A DNA stretch of 64,000 nucleotides from NCBI RefSeq assembly GCF_041435015.1, contig NZ_CP107989.1, forward strand, positions 1-64,000. The letters run 5' to 3'. This DNA is from Streptomyces canus. Its GTDB lineage: Bacteria > Actinomycetota > Actinomycetes > Streptomycetales > Streptomycetaceae. Every line of letters begins with the position of its first letter. The first letter of the stretch is position 1. Both the position numbers and the translations under genes were made by a program. This document shows, one piece after another, positions 1 through 64,000 of this stretch. The notes under the pieces are model-generated. The model made no database searches, was not told the origin of the DNA, and saw nothing but the letters and a program-made list of their open reading frames with translations.

Positions 1-28
1 AGGGAACGGCTCCGCTGACGCTCCGCCA

Positions 29-127
29 GATTCCCCCGCGAGCGTGGAATCGAATTCCGCAAGCGGAATTCTGGGTGCGTGTCAATTCGCGCAAGCGCGA
101 ATTGGGGAATCCCGCAAGCGGGATTCC
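29..127. repeat. Array of palindromes with shared core CGCAAGCG
   Basis: Three perfect inverted repeats follow each other at 52-71 (9-bp arms), 83-104 (10-bp arms) and 106-127 (10-bp arms). Each has a 2-base AA centre inside the octamer CGCAAGCG, but the outer arm sequences differ. A weaker fourth copy (arms gattcc/ggaatc) lies at 29-51. Different arms around one core suggest selection for hairpin structure. Streptomyces telomeres carry comparable palindrome clusters, but this resemblance is only an inference. Confidence 0.85.
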
Positions 128-535
128 TGGGGCTGGCAGTGGGGGGTGGGTGCGTCAGGCGCGGGTCTGTGTAGGGCTTGGGATTCCCGGCTATCATCTC
201 TGTAACGGATGTGACGGACCGTCGGACTGATGGGGTGCCGGCCTCGCGGTGGTGACGGGTTCCGCTGCGCTCCACCCTGAACTCCTCCCCCGCTGGCTGG
301 CCTGTCCCGACATGTTTGCCAATGGCCTGTCAGCCTACAGGGTAACCGGCCGTTCGCGAGTGAGATTGAGTCACTGTGTCACCCTCGGGCGCAGGAGTTG
401 GTGTGCGGGTGATGCATCACGAGTTGTGGCTGTGTAGAGTCTGGGATTAGGTGCTACACCCTACCGCCGCGCACCTTGCGCCTGGATTCTATTTGCTATT
501 ACGCGCTGCATTCCGCGAAAGGGAGAGCACGGGGC
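128..535. other. Non-coding leader before the helicase gene
   Basis: About 400 bases hold no open frame with actinobacterial codon bias. A 62-codon frame at 249-437 has no ribosome binding site and no recognisable domain. No clear promoter or terminator was found. Confidence 0.5.
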
Positions 536-2296
536 ATGGCCGTGAAGTTGCGTGATCACCAGATCGAGGCCGTTGCTGCCATTGTGCGGGGTCTTGATGT
601 TCCGCCGGGTGGTATTCCCTGGAATGGTCTTCGTGGGCAGGTGCACGCCGCGTGTGGGACGGGGAAGACCATCATGGCGGCGGCGTCGGCGAGGCGGCTT
701 GTGCCCAGGGGGCGTGTGCTCGTGCTGGTGCCGACGCTGGATCTGCTGGCGCAGACGGTGAGGGCGTGGCATGAGGCCGGGCACAAGGGGCCGGCGGTTG
801 CGGTGTGTTCGCTTCAGGACGATCCGGGGCTGTGGTCGTTGAAGGTGCGCTCCACGACGAACCCGATCCAGTTGGCGCTGTGGCATGGGCAGGGGCCGGT
901 GACCATCTACGCCACCTACGCGTCTTTGGGTGTACTGGCGGAGGCTTTCGAGGGTGTCTACGGCCAGCAGTTGGCCCCGGTGGACTTGGCGGTGGTTGAT
1001 GAGGCGCACCGGACGTCAGGGTCGATGGGGAAGGCTTGGGCGGCCATCCATGACCAGAGCGTCATCCCGGCGTACCGGCGGCTGTACCTGACGGCCACAC
1101 CGCGGATCTGGGAAGAGCGGCTGAGCCGGGAGGTTGCTGAGGGAGTGCGGGATCCGCTGCCGCGGGAGATGGCAGCGTCCATGGACGACGAGACCGTCTT
1201 CGGGCCCGTCCTGTACAAGCTCAGCTTGGCGTCGGCCGTCTCGCGGGGGTTGCTGGCGCGGTACCAGATCATCGTCCTGGAGCTGAAGGACCCGGTCGTC
1301 ACCCCGGAGAAGCTGATGGGCGAGGAGCGGCACAGCGAGGAAGTGCGCGGGCAGCGGCTCGGAGCCCTGCAGGCCGCGCTCCTGCACACGATGGCGCAGC
1401 ACGACCTGTCGACGTGCATCACCTTCCACCACCGCACCATCGAGGCACAGGCCTACGCAGAGGGCTTGGAGCGAGTGGCGGCGAAGCTGCACGCGGATCA
1501 GCCGGAGACGTACCCGGCTCGGATCTGGGCCGACTGGCTGTGCGGCGAACACGTCCCCGAACGTCGGCGGGAGGTTCTCGGCTCGTTCGGGTCCACGGCG
1601 CAGCGGGCCGTGCTCTCCAACTGCCGTGTCCTGGGCGAGGGCGTCGACATCCGCGCGGTGGACTCCGTCGCCCTGCTGGACCCCAAGGGCGCGCCGCACG
1701 ACATCGTCCAGGCCATCGGCCGGGCACTCCGCCAAAAGCCCGGACAAGGCAAACTCGCCTCCTTGATCGTGCCCGTCTTCCTCCAGCCCGGAGAGCAGCC
1801 CGAGGACATGTTCACCTCCGGGTCCTACCGGCCCCTGGTGAAAGTCCTGGAAGGACTGCGGGCCCACGATGAAGAAGCCGTGGAACTGCTGGCCATTCCC
1901 CAAGAGCCCCGGAAGGACGTCGCCCAACCGTCCGTGAACATCGGCACGCCGCCCGAGGAAGGCGAAGCCGAATCACGGCTGCTGCTCCGATTCGCCGCCC
2001 CCAGAGATCCCGTGACGGTCGCCGACTGGGTCAGCTTCAACGTGATCGACACCGAACGCCAGGACTGGGCCCGCGCCTGGACGAAACTCAAGACATACGT
2101 CGAACGGGTCGGGAACGCCCGCGTGCCCTACGCACACCGCGAAGGCGCCACACCACTAGGACAATGGATCGCAGAACAACGACGCGCCCACACAGCCGGA
2201 CAGATGACCGGCCAACGCACCCGACGGCTCGAACAACTCGGCACATCTACGCGGGCGACCGCTGGAACACCGCCGATCTGGGCGCGTCGAAGCTGA
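536..2296 (+). CDS. DEAD/DEAH-box helicase, C-terminally truncated
   Basis: Superfamily 2 helicase expected to couple ATP hydrolysis to DNA or RNA unwinding. Visible motifs are Walker A GTGKT (residues 41-45 from this start), DEAH in AVVDEAHRTSG, motif III LTATPR, and motifs V/VI in GEGVDIRAVD...QAIGRALRQK. A helicase-associated (HA) repeat begins near WARAWTKLKTYVERVGNARV. Streptomyces relatives normally continue with more HA repeats, but here similarity stops at LEQLG (near 2240) and an unrelated 17-residue tail leads to the stop. ATG 536 is preferred because a purine-rich stretch precedes it and the family domain starts there; an upstream start at 476 is possible. Such helicases are common near ends of Streptomyces replicons. 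Confidence 0.8.
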   Translation: MAVKLRDHQIEAVAAIVRGLDVPPGGIPWNGLRGQVHAACGTGKTIMAAASARRLVPRGRVLVLVPTLDLLAQTVRAWHEAGHKGPAVAVCSLQDDPGLWSLKVRSTTNPIQLALWHGQGPVTIYATYASLGVLAEAFEGVYGQQLAPVDLAVVDEAHRTSGSMGKAWAAIHDQSVIPAYRRLYLTATPRIWEERLSREVAEGVRDPLPREMAASMDDETVFGPVLYKLSLASAVSRGLLARYQIIVLELKDPVVTPEKLMGEERHSEEVRGQRLGALQAALLHTMAQHDLSTCITFHHRTIEAQAYAEGLERVAAKLHADQPETYPARIWADWLCGEHVPERRREVLGSFGSTAQRAVLSNCRVLGEGVDIRAVDSVALLDPKGAPHDIVQAIGRALRQKPGQGKLASLIVPVFLQPGEQPEDMFTSGSYRPLVKVLEGLRAHDEEAVELLAIPQEPRKDVAQPSVNIGTPPEEGEAESRLLLRFAAPRDPVTVADWVSFNVIDTERQDWARAWTKLKTYVERVGNARVPYAHREGATPLGQWIAEQRRAHTAGQMTGQRTRRLEQLGTSTRATAGTPPIWARRS

Positions 2297-2352
2297 TGTG
2301 GCTTCCCCTGACCATCAGGGGTACTGACCGAGAACTGAACTGTTCCGGTTAA
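2242..2352 (+). pseudogene. C-terminal fragment of a GH43-like galactosidase
   Basis: In a frame different from the helicase, these bases encode HIYAGDRWNTADLGASKLMW followed by LPL and a short tail to a stop. The pattern GDRW-(N)-DLG-S-x-x-WLPL is how I remember the C-terminal blade of family 43 beta-galactosidases (exo-beta-1,3-galactanase type). Nothing upstream in this frame belongs to such an enzyme, so this is the tail of a lost gene joined to the truncated helicase. Family identity is from memory. Confidence 0.5.
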
Positions 2353-2358
2353 TGGAAC
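2342..2358. promoter_or_regulatory. Operator GTTCC-N7-GGAAC, site 1
   Basis: Exact palindrome with spacer GGTTAAT, 82 bases before the hydratase start at 2441. It is the first of ten exact or one-mismatch copies in the window; the proposed binder is the IclR regulator at 21476-22255. Confidence 0.7.
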
Positions 2359-2440
2359 ATGTTCTGCCGTGCTCGGGGTGTGTCGTCTATCCAAGGAGTG
2401 CCGCATTCGATTGCTGCACCCGCGCTTCCGGAGGTCGCCC

Positions 2441-3274
2441 ATGCCGTCCCATTCGTCCCGCACGCCATCCCCGGAGACGAAAAAAACGGCCCACGCCCTC
2501 TGGGAGGCTGAGCAGTCCGGTACGCCATGTCCGCCGGTACGCGACCAGTTGCCTGCCGGAGATGTGAGCAGCGCCTACGCCGTGCAGCGCCTCAACGTCG
2601 AGCGCAAGCTCGCTCAGGGCGGTCGCCTCGTCGGTCGCAAGATCGGTCTGACCTCGCCTGCGGTGCAGGCCCAACTCGGCGTAGATCAGCCGGACTTCGG
2701 CGCGCTGCTGGCGGACATGGCGGTACCCGACGGCGGGACGGTGCCCTACGGACGGCTGCTCCAGCCCAAGATCGAGGCAGAGGTCGCGCTCGTGCTGGCG
2801 GCCGGCCTGCCGCACCCCGACACGACGGTCGCCGACGTGCTGCGAGCAGTGGACTTCGCCCTCCCCGCCCTGGAGATCGTCGACAGCCGGATCGCGGACT
2901 GGGACATCAGTCTGATCGACACGGTCGCCGACAACGCCTCCTCCGGCCTGTTCGTCCTCGGCGCAACACCAGTGCCGCTGACCTCTGTCGATCTGCGCGC
3001 CGTGCGCATGACGCTCAGTCGCGACGGCGAGGAGGTCTCGCACGGCACCGGCGCCGACTGCCTCGACGGCCCCCTGAACGCGGCCGTGTGGCTCGCGTCG
3101 ACGCTGGCCGGGATGGGCGATCCGCTGCGCGCCGGCGACGTCGTGCTGACCGGCGCCCTCGGCCCCATGGCTGTCGCCACCCCCGGCAGCCGCTTCGAAG
3201 CGGTCATCTCCGGACTCGGCTCCGTACGCGTCGGCTTCGCACCCGCATCCGACCAGAAGGCAGGGCAGCAGTGA
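2441..3274 (+). CDS. mhpD: 2-keto-4-pentenoate hydratase
   Basis: 277 residues of the MhpD/BphH/DmpE hydratase family, which adds water to 2-hydroxypenta-2,4-dienoate to give 4-hydroxy-2-oxovalerate in meta-cleavage pathways. Family features include [20 protein letters not shown], the acidic metal-site segment [10 protein letters not shown], and [11 protein letters not shown] followed by [13 protein letters not shown] 2441 has GGAGGT five bases upstream; a longer frame from 2369 is less likely. The stop overlaps the next GTG start (GTGA at 3271), so it is translationally coupled to mhpF and mhpE. An IclR-type site precedes it. Confidence 0.93.
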
Positions 3275-4266
3275 CCACCACAACACCTTCTCCCCGTACC
3301 AAGGTGGCCGTCATCGGCTCGGGGAACATCGGCACCGACCTCATGATCAAGGTTCTGCGGCTATCGGAGAGCCTGGAGATCGCTGCCATGGTGGGCATCG
3401 ATCCGGATTCCGACGGTCTCGCCCGGGCGAAGCGCCTCAAGGTCGCCACCACGCACGAGGGCATCGACGGCCTGGTCGGCATGGACGAGTTCCAGGACGT
3501 GAGGATCGTCTTCGACGCCACCTCCGCCGGCGCTCACCGCCACCACGACGAGGTGCTGCGCGCGCACGGCAAGACGGTGGTCGACCTCACCCCCGCCGCA
3601 CTGGGACCGTACGTCGTCCCGCCGGTCAACGGCGCCGCGCATCTGGACGCGACGAACGTGAACATGGTCACCTGCGGCGGCCAGGCCACCATCCCGATCG
3701 TCGCCGCCGTGAACGCCGTCACGCCCGTGCACTACGGCGAGATCGTCGCCTCCATCTCGTCCCGCTCGGCCGGTCCGGGTACCCGGGCCAACATCGACGA
3801 GTTCACCGAGACCACGTCGTCTGCCATTGAGAAGGTGGGTGGCGCGGCGCGCGGCAAGGCGATCATCATCCTCAATCCGGCCGAACCGCCGCTGATCATG
3901 CGTGACACCGTGCACTGCCTGGTCTCCGACTGCGCCACGGAGGCCGTCACCGCGTCGATCGAAGAGATGGTCGGGCGGGTGCAGGCGTACGTGCCCGGTT
4001 ACCGCCTGAAGCAGAAGGTGCAGTTCGAGCGGGCGGCCGCTGACGACCCGCTGCACACCCTCGCCCGCGGCGGTGGCGACGCACTGAAGGTGTCCGTCTT
4101 CCTGGAGGTGGAGGGCGCCGCCCACTACCTGCCGGCCTACGCCGGCAACCTCGACATCATGACCTCGGCCGCGCTGCGCACCGCGGAGCGCATGGCCGGC
4201 CTCCCCCACTCTCGGCTTCGCTCGAGCGGGGGGACCCCCATCGCCCCGGAGGTGGCGTCCCGATGA
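3271..4266 (+). CDS. mhpF: Acetaldehyde dehydrogenase (acetylating)
   Basis: 331 residues; oxidises acetaldehyde with NAD+ and CoA to acetyl-CoA and forms a channelling complex with the aldolase encoded next. The nucleotide-binding motif [17 protein letters not shown] lies near residues 14-30, and the catalytic cysteine is C135 in [12 protein letters not shown]. The acyl-site segment [18 protein letters not shown] is present. GTG start overlaps the mhpD stop, and the stop overlaps the mhpE start (ATGA). The C-terminus is about 20 residues longer than usual because a short genomic repeat lies in frame inside the gene (4200-4240). Confidence 0.93.
4200..4240. repeat. Short Streptomyces-type palindromic repeat inside mhpF
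   Basis: A GC-rich inverted repeat of roughly 40 bases, running from ctcccccact through cgctcgagcg to gggaccccca, is inserted near the 3' end of mhpF. I recognise this as a repeat scattered between genes in many Streptomyces genomes. Here it is read in frame as [12 protein letters not shown], so it extends the protein without destroying it. Confidence 0.65.
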
Positions 4267-5279
4267 CCCGTCTGTACGTCCAGGACGTCACCCTGCGGGA
4301 CGGCATGCACGCCGTCCGCCACCGCTACACCGTCGACCAGGCCCGCACCATCGCCGCCGCCCTCGACACGGCCGGAGTGTCCGCCATCGAGATCGCCCAC
4401 GGCGACGGATTGTCCGGCTCCAGCATCAACTACGGCGTCGGCGCGCACACCGACTGGGAGTGGATCGAAGCGGTCCTGGACGCCGTACACCAGGCGACCC
4501 CCACCACTCTGCTGCTCCCCGGTATCGGCACCATCCACGATCTGAAGCAGGCCCACTCCCTCGGCATCCGCTCGGTGCGCATAGCCACGCACTGCACCGA
4601 GGCCGACATCTCCGCCCAGCACATCGCCGCCGCGCGCGAGTTGGGCATGGACGTCGCCGGGTTCCTGATGATGTCCCACATGGCCGAACCGGCCGAACTC
4701 GCCCGCCAGGCCAAGCTGATGGAGTCCTATGGCGCGCACTGCGTCTACGTAACCGACTCGGGGGGCCGCCTCACCATGGACGGCGTCCGCGACCGCTTCC
4801 GCGCCTATCGGGACGTCCTGGACCCTGCCACCGAACTGGGCATCCACGCCCACCACAACCTCGGCCTGGGCGTGGCCAACTCGGTCGTCGCCGTCGAGAA
4901 CGGCGTCACCCGCGTCGACGCCTCCCTCGCAGGGCAGGGCGCCGGGGCGGGCAACTGCCCCCTGGAAGCCTTCATCGCGGTCGCCGACCTGATGGGCTGG
5001 GAGCACGGCTGCGACCTGTTCCCCCTGATGGACGCCGCCGACGACATCGTACGACCGCTGCAGGACCGCGAGGTGCGGGTGGACCGCGAGACCCTCACTC
5101 TCGGCTACGCGGGCGTGTACTCGAGCTTCCTGCGGCACGCCGAGAAGGCCTCCGAGCGTTACGGCATCGACACCCGCGCCATTCTCGTCGAGGTCGGACG
5201 CCGCAAGATGGTCGGCGGCCAGGAGGACATGATCACCGACATCGCCCTCGACCTCGTGTCCCAGGCGTCGTCGGCCTGA
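4263..5279 (+). CDS. mhpE: 4-hydroxy-2-oxovalerate aldolase
   Basis: 338 residues; cleaves 4-hydroxy-2-oxovalerate to pyruvate and acetaldehyde. The DRE-type TIM barrel starts with [15 protein letters not shown] (catalytic Arg and metal Asp), and the metal-binding histidines are in [16 protein letters not shown] conserved [12 protein letters not shown] loop follows, and the C-terminal part corresponds to the DmpG dehydrogenase-contact domain. The start overlaps mhpF (ATGA). It is the last gene of the mhpDFE operon and is followed by a strong hairpin. Length is normal for the family. Confidence 0.95.
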
Positions 5280-5375
5280 CGACGGGGAGGGGTGGGGCGG
5301 TGGGTGCCTTCGCGGGACACGCTGAGTGATCTCGTGTCTTGTGCCTGCTCCTCATCGCTGTTGGCGCGGAAACCC

Positions 5376-5411
5376 GGCAGGGGCCTGATCGACCGGGATC
5401 AGGCCCCTGCC
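5376..5411. terminator. Bidirectional terminator between convergent genes
   Basis: Perfect 15-bp inverted repeat (5376-5390 with 5397-5411) around a six-base loop, in the gap between mhpE and the convergent minus-strand gene. Its GC-rich stem without a U-tract is common for actinobacterial terminators. Confidence 0.8.
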
Positions 5412-5455
5412 CTGGTACTGGCTCCGGTGCCGGCCGTCGGCCCCTGATGCCTGCT

Positions 5456-6106
5456 TCAGTAGGCGACCGTGAATCGGTCGCGGATGTGTGAGGGACTCTC
5501 CAGCTCGTCGACGATCGCGATGGCGTAGTCGTCGAACGAGATCCCGGGCAGCGTCCCGTCCGGGGTTTGGAGCAGTTCCCGACCACCACGACGGAAACGG
5601 CCGGTGCGCTCACCCGGGCCGATTCCGGGCGGCGGAGCGAGGTAGATCCAGTCCAGGTCGTCGACCTGCTCCAGCAGCTTCCAGAAGTGCGCCGCGGCGG
5701 CGGCCGATTTCGCGAATTCCGCGGGGAAGACGTCCGTGTCCATGACGCGTGTCTTCGTGCCCGGCACGAGCAGGGTTCCGCTTCCGCCCGTGACGAAGTA
5801 GAGCGGCGCCTTCGATTCCCTGACGGACGAGATCAGCCGGGCGTGGTCTGTTTTGGCGTACTGGATCGCCGTGACGACCACGTCGTGGCCCGTGATGACG
5901 GGCACGAGCTGGGCGGAGTCGTTGGCGTCGGCCTCGACGGTCCGTACCGACGGGTGGGATGCGACGAGCTCCGGATGGGTTGTCACGGCGGTGACCCGGT
6001 GTCCCCGTGCGATGAGCTCGGCGATCAGGGGGCGGCCGACGCTGCCGGTGGCACCCACCACCGCGACGTTCAACGACGGACCGGACGTGCTGTGTGATTC
6101 AGCCAT
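5456..6106 (-). CDS. NAD(P)-binding reductase, NmrA/YwnB-like
   Basis: 216 residues with an N-terminal Rossmann motif VAVVGATGSVGRPLIAELIARG and no conserved SDR Tyr-x3-Lys in the usual place. This matches the NmrA-like atypical SDR group, whose members act as NAD(P)H-dependent reductases or redox sensors. Substrate is unknown. ATG 6106 overlaps the end of a broken quinone oxidoreductase on the same strand, so the two were probably once an operon. The role in the catabolic cluster is unclear; it may be a passenger. Confidence 0.75.
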   Translation of the reverse strand: MAESHSTSGPSLNVAVVGATGSVGRPLIAELIARGHRVTAVTTHPELVASHPSVRTVEADANDSAQLVPVITGHDVVVTAIQYAKTDHARLISSVRESKAPLYFVTGGSGTLLVPGTKTRVMDTDVFPAEFAKSAAAAAHFWKLLEQVDDLDWIYLAPPPGIGPGERTGRFRRGGRELLQTPDGTLPGISFDDYAIAIVDELESPSHIRDRFTVAY

Positions 6107-6762
6107 GGACTTTGCTCACTTTCATCACTGCGACCATCGGCGCTCCGTAGAGCATGTCCACCCACCAGATCGAATCCGCCCTGGCTCGCCTTCCGGAGCG
6201 CGGCGGGACAGTCGTCGTCCAGCCGGACGGCCTCGTCCGCTCCCCGCTCCTTGAGGGCGTCGAGCACGGCGGGGTTGCGGCCCGCCACCACCCGTCCGGC
6301 ACCGAGGACTTTGGCCGCCTGGATCGCAATCCGACCGACGCTGCCCGTGGCCCCGAGGACCAGAACCTGCTCACCCTGGCGGAGACCGGCCTTCCGGGTC
6401 AGGGACAGCCGCGCGGAGATTCCGGCCACGCCGATCGCGAGCGCGGCACCGTCCGCCAGCGCGTCCGGGATCTCCTGCACCGAGTCCGCCGAGGTGACCG
6501 CCCGCTCAGCGAACGAGCCATGTGGCAGGTGCGTGCGTCCGAAGTCGACGCGAGTTCCGTCACCGACGGTGCCGACGCCCTCGGAGCCTGACACATAGGG
6601 AACCGGCGGAGGTTGGTTGACTCCGGCCGCGACCACCAAGTCATGCGGGTTGACCCCGGCGGCCGTGACGGTCACAACCGTGCCGTGCTCGGTCGGGCGG
6701 GGTTCGTCGACCTCCTGCAGCGCAGGGGCCCCTCTGGCTCTTGTAATGACAGCTGCTCGCAT
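6099..6762 (-). pseudogene. Truncated, frameshifted quinone oxidoreductase (MDR family)
   Basis: The start MRAAVITRARGAPALQEVDE (6762), the region around GVNPHDLVVAAG, and the cofactor motif LVLGATGSVGRIAIQAAKVLG identify a zinc-independent medium-chain dehydrogenase. After GGFDLV near 6165 one extra G shifts the frame; corrected reading gives VDMLYGAPMVAVMKVSK, the expected continuation. Even so, the protein stops near residue 220, where family members run to about 320. It is therefore both frameshifted and C-terminally truncated, ending in the start of the next gene. An operator-like site lies 42 bases upstream of its start. Confidence 0.75.
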
Positions 6763-6804
6763 GACGGCGACGCTAGGCCGGACGGCCAGAGCTGCCGAGC
6801 GCCG

Positions 6805-6821
6805 GTTTCGGCTGCTGGAAC
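6805..6821. promoter_or_regulatory. Operator-like site 2 (GTTTC-N7-GGAAC)
   Basis: One mismatch from the cluster palindrome. It lies 42 bases before the start of the minus-strand quinone oxidoreductase relic at 6762. Confidence 0.5.
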
Positions 6822-6965
6822 CCCGGAGGCGGCACGATGACGCCCGGAGCCCGTGGCGTGGCCGGGGCGGCGCCGGTGCGCTCGGTCGAGACGTGCTCGA
6901 CATGTCCAGGGGGATCGGATTCAGCTTTGTTTCTGCCGCGTGGACGCCAACGCGCGAGTGACGGG

Positions 6966-6982
6966 GTTCCGGGGGGTGGAAC
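6966..6982. promoter_or_regulatory. Operator GTTCC-N7-GGAAC, site 3
   Basis: Exact palindrome with spacer GGGGGGT, 71 bases before the hydrolase start at 7054. Together with site 2 it fills the divergent promoter region. Confidence 0.7.
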
Positions 6983-7053
6983 AACCTCCTGCCGTCACAA
7001 CGGTGGCGTGTGAATCATGGCGGTCTGCAGCACATGTCAAGTGAGGAGTGAGC

Positions 7054-7905
7054 ATGGCCGACGCACCGATCACCACGACCAAGGTCGCGGTCGGAGAGTA
7101 CGAATTCCAGCTGAACGCTTCCGGTGACAAGTCCAAGCCGGCCCTCCTGTTCCTGCACGGTTCCGGACCGGGCGCGACCGGCCTCTCGAACTGGGAAGCG
7201 GTGCTGAAGGATCTCGGGAACGACTACTACTGCCTCGCGCCGGACGTCATCGGCTTCGGCGACTCCAGCCACCCCGAGCCGCCGCCGCAGGGCATGGCGG
7301 CCTTCACCCAGCTCCGAGTCGACACCCTGATCGGGCTGCTGGACGAGCTGGGACTGGAGAAGGCGGTCCTCGTCGGCAACTCCATGGGCGGCATATGGTC
7401 GCTCGGTGCGACGCTGCAGGCGCCGGAGCGGGTCGAGAAGATCGTTCTCATGGGTTCCGGCGGTTCGCCGATTCCGCCCGGTCCCGCGATCCCGTCGCTG
7501 GCCCTGTTCTACGACAATCCGACGACTGAGGCCATGCAGCACCTGCTGGAACAGTTCGTCTACGACCCGCAGCTGTTCGGCGGGGACCTGCGAAAGATCG
7601 CGGAGCAGCGGATCCCGCGCGCCGTGCGGCCGGATGTGGAACGCTCCCACCGGGCCACCTTCGTAGACGTCCTCGACCGGCCGTGGGCGCTGACGCCCGA
7701 GGACGCGGCCAAGATCGAGCAGGATGTTCTCGTCATCCACGGGCGTGAGGACCGGTTCGTTGTCTTCGACGGCGGCAAGTGGTTCTTCGACCACCTCCCG
7801 AACGTGCGGCTGTACGGCATCGGGAAGTGCGGCCACTGGACGCAGATCGAGCAGCACGACCGTTTCGTGGCCGCCGTGCGCGGCTTCGTCAGCGGGAGCC
7901 TGTGA
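7054..7905 (+). CDS. Meta-cleavage-product hydrolase (alpha/beta fold)
   Basis: 283 residues resembling MhpC/BphD/TodF C-C bond hydrolases, which split the semialdehyde or ketone product of extradiol cleavage into 2-hydroxypenta-2,4-dienoate and an acid. The oxyanion motif is LHGSGPGATGLSNW. The triad is S110 in GNSMGG, D233 in HGREDRF and H261 in KCGHW. The start was chosen at ATG 7054 because GAGGAG lies just upstream. The next gene starts inside its stop codon, indicating a two-gene operon. It supplies the substrate for MhpD. Confidence 0.9.
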   Translation: MADAPITTTKVAVGEYEFQLNASGDKSKPALLFLHGSGPGATGLSNWEAVLKDLGNDYYCLAPDVIGFGDSSHPEPPPQGMAAFTQLRVDTLIGLLDELGLEKAVLVGNSMGGIWSLGATLQAPERVEKIVLMGSGGSPIPPGPAIPSLALFYDNPTTEAMQHLLEQFVYDPQLFGGDLRKIAEQRIPRAVRPDVERSHRATFVDVLDRPWALTPEDAAKIEQDVLVIHGREDRFVVFDGGKWFFDHLPNVRLYGIGKCGHWTQIEQHDRFVAAVRGFVSGSL

Positions 7906-8435
7906 CAGTGCCGCTGTACGAGCTCGACGGGATCGCACCCGCCGTCCACCCGGACGCGTTCGTCGCGCCCACCGTCGTACTGATCGGCGACGTTGTCATC
8001 GAGGCGGGCGCGTCGGTCTGGTACAACGCGGTCCTGCGGGGCGACTACTCCCGCATCACAGTGCGCCGAGGAGCCAATGTGCAGGACGGCAGCGTGCTGC
8101 ATGGACCACCCGATCTGCCCACGGAGATCGGTCCCGGCGCGACCGTGGGGCATCTGTGCGTCGTGCACGGCGCGGTCATCGGGGAAGAGGCACTGATCGG
8201 GAACGGCAGCACCGTGCTCGACGGTGCGCGGGTCGGGGCGCGGTCGCTCGTCGCCGCGCATTCGCTGGTACCGGCCGGTTCGGACTTCCCGGCGGAGGCC
8301 CTGGTGGCGGGTATTCCGGCGGTGGTCAAGCGGTCCATCGTCGGAACGACCGCCGAGCAGTGGATACTGAACAACCCAGGTGTGTACGAGGTGTTGGCGC
8401 GAAGACACGCCGCGGGAATCAAACCAGTTCGGTGA
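7902..8435 (+). CDS. Gamma-class carbonic anhydrase / PaaY-like hexapeptide protein
   Basis: 177 residues of left-handed beta-helix hexapeptide repeats. The segment SVWYNAVLRGDYSRITVRRG with NVQDGSVLHG carries Arg and Asp residues typical of the gamma-carbonic anhydrase fold, and a histidine pair occurs in GHLCVVHGA. PaaY-type members of this family are thioesterases associated with aromatic catabolism, so hydrolysis of dead-end CoA esters or bicarbonate supply are both possible. GTG start overlaps the hydrolase stop (GTGA). Confidence 0.85.
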   Translation: MTVPLYELDGIAPAVHPDAFVAPTVVLIGDVVIEAGASVWYNAVLRGDYSRITVRRGANVQDGSVLHGPPDLPTEIGPGATVGHLCVVHGAVIGEEALIGNGSTVLDGARVGARSLVAAHSLVPAGSDFPAEALVAGIPAVVKRSIVGTTAEQWILNNPGVYEVLARRHAAGIKPVR

Positions 8436-8519
8436 GCATGGGCGGGAGCTGCCCCGGGATCGGCCCGATCAAGGCCGGTTCCGGGGCACTGCCGTTATCG
8501 GTGGCGTTCATGGCGATGA

Positions 8520-8536
8520 GTTCCAGTGACCGGCAC
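8520..8536. promoter_or_regulatory. Operator-like site 4 (GTTCC-N7-GGCAC)
   Basis: One mismatch from the palindrome, 41 bases before the ferredoxin reductase start. Sites 2, 8 and 10 have the same distance of 41-42 bases. Confidence 0.55.
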
Positions 8537-8577
8537 TCGACATTGTGGCCGCTGCCGGTAATTCCGACAGTGCATGC

Positions 8578-9786
8578 ATGACTGTTCTGATCATCGGCGC
8601 CTCGGTGGCGGGCGTGCGTACGGCGCAGGCTCTCCGGCAGGGGGGCTTCCAGGAGCGCATCACCCTCGTCGGCGAGGAGCGGCACCAGCCGTACGACAAG
8701 CCGGCCCTGTCCAAGGAGGTGCTGGCCCCCGACCGTGCGGGCGAGCCTCCCGTCCTGCTGACGAAACAGGAGGCCGACGAACGCGGCATCGAGCTGATGC
8801 TCGGCGTGAAGGCGGTCGGTCTCGACCTCACCGAGCGGCGCGTGGCGACCGACGGGGGCGAGCGGTTGCCGTTCGACCGGCTGGTCCTCGCCACGGGGGT
8901 CACCCCGCGCACACTGCCGGGTACCGGCGACCTCTCGGGCGTCCACACACTTCGGACGGCCGACGACGCGTGGGCGCTGCGAGCCGAACTCGACCGTTCG
9001 CCCAGGGTGGTGGTCATCGGGGCTGGCTTCATCGGCGCCGAGTTCGCTGCAGCGGCCCGGGCGCGCGGGCTGGACGTCTGTGTCGTGGAAGCGCAGCCGA
9101 TCCCCATGGCCCATCTGTTCGGTGAGCGGGTAGGTCGGATGCTGGCGGGCATTCACGCCATGAACGGCGTCGCGGTCGAGGCCGGCGTCGGATTCAGCAG
9201 CTTCACCGACGACGGACGGGGCCGGGTAACCGGTGTCGTCCTGGCCGACGGCCGCACCCTCCCTGCCGACCTGGTCGTCGTCGGCATCGGCGCACGTCCC
9301 GCCACGGACTGGCTGGAGTCCTCCGGGCTCGATCTCGCCAACGGGGTGGCCTGCGACAGCCGGCTGCGTGTCACGGGCGTGGGCGTGGGCGCGGTCTACG
9401 CCGCAGGTGACATCGCTCACCGGTATCACCCGATGTGCGGCAAGTCGCTGCGCATCGAGCACTGGACCAATGCCGGGGAGCACGGGGAGATCGTCGCGGC
9501 CGACATCCTCGGGCAGCAGGCGCCACGGGCCCAGGTGCCCTACGTCTGGTCCGACCAGTACGGTCGGCGCATCCAGATCGTCGGCAGGCCCGCTGAGGGC
9601 CGGCTGAGCGCGCTGCGAGGCGGCATCGAAGACAGCGGGATGACCGCCGTCTACGCCGATGAGGCGGGGCGGGCCGTCGGCGCCCTGGTCGTCGACGATC
9701 CGCGCACCTTCATGGCCTGCCGCAAGGCGGTCGCCTCCGGGGCGCAGGTCAGTGACCTCGGCCTGGGCCTGCTGGAAGCCGCGTGA
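8578..9786 (+). CDS. FAD-dependent ferredoxin reductase of a dioxygenase system
   Basis: 402 residues. FAD motif VLIIGASVAGVRTAQALR is at the N-terminus, the NAD(P)H motif VVVIGAGFIGAEFAAAARARG is central, and the second FAD motif is VYAAGDIAHRY. This is the BphA4/CamA-type layout that passes electrons from NADH to a Rieske ferredoxin. The partner ferredoxin is at 19691-20005 and the oxygenase at 14629 onward. The start was placed at ATG 8578, where the first Rossmann strand begins; no clear ribosome binding site is present. Confidence 0.9.
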   Translation: MTVLIIGASVAGVRTAQALRQGGFQERITLVGEERHQPYDKPALSKEVLAPDRAGEPPVLLTKQEADERGIELMLGVKAVGLDLTERRVATDGGERLPFDRLVLATGVTPRTLPGTGDLSGVHTLRTADDAWALRAELDRSPRVVVIGAGFIGAEFAAAARARGLDVCVVEAQPIPMAHLFGERVGRMLAGIHAMNGVAVEAGVGFSSFTDDGRGRVTGVVLADGRTLPADLVVVGIGARPATDWLESSGLDLANGVACDSRLRVTGVGVGAVYAAGDIAHRYHPMCGKSLRIEHWTNAGEHGEIVAADILGQQAPRAQVPYVWSDQYGRRIQIVGRPAEGRLSALRGGIEDSGMTAVYADEAGRAVGALVVDDPRTFMACRKAVASGAQVSDLGLGLLEAA

Positions 9787-9814
9787 GTAGTACGGCCCAC
9801 GAGGCCGCCGGGCT

Positions 9815-9831
9815 GTTCCAGCCGACGGAAC
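9815..9831. promoter_or_regulatory. Operator GTTCC-N7-GGAAC, site 5
   Basis: Exact palindrome with spacer AGCCGAC, 64 bases upstream of the CoA-transferase gene that opens the 9896-14515 unit. Confidence 0.7.
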
Positions 9832-9895
9832 CACCGCTGTCCGGTGGCCGCGGGCCGCGCGAAGGTGCAGGACACCGCTGACGGGAGGGTGAAAG

Positions 9896-12199
9896 ATGCT
9901 TCACGATGTCACCGTGGTCGAGGCCGGGAGCCGGGTCTCGACCATGTACTGCGGCAGGTTGCTAGCCGATGTCGGCGCCCGCGTGGTACGCCTTGAGCCG
10001 CGTGCCGGCGAACGGCCGACGGCGCAGGACGCCGGATACGAGGCCTACGTGAGTCATCTGCACCAGGGCAAGCGCGTGGTGCGGTGCGACTCCGATGAAC
10101 TCGCAGACGCCCGGACCGCCGTCGCCCGGCTGGTGCCGGAACTCGCGACCGGCCCGGCCGTCGTGATCTGCGACGACGACCTGCCGGGATTCCGGGCGCT
10201 GGCGGAAGCCCTGCGCAGGGAGAATCCGCGGCTGGTCGTGGTCACCGTTTCCGACTACGGGCTCGACGGCCCGTTCGCCAAGTTGCCGGCGACCGAGTTC
10301 ACACTCCAGGCCGAGGCCGGCCTCACCGTGCTCCACCCCAGAGGGGACCGTCCGCCGGTCGCCAGCGGCGTGGAGTTTGGCGAGCTCACGGCCGGAGCGT
10401 GCGCGGCCGTGGGTGCCGTGTCAGCGCTGTTGAGCACCGAGGCCGGGGCGGCCTCGGCGATCGACGTCGACGTCTCGCGTTTCGAGGCGCTGGTCGGACT
10501 GCTCCAGTTCCCCTGGCTGTTCTCCCAGCTCTCTCCCCACACGCGCTACCCGATCCCGCAGAACCCCGTTCCCGGTGTCGAACGCGCGAAGGACGGCTGG
10601 GTGTGCGTCGTCGCCGTCACGGACGCGCAGTGGAAGGCGTTCAAGGAGATGGCAAGGGTGCCCGAACTGGACGACTCCCGGTTCGACATGGTCTCGGACC
10701 GGCTGTACAACGGCACCGAGATCACCCCGTTGGTCCGGCGGTTCACCGAGCGCCACACGGTCGAGGAACTGACCGAGCTCGGTGTGCTCCACCGTGTGCC
10801 CGTGGTCCCGCTGACCTCGCCCGACACGGTCGCCGAGCTGGCGCCGTACGCCGAGCGGAACTCCTTCGTACGGCATCCGGAAGCCGGCTTCCTACAGCCT
10901 GCACCGCCGTTCCGGATCTCGCGCCCGAGCGTGCGGACTCCCGCTGCGGCCACTGCCGAGGCGGACCCCGCGCAGCCTCTGAAGGGCCTGCGCGTCGTGG
11001 AGTTCGGCACCTTCCAGGCGGGGCCCCTGGCCACGGCCCATCTCGCCTCCCTGGGCGCCGAGGTGATCAAGGTGGAGGCGGTGAACCGCCCCGACGCCAT
11101 GCGCTTCTCGGGCAATCCCATGACCGTGAACCGCTCGTGGGAGCGCGCGGGCCCCTTCCTCGGCCCCAACATCGGCAAGCGGGAGGTCACACTGGACCTC
11201 TCCGACGCCAAGGGCCTGGACCTGGCAAAGCGGTTGATCGCCACCGCGCACGTGGTGCTGGAGAACTACACGCCTCGCGTGCTTGACGACCGGGGACTGG
11301 ACTTCGACGGCATGCGCGAGGTCAACCCGGACCTCATCGTCGTCCGCATGCCCGCATGGGGGCTCACGGGCAGCTGGCATAACCGCCCGGGGTTCACCTA
11401 CACCGCCGAAGCGGCCGCAGGGGTCACCCAGATGACCGGGTACGAGGACGGCGAACCGGTTGTCACCGGCACGGTCACCGACCCGTTCTCCGCGCACCTG
11501 GCGTCGTTGGTACTGCTGACGGCGATCCGGCGGCGCCGCCGTACCGGCGAGGCCGTGTGCGCGGAGCTGGCGCTGGGCGATGTCGCCATACAGCTGACCG
11601 CCCGCCCGGTGATCGAAGCGTCGGCCACTGGAGAGCCGCGCACACGTGCCGGTAACAGATCCCCGCTCGCGATCCCGCAGGGGATGTACCCGTGCGCCGA
11701 CGACGACTGGATCGCGATCTCCGTCACGACCGACGCGCAGTGGACGGCCCTGTGCCGTGTCCTGGGCCGCGACGACTGGGCCGCCGACGCGGAGTTCGCG
11801 ACGGCCGAAGGACGCCGCGAACGGCGTGCGCAGCTCGACGACGGCCTTGCCCACGCGTGTGCCGGGGAGCCCGCCGAAAAGATCGTGGCGGCCCTTCGTT
11901 CCGCGGGGGTGCCCGCGGCCGTCATGGCCGTCGGTCTGGATCTCGCCGACCACCCTCAACTCGTTCATCGGCAGCGGCCGTTCCCGGTGCACCATGCGGT
12001 CGCCGGTACGGTGCGACACCTCGCACCGGCCATGCGCTTCTCCCACGCCCCCCGTCCGCCGGCCGTGGGCCCCGCCCCGCTGTTCGGCCAGGACAACGAG
12101 GCCGTGCTGACCGAACTCGGGTGCACCGAGGCGGAGATACGGGAGCTCGCCGACAAGCGTCTGGTGGGCGACAGCCCGTACGGAATCGCGTACAAATGA
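9896..12199 (+). CDS. Fused double-domain class III CoA-transferase (CaiB/BaiF)
   Basis: 767 residues made of two CaiB-type halves: one starting at LHDVTVVEAGSRVSTMYCGR, the second at LKGLRVVEFGTFQAGPLATA (near residue 361). Class III transferases move CoA between carboxylic acids through an aspartyl intermediate. In the second half a plausible catalytic Asp is in TGTVTDPFSAHLA; at the corresponding place in the first half I read SGVEFGELTAG, with Glu and no Asp. The halves may therefore be unequal, with one catalytic. GGGAGGG precedes the ATG. The stop overlaps the ligase start (ATGA), so both CoA-activating enzymes are co-translated. Substrate unknown. Confidence 0.85.
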   Translation: MLHDVTVVEAGSRVSTMYCGRLLADVGARVVRLEPRAGERPTAQDAGYEAYVSHLHQGKRVVRCDSDELADARTAVARLVPELATGPAVVICDDDLPGFRALAEALRRENPRLVVVTVSDYGLDGPFAKLPATEFTLQAEAGLTVLHPRGDRPPVASGVEFGELTAGACAAVGAVSALLSTEAGAASAIDVDVSRFEALVGLLQFPWLFSQLSPHTRYPIPQNPVPGVERAKDGWVCVVAVTDAQWKAFKEMARVPELDDSRFDMVSDRLYNGTEITPLVRRFTERHTVEELTELGVLHRVPVVPLTSPDTVAELAPYAERNSFVRHPEAGFLQPAPPFRISRPSVRTPAAATAEADPAQPLKGLRVVEFGTFQAGPLATAHLASLGAEVIKVEAVNRPDAMRFSGNPMTVNRSWERAGPFLGPNIGKREVTLDLSDAKGLDLAKRLIATAHVVLENYTPRVLDDRGLDFDGMREVNPDLIVVRMPAWGLTGSWHNRPGFTYTAEAAAGVTQMTGYEDGEPVVTGTVTDPFSAHLASLVLLTAIRRRRRTGEAVCAELALGDVAIQLTARPVIEASATGEPRTRAGNRSPLAIPQGMYPCADDDWIAISVTTDAQWTALCRVLGRDDWAADAEFATAEGRRERRAQLDDGLAHACAGEPAEKIVAALRSAGVPAAVMAVGLDLADHPQLVHRQRPFPVHHAVAGTVRHLAPAMRFSHAPRPPAVGPAPLFGQDNEAVLTELGCTEAEIRELADKRLVGDSPYGIAYK

Positions 12200-13725
12200 C
12201 GCACATTCCCGAAGATACGGCCGCACTTGCGGCGATCTGCCGCACGTGGGCGACACGCACACCCGAAGCTGCCTGTCTCACCTACGACGGTGTGACCCGG
12301 AACTGGCGCGAGGTGTACGAACGCAGTTGCCGTGTCGCACAGGGGCTCGCCGGTTCCGCGCCGGGTGCGAGGGAGCGGGTGCTCTACCTGGGCCGCAACA
12401 GGCCCGAGTTCTTCGAGGTCCTGTTCGGTGCGTCGATGGCGGGTTGGGTGAGCGTCGCCGCGAACTGGCGGCTCGCCCCGTCGGAGTTGCTCTGCGTGGT
12501 CAACAACGCGCGCCCCAGAGTGCTGTTCGTCTCGGAGGATCTCGTCGGCAAGCTCACCCCTGTCCGGGACGAGCTTACGACGGTGGAAACCGTCGTGGTC
12601 ATCGGGGACGAGACCGACGACTACGAGAAATGGCTTCTCTGCCGGGACCCGCAGGAGCCGCCTGCCGTGACCACGGACTCCGATCCCGCGTTCATGATGT
12701 ACACCTCCGGCACGACCGGAGTGCCCAAGGCCGCGCTGTTCGACGGCCGGGCCGTGCGCGCGACGTTCAGCGCCGCCGGCGTCATGGGCGTCACCCAAAA
12801 ATCCGTTCTGCTGGCGGCGCTTCCCCTCTTCCACGCCGCAGGGCTGAACACAGCGATCGCGGCACTGGCCGTCGGGGCCCACTGCGTGCTGTCCGCCGAT
12901 GCCAAACCCCGCTCGGTGCTGGAAGTCGTGGAACGCCACCGGGTGACCACGACCATGGTCGTGCCCGCGGTTCTGCAGGCCCTCCAGGACGAGGACGTCG
13001 ACCGCTACGACCTCTCCGCCCTCGACACCATCGCCTATGCCGGCTCTCCCATGGACCCCGACCTGCTGCGGACCTGCCTGCGCCGCTTCCGCTGCAAGTT
13101 CCTCCAGTTCTACGGCTCGACGGAGACCATCGGCATCACGGTGCTGCCTCCCGAGGACCACGATCTGGCCGACACCGACGGCAGACTGGGCTCGGCCGGG
13201 CTCCCACTTCCCGAAGTGACGGTACGGGTCGTCGATCCCCTGACGGAGAAGGACGTCGCCGAAGGCGTGGTGGGCGAGGTCTGGGCGAAGACACCGACGG
13301 CGATGTCCGCGTACTGGGAGGCCCCGGAGGAGACGGCACACGTTCTCGCCCCGGACGCATTCCTGCGCACCGGCGACGCCGGGTTCCTGCGCGGTGGCTA
13401 TCTCCATCTGTGCGACCGGCTCAAGGACGTCATCATCACGGGCGGCGAGAACGTGTACCCGACCGAGGTGGAGCACGTCCTCTCGACTCACCCGGGGATC
13501 GCCGAGGTCGCGGTGATCGGGGCCCCCTCCCGCCGGTGGGGCGAGACGGTGCGGGCCGTCGTCGTACGGGCGCCCGCACAGCCCTCGCTGACAGAGGGCG
13601 AGGTCATTTCGTACGCCAAGGAATACCTCGCGGGCTACAAGAGCCCGACCGTGGTGGATTTCGTGGCGCAGCTCCCGAGGAACGCCTCGGGAAAAGTACT
13701 CAAGAGCAAGTTGCGTGAGCCATAG
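12196..13725 (+). CDS. Acyl-CoA ligase (AMP-forming)
   Basis: 509-residue ANL-superfamily ligase that activates a carboxylic acid to its CoA thioester via an acyl-adenylate. Motifs are the phosphate loop MYTSGTTGVPKAAL, FYGSTE, the hinge region LRTGDAGFLRGG, GGENVYPTEVE, and the C-terminal lysine in LPRNASGKVLKSKL. Start ATG 12196 overlaps the upstream stop. It may be redundant with, or sequential to, the CoA-transferase: ligase for entry, transferase for recycling CoA. Aromatic or side-chain acid as substrate is inference from context. Confidence 0.92.
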   Translation: MTHIPEDTAALAAICRTWATRTPEAACLTYDGVTRNWREVYERSCRVAQGLAGSAPGARERVLYLGRNRPEFFEVLFGASMAGWVSVAANWRLAPSELLCVVNNARPRVLFVSEDLVGKLTPVRDELTTVETVVVIGDETDDYEKWLLCRDPQEPPAVTTDSDPAFMMYTSGTTGVPKAALFDGRAVRATFSAAGVMGVTQKSVLLAALPLFHAAGLNTAIAALAVGAHCVLSADAKPRSVLEVVERHRVTTTMVVPAVLQALQDEDVDRYDLSALDTIAYAGSPMDPDLLRTCLRRFRCKFLQFYGSTETIGITVLPPEDHDLADTDGRLGSAGLPLPEVTVRVVDPLTEKDVAEGVVGEVWAKTPTAMSAYWEAPEETAHVLAPDAFLRTGDAGFLRGGYLHLCDRLKDVIITGGENVYPTEVEHVLSTHPGIAEVAVIGAPSRRWGETVRAVVVRAPAQPSLTEGEVISYAKEYLAGYKSPTVVDFVAQLPRNASGKVLKSKLREP

Positions 13726-13753
13726 AACGTGGCCGCCATGGAGGTACATGCGC

Positions 13754-14515
13754 ATGGACATCGCATTTCCGCGGATCGAGCCGAGTGTTGCGGAGGACTC
13801 GTTCAGGCATGGATCAGGTAGGTCGCTGCCGGTGGCCCGGATCGAGCTCGGCGGTGTCCCGAGAGGCGCGGCGATCGTGCTCTGCGACGCCGGCGCCCTG
13901 GAACGGGACGCCGCCGGGTTCATGAACGGACTGGCCGAGCACGGATACGAGTCCGTCGCCGTCGACCTGTCGCCCACCGGTGGCGACCCGACCGGCACGA
14001 CCGACCGGGATCTGGTGAGCGACGTCGCCGTGCTGGTGGGGCGGTTGGGTGAACGCGGCTGGTCGCCGGCGCAGGTGGGCCTCGTCGGCTACGGCTTCGG
14101 GGGCCGGACGGCACTCTTGGCCACCGCCGAGTTCGCACTCGGCGCGGCGGTGAGCATCGCCCCGTCCGGAGTGGCGGACGCATGGTCCGACGCCCTGCCG
14201 CCGCTGATCCAAGTGGCCCGGCACGTCCGGACGCCGTGGCTCGGACTGTTCGGTCAGCAGGACCCCGGTGCCCCTGCGGACGCCCTGGCCAGGCTGGGCT
14301 CGTACCTGGGCGGCTCGCCGGCCCACACGGAAGTGGTCACCTATCCGGGCGTCGCCCGAGATTTCTATCGCGACGCCCGCGAGACCCTGGCGCACGTGGC
14401 CTCTTTCGACGCGTGGCAGCGAACCATCGAGTGGCTCGATCGGCGCGTGGTGCCGCGGCCCACGCCATTGGCCGCGGAATGGCAAAGACGTGTCGCAAGC
14501 GCGGCCCGCGCGTAA
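13754..14515 (+). CDS. Dienelactone-hydrolase-like protein with degenerate active site
   Basis: 253 residues with alpha/beta-hydrolase architecture of the dienelactone hydrolase type. The nucleophile elbow reads VGYGFGGRTAL, so the usual Cys (or Ser) is Gly114. The usual His-containing segment near the C-terminus reads YPGVARDFYRD with no His, while the acid position GQQDPGAP keeps an Asp. An ordinary hydrolase mechanism therefore looks impossible; a structural, binding or regulatory role is likelier. The start was set at ATG 13754 with GAGG nine bases upstream; GTG 13715 and ATG 13748 are alternatives. It follows the ligase closely and ends the operon. Confidence 0.75.
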   Translation: MDIAFPRIEPSVAEDSFRHGSGRSLPVARIELGGVPRGAAIVLCDAGALERDAAGFMNGLAEHGYESVAVDLSPTGGDPTGTTDRDLVSDVAVLVGRLGERGWSPAQVGLVGYGFGGRTALLATAEFALGAAVSIAPSGVADAWSDALPPLIQVARHVRTPWLGLFGQQDPGAPADALARLGSYLGGSPAHTEVVTYPGVARDFYRDARETLAHVASFDAWQRTIEWLDRRVVPRPTPLAAEWQRRVASAARA

Positions 14516-14546
14516 TTCCTTTCACTTCTGTGAATTCGACGCCCCG

Positions 14547-14563
14547 GTTCCAGCCGCCGGAAC
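14547..14563. promoter_or_regulatory. Operator GTTCC-N7-GGAAC, site 6
   Basis: Exact palindrome with spacer AGCCGCC, extended by one G/C pair (GGTTCC...GGAACC). It lies 65 bases before the Rieske oxygenase start and should control the six-gene oxygenase operon. Confidence 0.72.
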
Positions 14564-14628
14564 CGGGGGGAGCGCCACATGCAGCTCCACGGCACGGTGC
14601 CATTGGGACAGGAAAGGACGGACTACAG

Positions 14629-15948
14629 GTGTCTGAATACATCGAGGTCGACCAGGAAATCCCCCGCTTCAGGGTGAACCGGAAGGTCATGACGGATCCG
14701 GCTGTGTTCGCCGTGGAGCGCGAGCGCATCTTCGACCACAGCTGGCTCTACATCGGTCACGAGACCGAACTCGCCAAGCCCAACGACTACGTCACCCGAA
14801 CCGTGGCCGGGCGGCCGCTGATCCTGGCCCGGGACGCCAAGGGGAAGGTGAGGGTCTGGGTCAACTCCTGCCCCCACCGCGGTGCGATGCTGTGCCGTGA
14901 GCCGAAGGGCAACGCTCGCTTCATGACCTGCTTCTACCACGGCTGGAGCTTCAACAACTCGGGCGAGGTCGTCTCGATCCCCGACGACGCAGGCTACGGG
15001 GCCGGCTTCGAGCGACCGGGGCTGGCGGCTCCCGCGAAGGTCGGCTCCTACCGCGGTTTCGTCTTCGTCAGCTTCGATCCGGACATCGTCGATCTCCCCA
15101 CCTACCTGGCGGGCGCCAAGGAGTACCTGGACCTGGTGTCCGACCAGTCCGAGGTCGGCATGAGGGTCCTGCCGGGCACGCACGAGTACTCGGTGAAGGC
15201 CAACTGGAAGCTCCTGACGGAGAACAGTTACGACGGCTACCACCTCGTCTCCACCCATCAACGCTATCTGGAGATGATCACCGCCGCCCACGGCAAGGCC
15301 GACATCTCCTTCGCCTCGAACTCCATAGCCGTCAACCTGGGCGGTGGCCACGCCGTCATGGCCGGCACTCCCGCGAGCGGCGCCGCGCTGGGACGGCCGC
15401 TGTCCGAGGAGGCCAAACACGAGAAGGCCGAACACTTCGAGCGGCTCCGTCAGACGCACGGCGACGCGTGGGTGGATCGCATGGGCGGCACCCGCAACCT
15501 GGTGATCTTCCCCAACCTGGTAGTCATCGACCTGGTCATGGGCGTGCTGATCCGCAGGATCGAGCCCGTCACGCCCGACTACATGGAAGTCAGTGCCTGG
15601 CAGCTGGTGCCACCGGAGGAGGGCGAGGAACTGCACAGGCAGCGCCTGGACAACTTCCTCACCTTCTGGGGCCCGGGCGGACTCGCCTCGCCCGACGACG
15701 TGGAGGCGCTGGAGACGTGCCAGCGGTCCTACGCGGCCCAGCGGGAACTGCCCTGGTCCGACATCTCCCGTGGGATGCACACGCCTCACAAGGGGATGAA
15801 CGGCGAATACCAGATGCGCACGTGGTGGCGCCGCTGGCACGAGCTGGTCACGGGGGAGGCACTCCCCGAAGAACCGCAGGCCCCGCTTCCGGACTTCTTC
15901 GCCGGACAGCGGCAGCGGTCGGCCTCCGCGACCGCAGAGGCCAAATAG
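14629..15948 (+). CDS. Rieske aromatic-ring-hydroxylating dioxygenase, alpha subunit
   Basis: 439 residues; catalytic subunit that adds O2 to an aromatic ring to give a cis-dihydrodiol. Rieske cluster ligands are C81-x-H83 (CPHRG) and C101-x2-H104 (CFYHGW). The mononuclear iron site is in LTENSYDGYHLVSTH. The C-terminal catalytic domain is of normal length. The start is GTG 14629 with GGAAAGGA ten bases upstream. It heads an operon with two acyl-CoA dehydrogenases, the beta subunit, an SDR and a ferredoxin. The unusual placing of acyl-CoA dehydrogenases between alpha and beta subunits suggests the substrate may be a CoA ester or side-chain-modified acid, which is inference. Confidence 0.93.
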   Translation: MSEYIEVDQEIPRFRVNRKVMTDPAVFAVERERIFDHSWLYIGHETELAKPNDYVTRTVAGRPLILARDAKGKVRVWVNSCPHRGAMLCREPKGNARFMTCFYHGWSFNNSGEVVSIPDDAGYGAGFERPGLAAPAKVGSYRGFVFVSFDPDIVDLPTYLAGAKEYLDLVSDQSEVGMRVLPGTHEYSVKANWKLLTENSYDGYHLVSTHQRYLEMITAAHGKADISFASNSIAVNLGGGHAVMAGTPASGAALGRPLSEEAKHEKAEHFERLRQTHGDAWVDRMGGTRNLVIFPNLVVIDLVMGVLIRRIEPVTPDYMEVSAWQLVPPEEGEELHRQRLDNFLTFWGPGGLASPDDVEALETCQRSYAAQRELPWSDISRGMHTPHKGMNGEYQMRTWWRRWHELVTGEALPEEPQAPLPDFFAGQRQRSASATAEAK

Positions 15949-15977
15949 CCCCTCCAACCGAAAGCAGAGAGTCGATC

Positions 15978-17081
15978 ATGGATCTACAGCCCACTGAAGA
16001 GCATCTCGCCGTCGCCGAACTCACCCGCGCCATCGGACTCGACGTTCTGGCCCCCGCAGCGCGGAAGGCGGAGGAGGAACGAGCCGTACCGGACGACGTG
16101 TGGCGGACCCTGGTGGACACCGGTCTGACCATGCCGCTGTCGGAGGAACTCGGCGGCGGGGGGATTCCGGACACAGTGACGCAGATGATCGCCATCGAGA
16201 ACCTGGCGTACGGCGATCCCGGTCTCACGATGGCGGCCTTGTGGGGTGGCGCTCCCGCGCTGCTGCTGTCCCGTCACGGTTCGCCGGAGCAGACCGCCGG
16301 CCTTGCCCGCCTGAGCGAGGACCCCAAGGCCCGCAGCGCCGTCGCCCTCTACGAGGGATACGGGCGTGGCCCCGAGGACTTCACCACCACCATCAGCACC
16401 GCGCCCGACGGAACCGTGCGCGTCAAGGGCCGCAAGGTCGCCGTAGCGTTCGCCGAGACGGCCGACCCCCTGATCGTGGTGGGCCGCGACGCGGACACCG
16501 GGGCGCTGCGCGCCTCGCTCGTACCCGTCTCGGCCGCCGGAGTCAGCGTGCGGGGAACGACACCCGGCCTCGCGCTGGATGCCGCCGCCCTGGCCACCGT
16601 GTCGTTCGACGTGACCTTGGCGGCCGCCGCGGCGATCGACGGCGAAGAACTCGCCGGAACCGTGCACCGCCTGCGTCTGGCCCTGGCCGCGGCTCAGGTG
16701 GGCACCGCGACGCGCGCGGTGGAGTACGCGTCGGCCTACGCCACCGAGCGTGTCGCCTTTGGAAAGCCGATCGCCGGATTCCAGGGCGTCGCCTTCCCGC
16801 TGGCCGAAGCGCTGATGCGGATCTACGAAGTGCGCGCTGAGGTGTTCGAGGCGGCTGTCCTGGTCGACGCGGAGCGGTACACCGAGGGCGCACCCGCCGT
16901 TACCCGAGCCGTGAACTACGCCAGTGAGGTGGCCGCAGAGGCGACGCGGACCGCCGTACAGACACTCGGCGGCCATGGCTTCATCGACGAGCACCCGGTC
17001 GAGCAGTGGTACCGGAGCGCGGCAGCGCTCTCCGCCATCGACTTCGACCCGCTGCGGTCGGCCTTCACCCCCGCGCTCTGA
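15978..17081 (+). CDS. Acyl-CoA dehydrogenase-like protein lacking key motifs
   Basis: 367 residues with the three-domain acyl-CoA dehydrogenase fold; the N-terminal helical domain around MPLSEELGGGGIPDTVTQ and the C-terminal RVAFGKPIAGFQGVAFPLAE are clear. Where the FAD-binding TEPxxGSD signature belongs the sequence reads ALYEGYGRGPEDFTT, and the C-terminal EGTxxIQ catalytic-Glu segment is missing (it ends WYRSAAALSAIDFDPLRSAF). Such degenerate members often form heteromers with a complete partner, as in FadE28-FadE29-type enzymes. The complete partner here is probably the next gene, 36 bases downstream. Confidence 0.82.
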   Translation: MDLQPTEEHLAVAELTRAIGLDVLAPAARKAEEERAVPDDVWRTLVDTGLTMPLSEELGGGGIPDTVTQMIAIENLAYGDPGLTMAALWGGAPALLLSRHGSPEQTAGLARLSEDPKARSAVALYEGYGRGPEDFTTTISTAPDGTVRVKGRKVAVAFAETADPLIVVGRDADTGALRASLVPVSAAGVSVRGTTPGLALDAAALATVSFDVTLAAAAAIDGEELAGTVHRLRLALAAAQVGTATRAVEYASAYATERVAFGKPIAGFQGVAFPLAEALMRIYEVRAEVFEAAVLVDAERYTEGAPAVTRAVNYASEVAAEATRTAVQTLGGHGFIDEHPVEQWYRSAAALSAIDFDPLRSAFTPAL

Positions 17082-17117
17082 GCGCCCCACAGACCCGATC
17101 ACAGAGAACGAGGAGTC

Positions 17118-18314
17118 ATGAGCCTGCCCTTCGAGATCAGCAAGGAACTGGCCGACTACGCCAATACGGTACGTGAATGGTCGGTCGCCGAGTGCCGGCC
17201 CTACGCGCGAGAGGCCGACGACCGGCACGCCCCGCCGGCGAACTGGGCCGAGATCCTCGACACCAGCCCGGTCCCGCTCGGCCGCGCCGACAAGCCCGAA
17301 GAGGGTTCCGTACCGGACTTCGAGGAGGGCGGCTATGTGTCCAAGGCGGTGATCACGGAAGCGCTCGTCTACGGCGACGTGTGGGTGCCGCCCGTGCTGG
17401 GCGGCGGCATCGGCGAACTGGTCGTGGAAGCCATGGGCACGCCCGAGCAGGTCGCCAAGTGGTACGACCCCATCGTGGAGGGGGGCGCCCCGACGGGCTT
17501 CGCACTCACCGAGCCGGGCTTCGGTTCGGACACCTCCCTGGTGTCCACCACCGCGACCCGCGAGGACGACACCTGGGTGATCAACGGCACCAAGATCTTC
17601 TGCACCAACGGAGCCACCGGTGAGTACGTCACCGTGTTCGCCACGGTCGACAAGTCGCTGGGCGCCAAGGGCATCAGCTCCTTCGTGGTGCCCAAGGGAA
17701 CGCCGGGCTTCACCGTTCCCAAGGTCAGCGAGAGCAAGCTGGGCATCCGCAGCTGGGTGACGTCCGAACTGTTCTTCGACAACTGTGTGGTCCCGCTGGA
17801 GAACCGGCTCGGCTGGACGGCCGAGGGCGAAGCGGAGACCAGGGCCAGCGGCCGCAGCGGTGCGTTCGCCGCTCTGGTCCACAACCGTCCTCGCATCTCC
17901 TCCATGGCCATCGCCCTGGCCCAGGCGTCGCTGGATGTCACCAAGGGCCTCCTGGTCGGGCAGAAGGCGGGGTTCACTCCGCAGCGGTGGTCCCAGATCG
18001 AGACCGAGCTGGAGAACATGGAGTACACGCTGGAGCGGGGCCGCCGACTCGTCCTGCGCGCCCAGTATCTCGTCGACATCGGCAAGGACCGCAGCGACAC
18101 CGCGGCCGCCGCCGCGGCCAAGGGCTACGCGCCGCAGTCCTGCGAGCGCGTGGTCCGGCGCTGCATCCAGCTCCTGGGGCCCGAGGGCTGGAGCAAGGAA
18201 CTGCTCCTGGAGAAGTGGTACCGGGACATGAAGATCATGGACATCTTCGAGGGGTCGGGCCAGATCCAGCGCATCATCGCCGGCCGCTCACTCATGGGCC
18301 GACTGGTCGGCTGA
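17118..18314 (+). CDS. Acyl-CoA dehydrogenase, complete motifs
   Basis: 398 residues. The FAD-binding signature FALTEPGFGSDTSL is intact and the catalytic segment MDIFEGSGQIQRII carries the expected Glu. It should introduce an alpha,beta double bond into an acyl-CoA, passing electrons to ETF; an ETF pair lies at 37076-38862. A GAGGAG-like site (aacgaggagtc) precedes ATG 17118. It is co-transcribed with the oxygenase subunits. Side-chain oxidation of an aryl-alkanoyl-CoA is the most natural role. Confidence 0.92.
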   Translation: MSLPFEISKELADYANTVREWSVAECRPYAREADDRHAPPANWAEILDTSPVPLGRADKPEEGSVPDFEEGGYVSKAVITEALVYGDVWVPPVLGGGIGELVVEAMGTPEQVAKWYDPIVEGGAPTGFALTEPGFGSDTSLVSTTATREDDTWVINGTKIFCTNGATGEYVTVFATVDKSLGAKGISSFVVPKGTPGFTVPKVSESKLGIRSWVTSELFFDNCVVPLENRLGWTAEGEAETRASGRSGAFAALVHNRPRISSMAIALAQASLDVTKGLLVGQKAGFTPQRWSQIETELENMEYTLERGRRLVLRAQYLVDIGKDRSDTAAAAAAKGYAPQSCERVVRRCIQLLGPEGWSKELLLEKWYRDMKIMDIFEGSGQIQRIIAGRSLMGRLVG

Positions 18315-18345
18315 ACCGAGCGCAGACACGTAACAAGGAGTCGCA

Positions 18346-18873
18346 ATGGCCACCCAAGCCCCCACCCCGCCGATCGCACCGGCGCATGTCCCCGACAGCC
18401 TGGTCCGCTCGGTGGAACGCTACCTCTACGAGGAGGCCGAGCTGCTCGACACATGGCGGCTGCACGAGTGGCTGGAGCTGTTCGCCCCGCACGGGCAGTA
18501 CCAGGTTCCGTCCACCGACAAGCCGGACGGCGACCCCGCGCGGGATCTCTTCCTCATCCAGGACGACCGCTTCCTGCTGGAGCAGCGGGTGAACTCGCTG
18601 CTCACCCGCGCCGCACACGCCGAGTACCCGCACTCCCGTACCCGGCACCTGATCACCAATGTGCGGGTCACCGACGCCACCGACGGACGGCTGACCGTCA
18701 CTGCCAACTTCGCGGTGTACCGGGTGCGTTCGGGCACGGTCGACACGTATGTCGGCCAGTACCGGCACATCCTGCTCCAGGACGAGGACGGATCTTTCCG
18801 CTACGAGCTCCGCAAGTCCGTACTCGACCTCGACGCGCTGCACCCGCACGGCAAGGTGAGCGTGATCCTGTGA
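18346..18873 (+). CDS. Ring-hydroxylating dioxygenase, beta subunit
   Basis: 175 residues with the cone-shaped NTF2-like fold of small dioxygenase subunits. Family marks are YLYEEAELLDTWRLHEWLEL, the acidic/aromatic strand FLIQDDRFLLEQRVNSLLT, and PHSRTRHLITNVRV. It forms the structural alpha3beta3 partner of the 14629 gene product. AAGGAG lies upstream of the ATG. The stop overlaps the next GTG start, confirming operon membership. Confidence 0.92.
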   Translation: MATQAPTPPIAPAHVPDSLVRSVERYLYEEAELLDTWRLHEWLELFAPHGQYQVPSTDKPDGDPARDLFLIQDDRFLLEQRVNSLLTRAAHAEYPHSRTRHLITNVRVTDATDGRLTVTANFAVYRVRSGTVDTYVGQYRHILLQDEDGSFRYELRKSVLDLDALHPHGKVSVIL

Positions 18874-19694
18874 ACCGCCTGCAGGACAAGGTCGCGATCG
18901 TGACCGGTACCGGCCCGCTCATCGGCGGTGCCATAGCGGCGGGACTCGCCGCCGAGGGCGCCCGGGTGGTGTGCACCGGGCTCGACGAGGAGTCGGTCAA
19001 GCCGTCCGTCGCGGCCATCGAGGCGGCGGGCGGCGAGGCGATCGCCGCCATCGGCGACGTCACCGACCCGGCGCACGCCCCGGAGGTCGTGGAGCAGGCG
19101 GTGGCCCGTTGGGGGCGCGTGGACATCCTGGTCAACAGCGCCGTGTGGTTCCACAAGCGCGGGCTGCTGACGATGACCGTCGAGGACTACCGTCGGCAGC
19201 TCGACGTGATCCTTGGCGGATCCTTCCTCTTCACCCGCGAAGTCGCCATGCACATGATTGACGCCGGCACTCACGGTAGCGTGATCAACATCCTGTCCAC
19301 GGCGGCCTGGCAGGGTGAACCGGGCAACATCGGCTACTCCACCGGCAAGAGCGGGCTGATCAACTTCACCCGCTCCGCCGCCATGGAACTCGCCCGCCAC
19401 AGCATCCGGGTCAACGGCTTCACCCCCACCGTGACCCTTCCCGACGACCCCGAACAGGCCCGTGAACTCGTGGGACTGATGGCCGGGCCCAGCGAGTACC
19501 CGATGGATTTCCAGGGTCTTTTCCCGATGGGCCGGCTGCCCACTCCCCAGGACTACGTCCCCGCGGTGGTGTTCCTCGCCTCGGACGAGTCCTCGATGAT
19601 CACCGGAAGCAACATCACCGTCGACGGCGGAGCCACCGCCAAGTACTGGCCCTGGCTCTCCGGCTCGGGTCAGGAAGGACGGCTTGGGTCATGA
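18870..19694 (+). CDS. Short-chain dehydrogenase, probable cis-dihydrodiol dehydrogenase
   Basis: 274 residues. The Rossmann motif IVTGTGPLIGGAIAAGLAAEG is slightly atypical. Active-site Ser lies in INILSTAAW and the Tyr/Lys pair in IGYSTGKSGL. By position between dioxygenase beta subunit and ferredoxin it should oxidise the cis-diol to a catechol using NAD+. The GTG start overlaps the previous stop, and the stop overlaps the ferredoxin ATG. A 3-ketoacyl-CoA reductase or hydroxyacyl dehydrogenase role is a possible alternative. Confidence 0.88.
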   Translation: MNRLQDKVAIVTGTGPLIGGAIAAGLAAEGARVVCTGLDEESVKPSVAAIEAAGGEAIAAIGDVTDPAHAPEVVEQAVARWGRVDILVNSAVWFHKRGLLTMTVEDYRRQLDVILGGSFLFTREVAMHMIDAGTHGSVINILSTAAWQGEPGNIGYSTGKSGLINFTRSAAMELARHSIRVNGFTPTVTLPDDPEQARELVGLMAGPSEYPMDFQGLFPMGRLPTPQDYVPAVVFLASDESSMITGSNITVDGGATAKYWPWLSGSGQEGRLGS

Positions 19695-20005
19695 CCACCG
19701 AACGCCGCTTCGCCTGCCTGGCCGAGGACGTTGCGCCGGGCACGGCCATCACCGTGCCCGGGGACCCGCCGATCGCCGTGTACCACACGGAGGAAGGCGA
19801 GTTCTACGCGACGGCCGACACCTGCACCCACGAGAAGTGGTCGCTCGGGTCCGACAGCGACCTGGAGGGTTGCGAGGTGACCTGCCCGCTGCACATGGCG
19901 CGGTTCGACATCCGCACGGGCGAGGCACTCTGCTTCCCCGCCACCGTGGCGCTCCGGACGTACGCGACAGAGATCGACGACGGCAAGGTGTTCGTCGTCG
20001 GCTGA
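19691..20005 (+). CDS. Rieske-type [2Fe-2S] ferredoxin
   Basis: 104 residues with cluster ligands C45-x-H47 (CTHEKWSLG) and C65-x2-H68 (CPLHMARF), as in BphA3/BedB ferredoxins. It carries electrons from the reductase at 8578-9786 to the oxygenase alpha subunit. ATG overlaps the SDR stop, and the gene ends the operon before a strong hairpin. Confidence 0.95.
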   Translation: MTTERRFACLAEDVAPGTAITVPGDPPIAVYHTEEGEFYATADTCTHEKWSLGSDSDLEGCEVTCPLHMARFDIRTGEALCFPATVALRTYATEIDDGKVFVVG

Positions 20006-20029
20006 GCGCGAGCCGGCTCAGCGACGGTG

Positions 20030-20056
20030 AGGCCCACAGCGCAACGCTGTGGGCCT
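20030..20056. terminator. Terminator between ferredoxin and monooxygenase genes
   Basis: A perfect 12-bp stem (20030-20041 with 20045-20056) closes on a three-base loop in the 78-base gap between two convergent genes. Confidence 0.8.
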
Positions 20057-20083
20057 CCCTGCCGGTCTCACGGCAGAAACGTC

Positions 20084-21268
20084 TCATGGAAGAAACAACG
20101 TGCCGCGCAGTTCCAGGCTCTCGAGGAGGTGGCCGCGGAGCAGGTGCGGATCGGCGGCCATACGGCGGCAGTGCTCGACTCCCTCAGCGAACCGCTCCGG
20201 GCTCTCGGTGAGGAACAGCAGACGCATGGCCTGCGCCGACAGCGGGGACACGGACTCCTCGAAGACCTTGCGGCGGTCCTCCGCGTACTGGTCGAGAACC
20301 GTGTGGTCCGCGTCGCCGTGCACCACGGAGGCCAGCAGCCGGGCGAGTACGAGGGCCTCGAAGACCCCGCAGGCCAGGCCGAAGCCACGGCTCGGGTTGG
20401 TGACGTGGGCGGCGTCTCCGGCGAGTACGACCCGTCCCGACCGGAAGCTCTCGGCCGCACGCTCATGGACCCTGGAGGCCGCCCAGCTCTCCAGCAGCGG
20501 GTCGGCCCCGTGCGGCAGCACGGCCTTGAACACGGCGGACATGCGGTCGGCGATCGTCTCCTCCGGCAGCAGCCGGCTCTCCGCGAAGGTGTACCGCCAC
20601 AGGCCCGTGTCGTCGGCCAGACCGATCAGCGCGCCGTTGTCGAGATCGAGCTGCCAAGAGGAGGGAGACATCCCGAGCCCGGCGAGGTCGAACCGGATAT
20701 CGGCGGCCACGAACCGCTTGGGCCAGGTCACGCCGGGGAAGCCCATGCCCAGCGACCGCCGGACCTGGCTGTGCGCCCCGTCGGCACCGACCAGCCACGC
20801 TGCCCGCAGGGTGGAGACGACGTGCGGGGTATCTGCCGTCGCAGTTACGCCGTGCGAGTCTTGCCACACATCGGTCAGGCGTGTGCCCCATTCGAACCTG
20901 ACCCGGGGATGGCGGGCCAGCCGGTCGACCACGATCCTGGCCAGCACATGGGACGGGACGAGCAACTCGAAAGGATGCTCGACCTCGTCCGTGAGGGACC
21001 GCAGGTCGAGGACCAACCGCTCACCGGTGCTTGGAACGACGAAGGATCTGGTGTGTGCCACGACGCCGGCCTGGCAGAGCTCCTCGAGGAGGCCGAGGTC
21101 CTCCAGCCCGGGCAGAACCGCCCAGTGGTAGACCATGTCGTACGGTCGCGGCTCGATCCCGGACGCTGCTTCGAGCACCGTGACGTCCAGGCCTGCCCTG
21201 GCCAGTCCCAGGGCAGTGAGCAGCCCCACGGGGCCAGCTCCTGCGACGACGACCTGTGCGTCCTGCAT
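20084..21268 (-). CDS. FAD-dependent aromatic monooxygenase (MhpA-like)
   Basis: 394 residues of the group A flavoprotein hydroxylase type. Features are GAGPVGLLTALGLARAGLDV at the N-terminus, the DG motif LVGADGAHSQVRR in the middle, and the GD motif VVLAGDAAHVTNPSRGFGL. It should hydroxylate a phenolic ring ortho to an existing OH to give a catechol, an alternative entry to the extradiol enzyme. MhpA proper is longer (about 550), so the C-terminal thioredoxin-like part is absent. ATG 21268 was chosen because GGAGAA lies seven bases upstream. It is divergent from the IclR gene with site 7 between them. Confidence 0.88.
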   Translation of the reverse strand: MQDAQVVVAGAGPVGLLTALGLARAGLDVTVLEAASGIEPRPYDMVYHWAVLPGLEDLGLLEELCQAGVVAHTRSFVVPSTGERLVLDLRSLTDEVEHPFELLVPSHVLARIVVDRLARHPRVRFEWGTRLTDVWQDSHGVTATADTPHVVSTLRAAWLVGADGAHSQVRRSLGMGFPGVTWPKRFVAADIRFDLAGLGMSPSSWQLDLDNGALIGLADDTGLWRYTFAESRLLPEETIADRMSAVFKAVLPHGADPLLESWAASRVHERAAESFRSGRVVLAGDAAHVTNPSRGFGLACGVFEALVLARLLASVVHGDADHTVLDQYAEDRRKVFEESVSPLSAQAMRLLFLTESPERFAEGVEHCRRMAADPHLLRGHLLESLELRGTLFLP

Positions 21269-21360
21269 AGCGGCTTCTCCTTTCCGCCTCATCGGCTGCG
21301 CGAGCGCAGAGCAAGCCGTCTACTTACGCTACGGACCGGTGACCAGGGATGACATGGAGT

Positions 21361-21377
21361 GTTCCAGTGGCTGGAAC
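21361..21377. promoter_or_regulatory. Operator GTTCC-N7-GGAAC, site 7
   Basis: Exact palindrome with spacer AGTGGCT in the divergent promoter region, 92 bases from the monooxygenase start and 98 from the IclR start. The position suits autoregulation plus control of the monooxygenase. Confidence 0.72.
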
Positions 21378-21475
21378 CTGGACCGCACGGCCTGGGTGGG
21401 GGTTTCATACTGCTGAGATGCGGACGAAACCTGGGTGTGCGGTCCCTCGTATGTGCCAGGCCGAACGGAGGGCTG

Positions 21476-22255
21476 ATGCTGATCGCCGAGAATCCGCCGT
21501 CGATCCTCTCCAAGGCTTTCGACGTGCTGCGGGCGTTCAACAGTCATGAACGCGTGATGACCCTGACGGAGCTCTCCCGTGCCTCGGGGCTGCCCAAGTC
21601 CACCGTGCACCGGCTGCTGGCCCGGTTGATCGAACTGGGCGCGATCGAGCACCACCGCGCCGGGTACCGGATCGGGATCGAGCTGTTCCAGTTGGGCAGC
21701 ACCACTCCGGCGGGCGTCATGCGGGATGCGGCCATGCCGCACATGGCCAGGCTTCACCGATGGACGGGACACACCGTGCAACTGGGGGTCCTGCGCCAGT
21801 TCGATGTCGTGTACCTGGAAAAGGTGGCGCGCAACAGCAAATCGTCCGACCCGGACGGTGTCGGTGTACGGTTGCCGGCCAGCTGCACTGCCGTGGGCAA
21901 GGCCATGCTGGCGCACGAGAACCTGGAAGACCTGAAGCACTTCCTGCCCAGCCCTCTCCCCGGCCTGACACCGCACACCATCACAGGCGTCGACAAGCTG
22001 ATCCCCGAGCTGCGGCGCATCCGCCAGGGCGAACTGGCTCGTGAACGCGAGGAGGCCAGGCTGGGCCTGGCCTGTGTCGCCGCGCCGATCGTGGTGCGGG
22101 GCTTTGCCGTGGGTGCGCTCTCCGTGGCCTATCCGTCCGACGTGGAGCTCGACCCCAAGACCGGGACCGTGCTTCGGGACACCACCGCACAACTGGCCAA
22201 GGAGCTCAAGCAGCAGTTGCCGGAACACGCCCGCTGGTTCCCGCGCGACGCATGA
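21476..22255 (+). CDS. IclR-family transcriptional regulator
   Basis: 259 residues. The winged helix-turn-helix is near residues 28-52 (TLTELSRASGLPKSTVHRLL), followed by the IclR effector domain with RLPASCTAVGKAMLAH and GLACVAAPIVVRGFAVGALS. IclR proteins of aromatic catabolism (MhpR, PcaU, PobR types) sense an aromatic acid and bind inverted repeats. Start ATG 21476 has GGAGG five bases upstream; the open frame continues upstream but without family similarity. It is the only regulator inside the catabolic cluster and has a palindrome in its own promoter, so it is the best candidate for the GTTCC-N7-GGAAC binder. Confidence 0.92.
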   Translation: MLIAENPPSILSKAFDVLRAFNSHERVMTLTELSRASGLPKSTVHRLLARLIELGAIEHHRAGYRIGIELFQLGSTTPAGVMRDAAMPHMARLHRWTGHTVQLGVLRQFDVVYLEKVARNSKSSDPDGVGVRLPASCTAVGKAMLAHENLEDLKHFLPSPLPGLTPHTITGVDKLIPELRRIRQGELAREREEARLGLACVAAPIVVRGFAVGALSVAYPSDVELDPKTGTVLRDTTAQLAKELKQQLPEHARWFPRDA

Positions 22256-22291
22256 CCCGCGGTGGCGGCCACACGTCGCGCGAGAACGTCG

Positions 22292-23356
22292 TCACTGGTA
22301 CAGCGCGAAGACCTTGTTGGAGTTGAGGATCTCCGTCTGGACGAAGTCGCTCCACTGCAGTTCGAGACCGAGTTCCGACATCGCACCCAGCAGACAGAAC
22401 CAGTTGAGCATCTCGTGCTGGCCGGCGTCGACCACCTCTCGCGTGGTCACCTTCTGCCAGGTGTCGTAGTCACCCGCGACGAGGGCGTCGTAGAGCCTGA
22501 TATCGGCGTCGGAGTCCGGGCGCAGGTGCCAGTCCTTGTCGTTGAGGAAGGCATGGGACCAGCTCGCCGACGCGACCAGCGCCACACGCTTGTCGCCGGC
22601 CGCCACCGAACGCGCCACCGCCCGGCCCAGCTCGAAGCAGCGCACCGGCGACGGACCCGGCGGGTCGAGCTGCTCACCGGCCTTGATGTCGGCGAACTTG
22701 GCCATGCCGCCCTGCCGGGCGATGACGTGCTCGCCGTAACAGTTCACCGCGATGGGCACGATCGGGTACGGGAATTCCTTTCCCACGTGCTCGTAGTCGA
22801 GGAAGATCTGCGTGTTGGCGAACGCGTGCGGGAAATGGACGCCCTTGCGATGCTCGTAGGAGTAGGCGACGTCCACCCCTGAGGTGAGCACGTCCGTCGC
22901 GAGCTGCTTGGCGAAGGCCGGCAGGCCACGCATCCGGTAGGTGGTGTCGTTGGGCAGGCCCCAGGCGTTCGGCACCTTGATCATGTCCAGTACGGCGAAT
23001 GCCTCGACCTCGGTGTCGTCGTAGGCCAACACGCAGAATGAGGGGATGACTTCCTCGCGGAAGTTCTCGTACTGGTCGTCGCCCCAGACCACGACGACAT
23101 CCGGACGGAACTCGTCGAGTGCCTCACGGCAGCGGGTCAGACCGCTGAGCAACCGGGCCCGGTGGGCGGCGGCAGCGGCGACACCCTGGTCGTCTCCCCA
23201 TTCACGCTGCGCGAGCTCGGGCCAGTTGCGGACGTCCTTCCGGTCGGCGGGGATGTCGGGATCCTTCAGGGTGCTCTTGAGCAGATTCGCCATATGTGTG
23301 TCGGCACCCGCCAACATCGGATAGTGCGTGATGCCGAGACCAAGCACCTCAGCCAT
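22292..23356 (-). CDS. Class III extradiol ring-cleavage dioxygenase (LigB-type)
   Basis: 354 residues; Fe(II) enzyme that cleaves a catechol next to the diol. Candidate metal and catalytic residues are His in GLGITHYPMLAG, the acidic segment VVVVWGDDQYENF, and His in ASASWSHAFLND and DAGQHEMLNWF. It is longer than MhpB (about 314) and belongs to the broad LigB superfamily. The start at 23356 has GGGAGG upstream. Site 8 lies 115 bases before it. It is the only ring-cleavage enzyme seen in the window. Confidence 0.88.
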   Translation of the reverse strand: MAEVLGLGITHYPMLAGADTHMANLLKSTLKDPDIPADRKDVRNWPELAQREWGDDQGVAAAAAHRARLLSGLTRCREALDEFRPDVVVVWGDDQYENFREEVIPSFCVLAYDDTEVEAFAVLDMIKVPNAWGLPNDTTYRMRGLPAFAKQLATDVLTSGVDVAYSYEHRKGVHFPHAFANTQIFLDYEHVGKEFPYPIVPIAVNCYGEHVIARQGGMAKFADIKAGEQLDPPGPSPVRCFELGRAVARSVAAGDKRVALVASASWSHAFLNDKDWHLRPDSDADIRLYDALVAGDYDTWQKVTTREVVDAGQHEMLNWFCLLGAMSELGLELQWSDFVQTEILNSNKVFALYQ

Positions 23357-23471
23357 GGTCGTTCCTCCCGAAGATCCATACGGGGAGGCGTAGGACACCT
23401 CCGTCGTATCGGCCGCGGTGCGCGGCCTCGAACTCCGGTCTACCTGTCAGCAGCTCCTACGCCGATGGTGA

Positions 23472-23488
23472 GTTCTACTGCCCGGAAC
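23472..23488. promoter_or_regulatory. Operator-like site 8 (GTTCT-N7-GGAAC)
   Basis: Same core and same spacer (ACTGCCC) as site 10 in front of the intact amidohydrolase. It lies between the extradiol dioxygenase (minus) and an amidohydrolase relic (plus, start 41 bases away). Confidence 0.6.
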
Positions 23489-23529
23489 CGTTCGTTGGCG
23501 GGGTACGTGGCGGTGCACAGGATAAGGGC

Positions 23530-23718
23530 ATGCCTGGTCTTCCGGCCGCGCACGGTCATCCGGCCACCGGACGCAGGGAGGCCGGAAGGTGGTGGGCACG
23601 GAAATCTACGGCCCGGCGTAGTCGCTACCGTCGCCGCAGCGGCCGACCAGCATGTCCTCGACGAGTCGCAGGCGGACCGCGTCCTCGGACGAACGAGCTT
23701 GATTTCCTGGGCCTGTGA
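23530..23718 (+). pseudogene. Internally deleted amidohydrolase relic
   Basis: It begins MPGLPAAHGHP, matching MPDLPAAHGHP of the intact amidohydrolase at 35990. Its last codons read VLDESQADRVLG in one frame, then NELDFLGL and a stop after a one-base shift, matching VLSESETARVLG and NALEFLGL at the intact gene's end. About 280 codons in between are gone. The upstream DNA including the operator is also shared with the 35.9-kb locus. This is direct evidence of a second, decayed paralogue. Confidence 0.8.
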
Positions 23719-23748
23719 GCCCGGCCTCACGACGGCGAAAGGAAGAGT

Positions 23749-23910
23749 GATGGACCTTCGGCTCGGCGGCAAGCGGGCGATCGTCACAGGTGGGGGTCGT
23801 GGAATCGGCTTGACGGCAGCCCAGGCGTTTGCCGCTGAAGGAGTCCGTGTCGCCTCGGTCGCCAGGGACGAGTCCGTCCTCAAGTCGGCCCGTGACCAGG
23901 TGGCGGCACA
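23749..23910 (+). pseudogene. N-terminal fragment of a short-chain dehydrogenase
   Basis: The frame starts MDLRLGGKRAIVTGGGRGIG with the cofactor-binding glycines and continues to about DESVLKSARDQVAA. Family similarity then ends abruptly near 23905 and no active-site region follows. GAAAGGAAG precedes the ATG. It was probably co-transcribed with the amidohydrolase relic. Confidence 0.7.
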
Positions 23911-23936
23911 CCGTGCGCGGCACGGTGCAGGCGGAC

Positions 23937-24137
23937 ATGAAGCGCAGCCAGCTCAAGCGCGTCCAGGACTTTCAGGCCCGCCACCAGGAGCCGGCGCACA
24001 CGGCCCTGACCGCCCTCAAGGACGCGGCGGTCAGGGCCGTGTGCGCCGTCCTCATGGACGCCGCCCGGGTCTGCTCGCTCCAGCAGATCACCTGCGCCTT
24101 CTTCGAGGTCGGCGGCCAGTACCGCCGTCACGTCTGA
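23937..24137 (+). pseudogene. C-terminal scrap of a B12-dependent acyl-CoA mutase
   Basis: About 66 codons, MKRSQLKRVQDFQARHQEPA to EVGGQYRRHV, resemble the extreme C-terminus of the large methylmalonyl/isobutyryl-CoA mutase domain. That region has the pattern R-L-x3-R-x-x-R-D ... AL-x-AL-x-x-AA ... E-V-G-x-Y. It directly abuts the SDR fragment, showing a deletion junction between two former genes. The family assignment is from memory and only moderately secure. Confidence 0.45.
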
Positions 24138-24152
24138 AAGGTAGGACCCCCC

Positions 24153-25450
24153 ATGGATTCCGTCACCCGCCCGGCCCGGCGTGGTCGGCTGCGGCCTCAT
24201 GGGGTCCGGTATCGCCTGCTCCTCGCTCAGGAGATCGCATCCCGAGCTGCGGTCCACATCGACAATGCGCGCCAGTTCGCCCGCGAGCGTTCGACCGCAC
24301 TGACTCTCCAGCACAGCTTGCTGCCAAGGCGCGTGCCCCAGCACTCGGCTGTCGAGACCGCGGTCCGCTACCTTCCCTGTGAGGCCCGGGCCGAGGTGGG
24401 CGGCGACTGGTACGACGTCATTCCCCTGTCCGGAGGCCGTGTCGCCCTGGTCGTCGGGGACGTGGTCGGCCGTGGTCTGCGTGCCTCAGCCACCATGGGC
24501 CGACTGCGTACGGCCGTTCGTACCCTTGCGGACATCGATCTGATGCCGGACGAACTGCTCACGCATCTCGACGACGTCGTCATTCGCCTGCAGAAGGAGG
24601 AGGAACAGGGCACTGACGAGACCAGCGCCACATGCCTGTATGCGGTGTACGACCCCGTGTCCCGTGTGTGCTCCATGGCCAGTGCCGGGCACCTTGTACC
24701 CGCGGTGGTCACTCCTGCGGGGGTGTCCGACGGTCTCGCGGTCTCCCGTCGGGCGCACTTCCCGGAGCTGCGGGTCGGTCCGCCACTGGGACTGGGCGGT
24801 CTTCCCTTCGAGATGAGTCAATTCCAACTCCCAGAAGGCAGCTTGCTCGCTCTGTACACGGATGGGCTCATCGAAAGCCGCACTCGTGACGTCGACACCG
24901 GCCTGGACCTGCTGCGTCACGTTCTCGAAGAGGCCTCAACGGAGCTGGAGGACACCTGTGACCAGCTGCTGTCGGAACTCAGGCCCGTCCGGTCACCCGA
25001 CGACGTGGCACTTCTGGTCGCCCGCACCCGGGTGCTCGATGCCGATCATGTCCTCACGCTAGACCCCCCCTCCGACCCGGAGATCGTCGCCCAGGCCCGT
25101 GCGTGCGCAGTCGGACAACTGACCTCCTGGGGTCTGGTCGAGATGGCGTTCGCAACCGAGCTCATCGTCAGCGAGCTGGTGACGAACGCGATCCGGTACG
25201 GACGGCCGCCCATTCAACTGCGACTGATCCTCGAGTCCACTCTCATAGTCGAGGTCTCCAACTCCAGTAGCACAGCTCCGCACCTACGCCGGGCCCGTGT
25301 TTTCGACGAGGGCGGCCGCGGACTGCTCCTGGTCGCCAAGATCGCGGGTCATTGGGGCACTCGGCACACCGCGAGGGCAAGGTCATCTGGGCCGAAACAT
25401 CGCTTCTCACCGGGGATCGCTCCGCGGAGGCGGCAGCAGTCCGGGCATAG
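24153..25450 (+). pseudogene. SpoIIE-type PP2C phosphatase / anti-sigma kinase, truncated and frameshifted
   Basis: Reads the end of a GAF domain (LLAQEIASRAAVHIDNARQF), then a PP2C/SpoIIE domain (VGGDWYDVIPL, VVGDVVGRGLRASATMGRLR, LYTDGLIESR, SPDDVALLVAR), then an HATPase-c domain (ELIVSELVTNAIRYG, GGRGLLLVAKIAGHWG). Upstream PAS/GAF domains usual in Streptomyces are absent and the first 20 residues do not fit the family. Near 25365 a one-base loss shifts the frame; corrected reading gives REGKVIWAETSLLTG with a stop at 25450, whereas the shifted frame runs to 25532. Such proteins control anti-sigma-factor antagonists. Confidence 0.78.
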
Positions 25451-25489
25451 CTCAGGCTGCACGGACTGCTCGGGGCAAGCCGTCCGGAC

Positions 25490-25539
25490 GGCGCTGTCAC
25501 GTTGTTGGGTGCGTGAGTGCCTGACAGCGTGACAGCGCC
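25490..25539. repeat. 50-bp mini-element with IS6-type ends
   Basis: An 11-bp perfect inverted repeat (GGCGCTGTCAC at 25490, its complement ending at 25539) encloses 28 bases. Its first 42 bases are identical to the outer end of the IS6-family element at 32696-32737. It looks like an IS6 copy reduced to its two ends. Confidence 0.75.
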
Positions 25540-25599
25540 GCTCGCTGAGCTCCTCGTCCTCCAGCACGTGGAGCAGCCGTCCGTAGCCGTCTCCCGGGG

Positions 25600-25800
25600 C
25601 CGCTGCCCCAGGCTTCGTAGAGCTTGGTGCGCAGCTGGTGCATGGTGGCGATGAAGTCGCCGTACACCCGCCGTCGCGATTCCATGACCTGCAGTAGGTG
25701 CGCCGACTGCAACTGACCCGCCAAAAGGACCTGCTGGGACTGAGTCTGCTCCCGCTGGCTCTGGCGGCTCCACCAGGCGTAACGCGGGGCGCCCATCGGT
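25600..25800 (-). pseudogene. Fragment of an unrecognised coiled-coil protein
   Basis: On the minus strand one frame reads QREQTQSQQVLLAGQLQSAH and MESRRRVYGDFIATMHQLRT, an alpha-helical, charged stretch with normal codon bias, ending near KLYEAWG. Flanking sequence in the frame (25497-25913) is compositionally poor. I do not recognise the family; it may be the start of a longer lost gene. Confidence 0.4.
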
Positions 25801-25891
25801 CGCCGTGTACGTTGGGTCAGCGGATTGGAACTCGGCGAGTCGAAGTCGCCTACGCCTTCGGTGGCGAACGGAACTCGCCACCGGGGCAAGC

Positions 25892-25908
25892 GTTCCATCG
25901 AACGGAAC
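25892..25908. promoter_or_regulatory. Operator-like GTTCC-N7-GGAAC, site 9 (orphan)
   Basis: Exact match to the palindrome with spacer ATCGAAC, but no catabolic gene follows. It may be left over from a deleted unit or be chance. Confidence 0.4.
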
Positions 25909-26041
25909 CGCACTTAGCTTGTCTTTTAACCAGTTCGGCGCGGTTTTGTGCCCACCATGTGAGGGCAGGCCGGCTGAACGCCTCGCCGGTGGCAAGGACT
26001 CTACCCACGTCGTGACGGGTGGCCGGGCCAGGGCTCGTGCG

Positions 26042-26400
26042 TTCTCGGGCGGTGAGATGCCGCTGCCGGGTGAGGGCGGGTTGTCGGGGTGGGGGTAGGT
26101 GATCAACTGAAGGAAGCGGTTCGTGATGATGGAGGTGTCTGACGCCTCATCACAACGAACCGCTTCCGGATGCCATCCTCGCTGATTACCGCTGTGTCCC
26201 GCCACCTTGACCACGATGCGGGCTCCATCCCCGACGACCCCGACCGCATGCTGGACCTTGCCGACGTCCTCGACGTGCTGCCCGATCCGCGCCGTCGACA
26301 GGGCCGCCGTTTCCGGCTCGGCCGCCCGGCGCTATGGCCCGCCTCACCGGCTGGACCAACACCGCCCACGCCAGCGACCAAACGCCCTCTCACACCGTCC
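26042..26400 (+). mobile_element. ISAs1-family relic, internally deleted
   Basis: Bases 26042-26327 are a near-identical inverted copy of 32410-32695. A 12-bp hairpin (26112-26123 with 26156-26167) precedes [20 protein letters not shown], the transposase N-terminus. At about 26327 the sequence jumps to codons for [14 protein letters not shown], which belong near the C-terminus of the same transposase. Everything between was lost. Confidence 0.85.
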
Positions 26401-26517
26401 TCTGAGAAGCTGTTGTCTTTTCGGGCGTGATCGGTGCGTTTCCGCTGGTCGGGGATAGCAGTGGTGATTCCGTGGGAGTCGTGGCCTGTCGGGTCGTCGC
26501 TCCCCGGGAGGTCACGA

Positions 26518-27054
26518 ATGCCGTCCGTCGTCGGACTGCTGGAACAGCACGAGGTCGCCGCTCGCCGTCGAGTCGACGGGCTGCGGGAGGAGGCCGACCG
26601 CATCCAGGCCGAACTGGCCGCGGCCGAGCAGGAATGGCAGGAGTGGGCGATTGCCCGCAGGCGGGTCGACACGGTGCTGGCTCCGGACGGCGGCAACACC
26701 GCCGGCACAGAGGTCACTGAGGAAGCGCGGGATGCGGACGCGCCGCCGGAACCCCGGGACGCGGCGAAGCCGAAGTCGCAGGTTCCGGTGTGGCGCCAGG
26801 GGCTGGCCTGGTCGGTGCTGTCGGTCGACTACCAGCGCATCCTCACGACGCTCGCAGACCGGGACCGGCTCCATCAAGGGCCGCTGACCTGCCAGGAGAT
26901 GGCCCAAGCGTTCGGCATGGACGTGGTGCCGGCACGAGTGGAGGCACTGCGGTCGAAGGCGAAACGCCTGGTCGCGCGGGGCTGGCTGGCCGAGCGGCAG
27001 CCGGGCCGGTTCACCCTCGCGGCAGGCGTGACCGGGCCAGGCGGCGCGTCATGA
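26518..27054 (+). CDS. Coiled-coil / winged-helix passenger protein of the IS5 element
   Basis: 178 residues. Residues 1-50 (LLEQHEVAARRRVDGLREEA) are a likely coiled coil, a proline/acidic linker follows, and residues 110-170 (TCQEMAQAFGMDVVPARVEA, RSKAKRLVARGWLAERQPGR) look like a winged helix. GGGAGGT precedes ATG 26518. The last 44 bases overlap the convergent transposase gene. It lies inside the element's inverted repeats, so it moves with it. DNA binding or regulation of transposition is inference. Confidence 0.7.
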   Translation: MPSVVGLLEQHEVAARRRVDGLREEADRIQAELAAAEQEWQEWAIARRRVDTVLAPDGGNTAGTEVTEEARDADAPPEPRDAAKPKSQVPVWRQGLAWSVLSVDYQRILTTLADRDRLHQGPLTCQEMAQAFGMDVVPARVEALRSKAKRLVARGWLAERQPGRFTLAAGVTGPGGAS

Positions 27055-27928
27055 GCAGGGTCATCGACCAGTAGACCATCGCCTCGGCGCTGGCCGTGCG
27101 CCGCTCGAAGTCGCGCACCAGACGGCGGCTTCGCATCAGGTGGGCGAAGAACCGCTCGACGATCCACCGCTTGGGCAGCACCACGAAGCCGCGCATGTCG
27201 TCGCTGCGTTTCACGATCGCCAGGACCAGCGCGAGCGTGGCCAGGCAGTGCTCGACCAGGCTGCCGGTGTAGCCGCCGTCGGCCCAGACCAGTTCCAGCC
27301 GGTGGTGCACGTCGGCGACCTGCCCAAGCAGGCCCTGGGCGGCGATGCGGTCACCGGTGTCCGCGGCGGTGACCATCACACCCAACAGCAGGCCGAGCGT
27401 GTCGACCACGACATGCCGCTTGCGCCCGTTGACCAGCTTGCCGCCGTCGAAGCCCCGGCTGTCCGCGCCGACCACCGCGTCCGCTTTGACGGACTGCGAG
27501 TCGATCACCGCGGCCGTCGGCTCCGCATCCCGCCCCAGTTCCTCGCGGGCCCTCGCGCGCAACCGGTCGTGGAACTCCTTGACCAGAGCGTTGTCCCGCC
27601 AGCGGCGGAAGAATGCGTAGACGCGGTCCCACGGAGGGAAGTCGGCGGGCATCGCCCGCCACTTGATCCCGTTGTCCACGAGATACCGGATCGCATCGAG
27701 CATCGCCCGGTGGCAGTACCCCTCCGGCCGGCCTCCCCGGCCGCGCATCCAGCCCGGCACCGGCAGCAGCGGGCAGACCGCGGCCCACTCTCCGTCCGTC
27801 ATGTCGGTCGGGTAGCGAGGCTGCCGCTTCCCGTTGTCGGCGGCGTTTCCGAACCGGTGAGCCAGGCAGTCACACTCCCAGGTGACCGCGCTGGACTGCC
27901 CGGCCATCGGCACGCAAGACTGCTGCAC
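27011..27928 (-). CDS. IS5-family transposase
   Basis: 305 residues with an intact DDE core: first Asp in AAVIDSQSVKADA, second in LVWADGGYTG, and the Glu in KRWIVERFFAHL. The N-terminal DUF4096-like region (YPTDMTDGEWAAVCPLLP) is present. The real start may be nearer to residue 30-43; the first residues lack similarity. The gene appears functional. Confidence 0.9.
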   Translation of the reverse strand: MQQSCVPMAGQSSAVTWECDCLAHRFGNAADNGKRQPRYPTDMTDGEWAAVCPLLPVPGWMRGRGGRPEGYCHRAMLDAIRYLVDNGIKWRAMPADFPPWDRVYAFFRRWRDNALVKEFHDRLRARAREELGRDAEPTAAVIDSQSVKADAVVGADSRGFDGGKLVNGRKRHVVVDTLGLLLGVMVTAADTGDRIAAQGLLGQVADVHHRLELVWADGGYTGSLVEHCLATLALVLAIVKRSDDMRGFVVLPKRWIVERFFAHLMRSRRLVRDFERRTASAEAMVYWSMTLLMTRRLARSRLPRG

Positions 27929-28076
27929 CAGGGCCTCCTGCTGCTCGGTGATTCGACACCAACGAGCTGTTCAGGAGGCCCTGTTCGTATGCGCCCAGCG
28001 TCCCGCGACCACCCGATCGGGACTCCCGTTCGACGCGCATCCCTCAAGATCGAAAAGACAACAGTTTCTGAGCGTT

Positions 28077-29242
28077 TTACTTGGCGAGTGAGTTGGCCAC
28101 AACGCTGGCCAGTTTCCGTGCGGAGGAATCGGCGGACAGCAGGTGTTCGGTGCCATGTTCGATGGCCTGGGCCGTCTCGGTGGAGCGGGGGAGCATGGTC
28201 TTCTCGTAGACGCGGATGGCGTCGTCGACAGTGGCTGCGTTCGCGAGGGCGAGGGCGAGTTCGCCGGCGTCAAGCATGGCGAGGTTGACGCCGGTGCCGA
28301 GCGGGGGCATGAGGTGGGCGGCGTCGCCGAGCAGGGTCACCGTAGGGTTGTGGTCCCAGGTGTGCAGGACAGGAAGCGCGAAGATCGGCCGGTGGATGTA
28401 GAGGCCGTCGTTCTCGGTGATCATCCGGCGCATGCGGGGCGACCAGTGCGCGTACTCGTCGCGCAGCACGGCGCGGATGCCATCGGTGTCCTCGGCGGTC
28501 AGCCCCTTGGCCCTGATCCAGTCGACGGGAAGGCGTTGGATGAATGCGACACGGATCTGGTTTCCGCTGTTGCGCTGGGCGAACAGGCTGCGTTCGCCAT
28601 CAGCTGCGTGGGCGCTGCCCAAGCCGACCAGTTCGGCGATCTCGGGGTGCCGGTCGTCGACGTCGGAGAACCATGCTTCCAGGAAGCTGATCCCGGTGTA
28701 CTCGGGGATGGCGGTGGACACGGCCGGACGTACCCGGGAGAAGGCGCCGTCGGCGCCGATGACCAGATCGGTCTCGATGCTCGTGCCGTCGGCGAAGTGC
28801 ATTTGCCGCGGCCCATCGGCGGGTCCGCTGATCGTGTCGAGGGAGCGGCCCCAGCGCACAGTTCCCGTCTCCAGGGAGTCGAGCAGCAGGTCGTGCAGGT
28901 CGCCGCGGTCGATTTCCGGCTTCAAGAGTTCGGTGGCCGCCGGGACTTGGTGGAACGTGATCGCGCCGGTCGGGTCCATCTGGCGCATTTCCTGCCCATC
29001 GGGGCGGGCGAGGGCGAAGAACTCGTCGAGCAGGCCGGCTTCGCGCAGGGCGACCTGGGCGTGGTCAGCGTGCAGGTCGAGGGTGCCGCCTTGGTTGCGG
29101 GAGTCGCGGCCCGGGTCGCGGTCGTAGACGGTGACCGCGATGCCGCGATGCCGCGCTGCTGGAGGATGCGTGCGCAGGTCAGTCCGCCGGGTCCGGCGCC
29201 GATGATGCTGATCCTGGCGTTAGCGGGTTCTGGGGACTTCAT
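28077..29242 (-). pseudogene. Frameshifted FAD-dependent monooxygenase (TetX/PgaE-like)
   Basis: The N-terminus MKSPEPANARISIIGAGPGG with LTCARILQQRGIA is in one frame; the rest (EIDRGDLHDLLLDSL, LVIGADGAFSRVRP, VTLLGDAAHLMPPLGTGVN) is in another. The break is an 8-bp tandem duplication (29137-29144 and 29145-29152); removing one copy restores ITVYDRD-type continuity after RGIA. The fold is that of aromatic or tetracycline-modifying flavin hydroxylases. The stop is five bases from the IS5 end. Start 29242 has AAAGGA upstream. Unless this is a sequencing error, the gene is inactive. Confidence 0.8.
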
Positions 29243-29461
29243 GGGATGTTCCTTTCGGACGGAGAAGAGGGGAGTCACCGGGCGAACAGGGCGGGGCGGC
29301 GGCGCTCAGAGGTCGCCTCGGTCATGGAGGTGCCTCGTGAACAGAACCAACCCGCGGAGGGAACGTCGCTGGGCGACGATGGGCGGCAGAGCGAGATCTG
29401 TTGGCGGAGTGGGGTGCGAAGGGCGGTCCACGCGGGCGGCCTTGACCGGACACCGCGGCCG

Positions 29462-30259
29462 TCATCCCGGAGTCGCCCTGCCGTGCCGCCAGTAACCGAC
29501 GAAAGTGATGTCGGACTTGTCGACGCCGCGCTCATGGACGAGGTGCCGCCGCAGTGTCGTGGGCAGGTGATTCTCACCCGCCACGAAGGTGGCGAAGCGC
29601 CCTGCCGGCAGGGCGGCCTTCATCACGGTGTCGAGTGCGTAGCGCCCCGGAAGTCCGGCGCGGCCGTCACGCGGAAGCCAGTGCACGCTGACGTTCTGTG
29701 GCGTGTTCAACTTCTGGATGTCCGCGCTGCTGGGTACCTCCAGGAACACTTCGCTGGGCAACGCGCCCTCGTCGGAGTCCAGGATGGACAAGATGGCCGG
29801 CACCGCGGTCTCGTCCCCTACGAGCAGTTGCCATTCCACGCCACGGGGCGGGCTGTAGGTGGCTCCCTCGTCGAGGATGCCGACCGGTTCGCCGGGGCGG
29901 GCACCCCGCGCCCAGATGGAGGCCGGACTGTCCCCTTCGTGGAGCACGAACTCGATGTCCAGTTCGTTGCGGTCGGGCCAGAAGTGCCGGACCGTGTAGA
30001 AACGGACGTAGGGGCGTGCCGCCTTGCCCGTCATCATGTACTGCGCCATCCATGTGGCGTCGGACCGGGAGGGCAGCCAGAGCGGGCCCTGGCCGGGCCG
30101 CCGGAACAGGAGCCTGAAGGCCTGGTCGACTCCGATCGGCCGGAAGTCCTTGAGGTCCTCTCCGCCCACGGTCACCAGCAGGAAGTTTCCGGGCCTCCAC
30201 TCCTTGCGCACGACTTCGACCGACAGCATCCGACGGCTGACGGGCTTGATCCGGTTCAT
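29462..30259 (-). CDS. Siderophore-interacting protein (FAD-binding ferric-siderophore reductase)
   Basis: 265 residues of the ViuB/SIP family, which reduces iron in the cytoplasm after ferric-siderophore uptake. FAD-binding segment is RPYVRFYTVRHF and the following strand DIEFVLHEGDSPASIWARGA; the NAD(P)-binding end reads WQLLVGDETAVPAILSIL and FATFVAGE. It is transcribed divergently from an AraC regulator, and a palindromic iron-box-like site lies in the shared promoter. It seems intact despite the decayed surroundings. Confidence 0.9.
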   Translation of the reverse strand: MNRIKPVSRRMLSVEVVRKEWRPGNFLLVTVGGEDLKDFRPIGVDQAFRLLFRRPGQGPLWLPSRSDATWMAQYMMTGKAARPYVRFYTVRHFWPDRNELDIEFVLHEGDSPASIWARGARPGEPVGILDEGATYSPPRGVEWQLLVGDETAVPAILSILDSDEGALPSEVFLEVPSSADIQKLNTPQNVSVHWLPRDGRAGLPGRYALDTVMKAALPAGRFATFVAGENHLPTTLRRHLVHERGVDKSDITFVGYWRHGRATPG

Positions 30260-30327
30260 GGTGACGTCCTCTTCCCATGCATCGACGCCGCAACGGAAGG
30301 TGGGTACGCACCACGCCCGGGCATCAA

Positions 30328-30343
30328 GTTAGGCATGCCTAAC
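30328..30343. promoter_or_regulatory. Iron-box-like palindrome
   Basis: Perfect 16-bp palindrome GTTAGGCATGCCTAAC, 68 bases before the siderophore-interacting protein. It resembles the DmdR/IdeR/DtxR consensus TTAGGTTAGSCTAACCTAA in its half sites, so iron-dependent repression is likely. Confidence 0.75.
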
Positions 30344-30472
30344 CGTAGAATGGCGCTCGTGCGCATGGTGGCCACGCGATACCCCGGAACGGCCAGATCG
30401 TGATCGGAGCACGGGGCGAACGGAACTGCTGGGCCAGGACGGGACGGATCGGCGGATGGAGAGGCGAGCGTC

Positions 30473-31228
30473 ATGGCTCAGGTGACAGCTCTGGGCGAGG
30501 GAGCCGCCTCGCCGATCCTGACCATCGAGCACCAGCATGCGCATCCGCCTCTCCAGGTGGCACCCCATACCCATTCGGAGCCAATGCTGCTGTGGGCGTC
30601 GACCACTTCCGTCACCCTGCGCACGGTCTCGCACGACTGGCTGGTGCCTCCGGGGCACGGCCTGTGGATTCCCGGCCGTGTCGAGCACACGGGGACGACA
30701 CGGCACGCCGGTGAACTGTGCGTCATCCGGTTCATGGCCACGCGCTGCCCCATCGACTGGACGCAGCCCACCGGCGTCGCCGTCCAACCGCTGCTTCGTG
30801 AGCTCATCCGATACCTGCGGGCCGAGCCGGACGCGGCGAGCCGCCGGCATGCCGAAGCCCTCCTCTTCGAGGTCCTCCAGCCGCTGCCGACCCACTCGAT
30901 CCAGGTGCCCATGCCCGCCGAACCGCGCTTGCGTACGATCACCGAGCGGCTCATCGACTCGCCCGGAGATCAGCGAGAACTTGCGATGTGGGCGGCGGAG
31001 GTGCACAGCGGGGTGCGTACTCTGTCACGGCTCTTCCTCGCCGAGACGGGGCTGACCTTCTCGCAGTGGAGGACTCGGATCCGTGTCCGCGCCGCAGTAG
31101 GCCATCTCGCGGCCGGCGCGTCCGTCAAGGCCACCGCGCGGGCTGTGGGATACCGAAAGCCCAGCGCCTTCATCGCCGCCTTTCAGCGCGTGACCGGGCA
31201 GACGCCCGGTACCTACGGGGGCGAGTAG
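30473..31228 (+). CDS. AraC-family transcriptional regulator
   Basis: 251 residues. The N-terminal cupin-like effector domain contains HQHAHPPLQVAPHTHSEPML; the C-terminal double helix-turn-helix covers roughly residues 165-250 (WAAEVHSGVRTLSRLFLAET, AVGYRKPSAFIAAFQRVTGQ). GGAGAGG precedes ATG 30473. Divergent pairing with the siderophore-interacting protein suggests control of iron uptake with a siderophore or metal as ligand, which is inference. Confidence 0.9.
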   Translation: MAQVTALGEGAASPILTIEHQHAHPPLQVAPHTHSEPMLLWASTTSVTLRTVSHDWLVPPGHGLWIPGRVEHTGTTRHAGELCVIRFMATRCPIDWTQPTGVAVQPLLRELIRYLRAEPDAASRRHAEALLFEVLQPLPTHSIQVPMPAEPRLRTITERLIDSPGDQRELAMWAAEVHSGVRTLSRLFLAETGLTFSQWRTRIRVRAAVGHLAAGASVKATARAVGYRKPSAFIAAFQRVTGQTPGTYGGE

Positions 31229-31254
31229 GAGCCATGCAGCGAGTGCGGTTTGGT

Positions 31255-31269
31255 GTCACATGATGTGAC
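31255..31269. repeat. 15-bp palindrome after the AraC gene
   Basis: GTCACATGATGTGAC is perfectly symmetric around its centre and lies 27 bases after the AraC stop. It is too short for a strong terminator; a protein-binding site is possible. Confidence 0.45.
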
Positions 31270-31299
31270 GCTCGGGTTGAGCGGGTTGTCAGCTGTGCT

Positions 31300-31381
31300 G
31301 GGCTTGGTCCCCTTTGACGGACATCTTCCTTCTGGAGCGGCAGCCACTGATCTTCGATGTCCGCCAAACGGGATCAAGCCC
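31300..31381. repeat. 82-bp MITE-like element
   Basis: Imperfect 26-bp terminal inverted repeats (starting gggcttggtcccc, ending gggatcaagccc; three mismatches) enclose about 30 bases with no coding capacity. It is a non-autonomous mini-transposon or the fused ends of a deleted insertion sequence. No target duplication is seen. Confidence 0.65.
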
Positions 31382-31404
31382 AGGTGTGGGCCCAAGGCTC
31401 CTGC

Positions 31405-32624
31405 GTGCTCACCTGCCGGGTTGGATGAGGTCGAGTGCATGGTCGGGGTGTGACTTGTAGTAGTCGGTGGCGTGGGCGGTGTTGGTCCAGCCGGTGAGGC
31501 GGGCCAGGGCGATCGCGATGTTACGGAAAGTGGCCATTGCGCGGGGCGTGTTCCCGGTGCGGATCTTGGAGGCGTCCTCGGCGAGGGTGGTGTCCCGGAC
31601 GTGGTGATGGGCTTCGACGTGCCAGTGCTCGGGCGAGCTGAGCGTCGGTCGCGGAGAACGCGTCGTGGCTGGTGACGGCATAGACGTGCTCGATCTGGAT
31701 CTTCCCGCTGTACAGATCGCGTCGGCGGCGGGTGACCTTGATCGCCTGGGCGGCGTGCGGGAGCCGCAGCCGGCGCGGGACCTGGACGGCTTTGAGGCGG
31801 CGGATCTCATCACGGCCGTGCCCCTTCTCCCGGGTGGCGTGGCCGAGGGGGACCTGGTTCCAGGGCAGCGACTTAAGGAAGTCTTGCAGCTTTTGTCCTT
31901 CACGATCGCGATGTAGTCGGCCTTCTTCTCCTCAACGAGGAACTGCGCGTGAGCGTGCTGGGTATACAGGGCGTCGAACGTGACGGTGCGGCCGACCAGG
32001 CCGAGCGGAGCGAGAAGAGGCTTGAACTCGCTGATCTCGCCCTTCTTCCCGGCGACCTGCCGCTGGTTCAGCGTCGCGCGTTCGCCGTGGGTGACGGCTG
32101 CCAGCAAATGCACCGCCTTCGTCGCCGCAGTGCGCGATCCGCGCAGGCTCTTGCCGTCGACGGCGATCGCGCACAGCCCTTCGTCCTGGTCGGGGCGGCT
32201 GCAGTGTCCTGCAAGCCACGCACCCACCGCCGCGTCCACCGCGTCGCCGTCCAGACATGCCAGGAGTCGGCCGAACGTGGTCGCCCGCAGTGCGGCCCGC
32301 AGCCCCAGACGGTGACGGACCTCGTCGGGCAGGTAGGCGGCATGCCTTGCGATGGCGGCGAGGGTGGTGGCGCCGGCGAGTACGGCGATCGTGCACAGTG
32401 CCAGGACCAGGCCGAGCCGGTAACGGCGGCCCTGTCGACGGCGCGGATCGGGGAGCACGTCGAGGACGTCGGCAAGGTCCAGCAGGCGGTCGGGGTCGTC
32501 GGGGATGGAGCCCGCAGCGTGGTCGAGGTGGCGGGACACAGCGGTAATCAGCGAGGATGACATCCGGAAGCGGTTCGTTGTGATGAGGCGTCAGACACCT
32601 CCATCATCACGAACCGCTTCCTTC
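31405..32624 (-). mobile_element. ISAs1-family insertion sequence, inactive
   Basis: The transposase relic (31409-32563) and an upstream 12-bp hairpin (32566-32577 with 32610-32621) define this copy; the outer limits are uncertain. It is in inverted orientation to the relic at 26042-26400. Confidence 0.75.
31409..32563 (-). pseudogene. ISAs1-family transposase with two compensating frameshifts
   Basis: The first 250 residues fit the family ([60 protein letters not shown]). After IVKDK the frame is lost; the shifted frame gives [14 protein letters not shown] and on to HDAFSAT. The original frame resumes at [20 protein letters not shown], so about 90 residues are nonsense although no stop interrupts. 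Confidence 0.8.
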
Positions 32625-32695
32625 AGTTGATCACCCACCCCCACCCCGACAACCCGCCCTCACCCAGCAGTTCAGGGCATCTCACCGCCCGAGAA
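32410..32695. repeat. Right arm of a 286-bp inverted repeat
   Basis: Reverse complement of 26042-26327 with only scattered differences. It ends exactly where the IS6 end begins at 32696. Together the two arms bracket the 26-32.7 kb block and could support inversion by homologous recombination. Confidence 0.8.
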
Positions 32696-33275
32696 GGCGC
32701 TGTCACGTTGTTGGGTGCGTGAGTGCCTGACAGCGTGCTGGGGTGTGACAGGCCCGGGTGTCGGCCTGGGTCAGGTTGTTGCGGGCAGGCCGGTGATGCC
32801 GGTCATCTGGTCCCAGAGGGCGAAGCGGATGATCATCTCGGCTCGGTAGTGGGTAGCGGACAGGCTGTGGCGGTGGGGTCGGAAGTGGGGTGAGATCCCG
32901 CTGAACGCGGCGAGGAATCTCTGCGCTCCGCCGGTGCTGCGGAAGCCTTTCATAGCCCGTTCGCGCTGCCGGGTCGGTTGGTGGGAGTTCTCGGCCCGGT
33001 TGTTCAGGCCTTTGTGGGAGCGGTGCTCGACCGAGGGCATGACCTCGCGGTGGGCGGCTCCGTAGGAGCGGAGCTTGTCGGTGACGACCACCCGCGGCAC
33101 CATGCGCGTCTTTGTGAGAAGGCCACGGAAGAATCGCCTGGCCGCGGCCTTGTCGCGTCGGTTCCGCACCAGAATGTCCAGCACGTTGCCGTCCTGGTCG
33201 ACGGCCCGCCACAGGTATTTCTGCTCGCCGTTGATCTTGATGAAGACCTCGTCGAGGTGCCACTTGTCGCCGGGG
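32696..33275 (-). mobile_element. IS6-family element, 5'-truncated
   Basis: One end (GGCGCTGTCAC at 32696) is intact. Transposase codons run from 33275 to 32771 on the minus strand: PGDKWHLDEVFIKINGEQKY, VDQDGNVLDILVRNRRDKAA, VVTDKLRSYGAAHREVMPSV and RAENSHQPTRQRERAMKGFR, with the DDE residues visible. The first ~80 residues and the other end are missing, replaced near 33275 by the tail of an unrelated gene. Confidence 0.85.
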
Positions 33276-33399
33276 CGAGGGCGCCGGCGGCGCCGGCTCG
33301 TTCGTCACGGCCTGGGTCGTCGACGGCGCACACGACTCGGAAACGTTCACCGACCGGCTGATGAACGTGGTCGGCCGGTTCGCCGAGGAGGACCGATGA
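33276..33399 (+). pseudogene. 3' end of an unidentified gene cut by IS6
   Basis: An open frame with no start reads GSFVTAWVVDGAHDSETFTD and RLMNVVGRFAEEDR to a stop overlapping the next ATG (ATGA at 33396). It was the upstream partner of the CocE-type gene and was decapitated at the IS6 junction. Family not recognised. Confidence 0.45.
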
Positions 33400-35008
33400 T
33401 CAGCCGCCTGATCCTGCGCAAGCTCGAGCGCAAGCTCCAGCTCGACCCGCCGCTGACGCGGAGGATCACCGTCCAGCGGAACCTGCGCATCCCGATGCCG
33501 GACGGCGTCGAGCTGCTGGCGGACCGGTGGCTGCCGCGGTCCGGTGGCGACGGGCTGCCGACCGCGTTGCTCCGCACCCCCTACGGCCGGGGCACGTACG
33601 GCGCGATCCTGGCCAGGCCGCTGGCTGAGCGCGGATACCAGGTGGTGACCAGAGTGTGCGCGGCGGGTTCGGCTCCGGTGGCACGTTCGACCCGATGCGC
33701 CAGGAACGCGCGGACGGGCTCGCGACCCTCGACTGGCTGGTGGCGCAGCCGTGGTCCGACGCGATCGTGCTGTACGGCCCGAGCTACCTCGGATACGTCC
33801 AGTGGGCGGTCGCCGACCAGTTGCCGCCCCAGGTCAAGGCAATGATCCCGGTGGTGACGGAGTCCGCGCTGACGCTGGAGTCCCTGCGTCCCGGCGGCAT
33901 GTCGCTGGAGGCGTCGTTCGAGTGGAGTGTGCTGGTCGGCACCCAGGAACGTCCGCTCTCGGGGCTGCGCAAGATGTCGCAGGACAAGAAGACGGCGCGA
34001 GCACTGTGGACGCTTCCGCTGGCCGAGGCCGACATCGCCGCGTTCGGTGAGCGTTCCCCGTACTTCCAGGACACCCTCACCCACGACGCCTCCTCCCCGC
34101 GGTGGGACGGGATCGACCACAGCCACCGGGTCGCCGACGTGACCGTGCCGGTCAGCTCGGTCGGCGGCTGGTACGACATCTTCCTGCCCGGCCAGCTGCG
34201 CGACTTCCAAGTGCTGCAGGAGAAGGGGCGTTCCGCACGGCTGACGGTCGGCCCGTGGACGCACGCGGAGTTCACCGGCACGCCGGTCGAGGAGGCGGTG
34301 GACTTCGGTCTCGCCCACGCCCGCGGCGTCCAGCCGCCACACCGCGCGCCGGTCCGGCTGTACGTGATGGGCGAGGACGCGTGGCGCTCGTTCGACTCCT
34401 GGCCACCGGCCGGGTACTCGCCACAGCGTTTCCACCTCGGTGCCGCGGGTGCGCTGACTTCGGAGCCACCTGCTGAGTCCTCGGTGGACACTTACCGCTA
34501 CGACCCGGCCGACCCCACCCCGACGGCCGGCGGCGTGCGGCTGGCTGTGGGCGCCGCCGGACGGGCCGAGAACACCGAGCTCGAGGCCCGCCCGGACGTG
34601 CTCACCTACACCACACCGGTACTCGACCAGGACGTCGAGGCCGTCGGTGAGGTCAGCGCCGAGATCTGGTTCTCCTCCAGCCTGCCGCACGCCGACGTGT
34701 TCGTGCGGCTCTGCGACGTCGACCAGGAGGGCCGGTCGTGGAACGTGTGCGACGGCCTGGTGAGCCTTACCGACGCCGCCGAACCACAGGGCGTCTCTGT
34801 GACGTTGTGGCCGACGGCGTACCGCTTCCGGCGCGGGCATCGCATTCGCGTCCAGGTCGCCAGCGGCACTTTCCCGCGGTACACCCGCAATCCCGGCACC
34901 GGCGAGTCTCCAGCCACCGCCACCACGCTGCTCGCCGCCGACCAGACCGTCCACTTCGGGCCAGATCGGCCGTCCGCCATCACGCTTCCGGTCCTCGGGT
35001 CAGCCTGA
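33396..35008 (+). pseudogene. CocE/NonD-family hydrolase, frameshifted
   Basis: About 537 codons. The N-terminus (MISRLILRKLERKLQLDPPL, PMPDGVELLADRWLPR) is in one frame until VVTRV near 33655. The rest (VRGGFGSGGTFDPMRQERAD onward) is one base out of register, implying a single-base deletion. The serine esterase triad is visible: Ser in YGPSYLGYVQW, Asp in GGWYDIFL and His in GPWTHAEF. The C-terminal jelly-roll domain ends LPVLGSA. These enzymes hydrolyse esters or acyl-peptides. Inactive as read; a sequencing error is possible. Confidence 0.8.
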
Positions 35009-35054
35009 GGACAGCTGTCACGCGGTCCGGCACGGCGACACCGTCCGGACCGCG

Positions 35055-35560
35055 ATGTCGGCCGACCTCGACAACGCCCAGGGCGCTGGGGCGACAGAGA
35101 TTGTCAGTGCCCGGCGCCACGGTTTTCGAGTCACTGACCGAAACGACGGGATCGTCGTGGACAAAGTGACCAAGGCCGCCGACTCCTCGCAGGTCACCGC
35201 CGCGACCAACCCTGTCGAGACAGGGACGATCAGCCGGGACGGCACCACGGTCATCGCCACCGTCAACTACAAGGTGGCGCACGACAAGCTCACCGACGCC
35301 ACCAGGAACACGCTCCAGGAGGCAGCCCAGCAGGGCCGGGACGGGGGGCCTGACGGTGGAGATCGGTGGCGATGCGCTGCACGAGTCGGCGTCCGACAAG
35401 GCGGTGGCGGTCAGCATCGCCATCGACGCGCTGGTGCTCCTGATAACGTCCGGTTCACTGGCCGCGGCCGGCATGCGGTCAACGCGGCCGTCGGCGTGGG
35501 ACTGCCTCGGATCAGGGACGGCCCTTCAGCGCCTGGAGGCCGCGTCACAGGAGCGCGCTG
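35055..35560 (+). pseudogene. Fragment of an MMPL-family transporter
   Basis: Reads VVDKVTKAADSSQVTAATNP, ISRDGTTVIATVNYKVAHDK, then after a frameshift LTVEIGGDALHESASDKA with the hydrophobic IAIDALVLLITSGSLAAAGM, typical of an MMPL periplasmic loop followed by a membrane helix. Both ends are missing and at least one further frame change follows. Confidence 0.65.
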
Positions 35561-35930
35561 ATGCCGACGATGTGTCTGACCTGCAGCACCACACTGTGGC
35601 GGCCACGCGAAGACCGGGCACGGCGACGGAGTGTCTCGCCGCCATCCGTCACGGCTAATCCTGCCGATCATCGACAGGAGATGAGCGGCCCCTCGCTCGG
35701 CGACGACACGGCCTGAACCGGATTGCCACCGTCGAGTCCCAGCCTCCCCTTGGTCCATGTCAGCTCCGTCGCCGTGACCGCCGGTCTCTGCGTTGTCCGG
35801 TCGAGGAGCCCGGGTACGCCAGAGCACATCTCTGTCTGGCGACGGCGCTGGTTGCAACAGGTGGAGACTTCCTTTGTACCCGGCGTCGGGTGGCCGGACG
35901 AGTGCGTTCGGGACCCCGCGGCGACGGGGA
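35561..35930. other. Gene-free stretch before the amidohydrolase
   Basis: About 370 bases with no frame of normal codon bias and no domain I recognise. It ends at operator-like site 10. Confidence 0.5.
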
Positions 35931-35947
35931 GTTCTACTGCCCGGAAC
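35931..35947. promoter_or_regulatory. Operator-like site 10 (GTTCT-N7-GGAAC)
   Basis: Identical to site 8 (spacer ACTGCCC) and 42 bases before the amidohydrolase start. It links this distant unit to the main cluster. Confidence 0.62.
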
Positions 35948-35989
35948 CGCTTGTTGGCGTGGTGTCCGGGGGGCGGGAACATAGCGGGC

Positions 35990-37027
35990 ATGCCTGATCT
36001 TCCGGCCGCTCACGGTCACCCGGTCGTCGATATCCACGCTCATTACTTCCCGTCCGCGCTGCGTCCGCCGACTCGGGTGGCTGACGATCCGCGTTGGCCG
36101 TTCCTGGTCATCGACGAGGGCGGCGGGGCGGGGCGGATCATGCGCGGCACCGAGGTCTTTCGGCGTGTGAAGCCCGCCCTGTGGGACATGCAGGCCCGGC
36201 TGGCCGAGCTGGATGCGGCAGGCGTCGACATGCAGGTGATCTCGCCGGTGCCGGTGACCTTGTCGATGTGGGCGGAGGGCAAGGACGCCGCGGAGTTCCT
36301 GCGCCGGCAGAACGACCTGTTCGCCGAGGCCGTGTCCGCGTCGGGGGGCCGGCTGCGCGGTCTGGGTGCCGTACCTCTGCAGGATGTCGACGCGGCCATC
36401 ACCGAAATGCTGCGCGTCAAGGAGGAGCTGCGGCTGGACGGAGTGGAGATCGGCACCCGCATCGGTGATCTGGAGCTGGATGCTCCGATGCTCAGGCCGT
36501 TCTTCGCGGCGGCGCAGGAGGCGGGGGTGCCACTCTTCGTCCATCCCACGGACGTCGCGCACGCGGTACGCCGTGCGGAGCCGATGTACTCGTTCGGTGT
36601 CGGCATGCTGACGGACACCGCTCTGGCGGCGACCGCGCTGGTCTTCGGCGGGGTGCTGGAGGAGTTTCCGGAGCTGCGGGTCGCCCTGGCACACGGTTGC
36701 GGCGCGTTCCCCTGGACGTATCCGCGTACGGCGTACGGGGACGCGCTCCTGCGGGGCGGCCCCGATCCCGAGCGCACCGCCCAGCTCAACCGGCTGGTTG
36801 GCTCGTTGTGGGCGGACGCGTTGGTCTTCGACCCGGAGCATCTGCGACTGGTGGCCGAGCGTGTGGGTGCCGGCCACCTGATGCTCGGCACCGATCATCC
36901 CTTCCTGACGGCACCGTTGGAGACCGCCCTGACCACCGTCACCGGGGCAGCCGAGCAGAACGTGCTCAGCGAGTCAGAGACGGCACGTGTCCTTGGCCGC
37001 AACGCCCTCGAATTCCTGGGTCTGTGA
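35990..37027 (+). CDS. Amidohydrolase-2 family decarboxylase/hydrolase (ACMSD-like)
   Basis: 345 residues. Metal-binding HxH is in VVDIHAHYFP; later ligands are His in PLFVHPTD and VALAHGCGAFP and Asp in LGTDHPF. The family includes ACMS decarboxylase, gamma-resorcylate decarboxylase and 5-carboxyvanillate decarboxylase, so removal of a ring or ring-fission carboxylate is plausible. ATG 35990 lacks a good ribosome binding site, but the decayed paralogue at 23530 has the same start. It is followed after 48 bases by the ETF genes. Confidence 0.88.
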   Translation: MPDLPAAHGHPVVDIHAHYFPSALRPPTRVADDPRWPFLVIDEGGGAGRIMRGTEVFRRVKPALWDMQARLAELDAAGVDMQVISPVPVTLSMWAEGKDAAEFLRRQNDLFAEAVSASGGRLRGLGAVPLQDVDAAITEMLRVKEELRLDGVEIGTRIGDLELDAPMLRPFFAAAQEAGVPLFVHPTDVAHAVRRAEPMYSFGVGMLTDTALAATALVFGGVLEEFPELRVALAHGCGAFPWTYPRTAYGDALLRGGPDPERTAQLNRLVGSLWADALVFDPEHLRLVAERVGAGHLMLGTDHPFLTAPLETALTTVTGAAEQNVLSESETARVLGRNALEFLGL

Positions 37028-37075
37028 GCCCGATGCACCGCAGGCCGGAGACGACCGAGCAAGGAGAAAAAGCGC

Positions 37076-37861
37076 GTGAGTATGAAGATCCTCGCCCTCG
37101 TGAAGTACGTGCCGGATGCGACGGGTGACCGGCGGTTCACCGAGGAGATGACGACTGACCGGGACGCCGTGGACGGGCTTCTCTCGGAACTCGACGAGTA
37201 CGCGGTGGAACAGGCACTGCAGATCTCCGAGTCGCACGGGGACGCCGAGGTCATTGTTGTCACGATGGGGCCGGCCGACGCCAAGGACGCCTTGCGCAAA
37301 GCCCTTTCCATGGGGGCGGACAGGGCCGTCCACATGGACGACGGAGACCTTCACGGCACCGACGTTTTCGGTACCTCGTCCGTCCTGGCCGAGCTCGTCC
37401 AGCACGTCGACTTCGACCTGGTCGTCTGCGGTATGGCCTCGACCGACGGCGGCATGGGCGTCGTCCCGGCGCTGCTTGCCGAGCGGCTGGGAGTCCCCCA
37501 GGTCACTCTGCTCTCGGAGGTGGCCGTCGATGACGGCGTCGTCAGCGGTCTGCGGGACGGCGACACCGCCACGGAGCGGCTCCAGGCGGAGCTGCCGGCG
37601 GTGGTGTCGGTGACCGACCGCTCGGGCGAGGCTCGTTACCCCTCTTTCAAGGGCATCATGGCCGCCAAGAAGAAGCCGGTGGAGTACCTCGACCTGGACG
37701 ACCTCGGCATCGACGCCGCCACCGTGGGCCTGGCAGGCTCCTGGACGGCCGTCGACACCGCCACCGCCCGTCCGCCGCGGACCGCGGGGTCGGTCGTCAA
37801 GGACGACGGCGACGGAGGAACCCGCCTCGCGGAGTTTCTGGCGTCCCAGAAGTTCATCTGA
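37076..37861 (+). CDS. etfB: Electron-transfer flavoprotein beta subunit
   Basis: 261 residues; small ETF subunit binding AMP and FAD, accepting electrons from acyl-CoA dehydrogenases. Typical segments are LALVKYVPD, ELDEYAVEQALQI, VIVVTMGPADAKDALRKAL and the recognition-loop region with SFKGIMAAKKKPVE. GTG 37076 is preferred because AAGGAG lies nine bases upstream. It is distinct from housekeeping ETF by context: it follows the amidohydrolase and is likely dedicated to the 15978/17118 dehydrogenases. Confidence 0.95.
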   Translation: MSMKILALVKYVPDATGDRRFTEEMTTDRDAVDGLLSELDEYAVEQALQISESHGDAEVIVVTMGPADAKDALRKALSMGADRAVHMDDGDLHGTDVFGTSSVLAELVQHVDFDLVVCGMASTDGGMGVVPALLAERLGVPQVTLLSEVAVDDGVVSGLRDGDTATERLQAELPAVVSVTDRSGEARYPSFKGIMAAKKKPVEYLDLDDLGIDAATVGLAGSWTAVDTATARPPRTAGSVVKDDGDGGTRLAEFLASQKFI

Positions 37862-37893
37862 GCCGGCCCCACGAGATTCAGGAGAGTAGATCA

Positions 37894-38862
37894 ATGGGTG
37901 AGGTTCTCGTCCTGGTCGAGCACGCGGACGGTCGCGTTCGCAAGCCGGCCCTCGAACTGCTGACACTGGCCCGTCGTATCGGCGAGCCGTCCGCCGTAGT
38001 CCTCGGAGCCGGCGAGGCCGCCGACAGCATCCGGGCCAAGGCCGCCGAGTACGGCGCGGTGAAGGTGTACGTCGCAGACGCGCCGCAATTCGCCGACTAC
38101 CACGTCGTCCCCAAGGTCGACGCGCTGGCGCAGATCGCCCGGGCTGCCGATGCTGTCGCCCTTCTCGTCACTTCCAGTGGTGAAGGCAAGGAGATCGCCG
38201 CGCGAGTGGCACTGCGCCTGAACTCCGGCATCATCACAGACGCGATCAATGTGCATGCCGGGGAAAGGGGCCCGATCGCCACTCAATCGGTGTTCGCCGC
38301 CTCCTACCAGGTGACCTCCACGGTGACCGAAGGGACCCCGGTCATCACGGTCAAGCCCAATGCGACCGGTCCGGAACCGGCACCTGCCGAAGGTACGGTG
38401 GAGAACGTCTCCGTGACCTTCTCCGCAGCTGCCACTGGTACCAAGGTCGTCTCGCGTGTGGCGCGAGTGTCGTCCGGCCGCCCGGAGCTGACGGAGGCGG
38501 CGATGATTGTCTCCGGCGGCCGTGGTGTCGGGGCCGCCGAGGGCTTCTCGGTCGTGGAGGAACTCGCCGACTCGCTGGGCGCGGCCGTCGGCGCCTCGCG
38601 AGCTGCGGTGGACGCCGGCTGGTATCCGCACAGCAACCAGGTGGGCCAGACCGGGAAGCAGGTCTCGCCGCAGCTGTACATCGCCAACGGCATCTCTGGG
38701 GCGATTCAGCATCGCGCGGGTATGCAGACGTCCAAGACCATCGTCGCGGTGAACAAGGATCCGGAAGCACCGATCTTCGACCTCAGCGACTTCGGTGTCG
38801 TGGGTGACCTGTTCGATGTGCTGCCCCAACTGACCGCCCAGATCAAGGCACGGAAGAGCTGA
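37894..38862 (+). CDS. etfA: Electron-transfer flavoprotein alpha subunit
   Basis: 322 residues. The N-terminal domain begins VLVLVEHADGRVRKPALELL; the C-terminal FAD domain has VSGGRGVGAAEGFSVVEELA, VGASRAAVDAGWYPHSNQVG, and ISGAIQHRAGMQTSKTIVAV. Pairs with EtfB 33 bases upstream. It transfers electrons onward to ETF-quinone oxidoreductase, which is not in the window. AGGAGAG precedes the ATG. Confidence 0.96.
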   Translation: MGEVLVLVEHADGRVRKPALELLTLARRIGEPSAVVLGAGEAADSIRAKAAEYGAVKVYVADAPQFADYHVVPKVDALAQIARAADAVALLVTSSGEGKEIAARVALRLNSGIITDAINVHAGERGPIATQSVFAASYQVTSTVTEGTPVITVKPNATGPEPAPAEGTVENVSVTFSAAATGTKVVSRVARVSSGRPELTEAAMIVSGGRGVGAAEGFSVVEELADSLGAAVGASRAAVDAGWYPHSNQVGQTGKQVSPQLYIANGISGAIQHRAGMQTSKTIVAVNKDPEAPIFDLSDFGVVGDLFDVLPQLTAQIKARKS

Positions 38863-38929
38863 CGTGCGGGTGCTACGAGCCCGGCGGTGAAGTGCCCTGT
38901 ATCGGTTCCCTGCGAGAGGGGAGCAATTG

Positions 38930-39985
38930 TCAAGACCTGTGGATGGGAGCTGTGCCGACCCAGCGGTGGTAGGCGTCTACGTCGACGTTGCTGCCGCACA
39001 CGATGGTGAGAACGTGTCGGCCGGCGAAGCGGTCGCGGTCTTCGAGGATCGCTGCGATGCCGAGCGCGGCCGAAGGTTCGACGACGAGGCCGGCGTGGTC
39101 AAGGAGCATCCGCATACCGAAGATGATCGACGGCTCCTGGACCAGGACGGCGTCGTCAGCGACCAGGAGGAGATCGTCCAGGACGGCCGGGATGGGACGT
39201 CGGCCGGCGACGCCGTCAGCGATGGTGTCGGTCGAGTCGGTGGTGACGACACGCCGCTGGCGCCACGAGTGTGTCAGCGCCGGTGCGCCCAGCGGCTGAA
39301 CACAGATCACCTCGACTTCGGGTGCCAATGCCTTCACCACATGCCCCACGCCGGTGGCCAGCGCCCCACCGCCGAGAGCAATCAGGACGGTGTCGAACGA
39401 CGGCGCGGTGTCCACCAGTTCCAGGCCGATGGTCGCCGCGCCCTCGCAGGTCTCGATGTCCAGGCTGTCTTCGACCAGCCGGATGCCGTCGTACCGCGCG
39501 ATGGCCGCCGCCCGCTCGCGAGCCATCTCGTGGTCGCCGTCCACCAGCTCCAACCGGGCGTCCAACGCGCGGATGCGATCAAGCTTGGCCCGAGTCGCAA
39601 AGCGGGATGCTACGACGGTCACGTCGAGTTCCCGGCCGCGACCGGACCACGCGAGGGTTTGGCCGAGGTTGCCCGCGCTGGCGCACACCGCGGCTCGCGA
39701 CGCATTGTCGGCCAGCAGGCTCGCGACTACCTCGGTGCCGCGGGCCTTGAAGCTGCGGACCGGGTTCGCCGTTTCGAGCTTGATGCTCACCGTGCACCCG
39801 AGGCCGGGCTCCAGCGCCTCACAGCGGTACAGCGGAGTGTCGAGAAAGACCGGGTCGATCACCCGGCGAGCCGCCCGGATCCGAGCAGTGTCGAGACGCG
39901 TCTCCTGCACGACAGAGCAGCGTAGTGCCACCGGGTCCATAAGCAACGCCACACCGAACCCAAAGTCCTCCGCGGGCCCCGGCAC
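38930..39985 (-). CDS. PLP-dependent serine/threonine dehydratase-like enzyme
   Basis: 351 residues of fold-type II PLP enzymes. The PLP lysine is in NPVRSFKARGTEVV; the phosphate-binding loop is LIALGGGALATGVG and SAGNLGQTLAWSGRG resembles the substrate loop. It deaminates hydroxy-amino acids to 2-oxo acids or acts as a racemase; no ACT domain follows. GTG 39985 has AGGAGG ten bases upstream; ATG 39940 is an alternative. No link to the aromatic pathway is evident. Confidence 0.85.
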   Translation of the reverse strand: MPGPAEDFGFGVALLMDPVALRCSVVQETRLDTARIRAARRVIDPVFLDTPLYRCEALEPGLGCTVSIKLETANPVRSFKARGTEVVASLLADNASRAAVCASAGNLGQTLAWSGRGRELDVTVVASRFATRAKLDRIRALDARLELVDGDHEMARERAAAIARYDGIRLVEDSLDIETCEGAATIGLELVDTAPSFDTVLIALGGGALATGVGHVVKALAPEVEVICVQPLGAPALTHSWRQRRVVTTDSTDTIADGVAGRRPIPAVLDDLLLVADDAVLVQEPSIIFGMRMLLDHAGLVVEPSAALGIAAILEDRDRFAGRHVLTIVCGSNVDVDAYHRWVGTAPIHRS

Positions 39986-40048
39986 ACAACCGGTGCCTCC
40001 TGGCCAGGTGCAGGAACCATGCAGGCATTTGCCCGTTCATCACATAGC

Positions 40049-40070
40049 AAAGAGTACTTGATCACTCTTT
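40049..40070. promoter_or_regulatory. Palindrome upstream of the dehydratase gene
   Basis: Arms aaagagt and actcttt flank an 8-base centre about 65 bases before the dehydratase start, in an AT-rich patch. A regulator-binding site is possible. Confidence 0.4.
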
Positions 40071-40125
40071 CGTTTCCAGTTTGCCTGCTTTCCCTGACGC
40101 TAAAGGCGGCTTCGCCGGGGACACA

Positions 40126-41579
40126 TCAGGGCGTTCCGTGTGGGTGGTCGTGGATCCAGGACAGGCCTCCGAGGTCGAGGCGGGTGCGGGTGACGGCGAC
40201 GTAGGCGAGGCGGGCCTCCCCGTCGTCGATGGGACCGGGTACGGCCTGGCCCGCGTCGTCGTGCTGGTCGGAATCTTGGGGTGGGGTGAAGTCGTCCGCG
40301 ATTTTCACGCGGGGCCATTCGCGGCCTTTGGCCTTGTGGGCGGTCGAGACGGTCACCTGGGCGTGCTGCTCGGGGGCGAGTTGAGCGACGGCGGTGAGGA
40401 TGGCGTCGTTGCCGTGGGTGTCGACGAGGTCGACCAGGGGCTGCAGGTCGCGGCCGGCCGGGTCGTGGGCGGCGTAGTCCTGCAGTTCGCCCCAGGAGGG
40501 GAACAGGAGCAGTTCGGGGTGGGTGGTGCGGCGGCCTTCTTTGAGGTCGCGGGCGGCGAGTGCCAGGGTGCGCAGGCTGTCTCCTCCTCCGGCCAGCGCC
40601 ACCCGGCATCCGGCGGTCATCAGGCCCATGACGTGGGACATGGCGCCGACGTTGGTGCGGCACAGCACCGCGTCGGGCCGGGTGAGGGGGCCGAGTTCGG
40701 TGGGGACGGTCTCGGTGCCGGTCAGACGGAGGGGAGCGTCGGCGATGGCCAACCACCGATTGGCTTCCTCGGCGAGGTGGGGGCCGAAGCGGAATGACTT
40801 CGACAGGGCGAGCTGGGTGCCGTCGAAGCCGGTCATGATGTCCTTGGCGCCGCGCCAGTGGTAGATGGCTTGGGCGGAGTCGCCGACCATGACGAGTTGG
40901 GCGTGGTCGCGCTGGCTGAGGAAGATGTGTTCGACGACGGGGTTGGTGTCCTGGGCCTCGTCCAGCAGCAGGAAGTCGGCGTCGATCCTGGGCTGGGTGA
41001 GGGCCCACAATTTCAGGTAGTGGTCGTGGTCGAAGCGGACCGCGCCGGCGTCGGGGTTGTGCAGGTCGCTCCAGGCTTTGCGAGCGAAGGGCACGATGTG
41101 GGCGGCGAGTTGGGTGTGGAGATCGTTGTTCTCCAGGCCGCGCAGGCGGGGTACGTGGTGGCGGGTGATGGCCTCGTCGGCGGTGTGGCAGAAGCTGGCC
41201 ACGGTGCGCAGCAGGGTGTGGCAGAGGGCTCTTTGGGAGATGTCGCGCTCTGCGATGCGGATGGCCTTGGTGACGCCGAGGGCTGGCCGGTCTGCCAGGC
41301 CGGGCGGCGGGGTGCGTTCAGGCGGCGGGTGTAGCCGTGGCCGATGGCCGCGTAGGCAAGGGCGTGCGCGGTCTTGCACTGGACGGTGTTCGGAAAGCGG
41401 GTTCGTGCGTCCTGGGCGATGGCCCGGTTAAAAGCGAGGTAGCGGCCGCGGCGGGTGGTGGTGCGGGCGAGGAGGGCGAGGGTAGTGGTCTTCCCGGTGC
41501 CGGCGCCTGCCTGCAGGGCGAGGTGGTCGCCGGCGGGGAAGGCGTCGGCTGCTGCCGTCTGTTCGTCGGTCGGTTTCAT
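40126..41579 (-). pseudogene. UvrD/Rep-type ATP-dependent helicase, frameshifted
   Basis: From ATG 41579 the first frame gives MKPTDEQTAAADAFPAGDHL and Walker A GAGTGKTTTLALLART, and continues to RLNAPRRPAWQTG near 41295. The rest is in another frame: ALGVTKAIRIAERDISQRAL, DEAQDTNPVVEHIF (DEAQ box), VMVGDSAQAIYHWRGA, STAHKAKGREWPRVKI and AYVAVTRTRLDLGG. One base is gained or lost near 41290. All helicase motifs are otherwise present, so decay is recent or this is a sequence error. The start overlaps the upstream gene (ATGA), showing an operon. Confidence 0.8.
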
Positions 41580-42058
41580 GGCGTGGGCCTCTCGGAAAGC
41601 CGGGTGAGCGCGTGTCCGACGGTGGACAGCAGGTAGGCGGGGGTGGTGTGGGCCAGCAGCTGGCGTACCGCGTGGTCGAGGCGGTCGATCTCCTGGTCGG
41701 CGTGCTCGGCCAGGGCGCGGTGCAGGGCCAGTTCCACGTACCGCTCCGGAGTCTGCTGCGCACGGCGGGCATCGGCTGTGAGGACAGCGTGCGCGGCGGG
41801 CGGGAAGGCGACATTGAGCAGCACCTTGTGGTCTGCGTCCGGGTAGTGCGTGGTGATCACGTCGATCGGCAGCCGTGCGCCGAGCCGGTGGCGCAGCCGG
41901 CGGGCGGCCCGGTGGGGGGTCTTGGCAGGTACGAGGGCCATCAGACGGGTGGCGTCGTGGTTGGCGGCGAGCGGCAGCACGCGGGCGGCGCGGAGCAGGG
42001 CCGCCGGGGACAGGGGGCGGGTGAGCACGATTTCCAGGGCGTGATGCGGCATCGTCAT
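41576..42058 (-). CDS. Hypothetical partner protein of the UvrD-like helicase
   Basis: 160 residues, starting MTMPHHALEIVLTRPLSPAA. Basic, mostly helical, with Arg/His-rich segments (KTPHRAARRLRHRLGARLPI) and a helical C-terminus (ERYVELALHRALAEHADQEI). No family recognised. CAGGGG precedes the ATG and the stop overlaps the helicase start, so the two act together or are at least co-translated. Confidence 0.65.
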   Translation of the reverse strand: MTMPHHALEIVLTRPLSPAALLRAARVLPLAANHDATRLMALVPAKTPHRAARRLRHRLGARLPIDVITTHYPDADHKVLLNVAFPPAAHAVLTADARRAQQTPERYVELALHRALAEHADQEIDRLDHAVRQLLAHTTPAYLLSTVGHALTRLSERPTP

Positions 42059-42215
42059 CCCCTGCCGTGCCGACGGGCCCGGGGGTGGGGCAGGCGGGTG
42101 TGGATGTGCGCCGCGTGCAGGAAGGCGTCGAAGGGCTGCCATCCGGCCAGGGCGAGGTCTGCGACGCCGGGGGCGGCGGCGTGTGTGGGGCAGTGCTGGG
42201 CGCGCCAGCGCAGTC
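42059..42215 (-). pseudogene. C-terminal tail of a lost gene
   Basis: An open minus-strand frame without start reads PTHAAAPGVADLALAGWQPF and DAFLHAAHIHTRLPHPRARR to a stop just before the partner gene. It is cut near 42215, where the plus-strand recombinase fragment begins. Family not recognised. Confidence 0.4.
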
Positions 42216-43208
42216 ACACTGACCTGGCTCTTCTCCGGTCAGCGCAGCAACGAGATCGCGCGCCTGCGCCTGGGTTGCGTCCGCTGGCAGCGCGACGGGG
42301 ACCCCGTCGCCGGCAACTCCACACAGATCCTCGCCCGCGACGCCGTCTGCCTCCTGGACGTGCCCGCTCACAAGACCGGCACTGCGTTCACCAAGCCAGT
42401 GGACCCGCTGCTCGGGCAGGCCATCAACGCCTGGCAGGCACTCCGCCCCAGCCAGCCCAAACGCACCGACAAGCGCACGGGAGAACAAATCGACTTCCTG
42501 TTCTCCTACCGCGCGCGCACCGTCTCCAGCGGCTACATCAACAGCACCGTCATCCCCATGCTCTGCCGCAAAGCAGGCGTACCGGCTGTCGATGCCCGCG
42601 GCAGCATCACCAGCCACCGCGCCCGCTCCACCATCGCCAGCCAGCTGTACAACGCGAAAGTGCCCATGGCCCTGTTCGAGCTGCAGGCGTGGCTCGGACA
42701 CCGTTCCCCGGAGTCCACCCAGCACTACGCGAAGATCAGCCCCAACACACTGACCAAGGCATACGAAGACGCCGGGGACTTCGCCCGAAACGTACGCACC
42801 ATCGAGGTCCTCGTCGACCGCGACGCGGTCGCCTCTGGCGCCGCCGCGGCCGGCGAACCCTGGCAGCACTACGACCTCGGACACGGCTACTGCACCTACA
42901 CCTTCTTCGAACAGTGCCAGCACCGCATGGCCTGCGCCCGCTGCGACTTCTACACCCCGAAGGACTCCACGAGAGCCCAACTCCTCGAAGCCAAAGGCAA
43001 CCTGCAGAAGATGGCCATCTCGATCCCGCTCACCGAGGACGAACAGGCCGCTCTCACCGACGGTCAGAACGCGATCGACGAACTCCTCGGCAGACTCGCC
43101 GATACCCCGACCCCGGCCGGGCCGACACCCCGGCAGATCACGGCACCCGGCACAGCTCAGCTCCTACCGATCGTCGGCGTCCGACAGGGCAAAGCGGCGC
43201 AAGCATGA
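42183..43208 (+). pseudogene. Tyrosine recombinase, N-terminally truncated
   Basis: The catalytic domain is complete: Arg in FSGQRSNEIARLRLG, His-x-x-Arg in ITSHRARSTIASQLY, and His plus Tyr in LGHRSPESTQHYAKIS. A C-terminal cysteine cluster (CQHRMACARCDFYTPK) resembles large Tn554-type integrases. The core-binding N-terminal half is missing; the frame starts at a junction near 42210. Such a protein could not bind its sites normally. Confidence 0.75.
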
Positions 43209-43266
43209 CAAACCTGATTGCACAGAAGAGTCGTACATCTGGCGGGCCCTGTCGCGCGCCCGTCGT

Positions 43267-43420
43267 TTACGGGTGCGTGCGGAGTCCGTCGAGGATGAGC
43301 GCGAGCATGCGGGGTGCCCGGTCCTCGGGGCCGGACGGGGCGCGCCACAAGGCGCCGGCGTGACGGCCGAGAGCGGCAAGCAGTACAAGGGCCAGCCCCA
43401 AAACCTGCAAGCAGGTGCCC
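43267..43420 (-). pseudogene. Possible C-terminus of a TetR-type regulator
   Basis: A minus-strand frame without start reads LGLALVLLAALGRHAGALWR and ends RAPRMLALILDGLRTHP, similar in style to TetR C-termini. Weak evidence. Confidence 0.3.
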
Positions 43421-43519
43421 GGCCGCGCCGGACCCGACTCCGAAGAAGAGCGTCGCACCGATAGCCGGAAAGCACTGACCGCCCGCCGTCCGGGTTGACC
43501 TCGTCGGCGATCAAGGGAT

Positions 43520-43552
43520 ACTTTCGATACGCAACGGTAGCGTAGCGAAAGT
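43520..43552. promoter_or_regulatory. Likely TetR operator
   Basis: A 13-bp inverted repeat (43520-43532 with 43540-43552, one mismatch; arm actttcgatacgc) with a 7-base spacer lies directly upstream of the TetR gene. Autoregulation and control of the downstream reductase are expected. Confidence 0.7.
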
Positions 43553-43619
43553 GGGGCGGTCACTCTTGGCCGAGGCATCGAGCGGGCCGCGTAGCGGCGG
43601 GGCGGACGTGGCGGCCGGC

Positions 43620-44192
43620 ATGGGTCGGCCGCGGGATGCTCGTCGGGATGCGGCGATCTTGGAGGCGACGTTGTCGCTGCTGACGGAGCTTGGGTACGAG
43701 CAGTTGTCGATCGAGGCGGTTGCGGGGCGGTCAAGGGTCGCGAAGACGACGATTTACCGTCGTTATCGGGACAAGGCCGACCTGGTTGCTGCGGCGGTGC
43801 AATATCGCTCGCATGCCACGCCGCCCTCGCCTGCTGCGGTCGACCTGCGGGAGAACCTGCTTGCGCTTGCCGGGTGGCTGGCTCGGCAGATTGCTGAGCA
43901 GGAGATCGGACTGCTTGGGGCGCTGTTTGCGGGGATGCGGGGGGACCCGCGGCTTGCTGAGGAGATGCGTCGAATCCTGCGCCGGGACGAGGCGGCGATG
44001 ACTGATGAGGCGTTCCGCAAGGCGATCGGGGACGGCGAGCGGTTGACTCCCCGGGCCGCCGAGCTCTTTGCCGAGATCGCTCCGGCGGTCATCGTGCACC
44101 GTGTGGTCGTCGCGGGCGAGCCGTGCGATGAACGCTTCGTCGAGCACCTCGTCGACGACATTCTTCTGCCGTTGCTACTTGAGGGCCGCTGA
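43620..44192 (+). CDS. TetR/AcrR-family regulator
   Basis: 190 residues from ATG 43620; helix-turn-helix near residues 25-50 (LSIEAVAGRSRVAKTTIYRR). The open frame extends upstream to a GTG at 43551, but that codon lies within the operator and the extra residues lack family similarity; GTG 43608 is another option. It is followed after 60 bases by an NAD(P)H-dependent reductase, the probable target. Confidence 0.85.
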   Translation: MGRPRDARRDAAILEATLSLLTELGYEQLSIEAVAGRSRVAKTTIYRRYRDKADLVAAAVQYRSHATPPSPAAVDLRENLLALAGWLARQIAEQEIGLLGALFAGMRGDPRLAEEMRRILRRDEAAMTDEAFRKAIGDGERLTPRAAELFAEIAPAVIVHRVVVAGEPCDERFVEHLVDDILLPLLLEGR

Positions 44193-44252
44193 GGCAATCC
44201 CATTCCGTGCGTACTGAGTGCGGCGGGTGTGACAAGTGAAAGGGGATTCATC

Positions 44253-45110
44253 ATGATCGTTGTCACCGGGGCCACTGGCGCGTTGAACGGCGCCACTGTT
44301 GAGCACCTTCTCAAGCATGTTCCTGCGGAGCGGATCGGCGTAAGCGTGCGCGACGTCGGCAAGGCGCGGCACTTAGCCGAACGCGGGGTGCGGGTGCGTC
44401 AGGGCTCCTATGCGGATCCGGCCGCACTGCGCCACTCCTTCGAGGGTGCTGAGCAGGTCCTACTCGTGTCCTCCAGTGACCCGCATGCCGACCATGTTGG
44501 CTTGCACCGCGTTGGCATCGAGGCTGCCGTTGCAGCGGGAGCCCGGCGCATCCTGTACACCAGCCATCAGGGTGCCGGGGCCGACAGTCCCTTCCACCCG
44601 GCCCGCGATCACGCCGCGACCGAGGTGCTCCTCGCCGAATCCGGTGTCGCCTGGACCTCGCTGCGCAACGGTTACTACGCCCACAGCGTCCTTTGGCTGC
44701 TCAGCCCCTGGCGGCAGACCGGCGAGATTGCAGCTCCGGCCGATGGCCCGATTTCCTGGACCGACCGCGCCGACTCCGCCGAAGCGGCAGCGGTCATCCT
44801 GGCCGGTGACCGGAGGTTCGACGGGCCGGTCACCCTCACCGCGCGGCAGGCCGTGACCCTCGCCGACGTCGCCGCGATGGCCTCCGAGATCAGCGGCCGC
44901 GAGGTCAAGCGAGTCGTGCTGGACGACGAGAAGTGGATCGCGGACAAGGTCGCGGATGGCATGCCGGAGGGGATGGCACGGATGATGCTCACCAGATACC
45001 AGGCCGCTCGCGAAGGCCGCTTCGCCGGGGTCGACCCTCTGCTGGCCAATCTGCTCGGCCGCGAACCCCGCAGCGTCGCCGAGCAGTTGGAAGACGGCAG
45101 CACCGGCTGA
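44253..45110 (+). CDS. NmrA-family NAD(P)H-dependent reductase (QorB-like)
   Basis: 285 residues. Starts MIVVTGATGALNGATVEHLL, with variant Rossmann glycine motif; continues with VRVRQGSYADPAALRHSFEG and VLLVSSSDP. This pattern matches NAD(P)H:quinone oxidoreductase type 2 (QorB/YtfG). GAAAGGGG lies upstream of the ATG. Probably protects against quinones or electrophiles under TetR control; substrate not known. Confidence 0.82.
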   Translation: MIVVTGATGALNGATVEHLLKHVPAERIGVSVRDVGKARHLAERGVRVRQGSYADPAALRHSFEGAEQVLLVSSSDPHADHVGLHRVGIEAAVAAGARRILYTSHQGAGADSPFHPARDHAATEVLLAESGVAWTSLRNGYYAHSVLWLLSPWRQTGEIAAPADGPISWTDRADSAEAAAVILAGDRRFDGPVTLTARQAVTLADVAAMASEISGREVKRVVLDDEKWIADKVADGMPEGMARMMLTRYQAAREGRFAGVDPLLANLLGREPRSVAEQLEDGSTG

Positions 45111-45132
45111 AGGATCGCCGAGGCAAGGGAAA

Positions 45133-45203
45133 GGGGCTGGGCTCCATCGGTGATATCAGCGATATCGGCTATATCAGAGATATCGGTGATGGAAGCCAGC
45201 CCC
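45133..45203. terminator. Stem-loop whose loop carries 9-base GATATC repeats
   Basis: Arms at 45133-45148 and 45188-45203 (ggggctgg...ccagcccc, few mismatches) enclose four tandem 9-base units of the type gatatcggc, an AT-rich island. It lies after the reductase gene and, before the IS insertions, directly before the convergent Nudix stop codon, so it was probably a bidirectional terminator. Confidence 0.6.
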
Positions 45204-45206
45204 TAG

Positions 45207-46035
45207 AGGTTGTCCCGTATGGGGCGTGAGCTATCCGGTGAGGGCCAGGTTGTGGAGCCGGGCGATGCCGAGCATGGCCTGGTGAACGCCGTTGCCCTTG
45301 AGGCGGCAGTCCCGAAGGATCTTCCAGTTCTTCAGCCGGGATAGGGCGTGTTCGACTCGTGCCCGTGCCCGGCGGTGGACGGCGTTCTCTGTTGCGGGCT
45401 GAGGTGTCTCTGGCCTCGTCGCCTGCGGTGCGGGATGAGAAGGCCAGTGCCCTGGTAGCCACCGTCGGCGATGGTCGGGGCACCGCGGCAGACCCGGTCC
45501 ACACCGGACTCGGTGAACGCCCGGCAGTCGTTGCGACTGCCGGGCAGCGGCAAGCCGATCGCCACCACCAGGCGGCTGTTGGCGTCGATGACGACCTGCA
45601 GATTCGTCGAGTACCGATAGTTCTTGCTGGACGCGGCGACGCTGCGGTCCCGGGTAGGCACCAAGGTGCCGTCGACGATATAGACAGTGTCCCTGCGCGG
45701 ACGTCGGGCCGGCGCGATGGCCAACAGCGGTGCCAGGTGATCGAGGATACGGTCGGCCGCGGACTTCGAGACCCCGAACAACGGTGCCACCTGCCGCAAC
45801 GTCAGGTTCGTGCGCCAGTACGTCGCCACCAGCAACACCCGGTCCTCCAGCGGCAACCGCCAGGGACGGCCCCGCTGAACGTCACCCCCGCGACGCCGCA
45901 CCAACGCCACCAGCCTGGCGAACTGCACCTCGCTCAACCCGGAGAACGGCTCGATCCACTTCGGATCATCAGCTGAAATCACCCCACCCATGCCCAGCCA
46001 ACGCACCAACCACCCCACCGGTTACGGGACAACCT
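45207..46035 (-). mobile_element. IS5-family insertion sequence with CTAG target duplication
   Basis: Terminal repeats start AGGTTGTCCCGTA and end TACGGGACAACCT (the right-hand complement differs slightly inside). CTAG flanks both sides (45203-45206, 46036-46039). Length 829 bp. Confidence 0.88.
45231..46018 (-). CDS. IS5-family transposase, C-terminal part in a different frame
   Basis: The first frame gives LSEVQFARLVALVRRRGGDV, the helix LRQVAPLFGVSKSAADRILD, Asp in VYIVDGTLVPTRDR and Asp in TIADGGYQGTGL. After GQR near 45405 the frame must change to read VEHALSRLKNWKILRDCRLK with the catalytic Glu, ending LHNLALTG at 45231. Related IS5 groups use two overlapping frames, so this may be programmed frameshifting; a simple mutation is the alternative. 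Confidence 0.75.
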
Positions 46036-46039
46036 CTAG

Positions 46040-47698
46040 CCTCGCGCTTTCACGTGGCAGGGCGTCCGGTAGGTGATCAGAAACGCGGAGAGTGCTCCTG
46101 ACCTGCAACGATGGGACTTGTCTAGGGTCCAGGTCGTCGCGTGAAAGAAGCACTCTCCAGGTGAAGAAGCGTATCGGGTCCTACCCGTGTGTCCGTACCG
46201 AAGGTGGTGGTCGCGGGGTGGTCTCCCAGGCCGGCGGTGTGCTGCTGGTGGAGACGATCCGCAAGACTGGCCTGGACAGGGCGATATCGGCGGCGTTGGC
46301 GCCGTGGCGCAAGTCGCGGGCGGTGCATGATCCGGGCAAGGTCCTGCTGGATGTGGCGCTGGCGGTCGCGCTGGGCGGGGACTGCCTGGCAGATGTGGGC
46401 ATGCTTCGGGCCGAGCCAGCCGTGTTCGGGCCGGTCGCCTCCGACCCGACAGTCTCCCGCCTGATCGACACCCTTGCCGCCTCGGGCGAGAAGGCACTGA
46501 CCGCAATCCGCACAGCCCGGTCCGAAGTCCGTTGCCGGGTCTGGAAGTTGGCCCGCGACGGGGCTCCGGACGCTGGTGGGCAGGTGACCGTGGATCTGGA
46601 CGGAGTGCTGGTCATCGCCCACTCGGACAAGCAGGACGCCGCCCCGACCTGGAAGAAGACCTACGGTCACCACCCGCTGATGGGTTTCGTCGATCACGGC
46701 TCCGGTGGCACCGGTGAACCTGTCGCGTCCCTTCTCAGGGCGGGCAACGCGGGCTCGAACACGGCCGCCGACCACATCGAGGCCGCCCGCCTCGCCCTCG
46801 CTCAGCTGCCCACGAAGTACCGGCGGGGGCGACAGACCTTGATCCGCTGCGATTCCGCGGGCGGCACCCACGAGTTCGTCGCCTGGATCGCCCAGCGCGG
46901 GCGCTGGCTGTCCTACTCGGTCGGCATGGTGATCACCGAAGCCATTCACCAGCACGTCCTGAAGATCCCGGCATCGGCATGGACGCCGGCCGTCGAGACC
47001 GGCGGCGAGGTCCGCGACGGGGCCTGGGTCGCCGAGCTCACCGGCGACCTGCTTGAGGGCTGGCCGAAGGGCATGCGGCTGATCGTCCGCAAGGAACGGC
47101 CGCATCCCGGGGCCCAGTTGAGGATCACCGATGCGGACGGCATGCGGATCACCTGCTTTGCTACCAACACCGCCGGCCGTCCCATCGCCGAACTCGAGCT
47201 CCGTCACCGGCTGCGGGCCCGGGCCGAGGACCGTATCCGAGCTGCCCGCGCGACGGGCCTGCGCAATCTGCCCCTGCACGACACCGCGCAGAACAAGGTG
47301 TGGCTGGAGATCGTCCAGATCGCACTCGACCTGCTGGCCTGGATGCCCATGCTCGCCCTGACCGGCCAGACCCGTCTCTGGGAACCCCGCCGCCTCCGCT
47401 TCCGCCTGTTCTCCGCAGCCGCCCAGCTCGTCACCACCGGCCGGCGCCGCATCCTCCGCCTCGCGGCCCACTGGCCCTGGACCAACGAGATCACAGACGC
47501 CCTCGCACGGCTCACACTCCTGCCGAACCCCGGCTGACCAGCAGCTTCCCTACCCCTGCGAGTAGCACCACCCCACCCGGAGCAGTGGAACCCGGCGCCC
47601 ACCCGACGCGACACTCGGGCCCACGGCCTGCCCGCAATCAGCCACCGAAAGCGAAACGGTCCACCGACTCCCTCGCGGACCGTCAAGAAAGATCGAGG
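46040..47698 (+). mobile_element. IS1380-family insertion sequence with CTAG target duplication
   Basis: Ends read CCTCGCGCTTTCACG and, from the other side, CCTCGATCTTTCTTG, giving short imperfect inverted repeats. CTAG flanks it at 46036-46039 and 47699-47702. Length 1659 bp; a four-base duplication is normal for IS1380. Confidence 0.88.
46161..47537 (+). CDS. IS1380-family transposase
   Basis: 458 residues from GTG 46161 (VKKRIGSYPCVRTEGGGRGV). DDE residues are visible in GQVTVDLDGVLVIAHSDKQD, TLIRCDSAGGTHEF and the C-terminal region RHRLRARAEDRIRAARATGL. Full length for the family and uninterrupted. The frame is open upstream to 46092, but the extra residues fall in the terminal repeat region. 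Confidence 0.9.
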   Translation: MKKRIGSYPCVRTEGGGRGVVSQAGGVLLVETIRKTGLDRAISAALAPWRKSRAVHDPGKVLLDVALAVALGGDCLADVGMLRAEPAVFGPVASDPTVSRLIDTLAASGEKALTAIRTARSEVRCRVWKLARDGAPDAGGQVTVDLDGVLVIAHSDKQDAAPTWKKTYGHHPLMGFVDHGSGGTGEPVASLLRAGNAGSNTAADHIEAARLALAQLPTKYRRGRQTLIRCDSAGGTHEFVAWIAQRGRWLSYSVGMVITEAIHQHVLKIPASAWTPAVETGGEVRDGAWVAELTGDLLEGWPKGMRLIVRKERPHPGAQLRITDADGMRITCFATNTAGRPIAELELRHRLRARAEDRIRAARATGLRNLPLHDTAQNKVWLEIVQIALDLLAWMPMLALTGQTRLWEPRRLRFRLFSAAAQLVTTGRRRILRLAAHWPWTNEITDALARLTLLPNPG

Positions 47699-48202
47699 CT
47701 AGAGGCCGAGTTGGACCGGCTGGGCCGGCGTCCCTGTGGTGAGCAGTTCGGCCAAGGGCGTTGCGAGGTCGCGGGGCGAGAACAGGTCAGGTCCGGTATA
47801 ACCGGCGATCTCCGAGAACTGCCACCAGCGGAACGCGGCCAGGTTCTCGGCGGCGAGCTGGTCGTCTGTCAGCTCGCCTCGGGGCTCGAAATGGTTCGCC
47901 CTGACGAGGAAATAGCCGTTGATGATGCCGTCGAAGCCGGGCGCATAGTCGGCGGCAACGACTACCTGCTGCCAGACGTGCGGCGGGTCAGCGGTGATGG
48001 CCAGACCGGTCTCCTCGCGGAGCTCGCGGCGTAAGGCCGTCAGCGGGTCCTCGCCGGGTTCGATGCCGCCGCCTGGAGCTGCCCACACGACCTTCGCCTG
48101 CCCAGGCACTGCCGGGTGAGGGAAGACGAACCGGCAGAGCAGGATTCGATCGTTCTCATCGAGGATGATCGCACGGGCGGAGGGACGTAGGTTCAGGTTC
48201 AT
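47699..48202 (-). CDS. Nudix hydrolase
   Basis: 167 residues. The Nudix box GGGIEPGEDPLTALRRELRE-ETGL matches GX5EX7REUXEEXGU exactly. It hydrolyses a nucleoside diphosphate linked to another moiety; specificity unknown. Start ATG 48202 (alternative 48223). Its TAG stop lies within the CTAG target of the IS1380 element, so the insertion preserved the protein end. Confidence 0.9.
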   Translation of the reverse strand: MNLNLRPSARAIILDENDRILLCRFVFPHPAVPGQAKVVWAAPGGGIEPGEDPLTALRRELREETGLAITADPPHVWQQVVVAADYAPGFDGIINGYFLVRANHFEPRGELTDDQLAAENLAAFRWWQFSEIAGYTGPDLFSPRDLATPLAELLTTGTPAQPVQLGL

Positions 48203-48244
48203 GCCAGCACAGTAGATCGGCATGCTGACAGAAAACGCCCCCGG

Positions 48245-48660
48245 TCACGGCTGCACGTCCACGACGCGGGCTTCGAGGTCGGCGAGGCGGCGGTGTGCGA
48301 AGCGGTTGTTCTCGCGGGCGGCGGCCAGCTTGTCGGTGAGGTTTCGGATCTCCGTCTCCCGATCGCGGACGGCACGCTTGATCGCGAGGTTCTCGCCGGT
48401 CATGCGGATGCGGTCCTTCAGTCCAGTCAGTGGCCAGTTCGCGGATCTGGCCGAGGAGCTCGGCGATCTGCTCGCGCTGGCGCAGGATCTCCCTGTGCGC
48501 GGTCTTGAGCGCGTCCTCACTGTTCAGAGCTCGCCAGCGCCAGGAGGCTTCCAGCGCCTGCTGTTCGGCTCCGCGGCCTTCGGCCGGCGTGGCCGGTGCG
48601 GCGGGAAGTCCGGCGGGTGATGTGTCTGGTCATCAGGGTGGTGGCAGCCCACGTGATCAG
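48245..48660 (-). pseudogene. Broken coiled-coil gene, possibly DUF6262-like
   Basis: Minus-strand frames read ALNSEDALKTAHREILRQRE and QIAELLGQIRELATDW, then after a frame change MTGENLAIKRAVRDRETEIR and AAARENNRFAHRRLADLEAR. Helical, charged heptads typical of the small coiled-coil proteins found with Tn554-type recombinases. A recombinase fragment lies 5 kb away. Family is a guess. Confidence 0.4.
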
Positions 48661-48792
48661 CGACTCGCGCTCTGAGCTGCCTCTAGCGCACCCTCGACCA
48701 TCCCGTCGGAGCCGCCCACGCAAACTGGCTTCCGTCCGTATGGCGGCCCCGCACTGCATGCCGAGCTGCTTGACAGACCCTGATTCCACAGA

Positions 48793-49344
48793 ATGCGGGT
48801 GTGGCATGCCCTGTGGCTGAACCGCATCGACGCGAAGATCACCCTGCTGGAACGCCGCAAGACAGAAGAGGAACACGGGCGGCGCACCCGGCCGCAGACG
48901 CCGGAATGGGTCGTCGAAGTCGGCACCGGCAAGCCGCCCGTCCAGGTCCACGCCGACACCTGCCACATGATCGGCTCCCGCCACCGCCCCGTCAGCCGCG
49001 ACGAAGCCCGCCGCCTCCTGACCGAAGGCCTGCACGCCTGCACCCACTGCCAGCCCGACACCCAGCTGCACATCATCGACTTAGCCGCCCGCGGCCCACG
49101 CGCGCGCCATCGACCACCTCACCGGCTGCGCCCCCGACGGCTCCTGACACCGGCCGCCGCACCGTCGGCGGCCCTGGCGCAGCGGCTCCGCCCGGCGCGC
49201 AACACCAGCGAACGCGCCCCGATCCCCGGCAGCGTCCGCGCCGCCCATCCCGCCCCTCCCACTCCTCAACTCCAGCCAGGGACATGGGCAAAGCGGCCGC
49301 AACGGGGATGTCTGCAGCCCGACCACGCCCTGTGCCTGTGGTGA
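48793..49344 (+). CDS. DUF6233-like protein
   Basis: Residues 1-97 match the Streptomyces DUF6233 pattern: WLNRIDAKITLLERRKTEEE, then PEWVVEVGTGKPPVQVHADT, CHMIGSRHRPVSRDEARRLL and GLHACTHCQPDTQLHIIDL. The His/Cys pairs could bind metal. The last ~85 residues are Pro/Arg/Ala-rich with no similarity, so the natural end may be near 49085. Function unknown. Confidence 0.6.
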   Translation: MRVWHALWLNRIDAKITLLERRKTEEEHGRRTRPQTPEWVVEVGTGKPPVQVHADTCHMIGSRHRPVSRDEARRLLTEGLHACTHCQPDTQLHIIDLAARGPRARHRPPHRLRPRRLLTPAAAPSAALAQRLRPARNTSERAPIPGSVRAAHPAPPTPQLQPGTWAKRPQRGCLQPDHALCLW

Positions 49345-49535
49345 CGTGGGCGGACTCCCGGGACACTGTGACGGCCCGCGCAACCTCCACCGCAACACCC
49401 AGCGCAACCCGGGGTCCTACAAGGCGAGGCGGCCAGCGGGCGGGCGGGCGGGTCACCGTGTCGGCCGGGACTACTCGGTCGGGTGAAGGCGCCAGGGACA
49501 GAGAACCTCTGCGGGCTGTGGCGCGTAGTCCAGGC

Positions 49536-49745
49536 ATGAGGGAGATCATGGACGCGCACGTGGCGGAGCCGGGCCTGGCTGTCGTGGGGGTCGCGGCCGC
49601 CGATGACGAAACCGCCCTTGCGGTCCAGGAGCTGCTCGCCGCGCGGTGCGCGATCGCAGCGGCGGACCGTACGACCCGGGAGCCTGGCGAGCCCGGTGTA
49701 CGGCTGCGCTGCTTCCTGGACCTGCGCCAGGAGCCCGGCTCGTAG
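49536..49745 (+). CDS. DUF6207-like small protein
   Basis: 69 residues: MREIMDAHVAEPGLAVVGVA, then ADDETALAVQELLAARCAIA and GEPGVRLRCFLDLRQEPGS. This fits the small DUF6207 proteins I recall from Streptomyces (AHV-EPGLVVVDVAA...RLRCYLDLRQ). No clear ribosome binding site, function unknown. Confidence 0.65.
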   Translation: MREIMDAHVAEPGLAVVGVAAADDETALAVQELLAARCAIAAADRTTREPGEPGVRLRCFLDLRQEPGS

Positions 49746-49799
49746 CGCTGCGGGCGGCCAGCCGCGTCCCGCTGACCAGCCATGGTCGGGGCCCCGGTC

Positions 49800-50030
49800 G
49801 GGGGTGGGCGGCAGCGTGGTGCTCTGCCATCGGCGGAGACGGCATCTCGTGGACGTCGGCGTCCTCGCCGCGGGAGGCCTTGGCCTGCTGGACGGACTCG
49901 TTGAGGGCGGCCATGAGATCGAGGACCTTGCCCGGCTGCTCGGTCTCCGGGGCTTCGGGAAGGGGCTTCTCTTCCCGCTTCGACTCGATGATCTTCGCCA
50001 GGGCGTTGGTGTAGGTGTCGGTGCGTGTTT
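49800..50030 (-). pseudogene. C-terminal fragment of a Ku DNA-end-binding protein
   Basis: Minus strand reads DTYTNALAKIIESKREEKPL, PEAPETEQPGKVLDLMAALN, ESVQQAKASRGEDADVHEMP. The segments AL-x-x-II-x-x-K and V-x-DLM-x-AL-x-x-S are characteristic of bacterial Ku C-termini (non-homologous end joining). The Ku core domain is absent. Confidence 0.65.
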
Positions 50031-50209
50031 GTCACGACTATCCCCTTTTCTACCATGGTTCGTAGCGTCTGGTTCCCGGATATGTGAGCGGTGGCCGGTG
50101 CAGGCCGGGAGGGGACGCGGATCGGCTTGAGAGGCAGCCGCCCTGGTCACCACCCGGGGCGAAATGGCGGGGCGTAACCCGGATTGGACAGGATCGGAGC
50201 GGCTCACCG

Positions 50210-50440
50210 ATGCGCGGATGGGTTCACAGCGACGCTGAACGCAGCTTCCGCCTTGAGCACTGGGAGTACGACCGCGATCGCATCGACGGCTTCGACTACG
50301 ACATCGGAGCAGTCCTCATCGGGTCCGCTGACGCCACGGACGAGTCCGAACTGATCACGGTGCTCGACGCATGGGGCGCCCGGCCTGGCCTCTTCGTCTA
50401 CCCCTGGGAGAGCGAGGACCCCACGCAATACGACGGGGAA
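50210..50440 (+). pseudogene. Hypothetical protein fragment cut by IS30 remnant
   Basis: MRGWVHSDAERSFRLEHWEY, then DRIDGFDYDIGAVLIGSADA and [20 protein letters not shown] are normal-looking codons. The remainder of the frame overlaps the IS30 relic on the other strand and is nonsense. Family not recognised. Confidence 0.45.
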
Positions 50441-50444
50441 GCCG

Positions 50445-50572
50445 TCAGCTCGTGCAGACGATCAGCTGGCGTTGCCCAACCGAGCGTCTTGCGAGGGCGG
50501 CTGTTCAACTCGGCCGCTACCGCATCAAGGTGCTCGCGAGTGTGGACCGAAAGGTCGGTGCCCTTGGGTGCC
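50445..50572 (-). mobile_element. IS30-family transposase C-terminal relic
   Basis: The minus strand reads [20 protein letters not shown] and [17 protein letters not shown], the conserved end of IS30 transposases (usually PKGTDLS...[12 protein letters not shown]). Nothing else of the element remains. Confidence 0.75.
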
Positions 50573-50703
50573 TCTGTGTTTGTCAAGCTGGTTGGGGTGT
50601 CGGCGTAGGCTCGGGTTCGGCGGGTCCGGGAAGTGACTTGTCCGAAGAGTCGGTCGTCGGGGTTGGGCCGGCCGCGCTGGATGCTGTAGTCGCCCCCGGT
50701 TGT

Positions 50704-50941
50704 CCTCCCGGGCTCGTCGTCTGGGAAGATCGGCTACATCGACGCCAACACTCGCGCGATCTTCGGCCGTTCCTACGCCGCCGAGCCCGACGTGCTGGTC
50801 AAGCAGCTCGCCGAGGACGAAGCGGTCGCCGCCGCCGACACACTCCTCCTCACCGTGCCGAACCAGCTCGGAGTCGCCTACAACGCCCATGTGATCGAGA
50901 GCATCCTGACCCACGTCGCTCCGGCCCTGGGCTGGCGCTGA
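50704..50941 (+). pseudogene. C-terminal fragment of a luciferase-like flavin oxidoreductase
   Basis: Frame without start: [72 protein letters not shown]. This is the usual end of LLM-class (F420 or FMN) oxidoreductases in actinomycetes. Confidence 0.65.
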
Positions 50942-51354
50942 GCACGGCGGGAGGCCATGCACAGAAAGAGGTGAGCCCGCCAGCCCCAATGAGCCCGCCG
51001 CCCCCACACCCCTGATCCGTCGACTCCGCCTGAACCCACCACGAGGAGAACGACGTCGCTGGCAGCGTCGGAGGGGTTTCTCAAGGTGGGCTCCGGCGCG
51101 CTCACGACTAGTTTTCGCCCTCATCGTCCAGGCGGGCGCGGCCGGACTCGGGTTCAACCGGCTGGCCGACTACCGACGTCCTACCTGGCCGGCTGCATCC
51201 CAGGAAAAGCAGGCCCACATCGAACTGGGCGACGATGACTTGTATACCGCGCAGGCCCGGCTGCCGGCCCCGGGGGCTGTCAAGCCCGAGTTGCACCCGA
51301 ACCCCGACCGGTCGCGGGTCCTGCTGGACTAACCAGGTCGGGAACGGACACCAA
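50942..51354. other. No recognisable gene
   Basis: A plus-strand frame near 51105-51332 (LVFALIVQAGAAGLGFNRLA ... PNPDRSRVLLD) has normal codon bias but no start and no family I recognise; it is probably another fragment. Confidence 0.35.
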
Positions 51355-51375
51355 CTCACGAACCGCCCACTGAGC
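51355..51375. repeat. 21-bp IS-end copy, left
   Basis: Starts ctcacgaaccgcc and ends cactgagc; identical and in the same orientation to 57826-57846. There it is the outer end of an IS5-family relic. It supplies the stop codon of the TetR gene. Confidence 0.75.
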
Positions 51376-51967
51376 GAGGGGGGCGGGGCAGTACGGCAAG
51401 GGCTGTCCTGGCGATATCGGTCAGCGTCTCCTCGCTCGCTCCGGCCTTGCCCAGAGCTTCAATGCCGCGCAGTACGGCGAGCACCAGCGCAGCCAGCTTT
51501 CCCGGATCCGCGTCCGCGGCGATTTCGCCATTGCGCTGACAGGCTGCGATGTCGCCCTCCAGCAGGGCCTGCAGCGCCTCGATGGCCGCGCGCGCCCGCT
51601 TGGCCACCGTCTCGTCGTGTTCGGCCAGCTCGGCGACGCCCTTGGCCAACAGACATCCGCGGTGGGCGGTGTCTGCGGCAGTCGCCGCCGCCACCGCGTA
51701 CACGTGGGCGGACAGCCGCGCGTAGGCGTCGGCGTCGTTGCCGCGCAGCTGTCGGCTCACAGCATCGACGACGGAGGCGCAGTAATCGTCGAACACGCGG
51801 TGGAACAGTTCCTGCTTTCCGCCGAACGCGCCGTACAGGCTGCCTTTGCCGAGCCCTGTTGCCTCGGCGATGTCTTCCATTCGCGTGGCGGCGTACCCGC
51901 CCGACCAGAACCGGTCCCGGGCAGCGTCCAGTACCTGCTGCTCGTCGAACTTCCTGGGTCGTGCCAT
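51356..51967 (-). CDS. TetR-family regulator
   Basis: 203 residues. Starts MARPRKFDEQQVLDAARDRF; helix-turn-helix TRMEDIAEATGLGKGSLYGA near residues 28-48. C-terminal region with HRGCLLAKGVAEL resembles TetR members sensing small electrophiles. Divergent from an SDR gene with a perfect 27-bp-arm palindrome between them. Its final residues and stop (GGS-stop) come from an IS-end sequence, so the original C-terminus may have been slightly different. Confidence 0.88.
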   Translation of the reverse strand: MARPRKFDEQQVLDAARDRFWSGGYAATRMEDIAEATGLGKGSLYGAFGGKQELFHRVFDDYCASVVDAVSRQLRGNDADAYARLSAHVYAVAAATAADTAHRGCLLAKGVAELAEHDETVAKRARAAIEALQALLEGDIAACQRNGEIAADADPGKLAALVLAVLRGIEALGKAGASEETLTDIARTALAVLPRPPRSVGGS

Positions 51968-51981
51968 GCGGGACAGCCTAC

Positions 51982-52040
51982 CAATTCTTGACTGGTTCGT
52001 CCATAACGGCTAGCGTTATGGACGAACCAGTCAAGAATTG
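51982..52040. promoter_or_regulatory. Perfect palindrome with 27-bp arms, TetR operator
   Basis: Bases 51982-52008 are the exact reverse complement of 52014-52040 around GCTAG. The palindrome contains ACTGGTTCGT half-sites and TTGACT on both sides, a plausible symmetric -35 element for divergent promoters. Confidence 0.85.
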
Positions 52041-52055
52041 AGGAGTGGGCGCGTC

Positions 52056-52787
52056 ATGACGGAAGTACTCGCAGGCAAGGTGGCGGTGGTCACCGGAGCC
52101 ACCAGCGGCATTGGGCTTGCCATCGCCAGGCGGTTCGCCGCGGAGGGGGCACGGGTGTTCCTGGCCGGTCGCCGTCAGGAGCCGCTCGACGCGGTCGTAG
52201 CTGAGATCGGGCCGGCGGCCACCGGTGTGAGGACCGACGTTTCGGTGCAGACGGACCTCGATGACCTCTACTCGGTCGTGCGCGAGGAGGCGGGCCGCAT
52301 CGACGTGCTTGTCGCCAACGCCGGCAGCGCTGTCCCTCAGCGTCTCGGTGAGATCACAGAGGAAGCCATCGACGCCACCTTCGGCACGAATGTGAAGGGC
52401 ACGATCTTCACCGTACAGAAGGCTCTGCCTCTGCTGTCGGACGGCGCCTCGATCGTAGTGACAGGCTCGACCAACGCCCTCCGCCCCGGACCGAGTCTGG
52501 AAATCTACGGCGCATCGAAGGCAGCGGTGCGCAACCTGGTGCGCAGCTGGGCGCTCAGCGCGCAGGAACGGAAGTTCCGGGTGAACGTGCTGAGCCCCGG
52601 CCCGACCGAGACCCCGGGCCTGGTGGGCGCCGTAGGCCCGGACCACCAGCTCGCCTCGCAGGTGCCGCTCGGCAGGATCGGCCGCCCGGATGAGATCGCC
52701 GCCGTGGCGACGTTCCTGGCCTCCGACGCCTCCAGCTTCGTCAACGGCGTCGACTGGTTCGTCGACGGAGGCCAGGCGCAGGTCTGA
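52056..52787 (+). CDS. Short-chain dehydrogenase/reductase
   Basis: 243 residues of the classical SDR type. VVTGATSGIGLAIARRFAAE is the cofactor motif, NAG is in LVANAGSAV, and the active site has Ser in VTGSTNALR and Tyr-x3-Lys in IYGASKAAV. Ends with the usual VDGGQAQV. GAGGAG precedes ATG 52056 (alternative 52038). Divergent from TetR; its regulation by TetR is strongly suggested. Confidence 0.9.
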   Translation: MTEVLAGKVAVVTGATSGIGLAIARRFAAEGARVFLAGRRQEPLDAVVAEIGPAATGVRTDVSVQTDLDDLYSVVREEAGRIDVLVANAGSAVPQRLGEITEEAIDATFGTNVKGTIFTVQKALPLLSDGASIVVTGSTNALRPGPSLEIYGASKAAVRNLVRSWALSAQERKFRVNVLSPGPTETPGLVGAVGPDHQLASQVPLGRIGRPDEIAAVATFLASDASSFVNGVDWFVDGGQAQV

Positions 52788-52842
52788 CCGCGCCCTTCAA
52801 CCAGCGCGAGAGCGCACCACGCACCATGTACCAGGAGGAAAA

Positions 52843-53298
52843 GTGAACGCCAGCGATATCCAGAGGCGTCGCGAAGAGATTGCTGTCAACTACTTCCGTA
52901 TGGTGGACGCTGGCAATCCTGCGGTCATCGACATCTTCACTGAAGATGCTCGTATGTTCTACCCGAAGTTCGGCATCGCGCACGGGAAGGCACAGATCGG
53001 AGCTTTCGCTCAGGGTCTTGGACGGGGAATCGCGTCGCTGGAGCACGAGATCGAGAGCTTCACCGTGTTGTCGTCCGGGAACTACGTGATCGTCGAGGGC
53101 GCGGAAAAGGGAACAACGACGTCAGGCGCGGACTTCCCTGACAACATTTCCTCCTTCGGGTTGTTCTGCAATGTGTTCGAGTTCGAGGGTGAACTCATCA
53201 AGAGAATCCACATCTACGTGGACCCGGACTTCGCCAACACGCACGCCGAAGGTGTGGCTTGGGGTAAGTCGGTCCGGGACAGCATCGCCAGCCTGTAG
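52843..53298 (+). CDS. SnoaL-like / NTF2-fold protein
   Basis: 151 residues: RRREEIAVNYFRMVDAGNPA, then IDIFTEDARMFYPKFGIAHG and a C-terminal VFEFEGELIKRIHIYVDPDF. This is the SnoaL-like polyketide-cyclase/isomerase fold with a hydrophobic pocket. GTG 52843 has AGGAGG five bases upstream. Probably co-transcribed with the SDR 55 bases upstream; substrate unknown. Confidence 0.85.
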   Translation: MNASDIQRRREEIAVNYFRMVDAGNPAVIDIFTEDARMFYPKFGIAHGKAQIGAFAQGLGRGIASLEHEIESFTVLSSGNYVIVEGAEKGTTTSGADFPDNISSFGLFCNVFEFEGELIKRIHIYVDPDFANTHAEGVAWGKSVRDSIASL

Positions 53299-53302
53299 TC
53301 GT

Positions 53303-53435
53303 GCGGGCGCGGGTGGCCTTGAAGACGGTGACGACCACGGGGTCGCCACCGTCGTCGTTCAGGCCGAGGAAGCCCAGGTCGGCCAGGGCGCCGAGGCTGG
53401 CAGTGCGCAGGTGGGCCAGGATCCGACCTGGGATG
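53303..53435 (-). pseudogene. Transposase relic
   Basis: The minus strand reads LAHLRTASLGALADLGFLGL and NDDGGDPVVVTVFKATRART, resembling the conserved middle of DDE transposases common in Streptomyces (ADLGF-GLD...DPVV-T-KATR). Only about 45 codons remain. Confidence 0.5.
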
Positions 53436-53524
53436 GCTGCTCATCGAGTCCTTGCTGCCGGTGCCGGCCTGCCAGACCCCCCCGCGGCGGCAGGCCAGAG
53501 ACCCACCCGCGGCGCGAGATCGTG

Positions 53525-53640
53525 CGCTAGCTCGTCGACACCGGCTGTAAACGGTCCGCCCTGCCGAGCGACTACCCGCCCTTCCAGACAGTCTTCGGCT
53601 TCTTCAGCCACTGAACCGCCGCAGGGGTCTTCAACCGCAT
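53525..53640 (+). pseudogene. IS5-family transposase fragment
   Basis: Reads LVDTGCKRSALPSDYPPFQT and VFGFFSH, the GC-W-x-LP-D-PP-x-TV-x-x-F signature of IS5 DUF4096 regions, then stops. Remaining codons are lost. Confidence 0.5.
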
Positions 53641-53689
53641 CCTCGACCAGCCGCGGTGCCGAATCCGCCGGACGACGCTGAGGGCGGCA

Positions 53690-53840
53690 CCTCCACCCCC
53701 ATGCTGCTGGCCCGCTACCGCCACGCCTCCGTCCGCTCCCTGGAACGCTACGCCCGCCCCAGCGTCGACGCAGTCGCCCGACACGTCGCCGAACGCGACC
53801 CTGCCGCCCGCCGGAAGCGCTGGCGCCTCCAAGATCAACT
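53690..53840 (+). pseudogene. Tyrosine recombinase C-terminal fragment
   Basis: Reads TPMLLARYRHASVRSLERYA and RPSVDAVARHVAERDPAARR, matching integrase C-termini where the catalytic Tyr is in LERYARP. No upstream catalytic residues are present. Confidence 0.5.
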
Positions 53841-54057
53841 ACTGGCGGCTTCTGGGTCCACCTCGGTGATCCCCCTTGAGCGGCGACGGCAGGAACGCCT
53901 GACGAGCCGTTCGGGCGCTGTCGCGAGGCGAGGATCGAGCCGAACGTAGGCAACCATCCCGACGGTCCTCACCAAGGTCTGGGGCGCCACGACCGCCGCG
54001 GCCGCAGCCATGCCGTCCGACATAGGTCGACGCCTCGCCGAACCGCTGGCGTATCGC

Positions 54058-54621
54058 TTAGCGGGGCCTGAGTCCGTCGACGACGACGTCCAGCATGCGG
54101 TTCAGCTGGGGGCGCTGCTCGGGTGCGCCGGCCACGGAGAGCAAACCGGCGAGGATGCCGCCTACCTCGACCGGGTCGATGTCGCTGCGCAGTTCTCCTG
54201 CTGTGGCGCCGGCCTCGAGCACCATCGCCAGGACCTGCTGTACCTCGTCGCAGACGGGTCCGGTGCCGAAGCGGCCGGAAGCGCTCATGGCGACCAGGGC
54301 CTCGCAGATGCCGCGTCGTTCACCGGCCCAGTCGGCGAATCGGAGCATCCACGCGTGGAGGGCCTGCGCGGGCGGCTTGGCAGCCAGCAGGGTGCGCGCA
54401 TCTTCGCGCAAGGGCCGGATCTGGTCCCGGTAGACCTCTTCGACCAGATCCTCACGGGTGGGGAAGTGCCGGTACAGGGTGGCGTTCCCCACGCCCGCGC
54501 GTTTGGCGATCGCGTCCAGCGAGATCGCGCGTCCGGACGCGAAGGCTTCGGCGGCCGTGGCGATCAGCTGCTCGCGGTTGCGCTGCGCGTCGGCGCGCAG
54601 GGTGCTGCGTGGAGGGGTCAT
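54058..54621 (-). CDS. TetR/AcrR-family regulator
   Basis: 187 residues: MTPPRSTLRADAQRNREQLI, helix-turn-helix ISLDAIAKRAGVGNATLYRH near residues 35-55. Typical SACE-type regulator lengths. The open frame extends far upstream, but the start at 54621 matches the family. Divergent from an SDR gene with palindromic sites in the shared promoter. Confidence 0.88.
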   Translation of the reverse strand: MTPPRSTLRADAQRNREQLIATAAEAFASGRAISLDAIAKRAGVGNATLYRHFPTREDLVEEVYRDQIRPLREDARTLLAAKPPAQALHAWMLRFADWAGERRGICEALVAMSASGRFGTGPVCDEVQQVLAMVLEAGATAGELRSDIDPVEVGGILAGLLSVAGAPEQRPQLNRMLDVVVDGLRPR

Positions 54622-54664
54622 GACCTTCGCGATCGTGAGTGTCGGATGAGGCTCGGGAACGATT

Positions 54665-54714
54665 CGGGGATGTCCCCGGTTCAGTGTACGCTGAGACAAC
54701 CGGGGAGGTCCCCG
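54665..54714. promoter_or_regulatory. Paired palindromic operators for the TetR gene
   Basis: Two near-identical boxes GGGGATGTCCCC (54666) and GGGGAGGTCCCC (54702) form, with flanks, a larger inverted repeat of 17-bp arms (two mismatches). They lie between divergent TetR and SDR genes. Confidence 0.75.
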
Positions 54715-54759
54715 ATTACGGGTGGTCTCACCCATCCCTTCAGCGACGAAAGGTTTGCC

Positions 54760-55485
54760 ATGCCTACAGCTCTCATCACCGGGGGGACGACCGGGATCGG
54801 CAGAGCGACGGCCGAGCTGCTGCACTCCCGCGGCTACCAGGTCGCGGTCACCGGACAGAATCCCGACTCCCTCGCGCGGGCGCAGTCCGAACTCCCCAGC
54901 GACGTGCTCGTCGTCCGATCCGACGGGCGCGTGCTCTCCGACACCGACGCCCTGATGTCGGCGGTGTCGGCGCGGTTCGGATCGCTGGACCTGCTCTTCC
55001 TCAACGCCGGGATCTTCCGTCCGGCACCGGTTGCCGAGGTGACGGAGGAATCGTTCGACGAGCACGCCGACCTCAACTTCAAGGGCCAGTACTTCACCCT
55101 CCAAAAGGCCCTTCCCCTCATGAACGACGGCGGCTCGATCGTGCTGACCGTCGGCATCGGATCCCGTCGCGGCACCCCTGGCGCCACGGTGGGGGCGGCG
55201 ACACGCGGCGCGCTGCTGGCCATGCTGCCCTCGCTCGCGCTCGAACTGGCCCCGCGCAGGATTCGCGTCAACGCCGTGAGCCCCGGGGCCACCGACACCC
55301 CGCTGCTCAACAAGCTGGGGGTGCCCGAGAGCGGCCGGGACGCCATGCGCTCGAAGATCCCCTTCGAGCGCTTCGGATCCAGCCAGGAGGTCGCGGAAGC
55401 AGTCGCCTTCCTCGCCTCGGACGCCGCCGGCTACATCACCGGCCAGGACATCACCGTGGCCGGCGGCTACGGGCTCGGCGCCTGA
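54760..55485 (+). CDS. SDR-family protein lacking the catalytic Tyr/Lys
   Basis: 241 residues with intact cofactor motif ALITGGTTGIGRATAELLHS and SDR ending TVAGGYGLGA. Where sister proteins have Tyr-x3-Lys (IYGASKAAV, VYAAGKAAL), this one reads PGATVGAATRGALLAM: Tyr is missing and Lys is Arg. Normal SDR catalysis is doubtful; NAD(P)H sensing or a chaperone role is possible. GAAAGG lies upstream of the ATG. First gene of a unit with the aldo-keto reductase. Confidence 0.82.
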   Translation: MPTALITGGTTGIGRATAELLHSRGYQVAVTGQNPDSLARAQSELPSDVLVVRSDGRVLSDTDALMSAVSARFGSLDLLFLNAGIFRPAPVAEVTEESFDEHADLNFKGQYFTLQKALPLMNDGGSIVLTVGIGSRRGTPGATVGAATRGALLAMLPSLALELAPRRIRVNAVSPGATDTPLLNKLGVPESGRDAMRSKIPFERFGSSQEVAEAVAFLASDAAGYITGQDITVAGGYGLGA

Positions 55486-55554
55486 AACCCGGGCGAGCCG
55501 ACCACCGATCCGTACCTCTCGAACGCCACGAACCACACCTCACAGGAGAACACG

Positions 55555-56625
55555 ATGGCACTCACTCTCGACACCTACCGGCTGCTGGGCCGTTCCGGAC
55601 TCCGGGTCTCACCGCTGGCGCTGGGCACGGCCACCTTCGGCACCGAGTGGGGCTGGGGCGCCGAGCGCGACGAGGCGCGCAAGCTCTTCGACCGCTACAC
55701 CGAGCTCGGCGGCAACTTCTTCGACACCGCCAGCACCTACACCAACGGCAGCTCCGAGCGGCTGCTCGGCGAATTCGCCCGCACCAACCGCGACAAGATG
55801 GTGCTGGCGACGAAGTACTCGACGCTGCGTCAGCCCGGTGACCCGAATTCCGGGGGTACCCACCGCAAGAGCATGCTGGCGTCGGTGGAAGCCAGTCTGC
55901 GGCAGCTGAACACCGACTACATCGATCTGCTCTACGTGAACGTATGGGACTTCAGGACGCCGGTGGAGGAGATCCTGCGGGGCCTGGACGACCTGGTGAG
56001 GCAGGGCAAGGTGCTGTACGTGGCGATCTCCAGCGCCCCGGCCTGGCAGGTGTCGCGCATGCAGGCGATCGCCGACCTGCGCGGCTGGTCGCCACTGGTC
56101 GCACTGGAGACCGAGTACAGCCTGATCGCGCGCACCGCGGAGCGTGACCTGATCCCGATGGCACGCGAGATGGGACTCGGAGTGGTCCCCTTCTCCCCGC
56201 TGGGCGGCGGGGTGCTCACCGGCAAGTACAGCCGGGAGGACCAGAACCCGGCGGGCCCGATCGCCGGCGAGACCGCCGGCAACCGCAAAAGCCTCAACGC
56301 CGCCCTGGGATGGGTCACCGACCGCAATCTCGCCATCGCCGATGCGGTGAAGGAGGTGGCCTCGGAGCTGGGCCACACACCCGCCCAGGTCGCACTGGCC
56401 TGGACCCTGAACGCCCCGGGCGTGACGGCACCCATCATCGGCGCCCGCACCATCGCGCAACTGGAGGACAACCTGGGCGCCCTGCAGGTCGACCTCGCTC
56501 CTTCCCAGCTGGCCCGCCTCGACGAGGTCAGCGCCATCGACCTCGGCAATCCGCACGACCTGCTCGCCAGCGATCACATCCGCACGGTCACCACAGGCGA
56601 CATGAAGATCGAAACCCTCGGCTGA
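55555..56625 (+). CDS. Aldo-keto reductase with Asn for catalytic His
   Basis: 356 residues. (beta/alpha)8 AKR with Asp and Tyr in NFFDTASTYTNGSSERLLGE and Lys in VLATKYSTL. The usual active-site His segment (LY-x-H-x-WD) reads LLYVNVWDFRTP, so residue 129 is Asn. Cofactor region VTAPIIGARTIAQLEDNLGA is normal. GGAGAA precedes the ATG. Activity may be lowered or redirected, as in AKRs with other substitutions at this place. Operon with the SDRs. Confidence 0.88.
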   Translation: MALTLDTYRLLGRSGLRVSPLALGTATFGTEWGWGAERDEARKLFDRYTELGGNFFDTASTYTNGSSERLLGEFARTNRDKMVLATKYSTLRQPGDPNSGGTHRKSMLASVEASLRQLNTDYIDLLYVNVWDFRTPVEEILRGLDDLVRQGKVLYVAISSAPAWQVSRMQAIADLRGWSPLVALETEYSLIARTAERDLIPMAREMGLGVVPFSPLGGGVLTGKYSREDQNPAGPIAGETAGNRKSLNAALGWVTDRNLAIADAVKEVASELGHTPAQVALAWTLNAPGVTAPIIGARTIAQLEDNLGALQVDLAPSQLARLDEVSAIDLGNPHDLLASDHIRTVTTGDMKIETLG

Positions 56626-56694
56626 TTCGCTTCATAAACAGCGACATCCAGATATATCGACATGTTTTTGATGATGGAGCGGAGCAATCTCGGT

Positions 56695-57441
56695 ATGGGT
56701 AAGTACAGCGACAAGAATGTGGTGATCACGGGTGGCAGCAGCGGCATGGGGCTCGCGCTGGCGGAGCTGCTGGTGCAAGGCGGAGCCCGCGTGGTGATCA
56801 CCGGCCGTTCTCCGGCCAAGCTCGACGCGGCACGCGAGCGGCTCGGCGAGAATGCCGTGGCCGTCCGGGCGGATGTGGCCTCACTGTCCGACCTGGATAT
56901 GCTCGCCGGCCGTGTAAAGAGCGACCTCGGCTCGATCGAGGCTTTGCTCGTCAACGCGGGCATCTCACCTCTCACGCCCCTCGAGTCGACGACCGAGGAC
57001 GTGTACGACGAGCTGTTCGCGATCAACGTCAAGGGCGCCTTCTTCACTGTGCAGAAGCTCGCTCCGCTGCTGAGCGCGAACGCCGGCATCGTCCTCACCA
57101 CCTCGATCGCGAACGTCATCGGCATGGTGGACACCAGCGTCTATGCGGCCGGCAAGGCGGCGCTGCGCTCGATGGCCCGCTCCTTCTCCCGCGAGCTGCT
57201 TCCGCGGGGAATCCGTGTCAATGCGATCAGCCCGGGTCCCATCGACTCGGGGATTCTGGAAACGATGAACTTGTCCAAAGAGGCCGCTGACCAGTTCAGG
57301 GCGGAGCGGACCGCGAGCAACCCCATGAAGCGCTACGGCACCGTCGAAGAGTTCGCCAAGGCGGCCGCATTCCTCGCCTTCGATGCCACGTACACCACCG
57401 GCATCGAGCTGGCCGTGGACGGCGGCGAAACCCAGCTCTGA
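56695..57441 (+). CDS. Short-chain dehydrogenase/reductase
   Basis: 248 residues. VVITGGSSGMGLALAELLVQ, LLVNAGISP, Ser in VLTTSIANVIG and Tyr-x3-Lys in SVYAAGKAALR are all intact. Ends ELAVDGGETQL. The start at 56695 has GGAG-type purines upstream; ATG 56662 is possible. The upstream gap of about 70 bases has an AT-rich patch (ccagatatatcgac) that may contain its own promoter. Confidence 0.9.
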   Translation: MGKYSDKNVVITGGSSGMGLALAELLVQGGARVVITGRSPAKLDAARERLGENAVAVRADVASLSDLDMLAGRVKSDLGSIEALLVNAGISPLTPLESTTEDVYDELFAINVKGAFFTVQKLAPLLSANAGIVLTTSIANVIGMVDTSVYAAGKAALRSMARSFSRELLPRGIRVNAISPGPIDSGILETMNLSKEAADQFRAERTASNPMKRYGTVEEFAKAAAFLAFDATYTTGIELAVDGGETQL

Positions 57442-57499
57442 GCTCGTCTGCCGTCCCGCCACGGGCGTAAGGCCCGCTACCCGGCGGTTTCAGGGGGCG

Positions 57500-57846
57500 C
57501 TGCAACACGTGGCCGTGTCGATCAGGCCGCGAGCAGTTCGGCGGGAAGCTGCACATGGTGCACCGCGGCGCGGGCAGCGACAATTCCGTGCGGCACACCA
57601 CCTTCAACGGCACCTCCTGAAGCCGGGACGAGAGGTTCCGACGGAACGGTGCCGGTTCTTCCAGGCCGTGAGCACCGGCTCGATCAACGCCCATTGCTCG
57701 TCCGTCAAGTCGCTCTGGTACGGCTTGCGTTCACTCACCCCACCGATCCCAGCAGGCCACCGGCATCGGACCGGCACGTTCCGCCTCCGTCCATACCATC
57801 AGGCGACACCAGAACGACCCATATGCTCACGAACCGCCCACTGAGC
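57500..57846 (-). mobile_element. IS5-family relic with one end
   Basis: The outer end is 57826-57846. Inward on the minus strand comes VSERKPYQSDLTDEQWALIE and PVLTAWKNRHRSVSE, the IS112/IS5-type transposase N-terminus, then a frame loss and deletion. No catalytic domain remains. Confidence 0.75.
57826..57846. repeat. 21-bp IS-end copy, right
   Basis: Direct repeat of 51355-51375. The two copies bracket the 6.5-kb redox island. Confidence 0.75.
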
Positions 57847-58404
57847 ACGACCTGCAAGCCGATGACCACCACCCCACACCCCCGCTGGGGCAGCGAACTC
57901 GCCGCTGTCCCCCGGAGTCGCGGAGAAGTTGCACGGCCTCCCAGGCAGCAGTCGTACGAGATCAGATAGCGGCTGCTTCTCCGGTCATGATCAGAGCTGG
58001 ACAGGGACAGCAACGGCGGTGACGGTGCCCGGCTCGTGGCCCGGGACCACGATTGACAGTCGAGGCGAACAGAGGCCAGCCGATGGAACCGGCCTCCACC
58101 GCCCGCCCGTCTGGCATCAGCCGCCCTCCTCGCCGGCTGGGTTCGCGGGCCGGTGGCCCAGAGGGCGATCGCCGAGAACGCCTGGCCCAGTCCCGGGCCA
58201 ATACAGAACAAACCGCCGTGGCCTGAACAGAGTCGAGTAGCCTGCCGTTATCGCCCCGGCCCACCCTGTGGCAAGTCCGCGTCACTCGAAGGAGTTGAGC
58301 GCTCTGCCGCTGCTGAACGCTCAGCACCGGGCTCACGTATTGTCACGTGCCTGCCGCATGGCCGGGCGTAGCTGCTGGCGGAATCGGGGAGGGGCGGTGC
58401 CGAG
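57847..58404. other. Gene-free stretch before the WhiB gene
   Basis: No frame of convincing codon use or domain content in about 560 bases. The WhiB promoter should lie near its right end, but no motif is clear. Confidence 0.5.
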
Positions 58405-58740
58405 GTGATAACGGATACCGACTGGGGCGACCGCGGGCTGTGCAAGAGCGCCGACCCGGAGGAACTGTTCGTTGAGGGAGCTGCGCAAAACCGGGCCAAG
58501 GTCGTGTGTACCGGCTGCCCTGTGCGCACCGAATGCCTGTCCTACGCGCTGGATCAGCGCATCGAGCACGGCGTCTGGGGCGGGATGACCGAACGCGAGC
58601 GGCGGGCGCTCCTTCGCCGCCGACCGACCGTGACGTCGTGGTGGCGCCTCCTGCACACCGCCCGCGTGGAGCATGAGCAGCAGGCCTCTGTCGCCGTCCC
58701 GGCCGAGGACAGCAGTCAGGTCTTGCACGAGGCCTGCTGA
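58405..58740 (+). CDS. WhiB-family [4Fe-4S] regulator
   Basis: 111 residues with the four cysteines GLCKS, VVCTGCPVRTEC and the GVWGGM turn, then a basic tail (TERERRALLRRRP). WhiB-like proteins bind sigma factor region 4 and act in development, redox or antibiotic responses. GTG 58405 has GGGGAGGGG upstream. Paralogue identity cannot be fixed from sequence alone. Confidence 0.93.
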   Translation: MITDTDWGDRGLCKSADPEELFVEGAAQNRAKVVCTGCPVRTECLSYALDQRIEHGVWGGMTERERRALLRRRPTVTSWWRLLHTARVEHEQQASVAVPAEDSSQVLHEAC

Positions 58741-59346
58741 CCGCGCGGGTTGGCACCATACGAAGAAGAGCACCGCAGGGAGCGCCGCTGCGCGAAGCGG
58801 ACTGCGCCCTGGACGCGGCAGAGCACCGGGGCACCCGGCTGCGCCGCATCGCCGCCCGGCCGAGCCGGGGCCGCGCCCCCGTCGATGTGCTCGATCCGGC
58901 AGTGCCCCAGCAAGATCGTCGGCGGCACGAGGAATTACCTGCTGTGGCACTTCAATGCCCTACGCGAGTTCTACCTTGCTGCATCCCAACGCCGTCTTCT
59001 CCTCGTGCTCTGGTGGGACTGACCCGGGATCTCATCGACGGCTCAGGACCCGGTACCCGGGGAATTACGCGACGTTCCGGCTGGAGACCTGCGCGAACGT
59101 CCACATGATCACCGGCACGAGCGGCACCTGGTTGTGTGGGCATGTATTCGGGCTCGGAGAGGCGGCCAGCCCGACGCCGCAGCGCAACCGCAGTCGGCCG
59201 ACTCCTCTCCGGCCGCCCGCTGAGTGCCTGTTCGACGCTCGTGAACTGATGACGCTGTCACGGAGTAATGCGTGTTGGGCAACATGCGATGAGTTCTGTC
59301 GCCTCAAGCTGTCTGTAGAAGGGACGCGAATAGCCCGACTCGAAAG
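58741..59346. other. No supportable gene
   Basis: Open frames here (for example 58750-59022) are rich in Arg/Pro/Ala, lack ribosome binding sites and show no domain. Confidence 0.5.
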
Positions 59347-59706
59347 ATGGTGGCGTTCATGGATACCGCCCGCGTATTGATGGTTGCCCCCGTGCGAAGC
59401 GTTGAGGAGGCGGTGGTCTGGTACGAACGGTTGCTGGGACGCCCGGCGAACACCCGGCCGATGCCGTCACTGGCAGACTGGCATCTCACCCCGAGCGGCT
59501 GGCTCCAGGTCTTCGAGGACGCCGAGCGTGCTGGTTCAGCACTTCTCAATCTGGAGGTGCCCGATCGGGACAAGGCTTTGGCTCAACTCAAGCAACGCGG
59601 TTTGAATACGGAGCCGGTGCAGACAGGTGGAACACGCACCCGGTTTGCTGCCCTGCACGACCCGGACGGCAACCGGATCCCGCTCCTGGAGAATCCGGTG
59701 GCCTGA
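59347..59706 (+). CDS. VOC-superfamily (glyoxalase/bleomycin-resistance-like) protein
   Basis: 119 residues with one beta-alpha-beta3 pattern: VRSVEEAVVWYERLLGRPAN, SGWLQVFEDAERAGSALLNL, and FAALHDPDGNRIPLLENP. The DPDGN turn is typical. No clear pair of metal-binding residues can be assigned, so it may be a binding protein rather than an enzyme. Start may be 59347 or 59359. Confidence 0.85.
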   Translation: MVAFMDTARVLMVAPVRSVEEAVVWYERLLGRPANTRPMPSLADWHLTPSGWLQVFEDAERAGSALLNLEVPDRDKALAQLKQRGLNTEPVQTGGTRTRFAALHDPDGNRIPLLENPVA

Positions 59707-59790
59707 CCCAACCCGTGGCGCAACCGAGGAGGTGGCTGCGGCTGCTGTGCCGGAAGTTGGCCGCTCGGCCACTACAGCTAGGCGGCAGGA

Positions 59791-59812
59791 GGCGGCTGCC
59801 CATGCAGCCGCC
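59791..59812. terminator. Hairpin after the VOC gene
   Basis: Perfect 9-bp stem GGCGGCTGC/GCAGCCGCC with four-base loop about 85 bases after the stop. Probable terminator. Confidence 0.55.
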
Positions 59813-61422
59813 AGGCGCTGACGACCCCGTCCACTGACCAGAGATCAACCGGCCCACCGGTGTTGTGGTTCTGAAGGAGGAACTCTGCTTCCCCCTCGCC
59901 TCGACAGACGAAGATCCCCTCCACCTCGGGCGGCGGATGCCGGCGATTCCCGGTGCGACGGCCACCGGGTCCCATCCAGACCGTGCCGCGGAGGGCCGCT
60001 CGAGTCCTGCATCGTCCAGAGCACGAGCGGCTTCCGACCAGGAGGTGACGCCCGGGCAGTCTCCGGTGGACTGGTTGCTGACCTCGCCCACGCCCCACCG
60101 GTCTGCCTCGCGCACGGCCCCAGATCCCCAAGGAGCGCCCAAAGCATGGCGTCTCAGAACGGTTGACGACCGCGCTGTGGCCGGGACCGGCATGGGTGCG
60201 CAGGCGGGCGAGGACCTCGGTGCCGCGGTTGGTGTGGATGCATCTGCGGGGCCAGGCACTGGGCACGGTCGAGCGGACACACAGCCGTCCACCTCGAAAG
60301 AGTTGACCGCTCTCGCCTGTTCTCCTGAGCGAGCCCCCTTTGCGAGAGCCTGGCTCTGTTTCGACCCGAGCCTGCACCCGCTTGCCCACACTGCGAAACG
60401 GTCAGCGGTGATCACGCGCGGTGCTGTGGAGGTGTTCCAGGGCGTCGAGCCTCGCACCGCCCTCCCATAGCAATGGACGCGCCGGCCGAACTCAGCGCGG
60501 TACTGAGCGCTTTCCTCGCCCGTTAGGGCGCGTACGGGCGAGGACGTACTCACCGCCCCGGACATGCCGATGAGCGAGCGTCAAGCCGCGATGAGTCGGA
60601 TTCATTTGGCACCTCCGTCGCCCATTACGTAAACGGTCGCCGTCTGGACGCCGATCGGTCCACCGCGGCGAAGATCTTGGAACAGACACATCTGTTGCCC
60701 TTGACGTCAATCGTGGCCGAGCGCTGTCATTGGTAACGGAACGACCGGAGTGCTGCGGGGGTCGAACCCGGTTCACGTTGTCGGCCGACGCCTGACCGGC
60801 CGGACCGGCACCACTGATGAGTCAGACGTATCCAGGGCCACTAGCTCGTCCAGCTCCGGCCGGCGGGCGCCACAACGTAGTGGAGTAGCTGATGGCAGCC
60901 GACGGCTGTGTTCGGTGTGGCGGAACGGCGTCGGGGCCGCGGGCGCGTCGTGTCGCCGGCGGCAGCCCTTCCTGCGGCCACCGGGTCACCCCGTGAACAC
61001 ACCGCCCGCAGCCGGAGACCGGACTGCGGCGCGCACCGCCACACAACGCCGTGGCCGAACAGCGGCCACGCTGCCCGTCGTCCTCCCTGACGACGTCGTG
61101 GGCGGCCGGGTCGCCGCGCGCACCCCGCACCTCGACCTGGGCACCCACCCACCGCTGTACCGCACACCCTTCGACATGCAGCCGCAGGCACCACCGGCTG
61201 TGCTCGGAGAACAACGAAGCCTCCCGCGCCGGAGGCTGCCCCGGCAGAACCGGATCGTGGTGGCGAGCCGGAACTCGTTCACCGACCGGTAGCCGTGCGA
61301 CGTCCCGCACTGCGACAACACCTCATCCACCTCGGGCGCGCACCTCGGCCGGGTCGCACCGCGCACAGCACGAAGCAGGCAGTGCGGTCTCCCCCCACCC
61401 CGTCAACGAAGGAGCTCGCGTC
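59813..61422. other. Long stretch without a supportable gene
   Basis: About 1.6 kb. Several frames are open on both strands but none shows actinobacterial codon bias, a ribosome binding site or a family motif. It may be decayed sequence; I found no repeat or IS signature. Confidence 0.5.
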
Positions 61423-64000
61423 ATGCGACAACACATTCGGCTGCGGAGCCGTCGACGCTTAAGGCCGGTGACAGCGGCCGCCGCGGTGCTGCTCACCGCT
61501 GTGGTGGGCATACCCCCGGCCACGGCGGCAGGTCCGCGACCCACGGCGTCCACGGCGGCCGTCCCCGCTGCGTCGGCGGCGGACGTCAACGGCTTCACCG
61601 CGGGCAACGCCGCGATCGCCTCGGTCGACCTGGCCGGCACGTGGGGGTTCACCCCGGCGGGCCGGTCGGCGACGTCGATCACCGTGCCGGGCGGCGGCTG
61701 GTACAAGCAGGGCTTCACCGATGTGAACGAGGCGGTGTACTCCCGCACCATCACCGTGCCGGACTCCGGGCAGCCGCAGTCGACGTGGATCGAGTTCGGC
61801 GCGGTGAACCACCAGGCGACCCTCTCGGTCGACGGGCGGACGGTGGCGACCAGGACCACCGCCTTCACACCGTCGAACTTCGACATCAGCGCGTACGCGG
61901 CACCGGGTACCACGCACACCATCACGGTCGATGTGAAGGGCAGGGGCGCCCTGAAGAACCCCGCGAACGGCAGGTATCTGGTGCCCGACGCGGCCGACTG
62001 GGCCGAGGCCGTGCCGCAGGGGATCTTCCGTTCGGCGTTCCTGCGCGTGTATCCGGCGGTGTACGTCAGCGACACGTTCGTCCGTACGTCCGTGGCCAAT
62101 CAGACCCTCACCTACGACGCGTCGGTGACCAACACCTCCGGCGCCGCGCGGACGGTGACGCTGACCGGTTCGCTCGCATCGGACAACGCCACGTCGTTCA
62201 ACTATCCGGCGCTGCCGAGCAGCACGGTGACCGTGGCCGCCCACTCGACCGTGAAGGTGACGGTCGGGCCCGTGGCGTGGAACCTGGGCTCCTCCTCGTA
62301 CTGGTGGCCCAACGTCCCCTACCGGCAGGGGTATCGCGCCCAACTGCACCGCCTGACGGTCCACGCGGCGACCGACGACGGCCGCACCAGCGACGCGACC
62401 TACCGCTTCGGATTCCGGGAGAGCAGCCAGAACGGCGAGTACTACTACCTCAACGGCGTGCGGGTGAACTTCCGCGGCGACAACCTCCAGGGCGCGGACT
62501 TCGACCGCATCAACAACGGCGGCAAGGGCGACGCCTACGACACCCTGCCCGGCTTCCTCGCGCCCTCCTCGGGAAACGGTGGCTGGCCGCAGGCGGTCGA
62601 CAACTACCAGCGGCTGAACTACAACGTGGTCCGCATTCATCAGGAGCCGGCCAGCCCCTACATGCTCGACGTGGCCGACGAGATGGGCCTGATGATCATC
62701 GACGAGACCGGCATCCGCGGCTCCAACAGCCTTCAGGACTTCGTCGCCGGGCACGACAACATGGTCGACCACGCCCGCGCGCTGACCCTGTGCGACCGCA
62801 ACCACCCGGCGATCATCCGCTGGAGCCAGAGCAACGAGCCCGGCAGCAGCGGTATGGACTCGGAGCAGTTCGAGAAGGACCTGTACGCGGCGATGAACGG
62901 CAACGACGGCACCCGGCCGGTCAGCGTCGACGCGTGGGTCGGCGCTCCGGCCAACCCCTACCCCACCATGACGTACGCCAACTTCGATGTCTTCGGGCAC
63001 TACTTGGACGGTTTCGGCGCCTACGGCGAGAAGGTCGTGTCGGTGCCCGGCCGGCCCGACGGCGAGGGCGAGTACATCTGGCCGAAGTGCAACACCAAGC
63101 AGGGCTTCGAGTGGTTCGCCACCACGATGGCGGCCAAGCGCGGCAAGGACGCCAGCGACTTGCGCCCCTACACCCTGCTGTCCGCCTGGGCGGGCGTCAT
63201 ACCCGGCGTCCGCACCACCGACTTCACCCCCGAAGAGGGCGGCCATCCCGTCTACGGCGCCGACAACCTCTCCGACCCGTGGAGCAATCCGCAGTTCCAG
63301 CGGGTGCAGGCCGCGTTCAATCCCGTGGCCGCGATCGACCTGCCCTATTGGTCGGCCTCCGGTGTGTCGGACTCCAGCGGCACCTTCCCGCTCCCGCAAG
63401 CGGTCCCCGGATACGCCGCCAACAGCACCGTGAACCGTACGATCTCGGTGTTCAACGACGACTTCACCGGCACCGCCGTGGGCTTCGCCTGGAGCGCCCG
63501 CCTCGACAGCGCCACCGGCCCGGTGATCGCCTCCGGGAACACCACCCTCACCGTCCCGCTCGGCTCGAAGGCGACGCAGACCGTGTCGTTCACGGCGCCG
63601 TCCAGCGGCTCACGGGTCTACCTCGTCCTGTCCACCAGCAAAGCCGGGACGACCGTGTTCAGCGACGCGGTCGAGTACTTCACGTTGAGCGGCGGCGGGA
63701 GCACCGGTCCCGCGCCGGGCACGTACCGCATCGTCAACCGCAACAGCGGCAAACCGCTCGCCATCACCGGCAACTCCACGGTCGACGGCGCCAAGGCCAT
63801 CCAGCAAACCGGGAACGCGACCTGGACCCTCGGTTCCGCCCAGGACGGCGCCTACACCCTGCGATACACCGCGAGCGGCAAAATGCTCGACGTCAACGCC
63901 TCCTCCACCACGGCCGGACTGCAACTGCAGCAGTGGTCCGCCAACGGCGGCACGAACCAGGAGTGGTACCTCCGGCCCACCGGCGACGGCTACTACACCA
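61423..64000 (+). CDS. Secreted family 2 glycoside hydrolase with ricin-type domain (runs off the window)
   Basis: At least 859 residues. Signal peptide about residues 1-36 (RRRLRP, then VTAAAAVLLTAVVG, AxA cleavage). The N-terminal sugar-binding beta-sandwich starts VDLAGTWGF, an immunoglobulin-like domain follows, then the TIM barrel VNFRGDNLQG ... VVRIHQEPASPYMLDVADEM. The likely acid/base is E472 in RWSQSNEPG; a candidate nucleophile is in GEGEYIW (548-550). From about residue 765 a ricin-type beta-trefoil begins (YRIVNRNSGKPLAI, LQQWSANGGTNQEWYL). AAGGAG precedes the ATG. Beta-galactosidase, mannosidase or glucosaminidase specificity cannot be decided. Confidence 0.9.
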   Translation, partial: MRQHIRLRSRRRLRPVTAAAAVLLTAVVGIPPATAAGPRPTASTAAVPAASAADVNGFTAGNAAIASVDLAGTWGFTPAGRSATSITVPGGGWYKQGFTDVNEAVYSRTITVPDSGQPQSTWIEFGAVNHQATLSVDGRTVATRTTAFTPSNFDISAYAAPGTTHTITVDVKGRGALKNPANGRYLVPDAADWAEAVPQGIFRSAFLRVYPAVYVSDTFVRTSVANQTLTYDASVTNTSGAARTVTLTGSLASDNATSFNYPALPSSTVTVAAHSTVKVTVGPVAWNLGSSSYWWPNVPYRQGYRAQLHRLTVHAATDDGRTSDATYRFGFRESSQNGEYYYLNGVRVNFRGDNLQGADFDRINNGGKGDAYDTLPGFLAPSSGNGGWPQAVDNYQRLNYNVVRIHQEPASPYMLDVADEMGLMIIDETGIRGSNSLQDFVAGHDNMVDHARALTLCDRNHPAIIRWSQSNEPGSSGMDSEQFEKDLYAAMNGNDGTRPVSVDAWVGAPANPYPTMTYANFDVFGHYLDGFGAYGEKVVSVPGRPDGEGEYIWPKCNTKQGFEWFATTMAAKRGKDASDLRPYTLLSAWAGVIPGVRTTDFTPEEGGHPVYGADNLSDPWSNPQFQRVQAAFNPVAAIDLPYWSASGVSDSSGTFPLPQAVPGYAANSTVNRTISVFNDDFTGTAVGFAWSARLDSATGPVIASGNTTLTVPLGSKATQTVSFTAPSSGSRVYLVLSTSKAGTTVFSDAVEYFTLSGGGSTGPAPGTYRIVNRNSGKPLAITGNSTVDGAKAIQQTGNATWTLGSAQDGAYTLRYTASGKMLDVNASSTTAGLQLQQWSANGGTNQEWYLRPTGDGYYT

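Follow-up and report, generated by a model that had tools for sequence, protein, structure and literature searches.

The IclR protein of Escherichia coli is a repressor relieved by its inducer, and regulators of the MhpR, PcaU and PobR type activate their targets. Among the operators described for the family, one subgroup of group-1 motifs, GTT-11-AAC, has the 17-bp consensus GTTYCRYW3RYGRAAC (Suvorova and Gelfand, 2021; PMC8222616). As far as the parts of this survey of 181 groups consulted here go, many aromatic-metabolism gene groups are under-represented in that subgroup, and IclR proteins as a rule control their own gene together with one or two neighbouring operons, with regulon sizes from 1 to 55 gene groups. 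In its Table 1, GenR of Corynebacterium glutamicum appears with the operator ATTCC-N7(5)-GGAAT (PMC8222616).

The 64-kb window analyzed here lies at the left terminus of a contig of 10,394,168 bases. It contains an island for the degradation of aromatic compounds that has relatives on plasmids of Rhodococcus and Pseudonocardia, and for this island the analysis proposes an operator, the regulator likely to bind it and the layout of the promoters. The operator, GTTCC-N7-GGAAC, resembles the GTT-11-AAC subgroup as described in the consulted parts of the survey in its half-sites, spacing, 17-bp length and GTTYC-R...Y-GRAAC ends, but does not keep the inner YW3R positions. GenR is likewise of the IclR type, serves aromatic catabolism and has the TTCC-N7-GGAA core, a likeness drawn from the motifs alone; however, its outer pair is A/T where the window operators have G/C, the pathway differs, and none of the ten sites discussed below fits ATTCC-N7(5)-GGAAT. 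MhpR, PcaU and PobR are, according to Table 1 of the same survey, also IclR-family regulators of aromatic catabolism (PMC8222616). Whereas the reach of a typical family member in that source is itself and one or two operons, about eleven promoters are proposed here. The regulator and the operator are of a known kind; the regulon is new.

Predicted operators of the island

Six exact matches to GTTCC-N7-GGAAC occur in the window, at 2342, 6966, 9815, 14547, 21361 and 25892. Dinucleotide shuffles yield 0.11 (sd 0.31) on average, and 0 of 100 shuffles reach six or more; a preliminary description of this DNA had set the chance expectation at roughly 0.06. Its ten palindrome coordinates, the six exact ones and four with one mismatch (6805, 8520, 23472 and 35931), proved right on recount. 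Allowing up to one mismatch gives 12 places in the window versus 2.38 expected from the shuffles. The two additional places were rejected as operators, 18402 for lying inside the Rieske beta-subunit coding frame and 60910 for its position far outside the cluster. At other spacers from 3 to 11, the window contains a single pair of GTTCC and GGAAC (spacer 3, at 57635). Each of the ten sites has G as its first and C as its last base and, by eye, R at position 6 and Y at position 12; the R/Y pattern is also present at 18402 and 60910 and thus does not discriminate by itself. The operator consensus would then read GTTCC-R-N5-Y-GGAAC.

The earlier idea that the sites head catabolic units holds for nine of them. 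In the following, offsets count nucleotides past the palindrome in the direction of the gene. Operator 1 (GTTCCGGTTAATGGAAC, 2342–2358, plus strand, exact) precedes mhpD (2441–3274), mhpF (acetaldehyde dehydrogenase, about 3295 to 4266) and mhpE (aldolase, 4263–5279), all on the plus strand and above the cut-offs of NF008461, TIGR03215 and TIGR03217 in NCBIfam, respectively. Its TATCCA at offset 30 departs from the −10 pattern NANNNT at the last base only, and the mhpD ATG at 2441 is preceded by GGAGG. Operator 2 (6805–6821, minus strand, one mismatch) has TAGCGT at offset 30 and an ATG at offset 43, the start at 6762 of a minus-strand relic that the preliminary description called a quinone oxidoreductase relic. 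Operator 3 (6966–6982, plus, exact; AATCAT at offset 31) stands before an alpha/beta hydrolase gene (7054–7905, plus; Pfam Abhydrolase_1), whose product resembles the meta-cleavage-product hydrolases HsaD and BphD and has HsaD as its best NCBIfam model, with a score below the HsaD cut-off. Operator 4 (8520–8536, plus, one mismatch; GACAGT at offset 30, ATG 8578 at offset 42) precedes an HcaD-like ferredoxin--NAD reductase gene (8578–9786, plus; NCBIfam match below the equivalog cut-off). Downstream of operator 5 (9815–9831, plus, exact; GAAGGT at offset 30), profile matches on the plus strand identify a CoA-transferase III (9896–12199), an AMP-binding CoA ligase (in an open reading frame at 11692–13725) and a dienelactone-hydrolase-like protein (13715–14515), which would form one transcription unit (9896–14515). 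Operator 6 (14547–14563, plus, exact; CACGGT at offset 30) heads the Rieske operon (14629–19694, plus), in which profile matches identify the Rieske alpha subunit, two acyl-CoA dehydrogenases, the Rieske beta subunit and an SDR dehydrogenase.

Two of the remaining operators lie between divergent genes. Operator 7 (21361–21377, exact) separates an MhpA-like FAD monooxygenase gene (20084–21268, minus; Pfam FAD_binding_3, MhpA-type NCBIfam models below cut-off) from iclR (21476–22255, plus); it has TAGCGT at offset 30 toward the monooxygenase and no NANNNT at offset 30 or 31 toward iclR. It is also the sole exact window site inside a called frame, where it lies upstream of the predicted iclR start. 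Operator 8 (23472–23488, one mismatch) separates a LigB-type extradiol dioxygenase gene (22292–23356, minus; Pfam LigB) from a 5′ relic of an amidohydrolase gene including its start codon (23530–23565, plus; recognized by eye against the sequence from 35990 onward), with CAGGAT at offset 30 toward the relic and, toward LigB, TAGACC, which misses NANNNT at the last base. Operator 10 (35931–35947, plus, one mismatch; GAACAT at offset 30, ATG 35990 at offset 43) precedes genes matching profiles of an amidohydrolase, ETF beta and ETF alpha (35990–38862, plus). Operators 8 and 10 sit within the two copies of a 45-nt repeat, which are 87% identical (the copy with operator 10 spans 35919–35963), and are a duplicated promoter, one copy of which heads a relic.

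ETF is the natural partner of acyl-CoA dehydrogenases. A second genome, G210, carries the same cluster at about 98–99% identity, and there most of the region corresponding to 24.2–35.9 kb of the window, from the LigB gene to the amidohydrolase-ETF genes, is missing at that place. The ETF unit therefore belongs with the rest of the cluster, which supports the earlier proposal of a regulon joining the genes at 2.4–22 kb with the ETF unit at 36–39 kb. That iclR is the only regulator gene is true among the genes identified at 2.4–24 kb; an AraC-type regulator is encoded at 30473–31228, in the inserted segment. Palindrome 9 (25892–25908), an exact match, is more than 250 nt away from every gene start considered, and a −10 box is missing from offsets 30 and 31 on both of its sides. 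It also sits in a segment that is absent at the corresponding place from G210 and from Streptomyces ureilyticus. It is probably not part of the regulon and may be a chance match.

The candidate regulator

The product of iclR, a protein of 259 amino acids, belongs to the IclR family: its N-terminal HTH_IclR domain (PF09339, 64.8 bits) and C-terminal IclR_C domain (PF01614, 97.4 bits) both score above the Pfam cut-offs. It exceeds no cut-off in NCBIfam, where the best model, PcaR/PcaU/PobR (TIGR02431), gives 116.5 bits against a cut-off of 284.75. Within the helix-turn-helix, the stretch GLPKSTVHRL, which we take to be the recognition helix, is invariant in 7/7 aligned homologues, this protein included. 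The gene has a palindrome in its own promoter, as the preliminary description had noted, and so do its counterparts in three related clusters. This position, the invariant stretch and the fit to GTT-11-AAC give the assignment of the protein as the palindrome binder good computational support, and from them we infer that this IclR protein is what occupies the sites.

Surveys for the regulator matched 2/297 (E 1e-60), 2/392 (1e-80), 1/394 (1e-80) and 1/248 (1e-70) genomes, in overlapping samples that each count the source genome and with matches that are near-identical copies only; one near-identical iclR is that of S. ureilyticus (L016). At a looser E of 1e-52, 2/394 genomes match, the source genome and G765, which encodes two homologues (45–46% identical) on one contig. 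The 39 kb taken from G765 contain six palindromes with up to one mismatch. Four were checked for reading frames, of which two are coding and two are not, and one of the two noncoding palindromes lies about 220 nt upstream of a homologue match; the −10 box stands at offset 30 or 31 in 3/12 directions. No description of this regulator or cluster was recognized in the portion of the literature covered by the search.

Related clusters in other genera

Homologues of the IclR protein are encoded in six plasmid records, from Rhodococcus (60–61% identical) and Pseudonocardia (53%). Three of the six were read as 40.8-kb stretches, L023 and L024 from Rhodococcus, which are related plasmids and non-independent, and L025 from Pseudonocardia. 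Their gene content overlaps that of the window without being identical, and includes FAD monooxygenase, amidohydrolase, extradiol dioxygenase, CoA transferase, acyl-CoA dehydrogenase and Rieske oxygenase genes; the Pseudonocardia cluster additionally has mhpDFE. Palindromes with up to one mismatch number 10 in L023, 11 in L024 and 6 in L025, and 9/10, 11/11 and 5/6 of them, respectively, are no farther than 200 nt from the annotated start of a gene. In all three clusters a palindrome precedes iclR, with one mismatch in L023 and L024 and exact in L025. A blind dyad scan of all 1024 five-base half-sites at spacers of 0–12 put GTTCC-N7-GGAAC at the top of the list for both L023 (10 intergenic and 0 coding occurrences) and L024 (11 and 0). 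Occurrences were classed as intergenic when they overlapped no gene tabulated in the plasmid collection, whose table has gaps. In the first 20.8 kb of L025, the same scan left this dyad outside the top eight.

Promoter geometry

With the palindrome as common reference, every direction that leads to a gene start no more than 200 nt away was aligned, and NANNNT served as the −10 box. A box at offset 30 or 31 is present in 8/11 gene-facing directions in the window (null mean 0.62), 7/13 in L023 (1.09), 8/17 in L024 (1.39) and 5/6 in L025 (0.25). This offset is the best in each of the four sets, although in the window it ties with the adjacent one. Where no gene start follows, the box is seen in 0/9 cases in the window and 0/6 in L025, and in 2/7 in L023 and 2/5 in L024 (4/12 for Rhodococcus). 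All sets thus favour the same offset, but gene-facing and other directions differ only in the window and in Pseudonocardia, not in Rhodococcus. Under other rules, a limit of 250 nt gives 8/13 in the window and 5/8 in L025, and hand-chosen directions give 7/12, 8/16 and 5/7 in L023, L024 and L025. The hand choice omitted two directions with a start within 200 nt (9395-minus in L023, 8502-minus in L024) and included one at 230 nt (10170-plus in L025). The gene-facing window directions without the box are 2342-plus, 21361-plus (iclR) and 23472-minus. Toward iclR, the box is missing in three of the four clusters (window, L023 and L024) and present in L025.

In a profile of 46 hand-chosen directions, T stands at offset 7 in 26/46 and the best match to TTGACA begins there, leaving a 17-nt spacer to the −10. 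The aligned −35 and −10 are both weak. The predicted +1 falls near offset 42, so that the operator spans about −58 to −42. Start codons were said to begin 41–42 bases past four of the sites, and indeed an ATG lies at offset 42 (8578, 23530) or 43 (6762, 35990). Since these four ATGs fall on the predicted +1, the corresponding messages are probably leaderless. The layout found, an operator just upstream of the −35 with a preferred −10 spacing, is that of an activator position, and it is weaker in Rhodococcus. No description of this geometry was found in the literature as far as it was searched.

Genome-wide placement

The 10.7 Mb genome holds 25 exact places for GTTCC-N7-GGAAC, versus 6 for the pattern read backwards. 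They comprise the 6 in the window, 4 copies in a terminal repeat near the right end and 15 elsewhere. Equal frequency at unrelated promoters had been named as the finding that would speak against the motif, and the outcome is in its favour: 13 of the 15 places elsewhere are in coding frames and 2 outside, by a crude test (all 15 examined; a frame had to reach 80 codons and be GC-rich at third positions). R at 6 with Y at 12 was seen by eye in 5/15 of these places and in 6/6 exact window sites (Fisher 0.012). G210 has 20 exact places, 5 of them in the cluster.

Mode of regulation

The explanation preferred here, with a probability of about 0.77, is that the IclR protein binds the palindrome and activates about eleven promoters from nine sites, some of them leaderless. 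It joins computed elements (the sites, their conservation in three genera and the preferred geometry) to predicted ones (binding, activation, an inducer and leaderless starts). The protein would sit at its operator directly upstream of the weak −35, with the −10 box mostly 30–31 nt past the palindrome, and once a pathway compound is present, the compound-bound form would recruit RNA polymerase and turn the promoters on together. Targets would be mhpDFE, the hydrolase, the ferredoxin reductase, the CoA-transferase/ligase unit, the Rieske operon and the FAD monooxygenase, and further iclR itself, the LigB dioxygenase, the amidohydrolase-ETF unit and the two relics. Activation explains the data best; a possible exception is iclR, where the same operator may repress instead. 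A NANNNT box 30–31 nt past the palindrome could aid the prediction of activated IclR targets in other actinobacteria.

The same protein might instead act on these sites mainly as a repressor relieved by inducer, which is improbable without being negligible. The family does contain repressors, activators and dual regulators, according to the consulted parts of the survey (PMC8222616), and the missing −10 toward iclR in three of four clusters fits a different, possibly autorepressing layout at that gene. At most promoters, however, the operator is clear of the predicted −35, −10 and +1, and it keeps a preferred distance upstream of the −35 in three genera, a spacing that repression does not need. 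It is considerably less probable that a regulator encoded elsewhere binds the palindrome and iclR is a bystander. Candidates would be the AraC-type gene at 30473 or another IclR protein: the genome has 45 candidate places for one, most of them unscored, so that further IclR-like genes are likely, and group-1 motifs are alike among themselves in the consulted parts of the survey (PMC8222616). Yet the palindrome is an IclR-type motif, it co-occurs with iclR in three genera and always has a copy before iclR, and both G210 and L016 lack, at that place, the segment with the AraC gene. Chance does contribute background, given the 2.38 one-mismatch matches expected per window and, in G210, 15 exact non-cluster matches where the reversed control has 11, which marks most of these as accidental. 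As an account of the whole set, chance is rejected and has a vanishingly small probability in view of the shuffles, the genome-wide placement, the directions without genes, the conservation across genera and the preferred promoter geometry; any single one-mismatch site is excepted.

The terminal inverted repeat

Positions 1–16549 of the window form the left copy of a terminal inverted repeat and recur inverted at 10377603–10394154. The copies are 99.958% identical over 16552 columns, with 4 mismatches and 2 gaps. Operators 1–6, four exact and two with one mismatch, are consequently duplicated at the right chromosome end. The iclR gene was found once in the genome, outside the repeat, so that one regulator would serve both ends. 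A broader picture, doubtful but conceivable, is that of a portable module (operator, 29-nt gap and −10) in three genera that draws about eleven promoters, several leaderless, into the regulon of one IclR activator, including a second half-pathway controlled in trans at the other chromosome end. The six sites at that end and the geometry pointing to activation are additions to what the preliminary description had reported.

Distribution and structural variation of the aromatic-degradation cluster

The aromatic-degradation cluster (window 2241 to about 38100) is present at about 98-99% identity, where compared, in a few genomes, namely G210, G622 and a Streptomyces ureilyticus record (L016). Its IclR-family regulator gene (iclR, 21476-22255, plus strand) was lacking in nearly all the genomes sampled. 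Together, this high identity among a few genomes and the absence of iclR from nearly all others in the sample suggest that the cluster has recently spread by horizontal transfer.

Window 25493-33283 is missing at the corresponding place in S. ureilyticus L016 and, along with further sequence, also at that position in G210. This segment encodes two transposases, a siderophore-interacting protein, an AraC-type regulator (30473-31228) and an FAD-monooxygenase-like frame whose profile match is limited to the later part of the profile; a 261-nt sequence also occurs in it as inverted repeats, at 26063 and 32410. About 1.1 kb of the window (5691-6797) is likewise missing at the corresponding place of G210 (L026).

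A terminal inverted repeat of 16.5 kb occupies window 1-16549. At its inner end it stops within one of the acyl-CoA dehydrogenase frames in the Rieske operon (14629-19694, plus strand), and the right chromosome end therefore holds half of the pathway, without iclR. A DDE transposase element (46036-47703) occurs a second time, unchanged over 1.67 kb, close to the right end of the chromosome (L027, 7649-9316).
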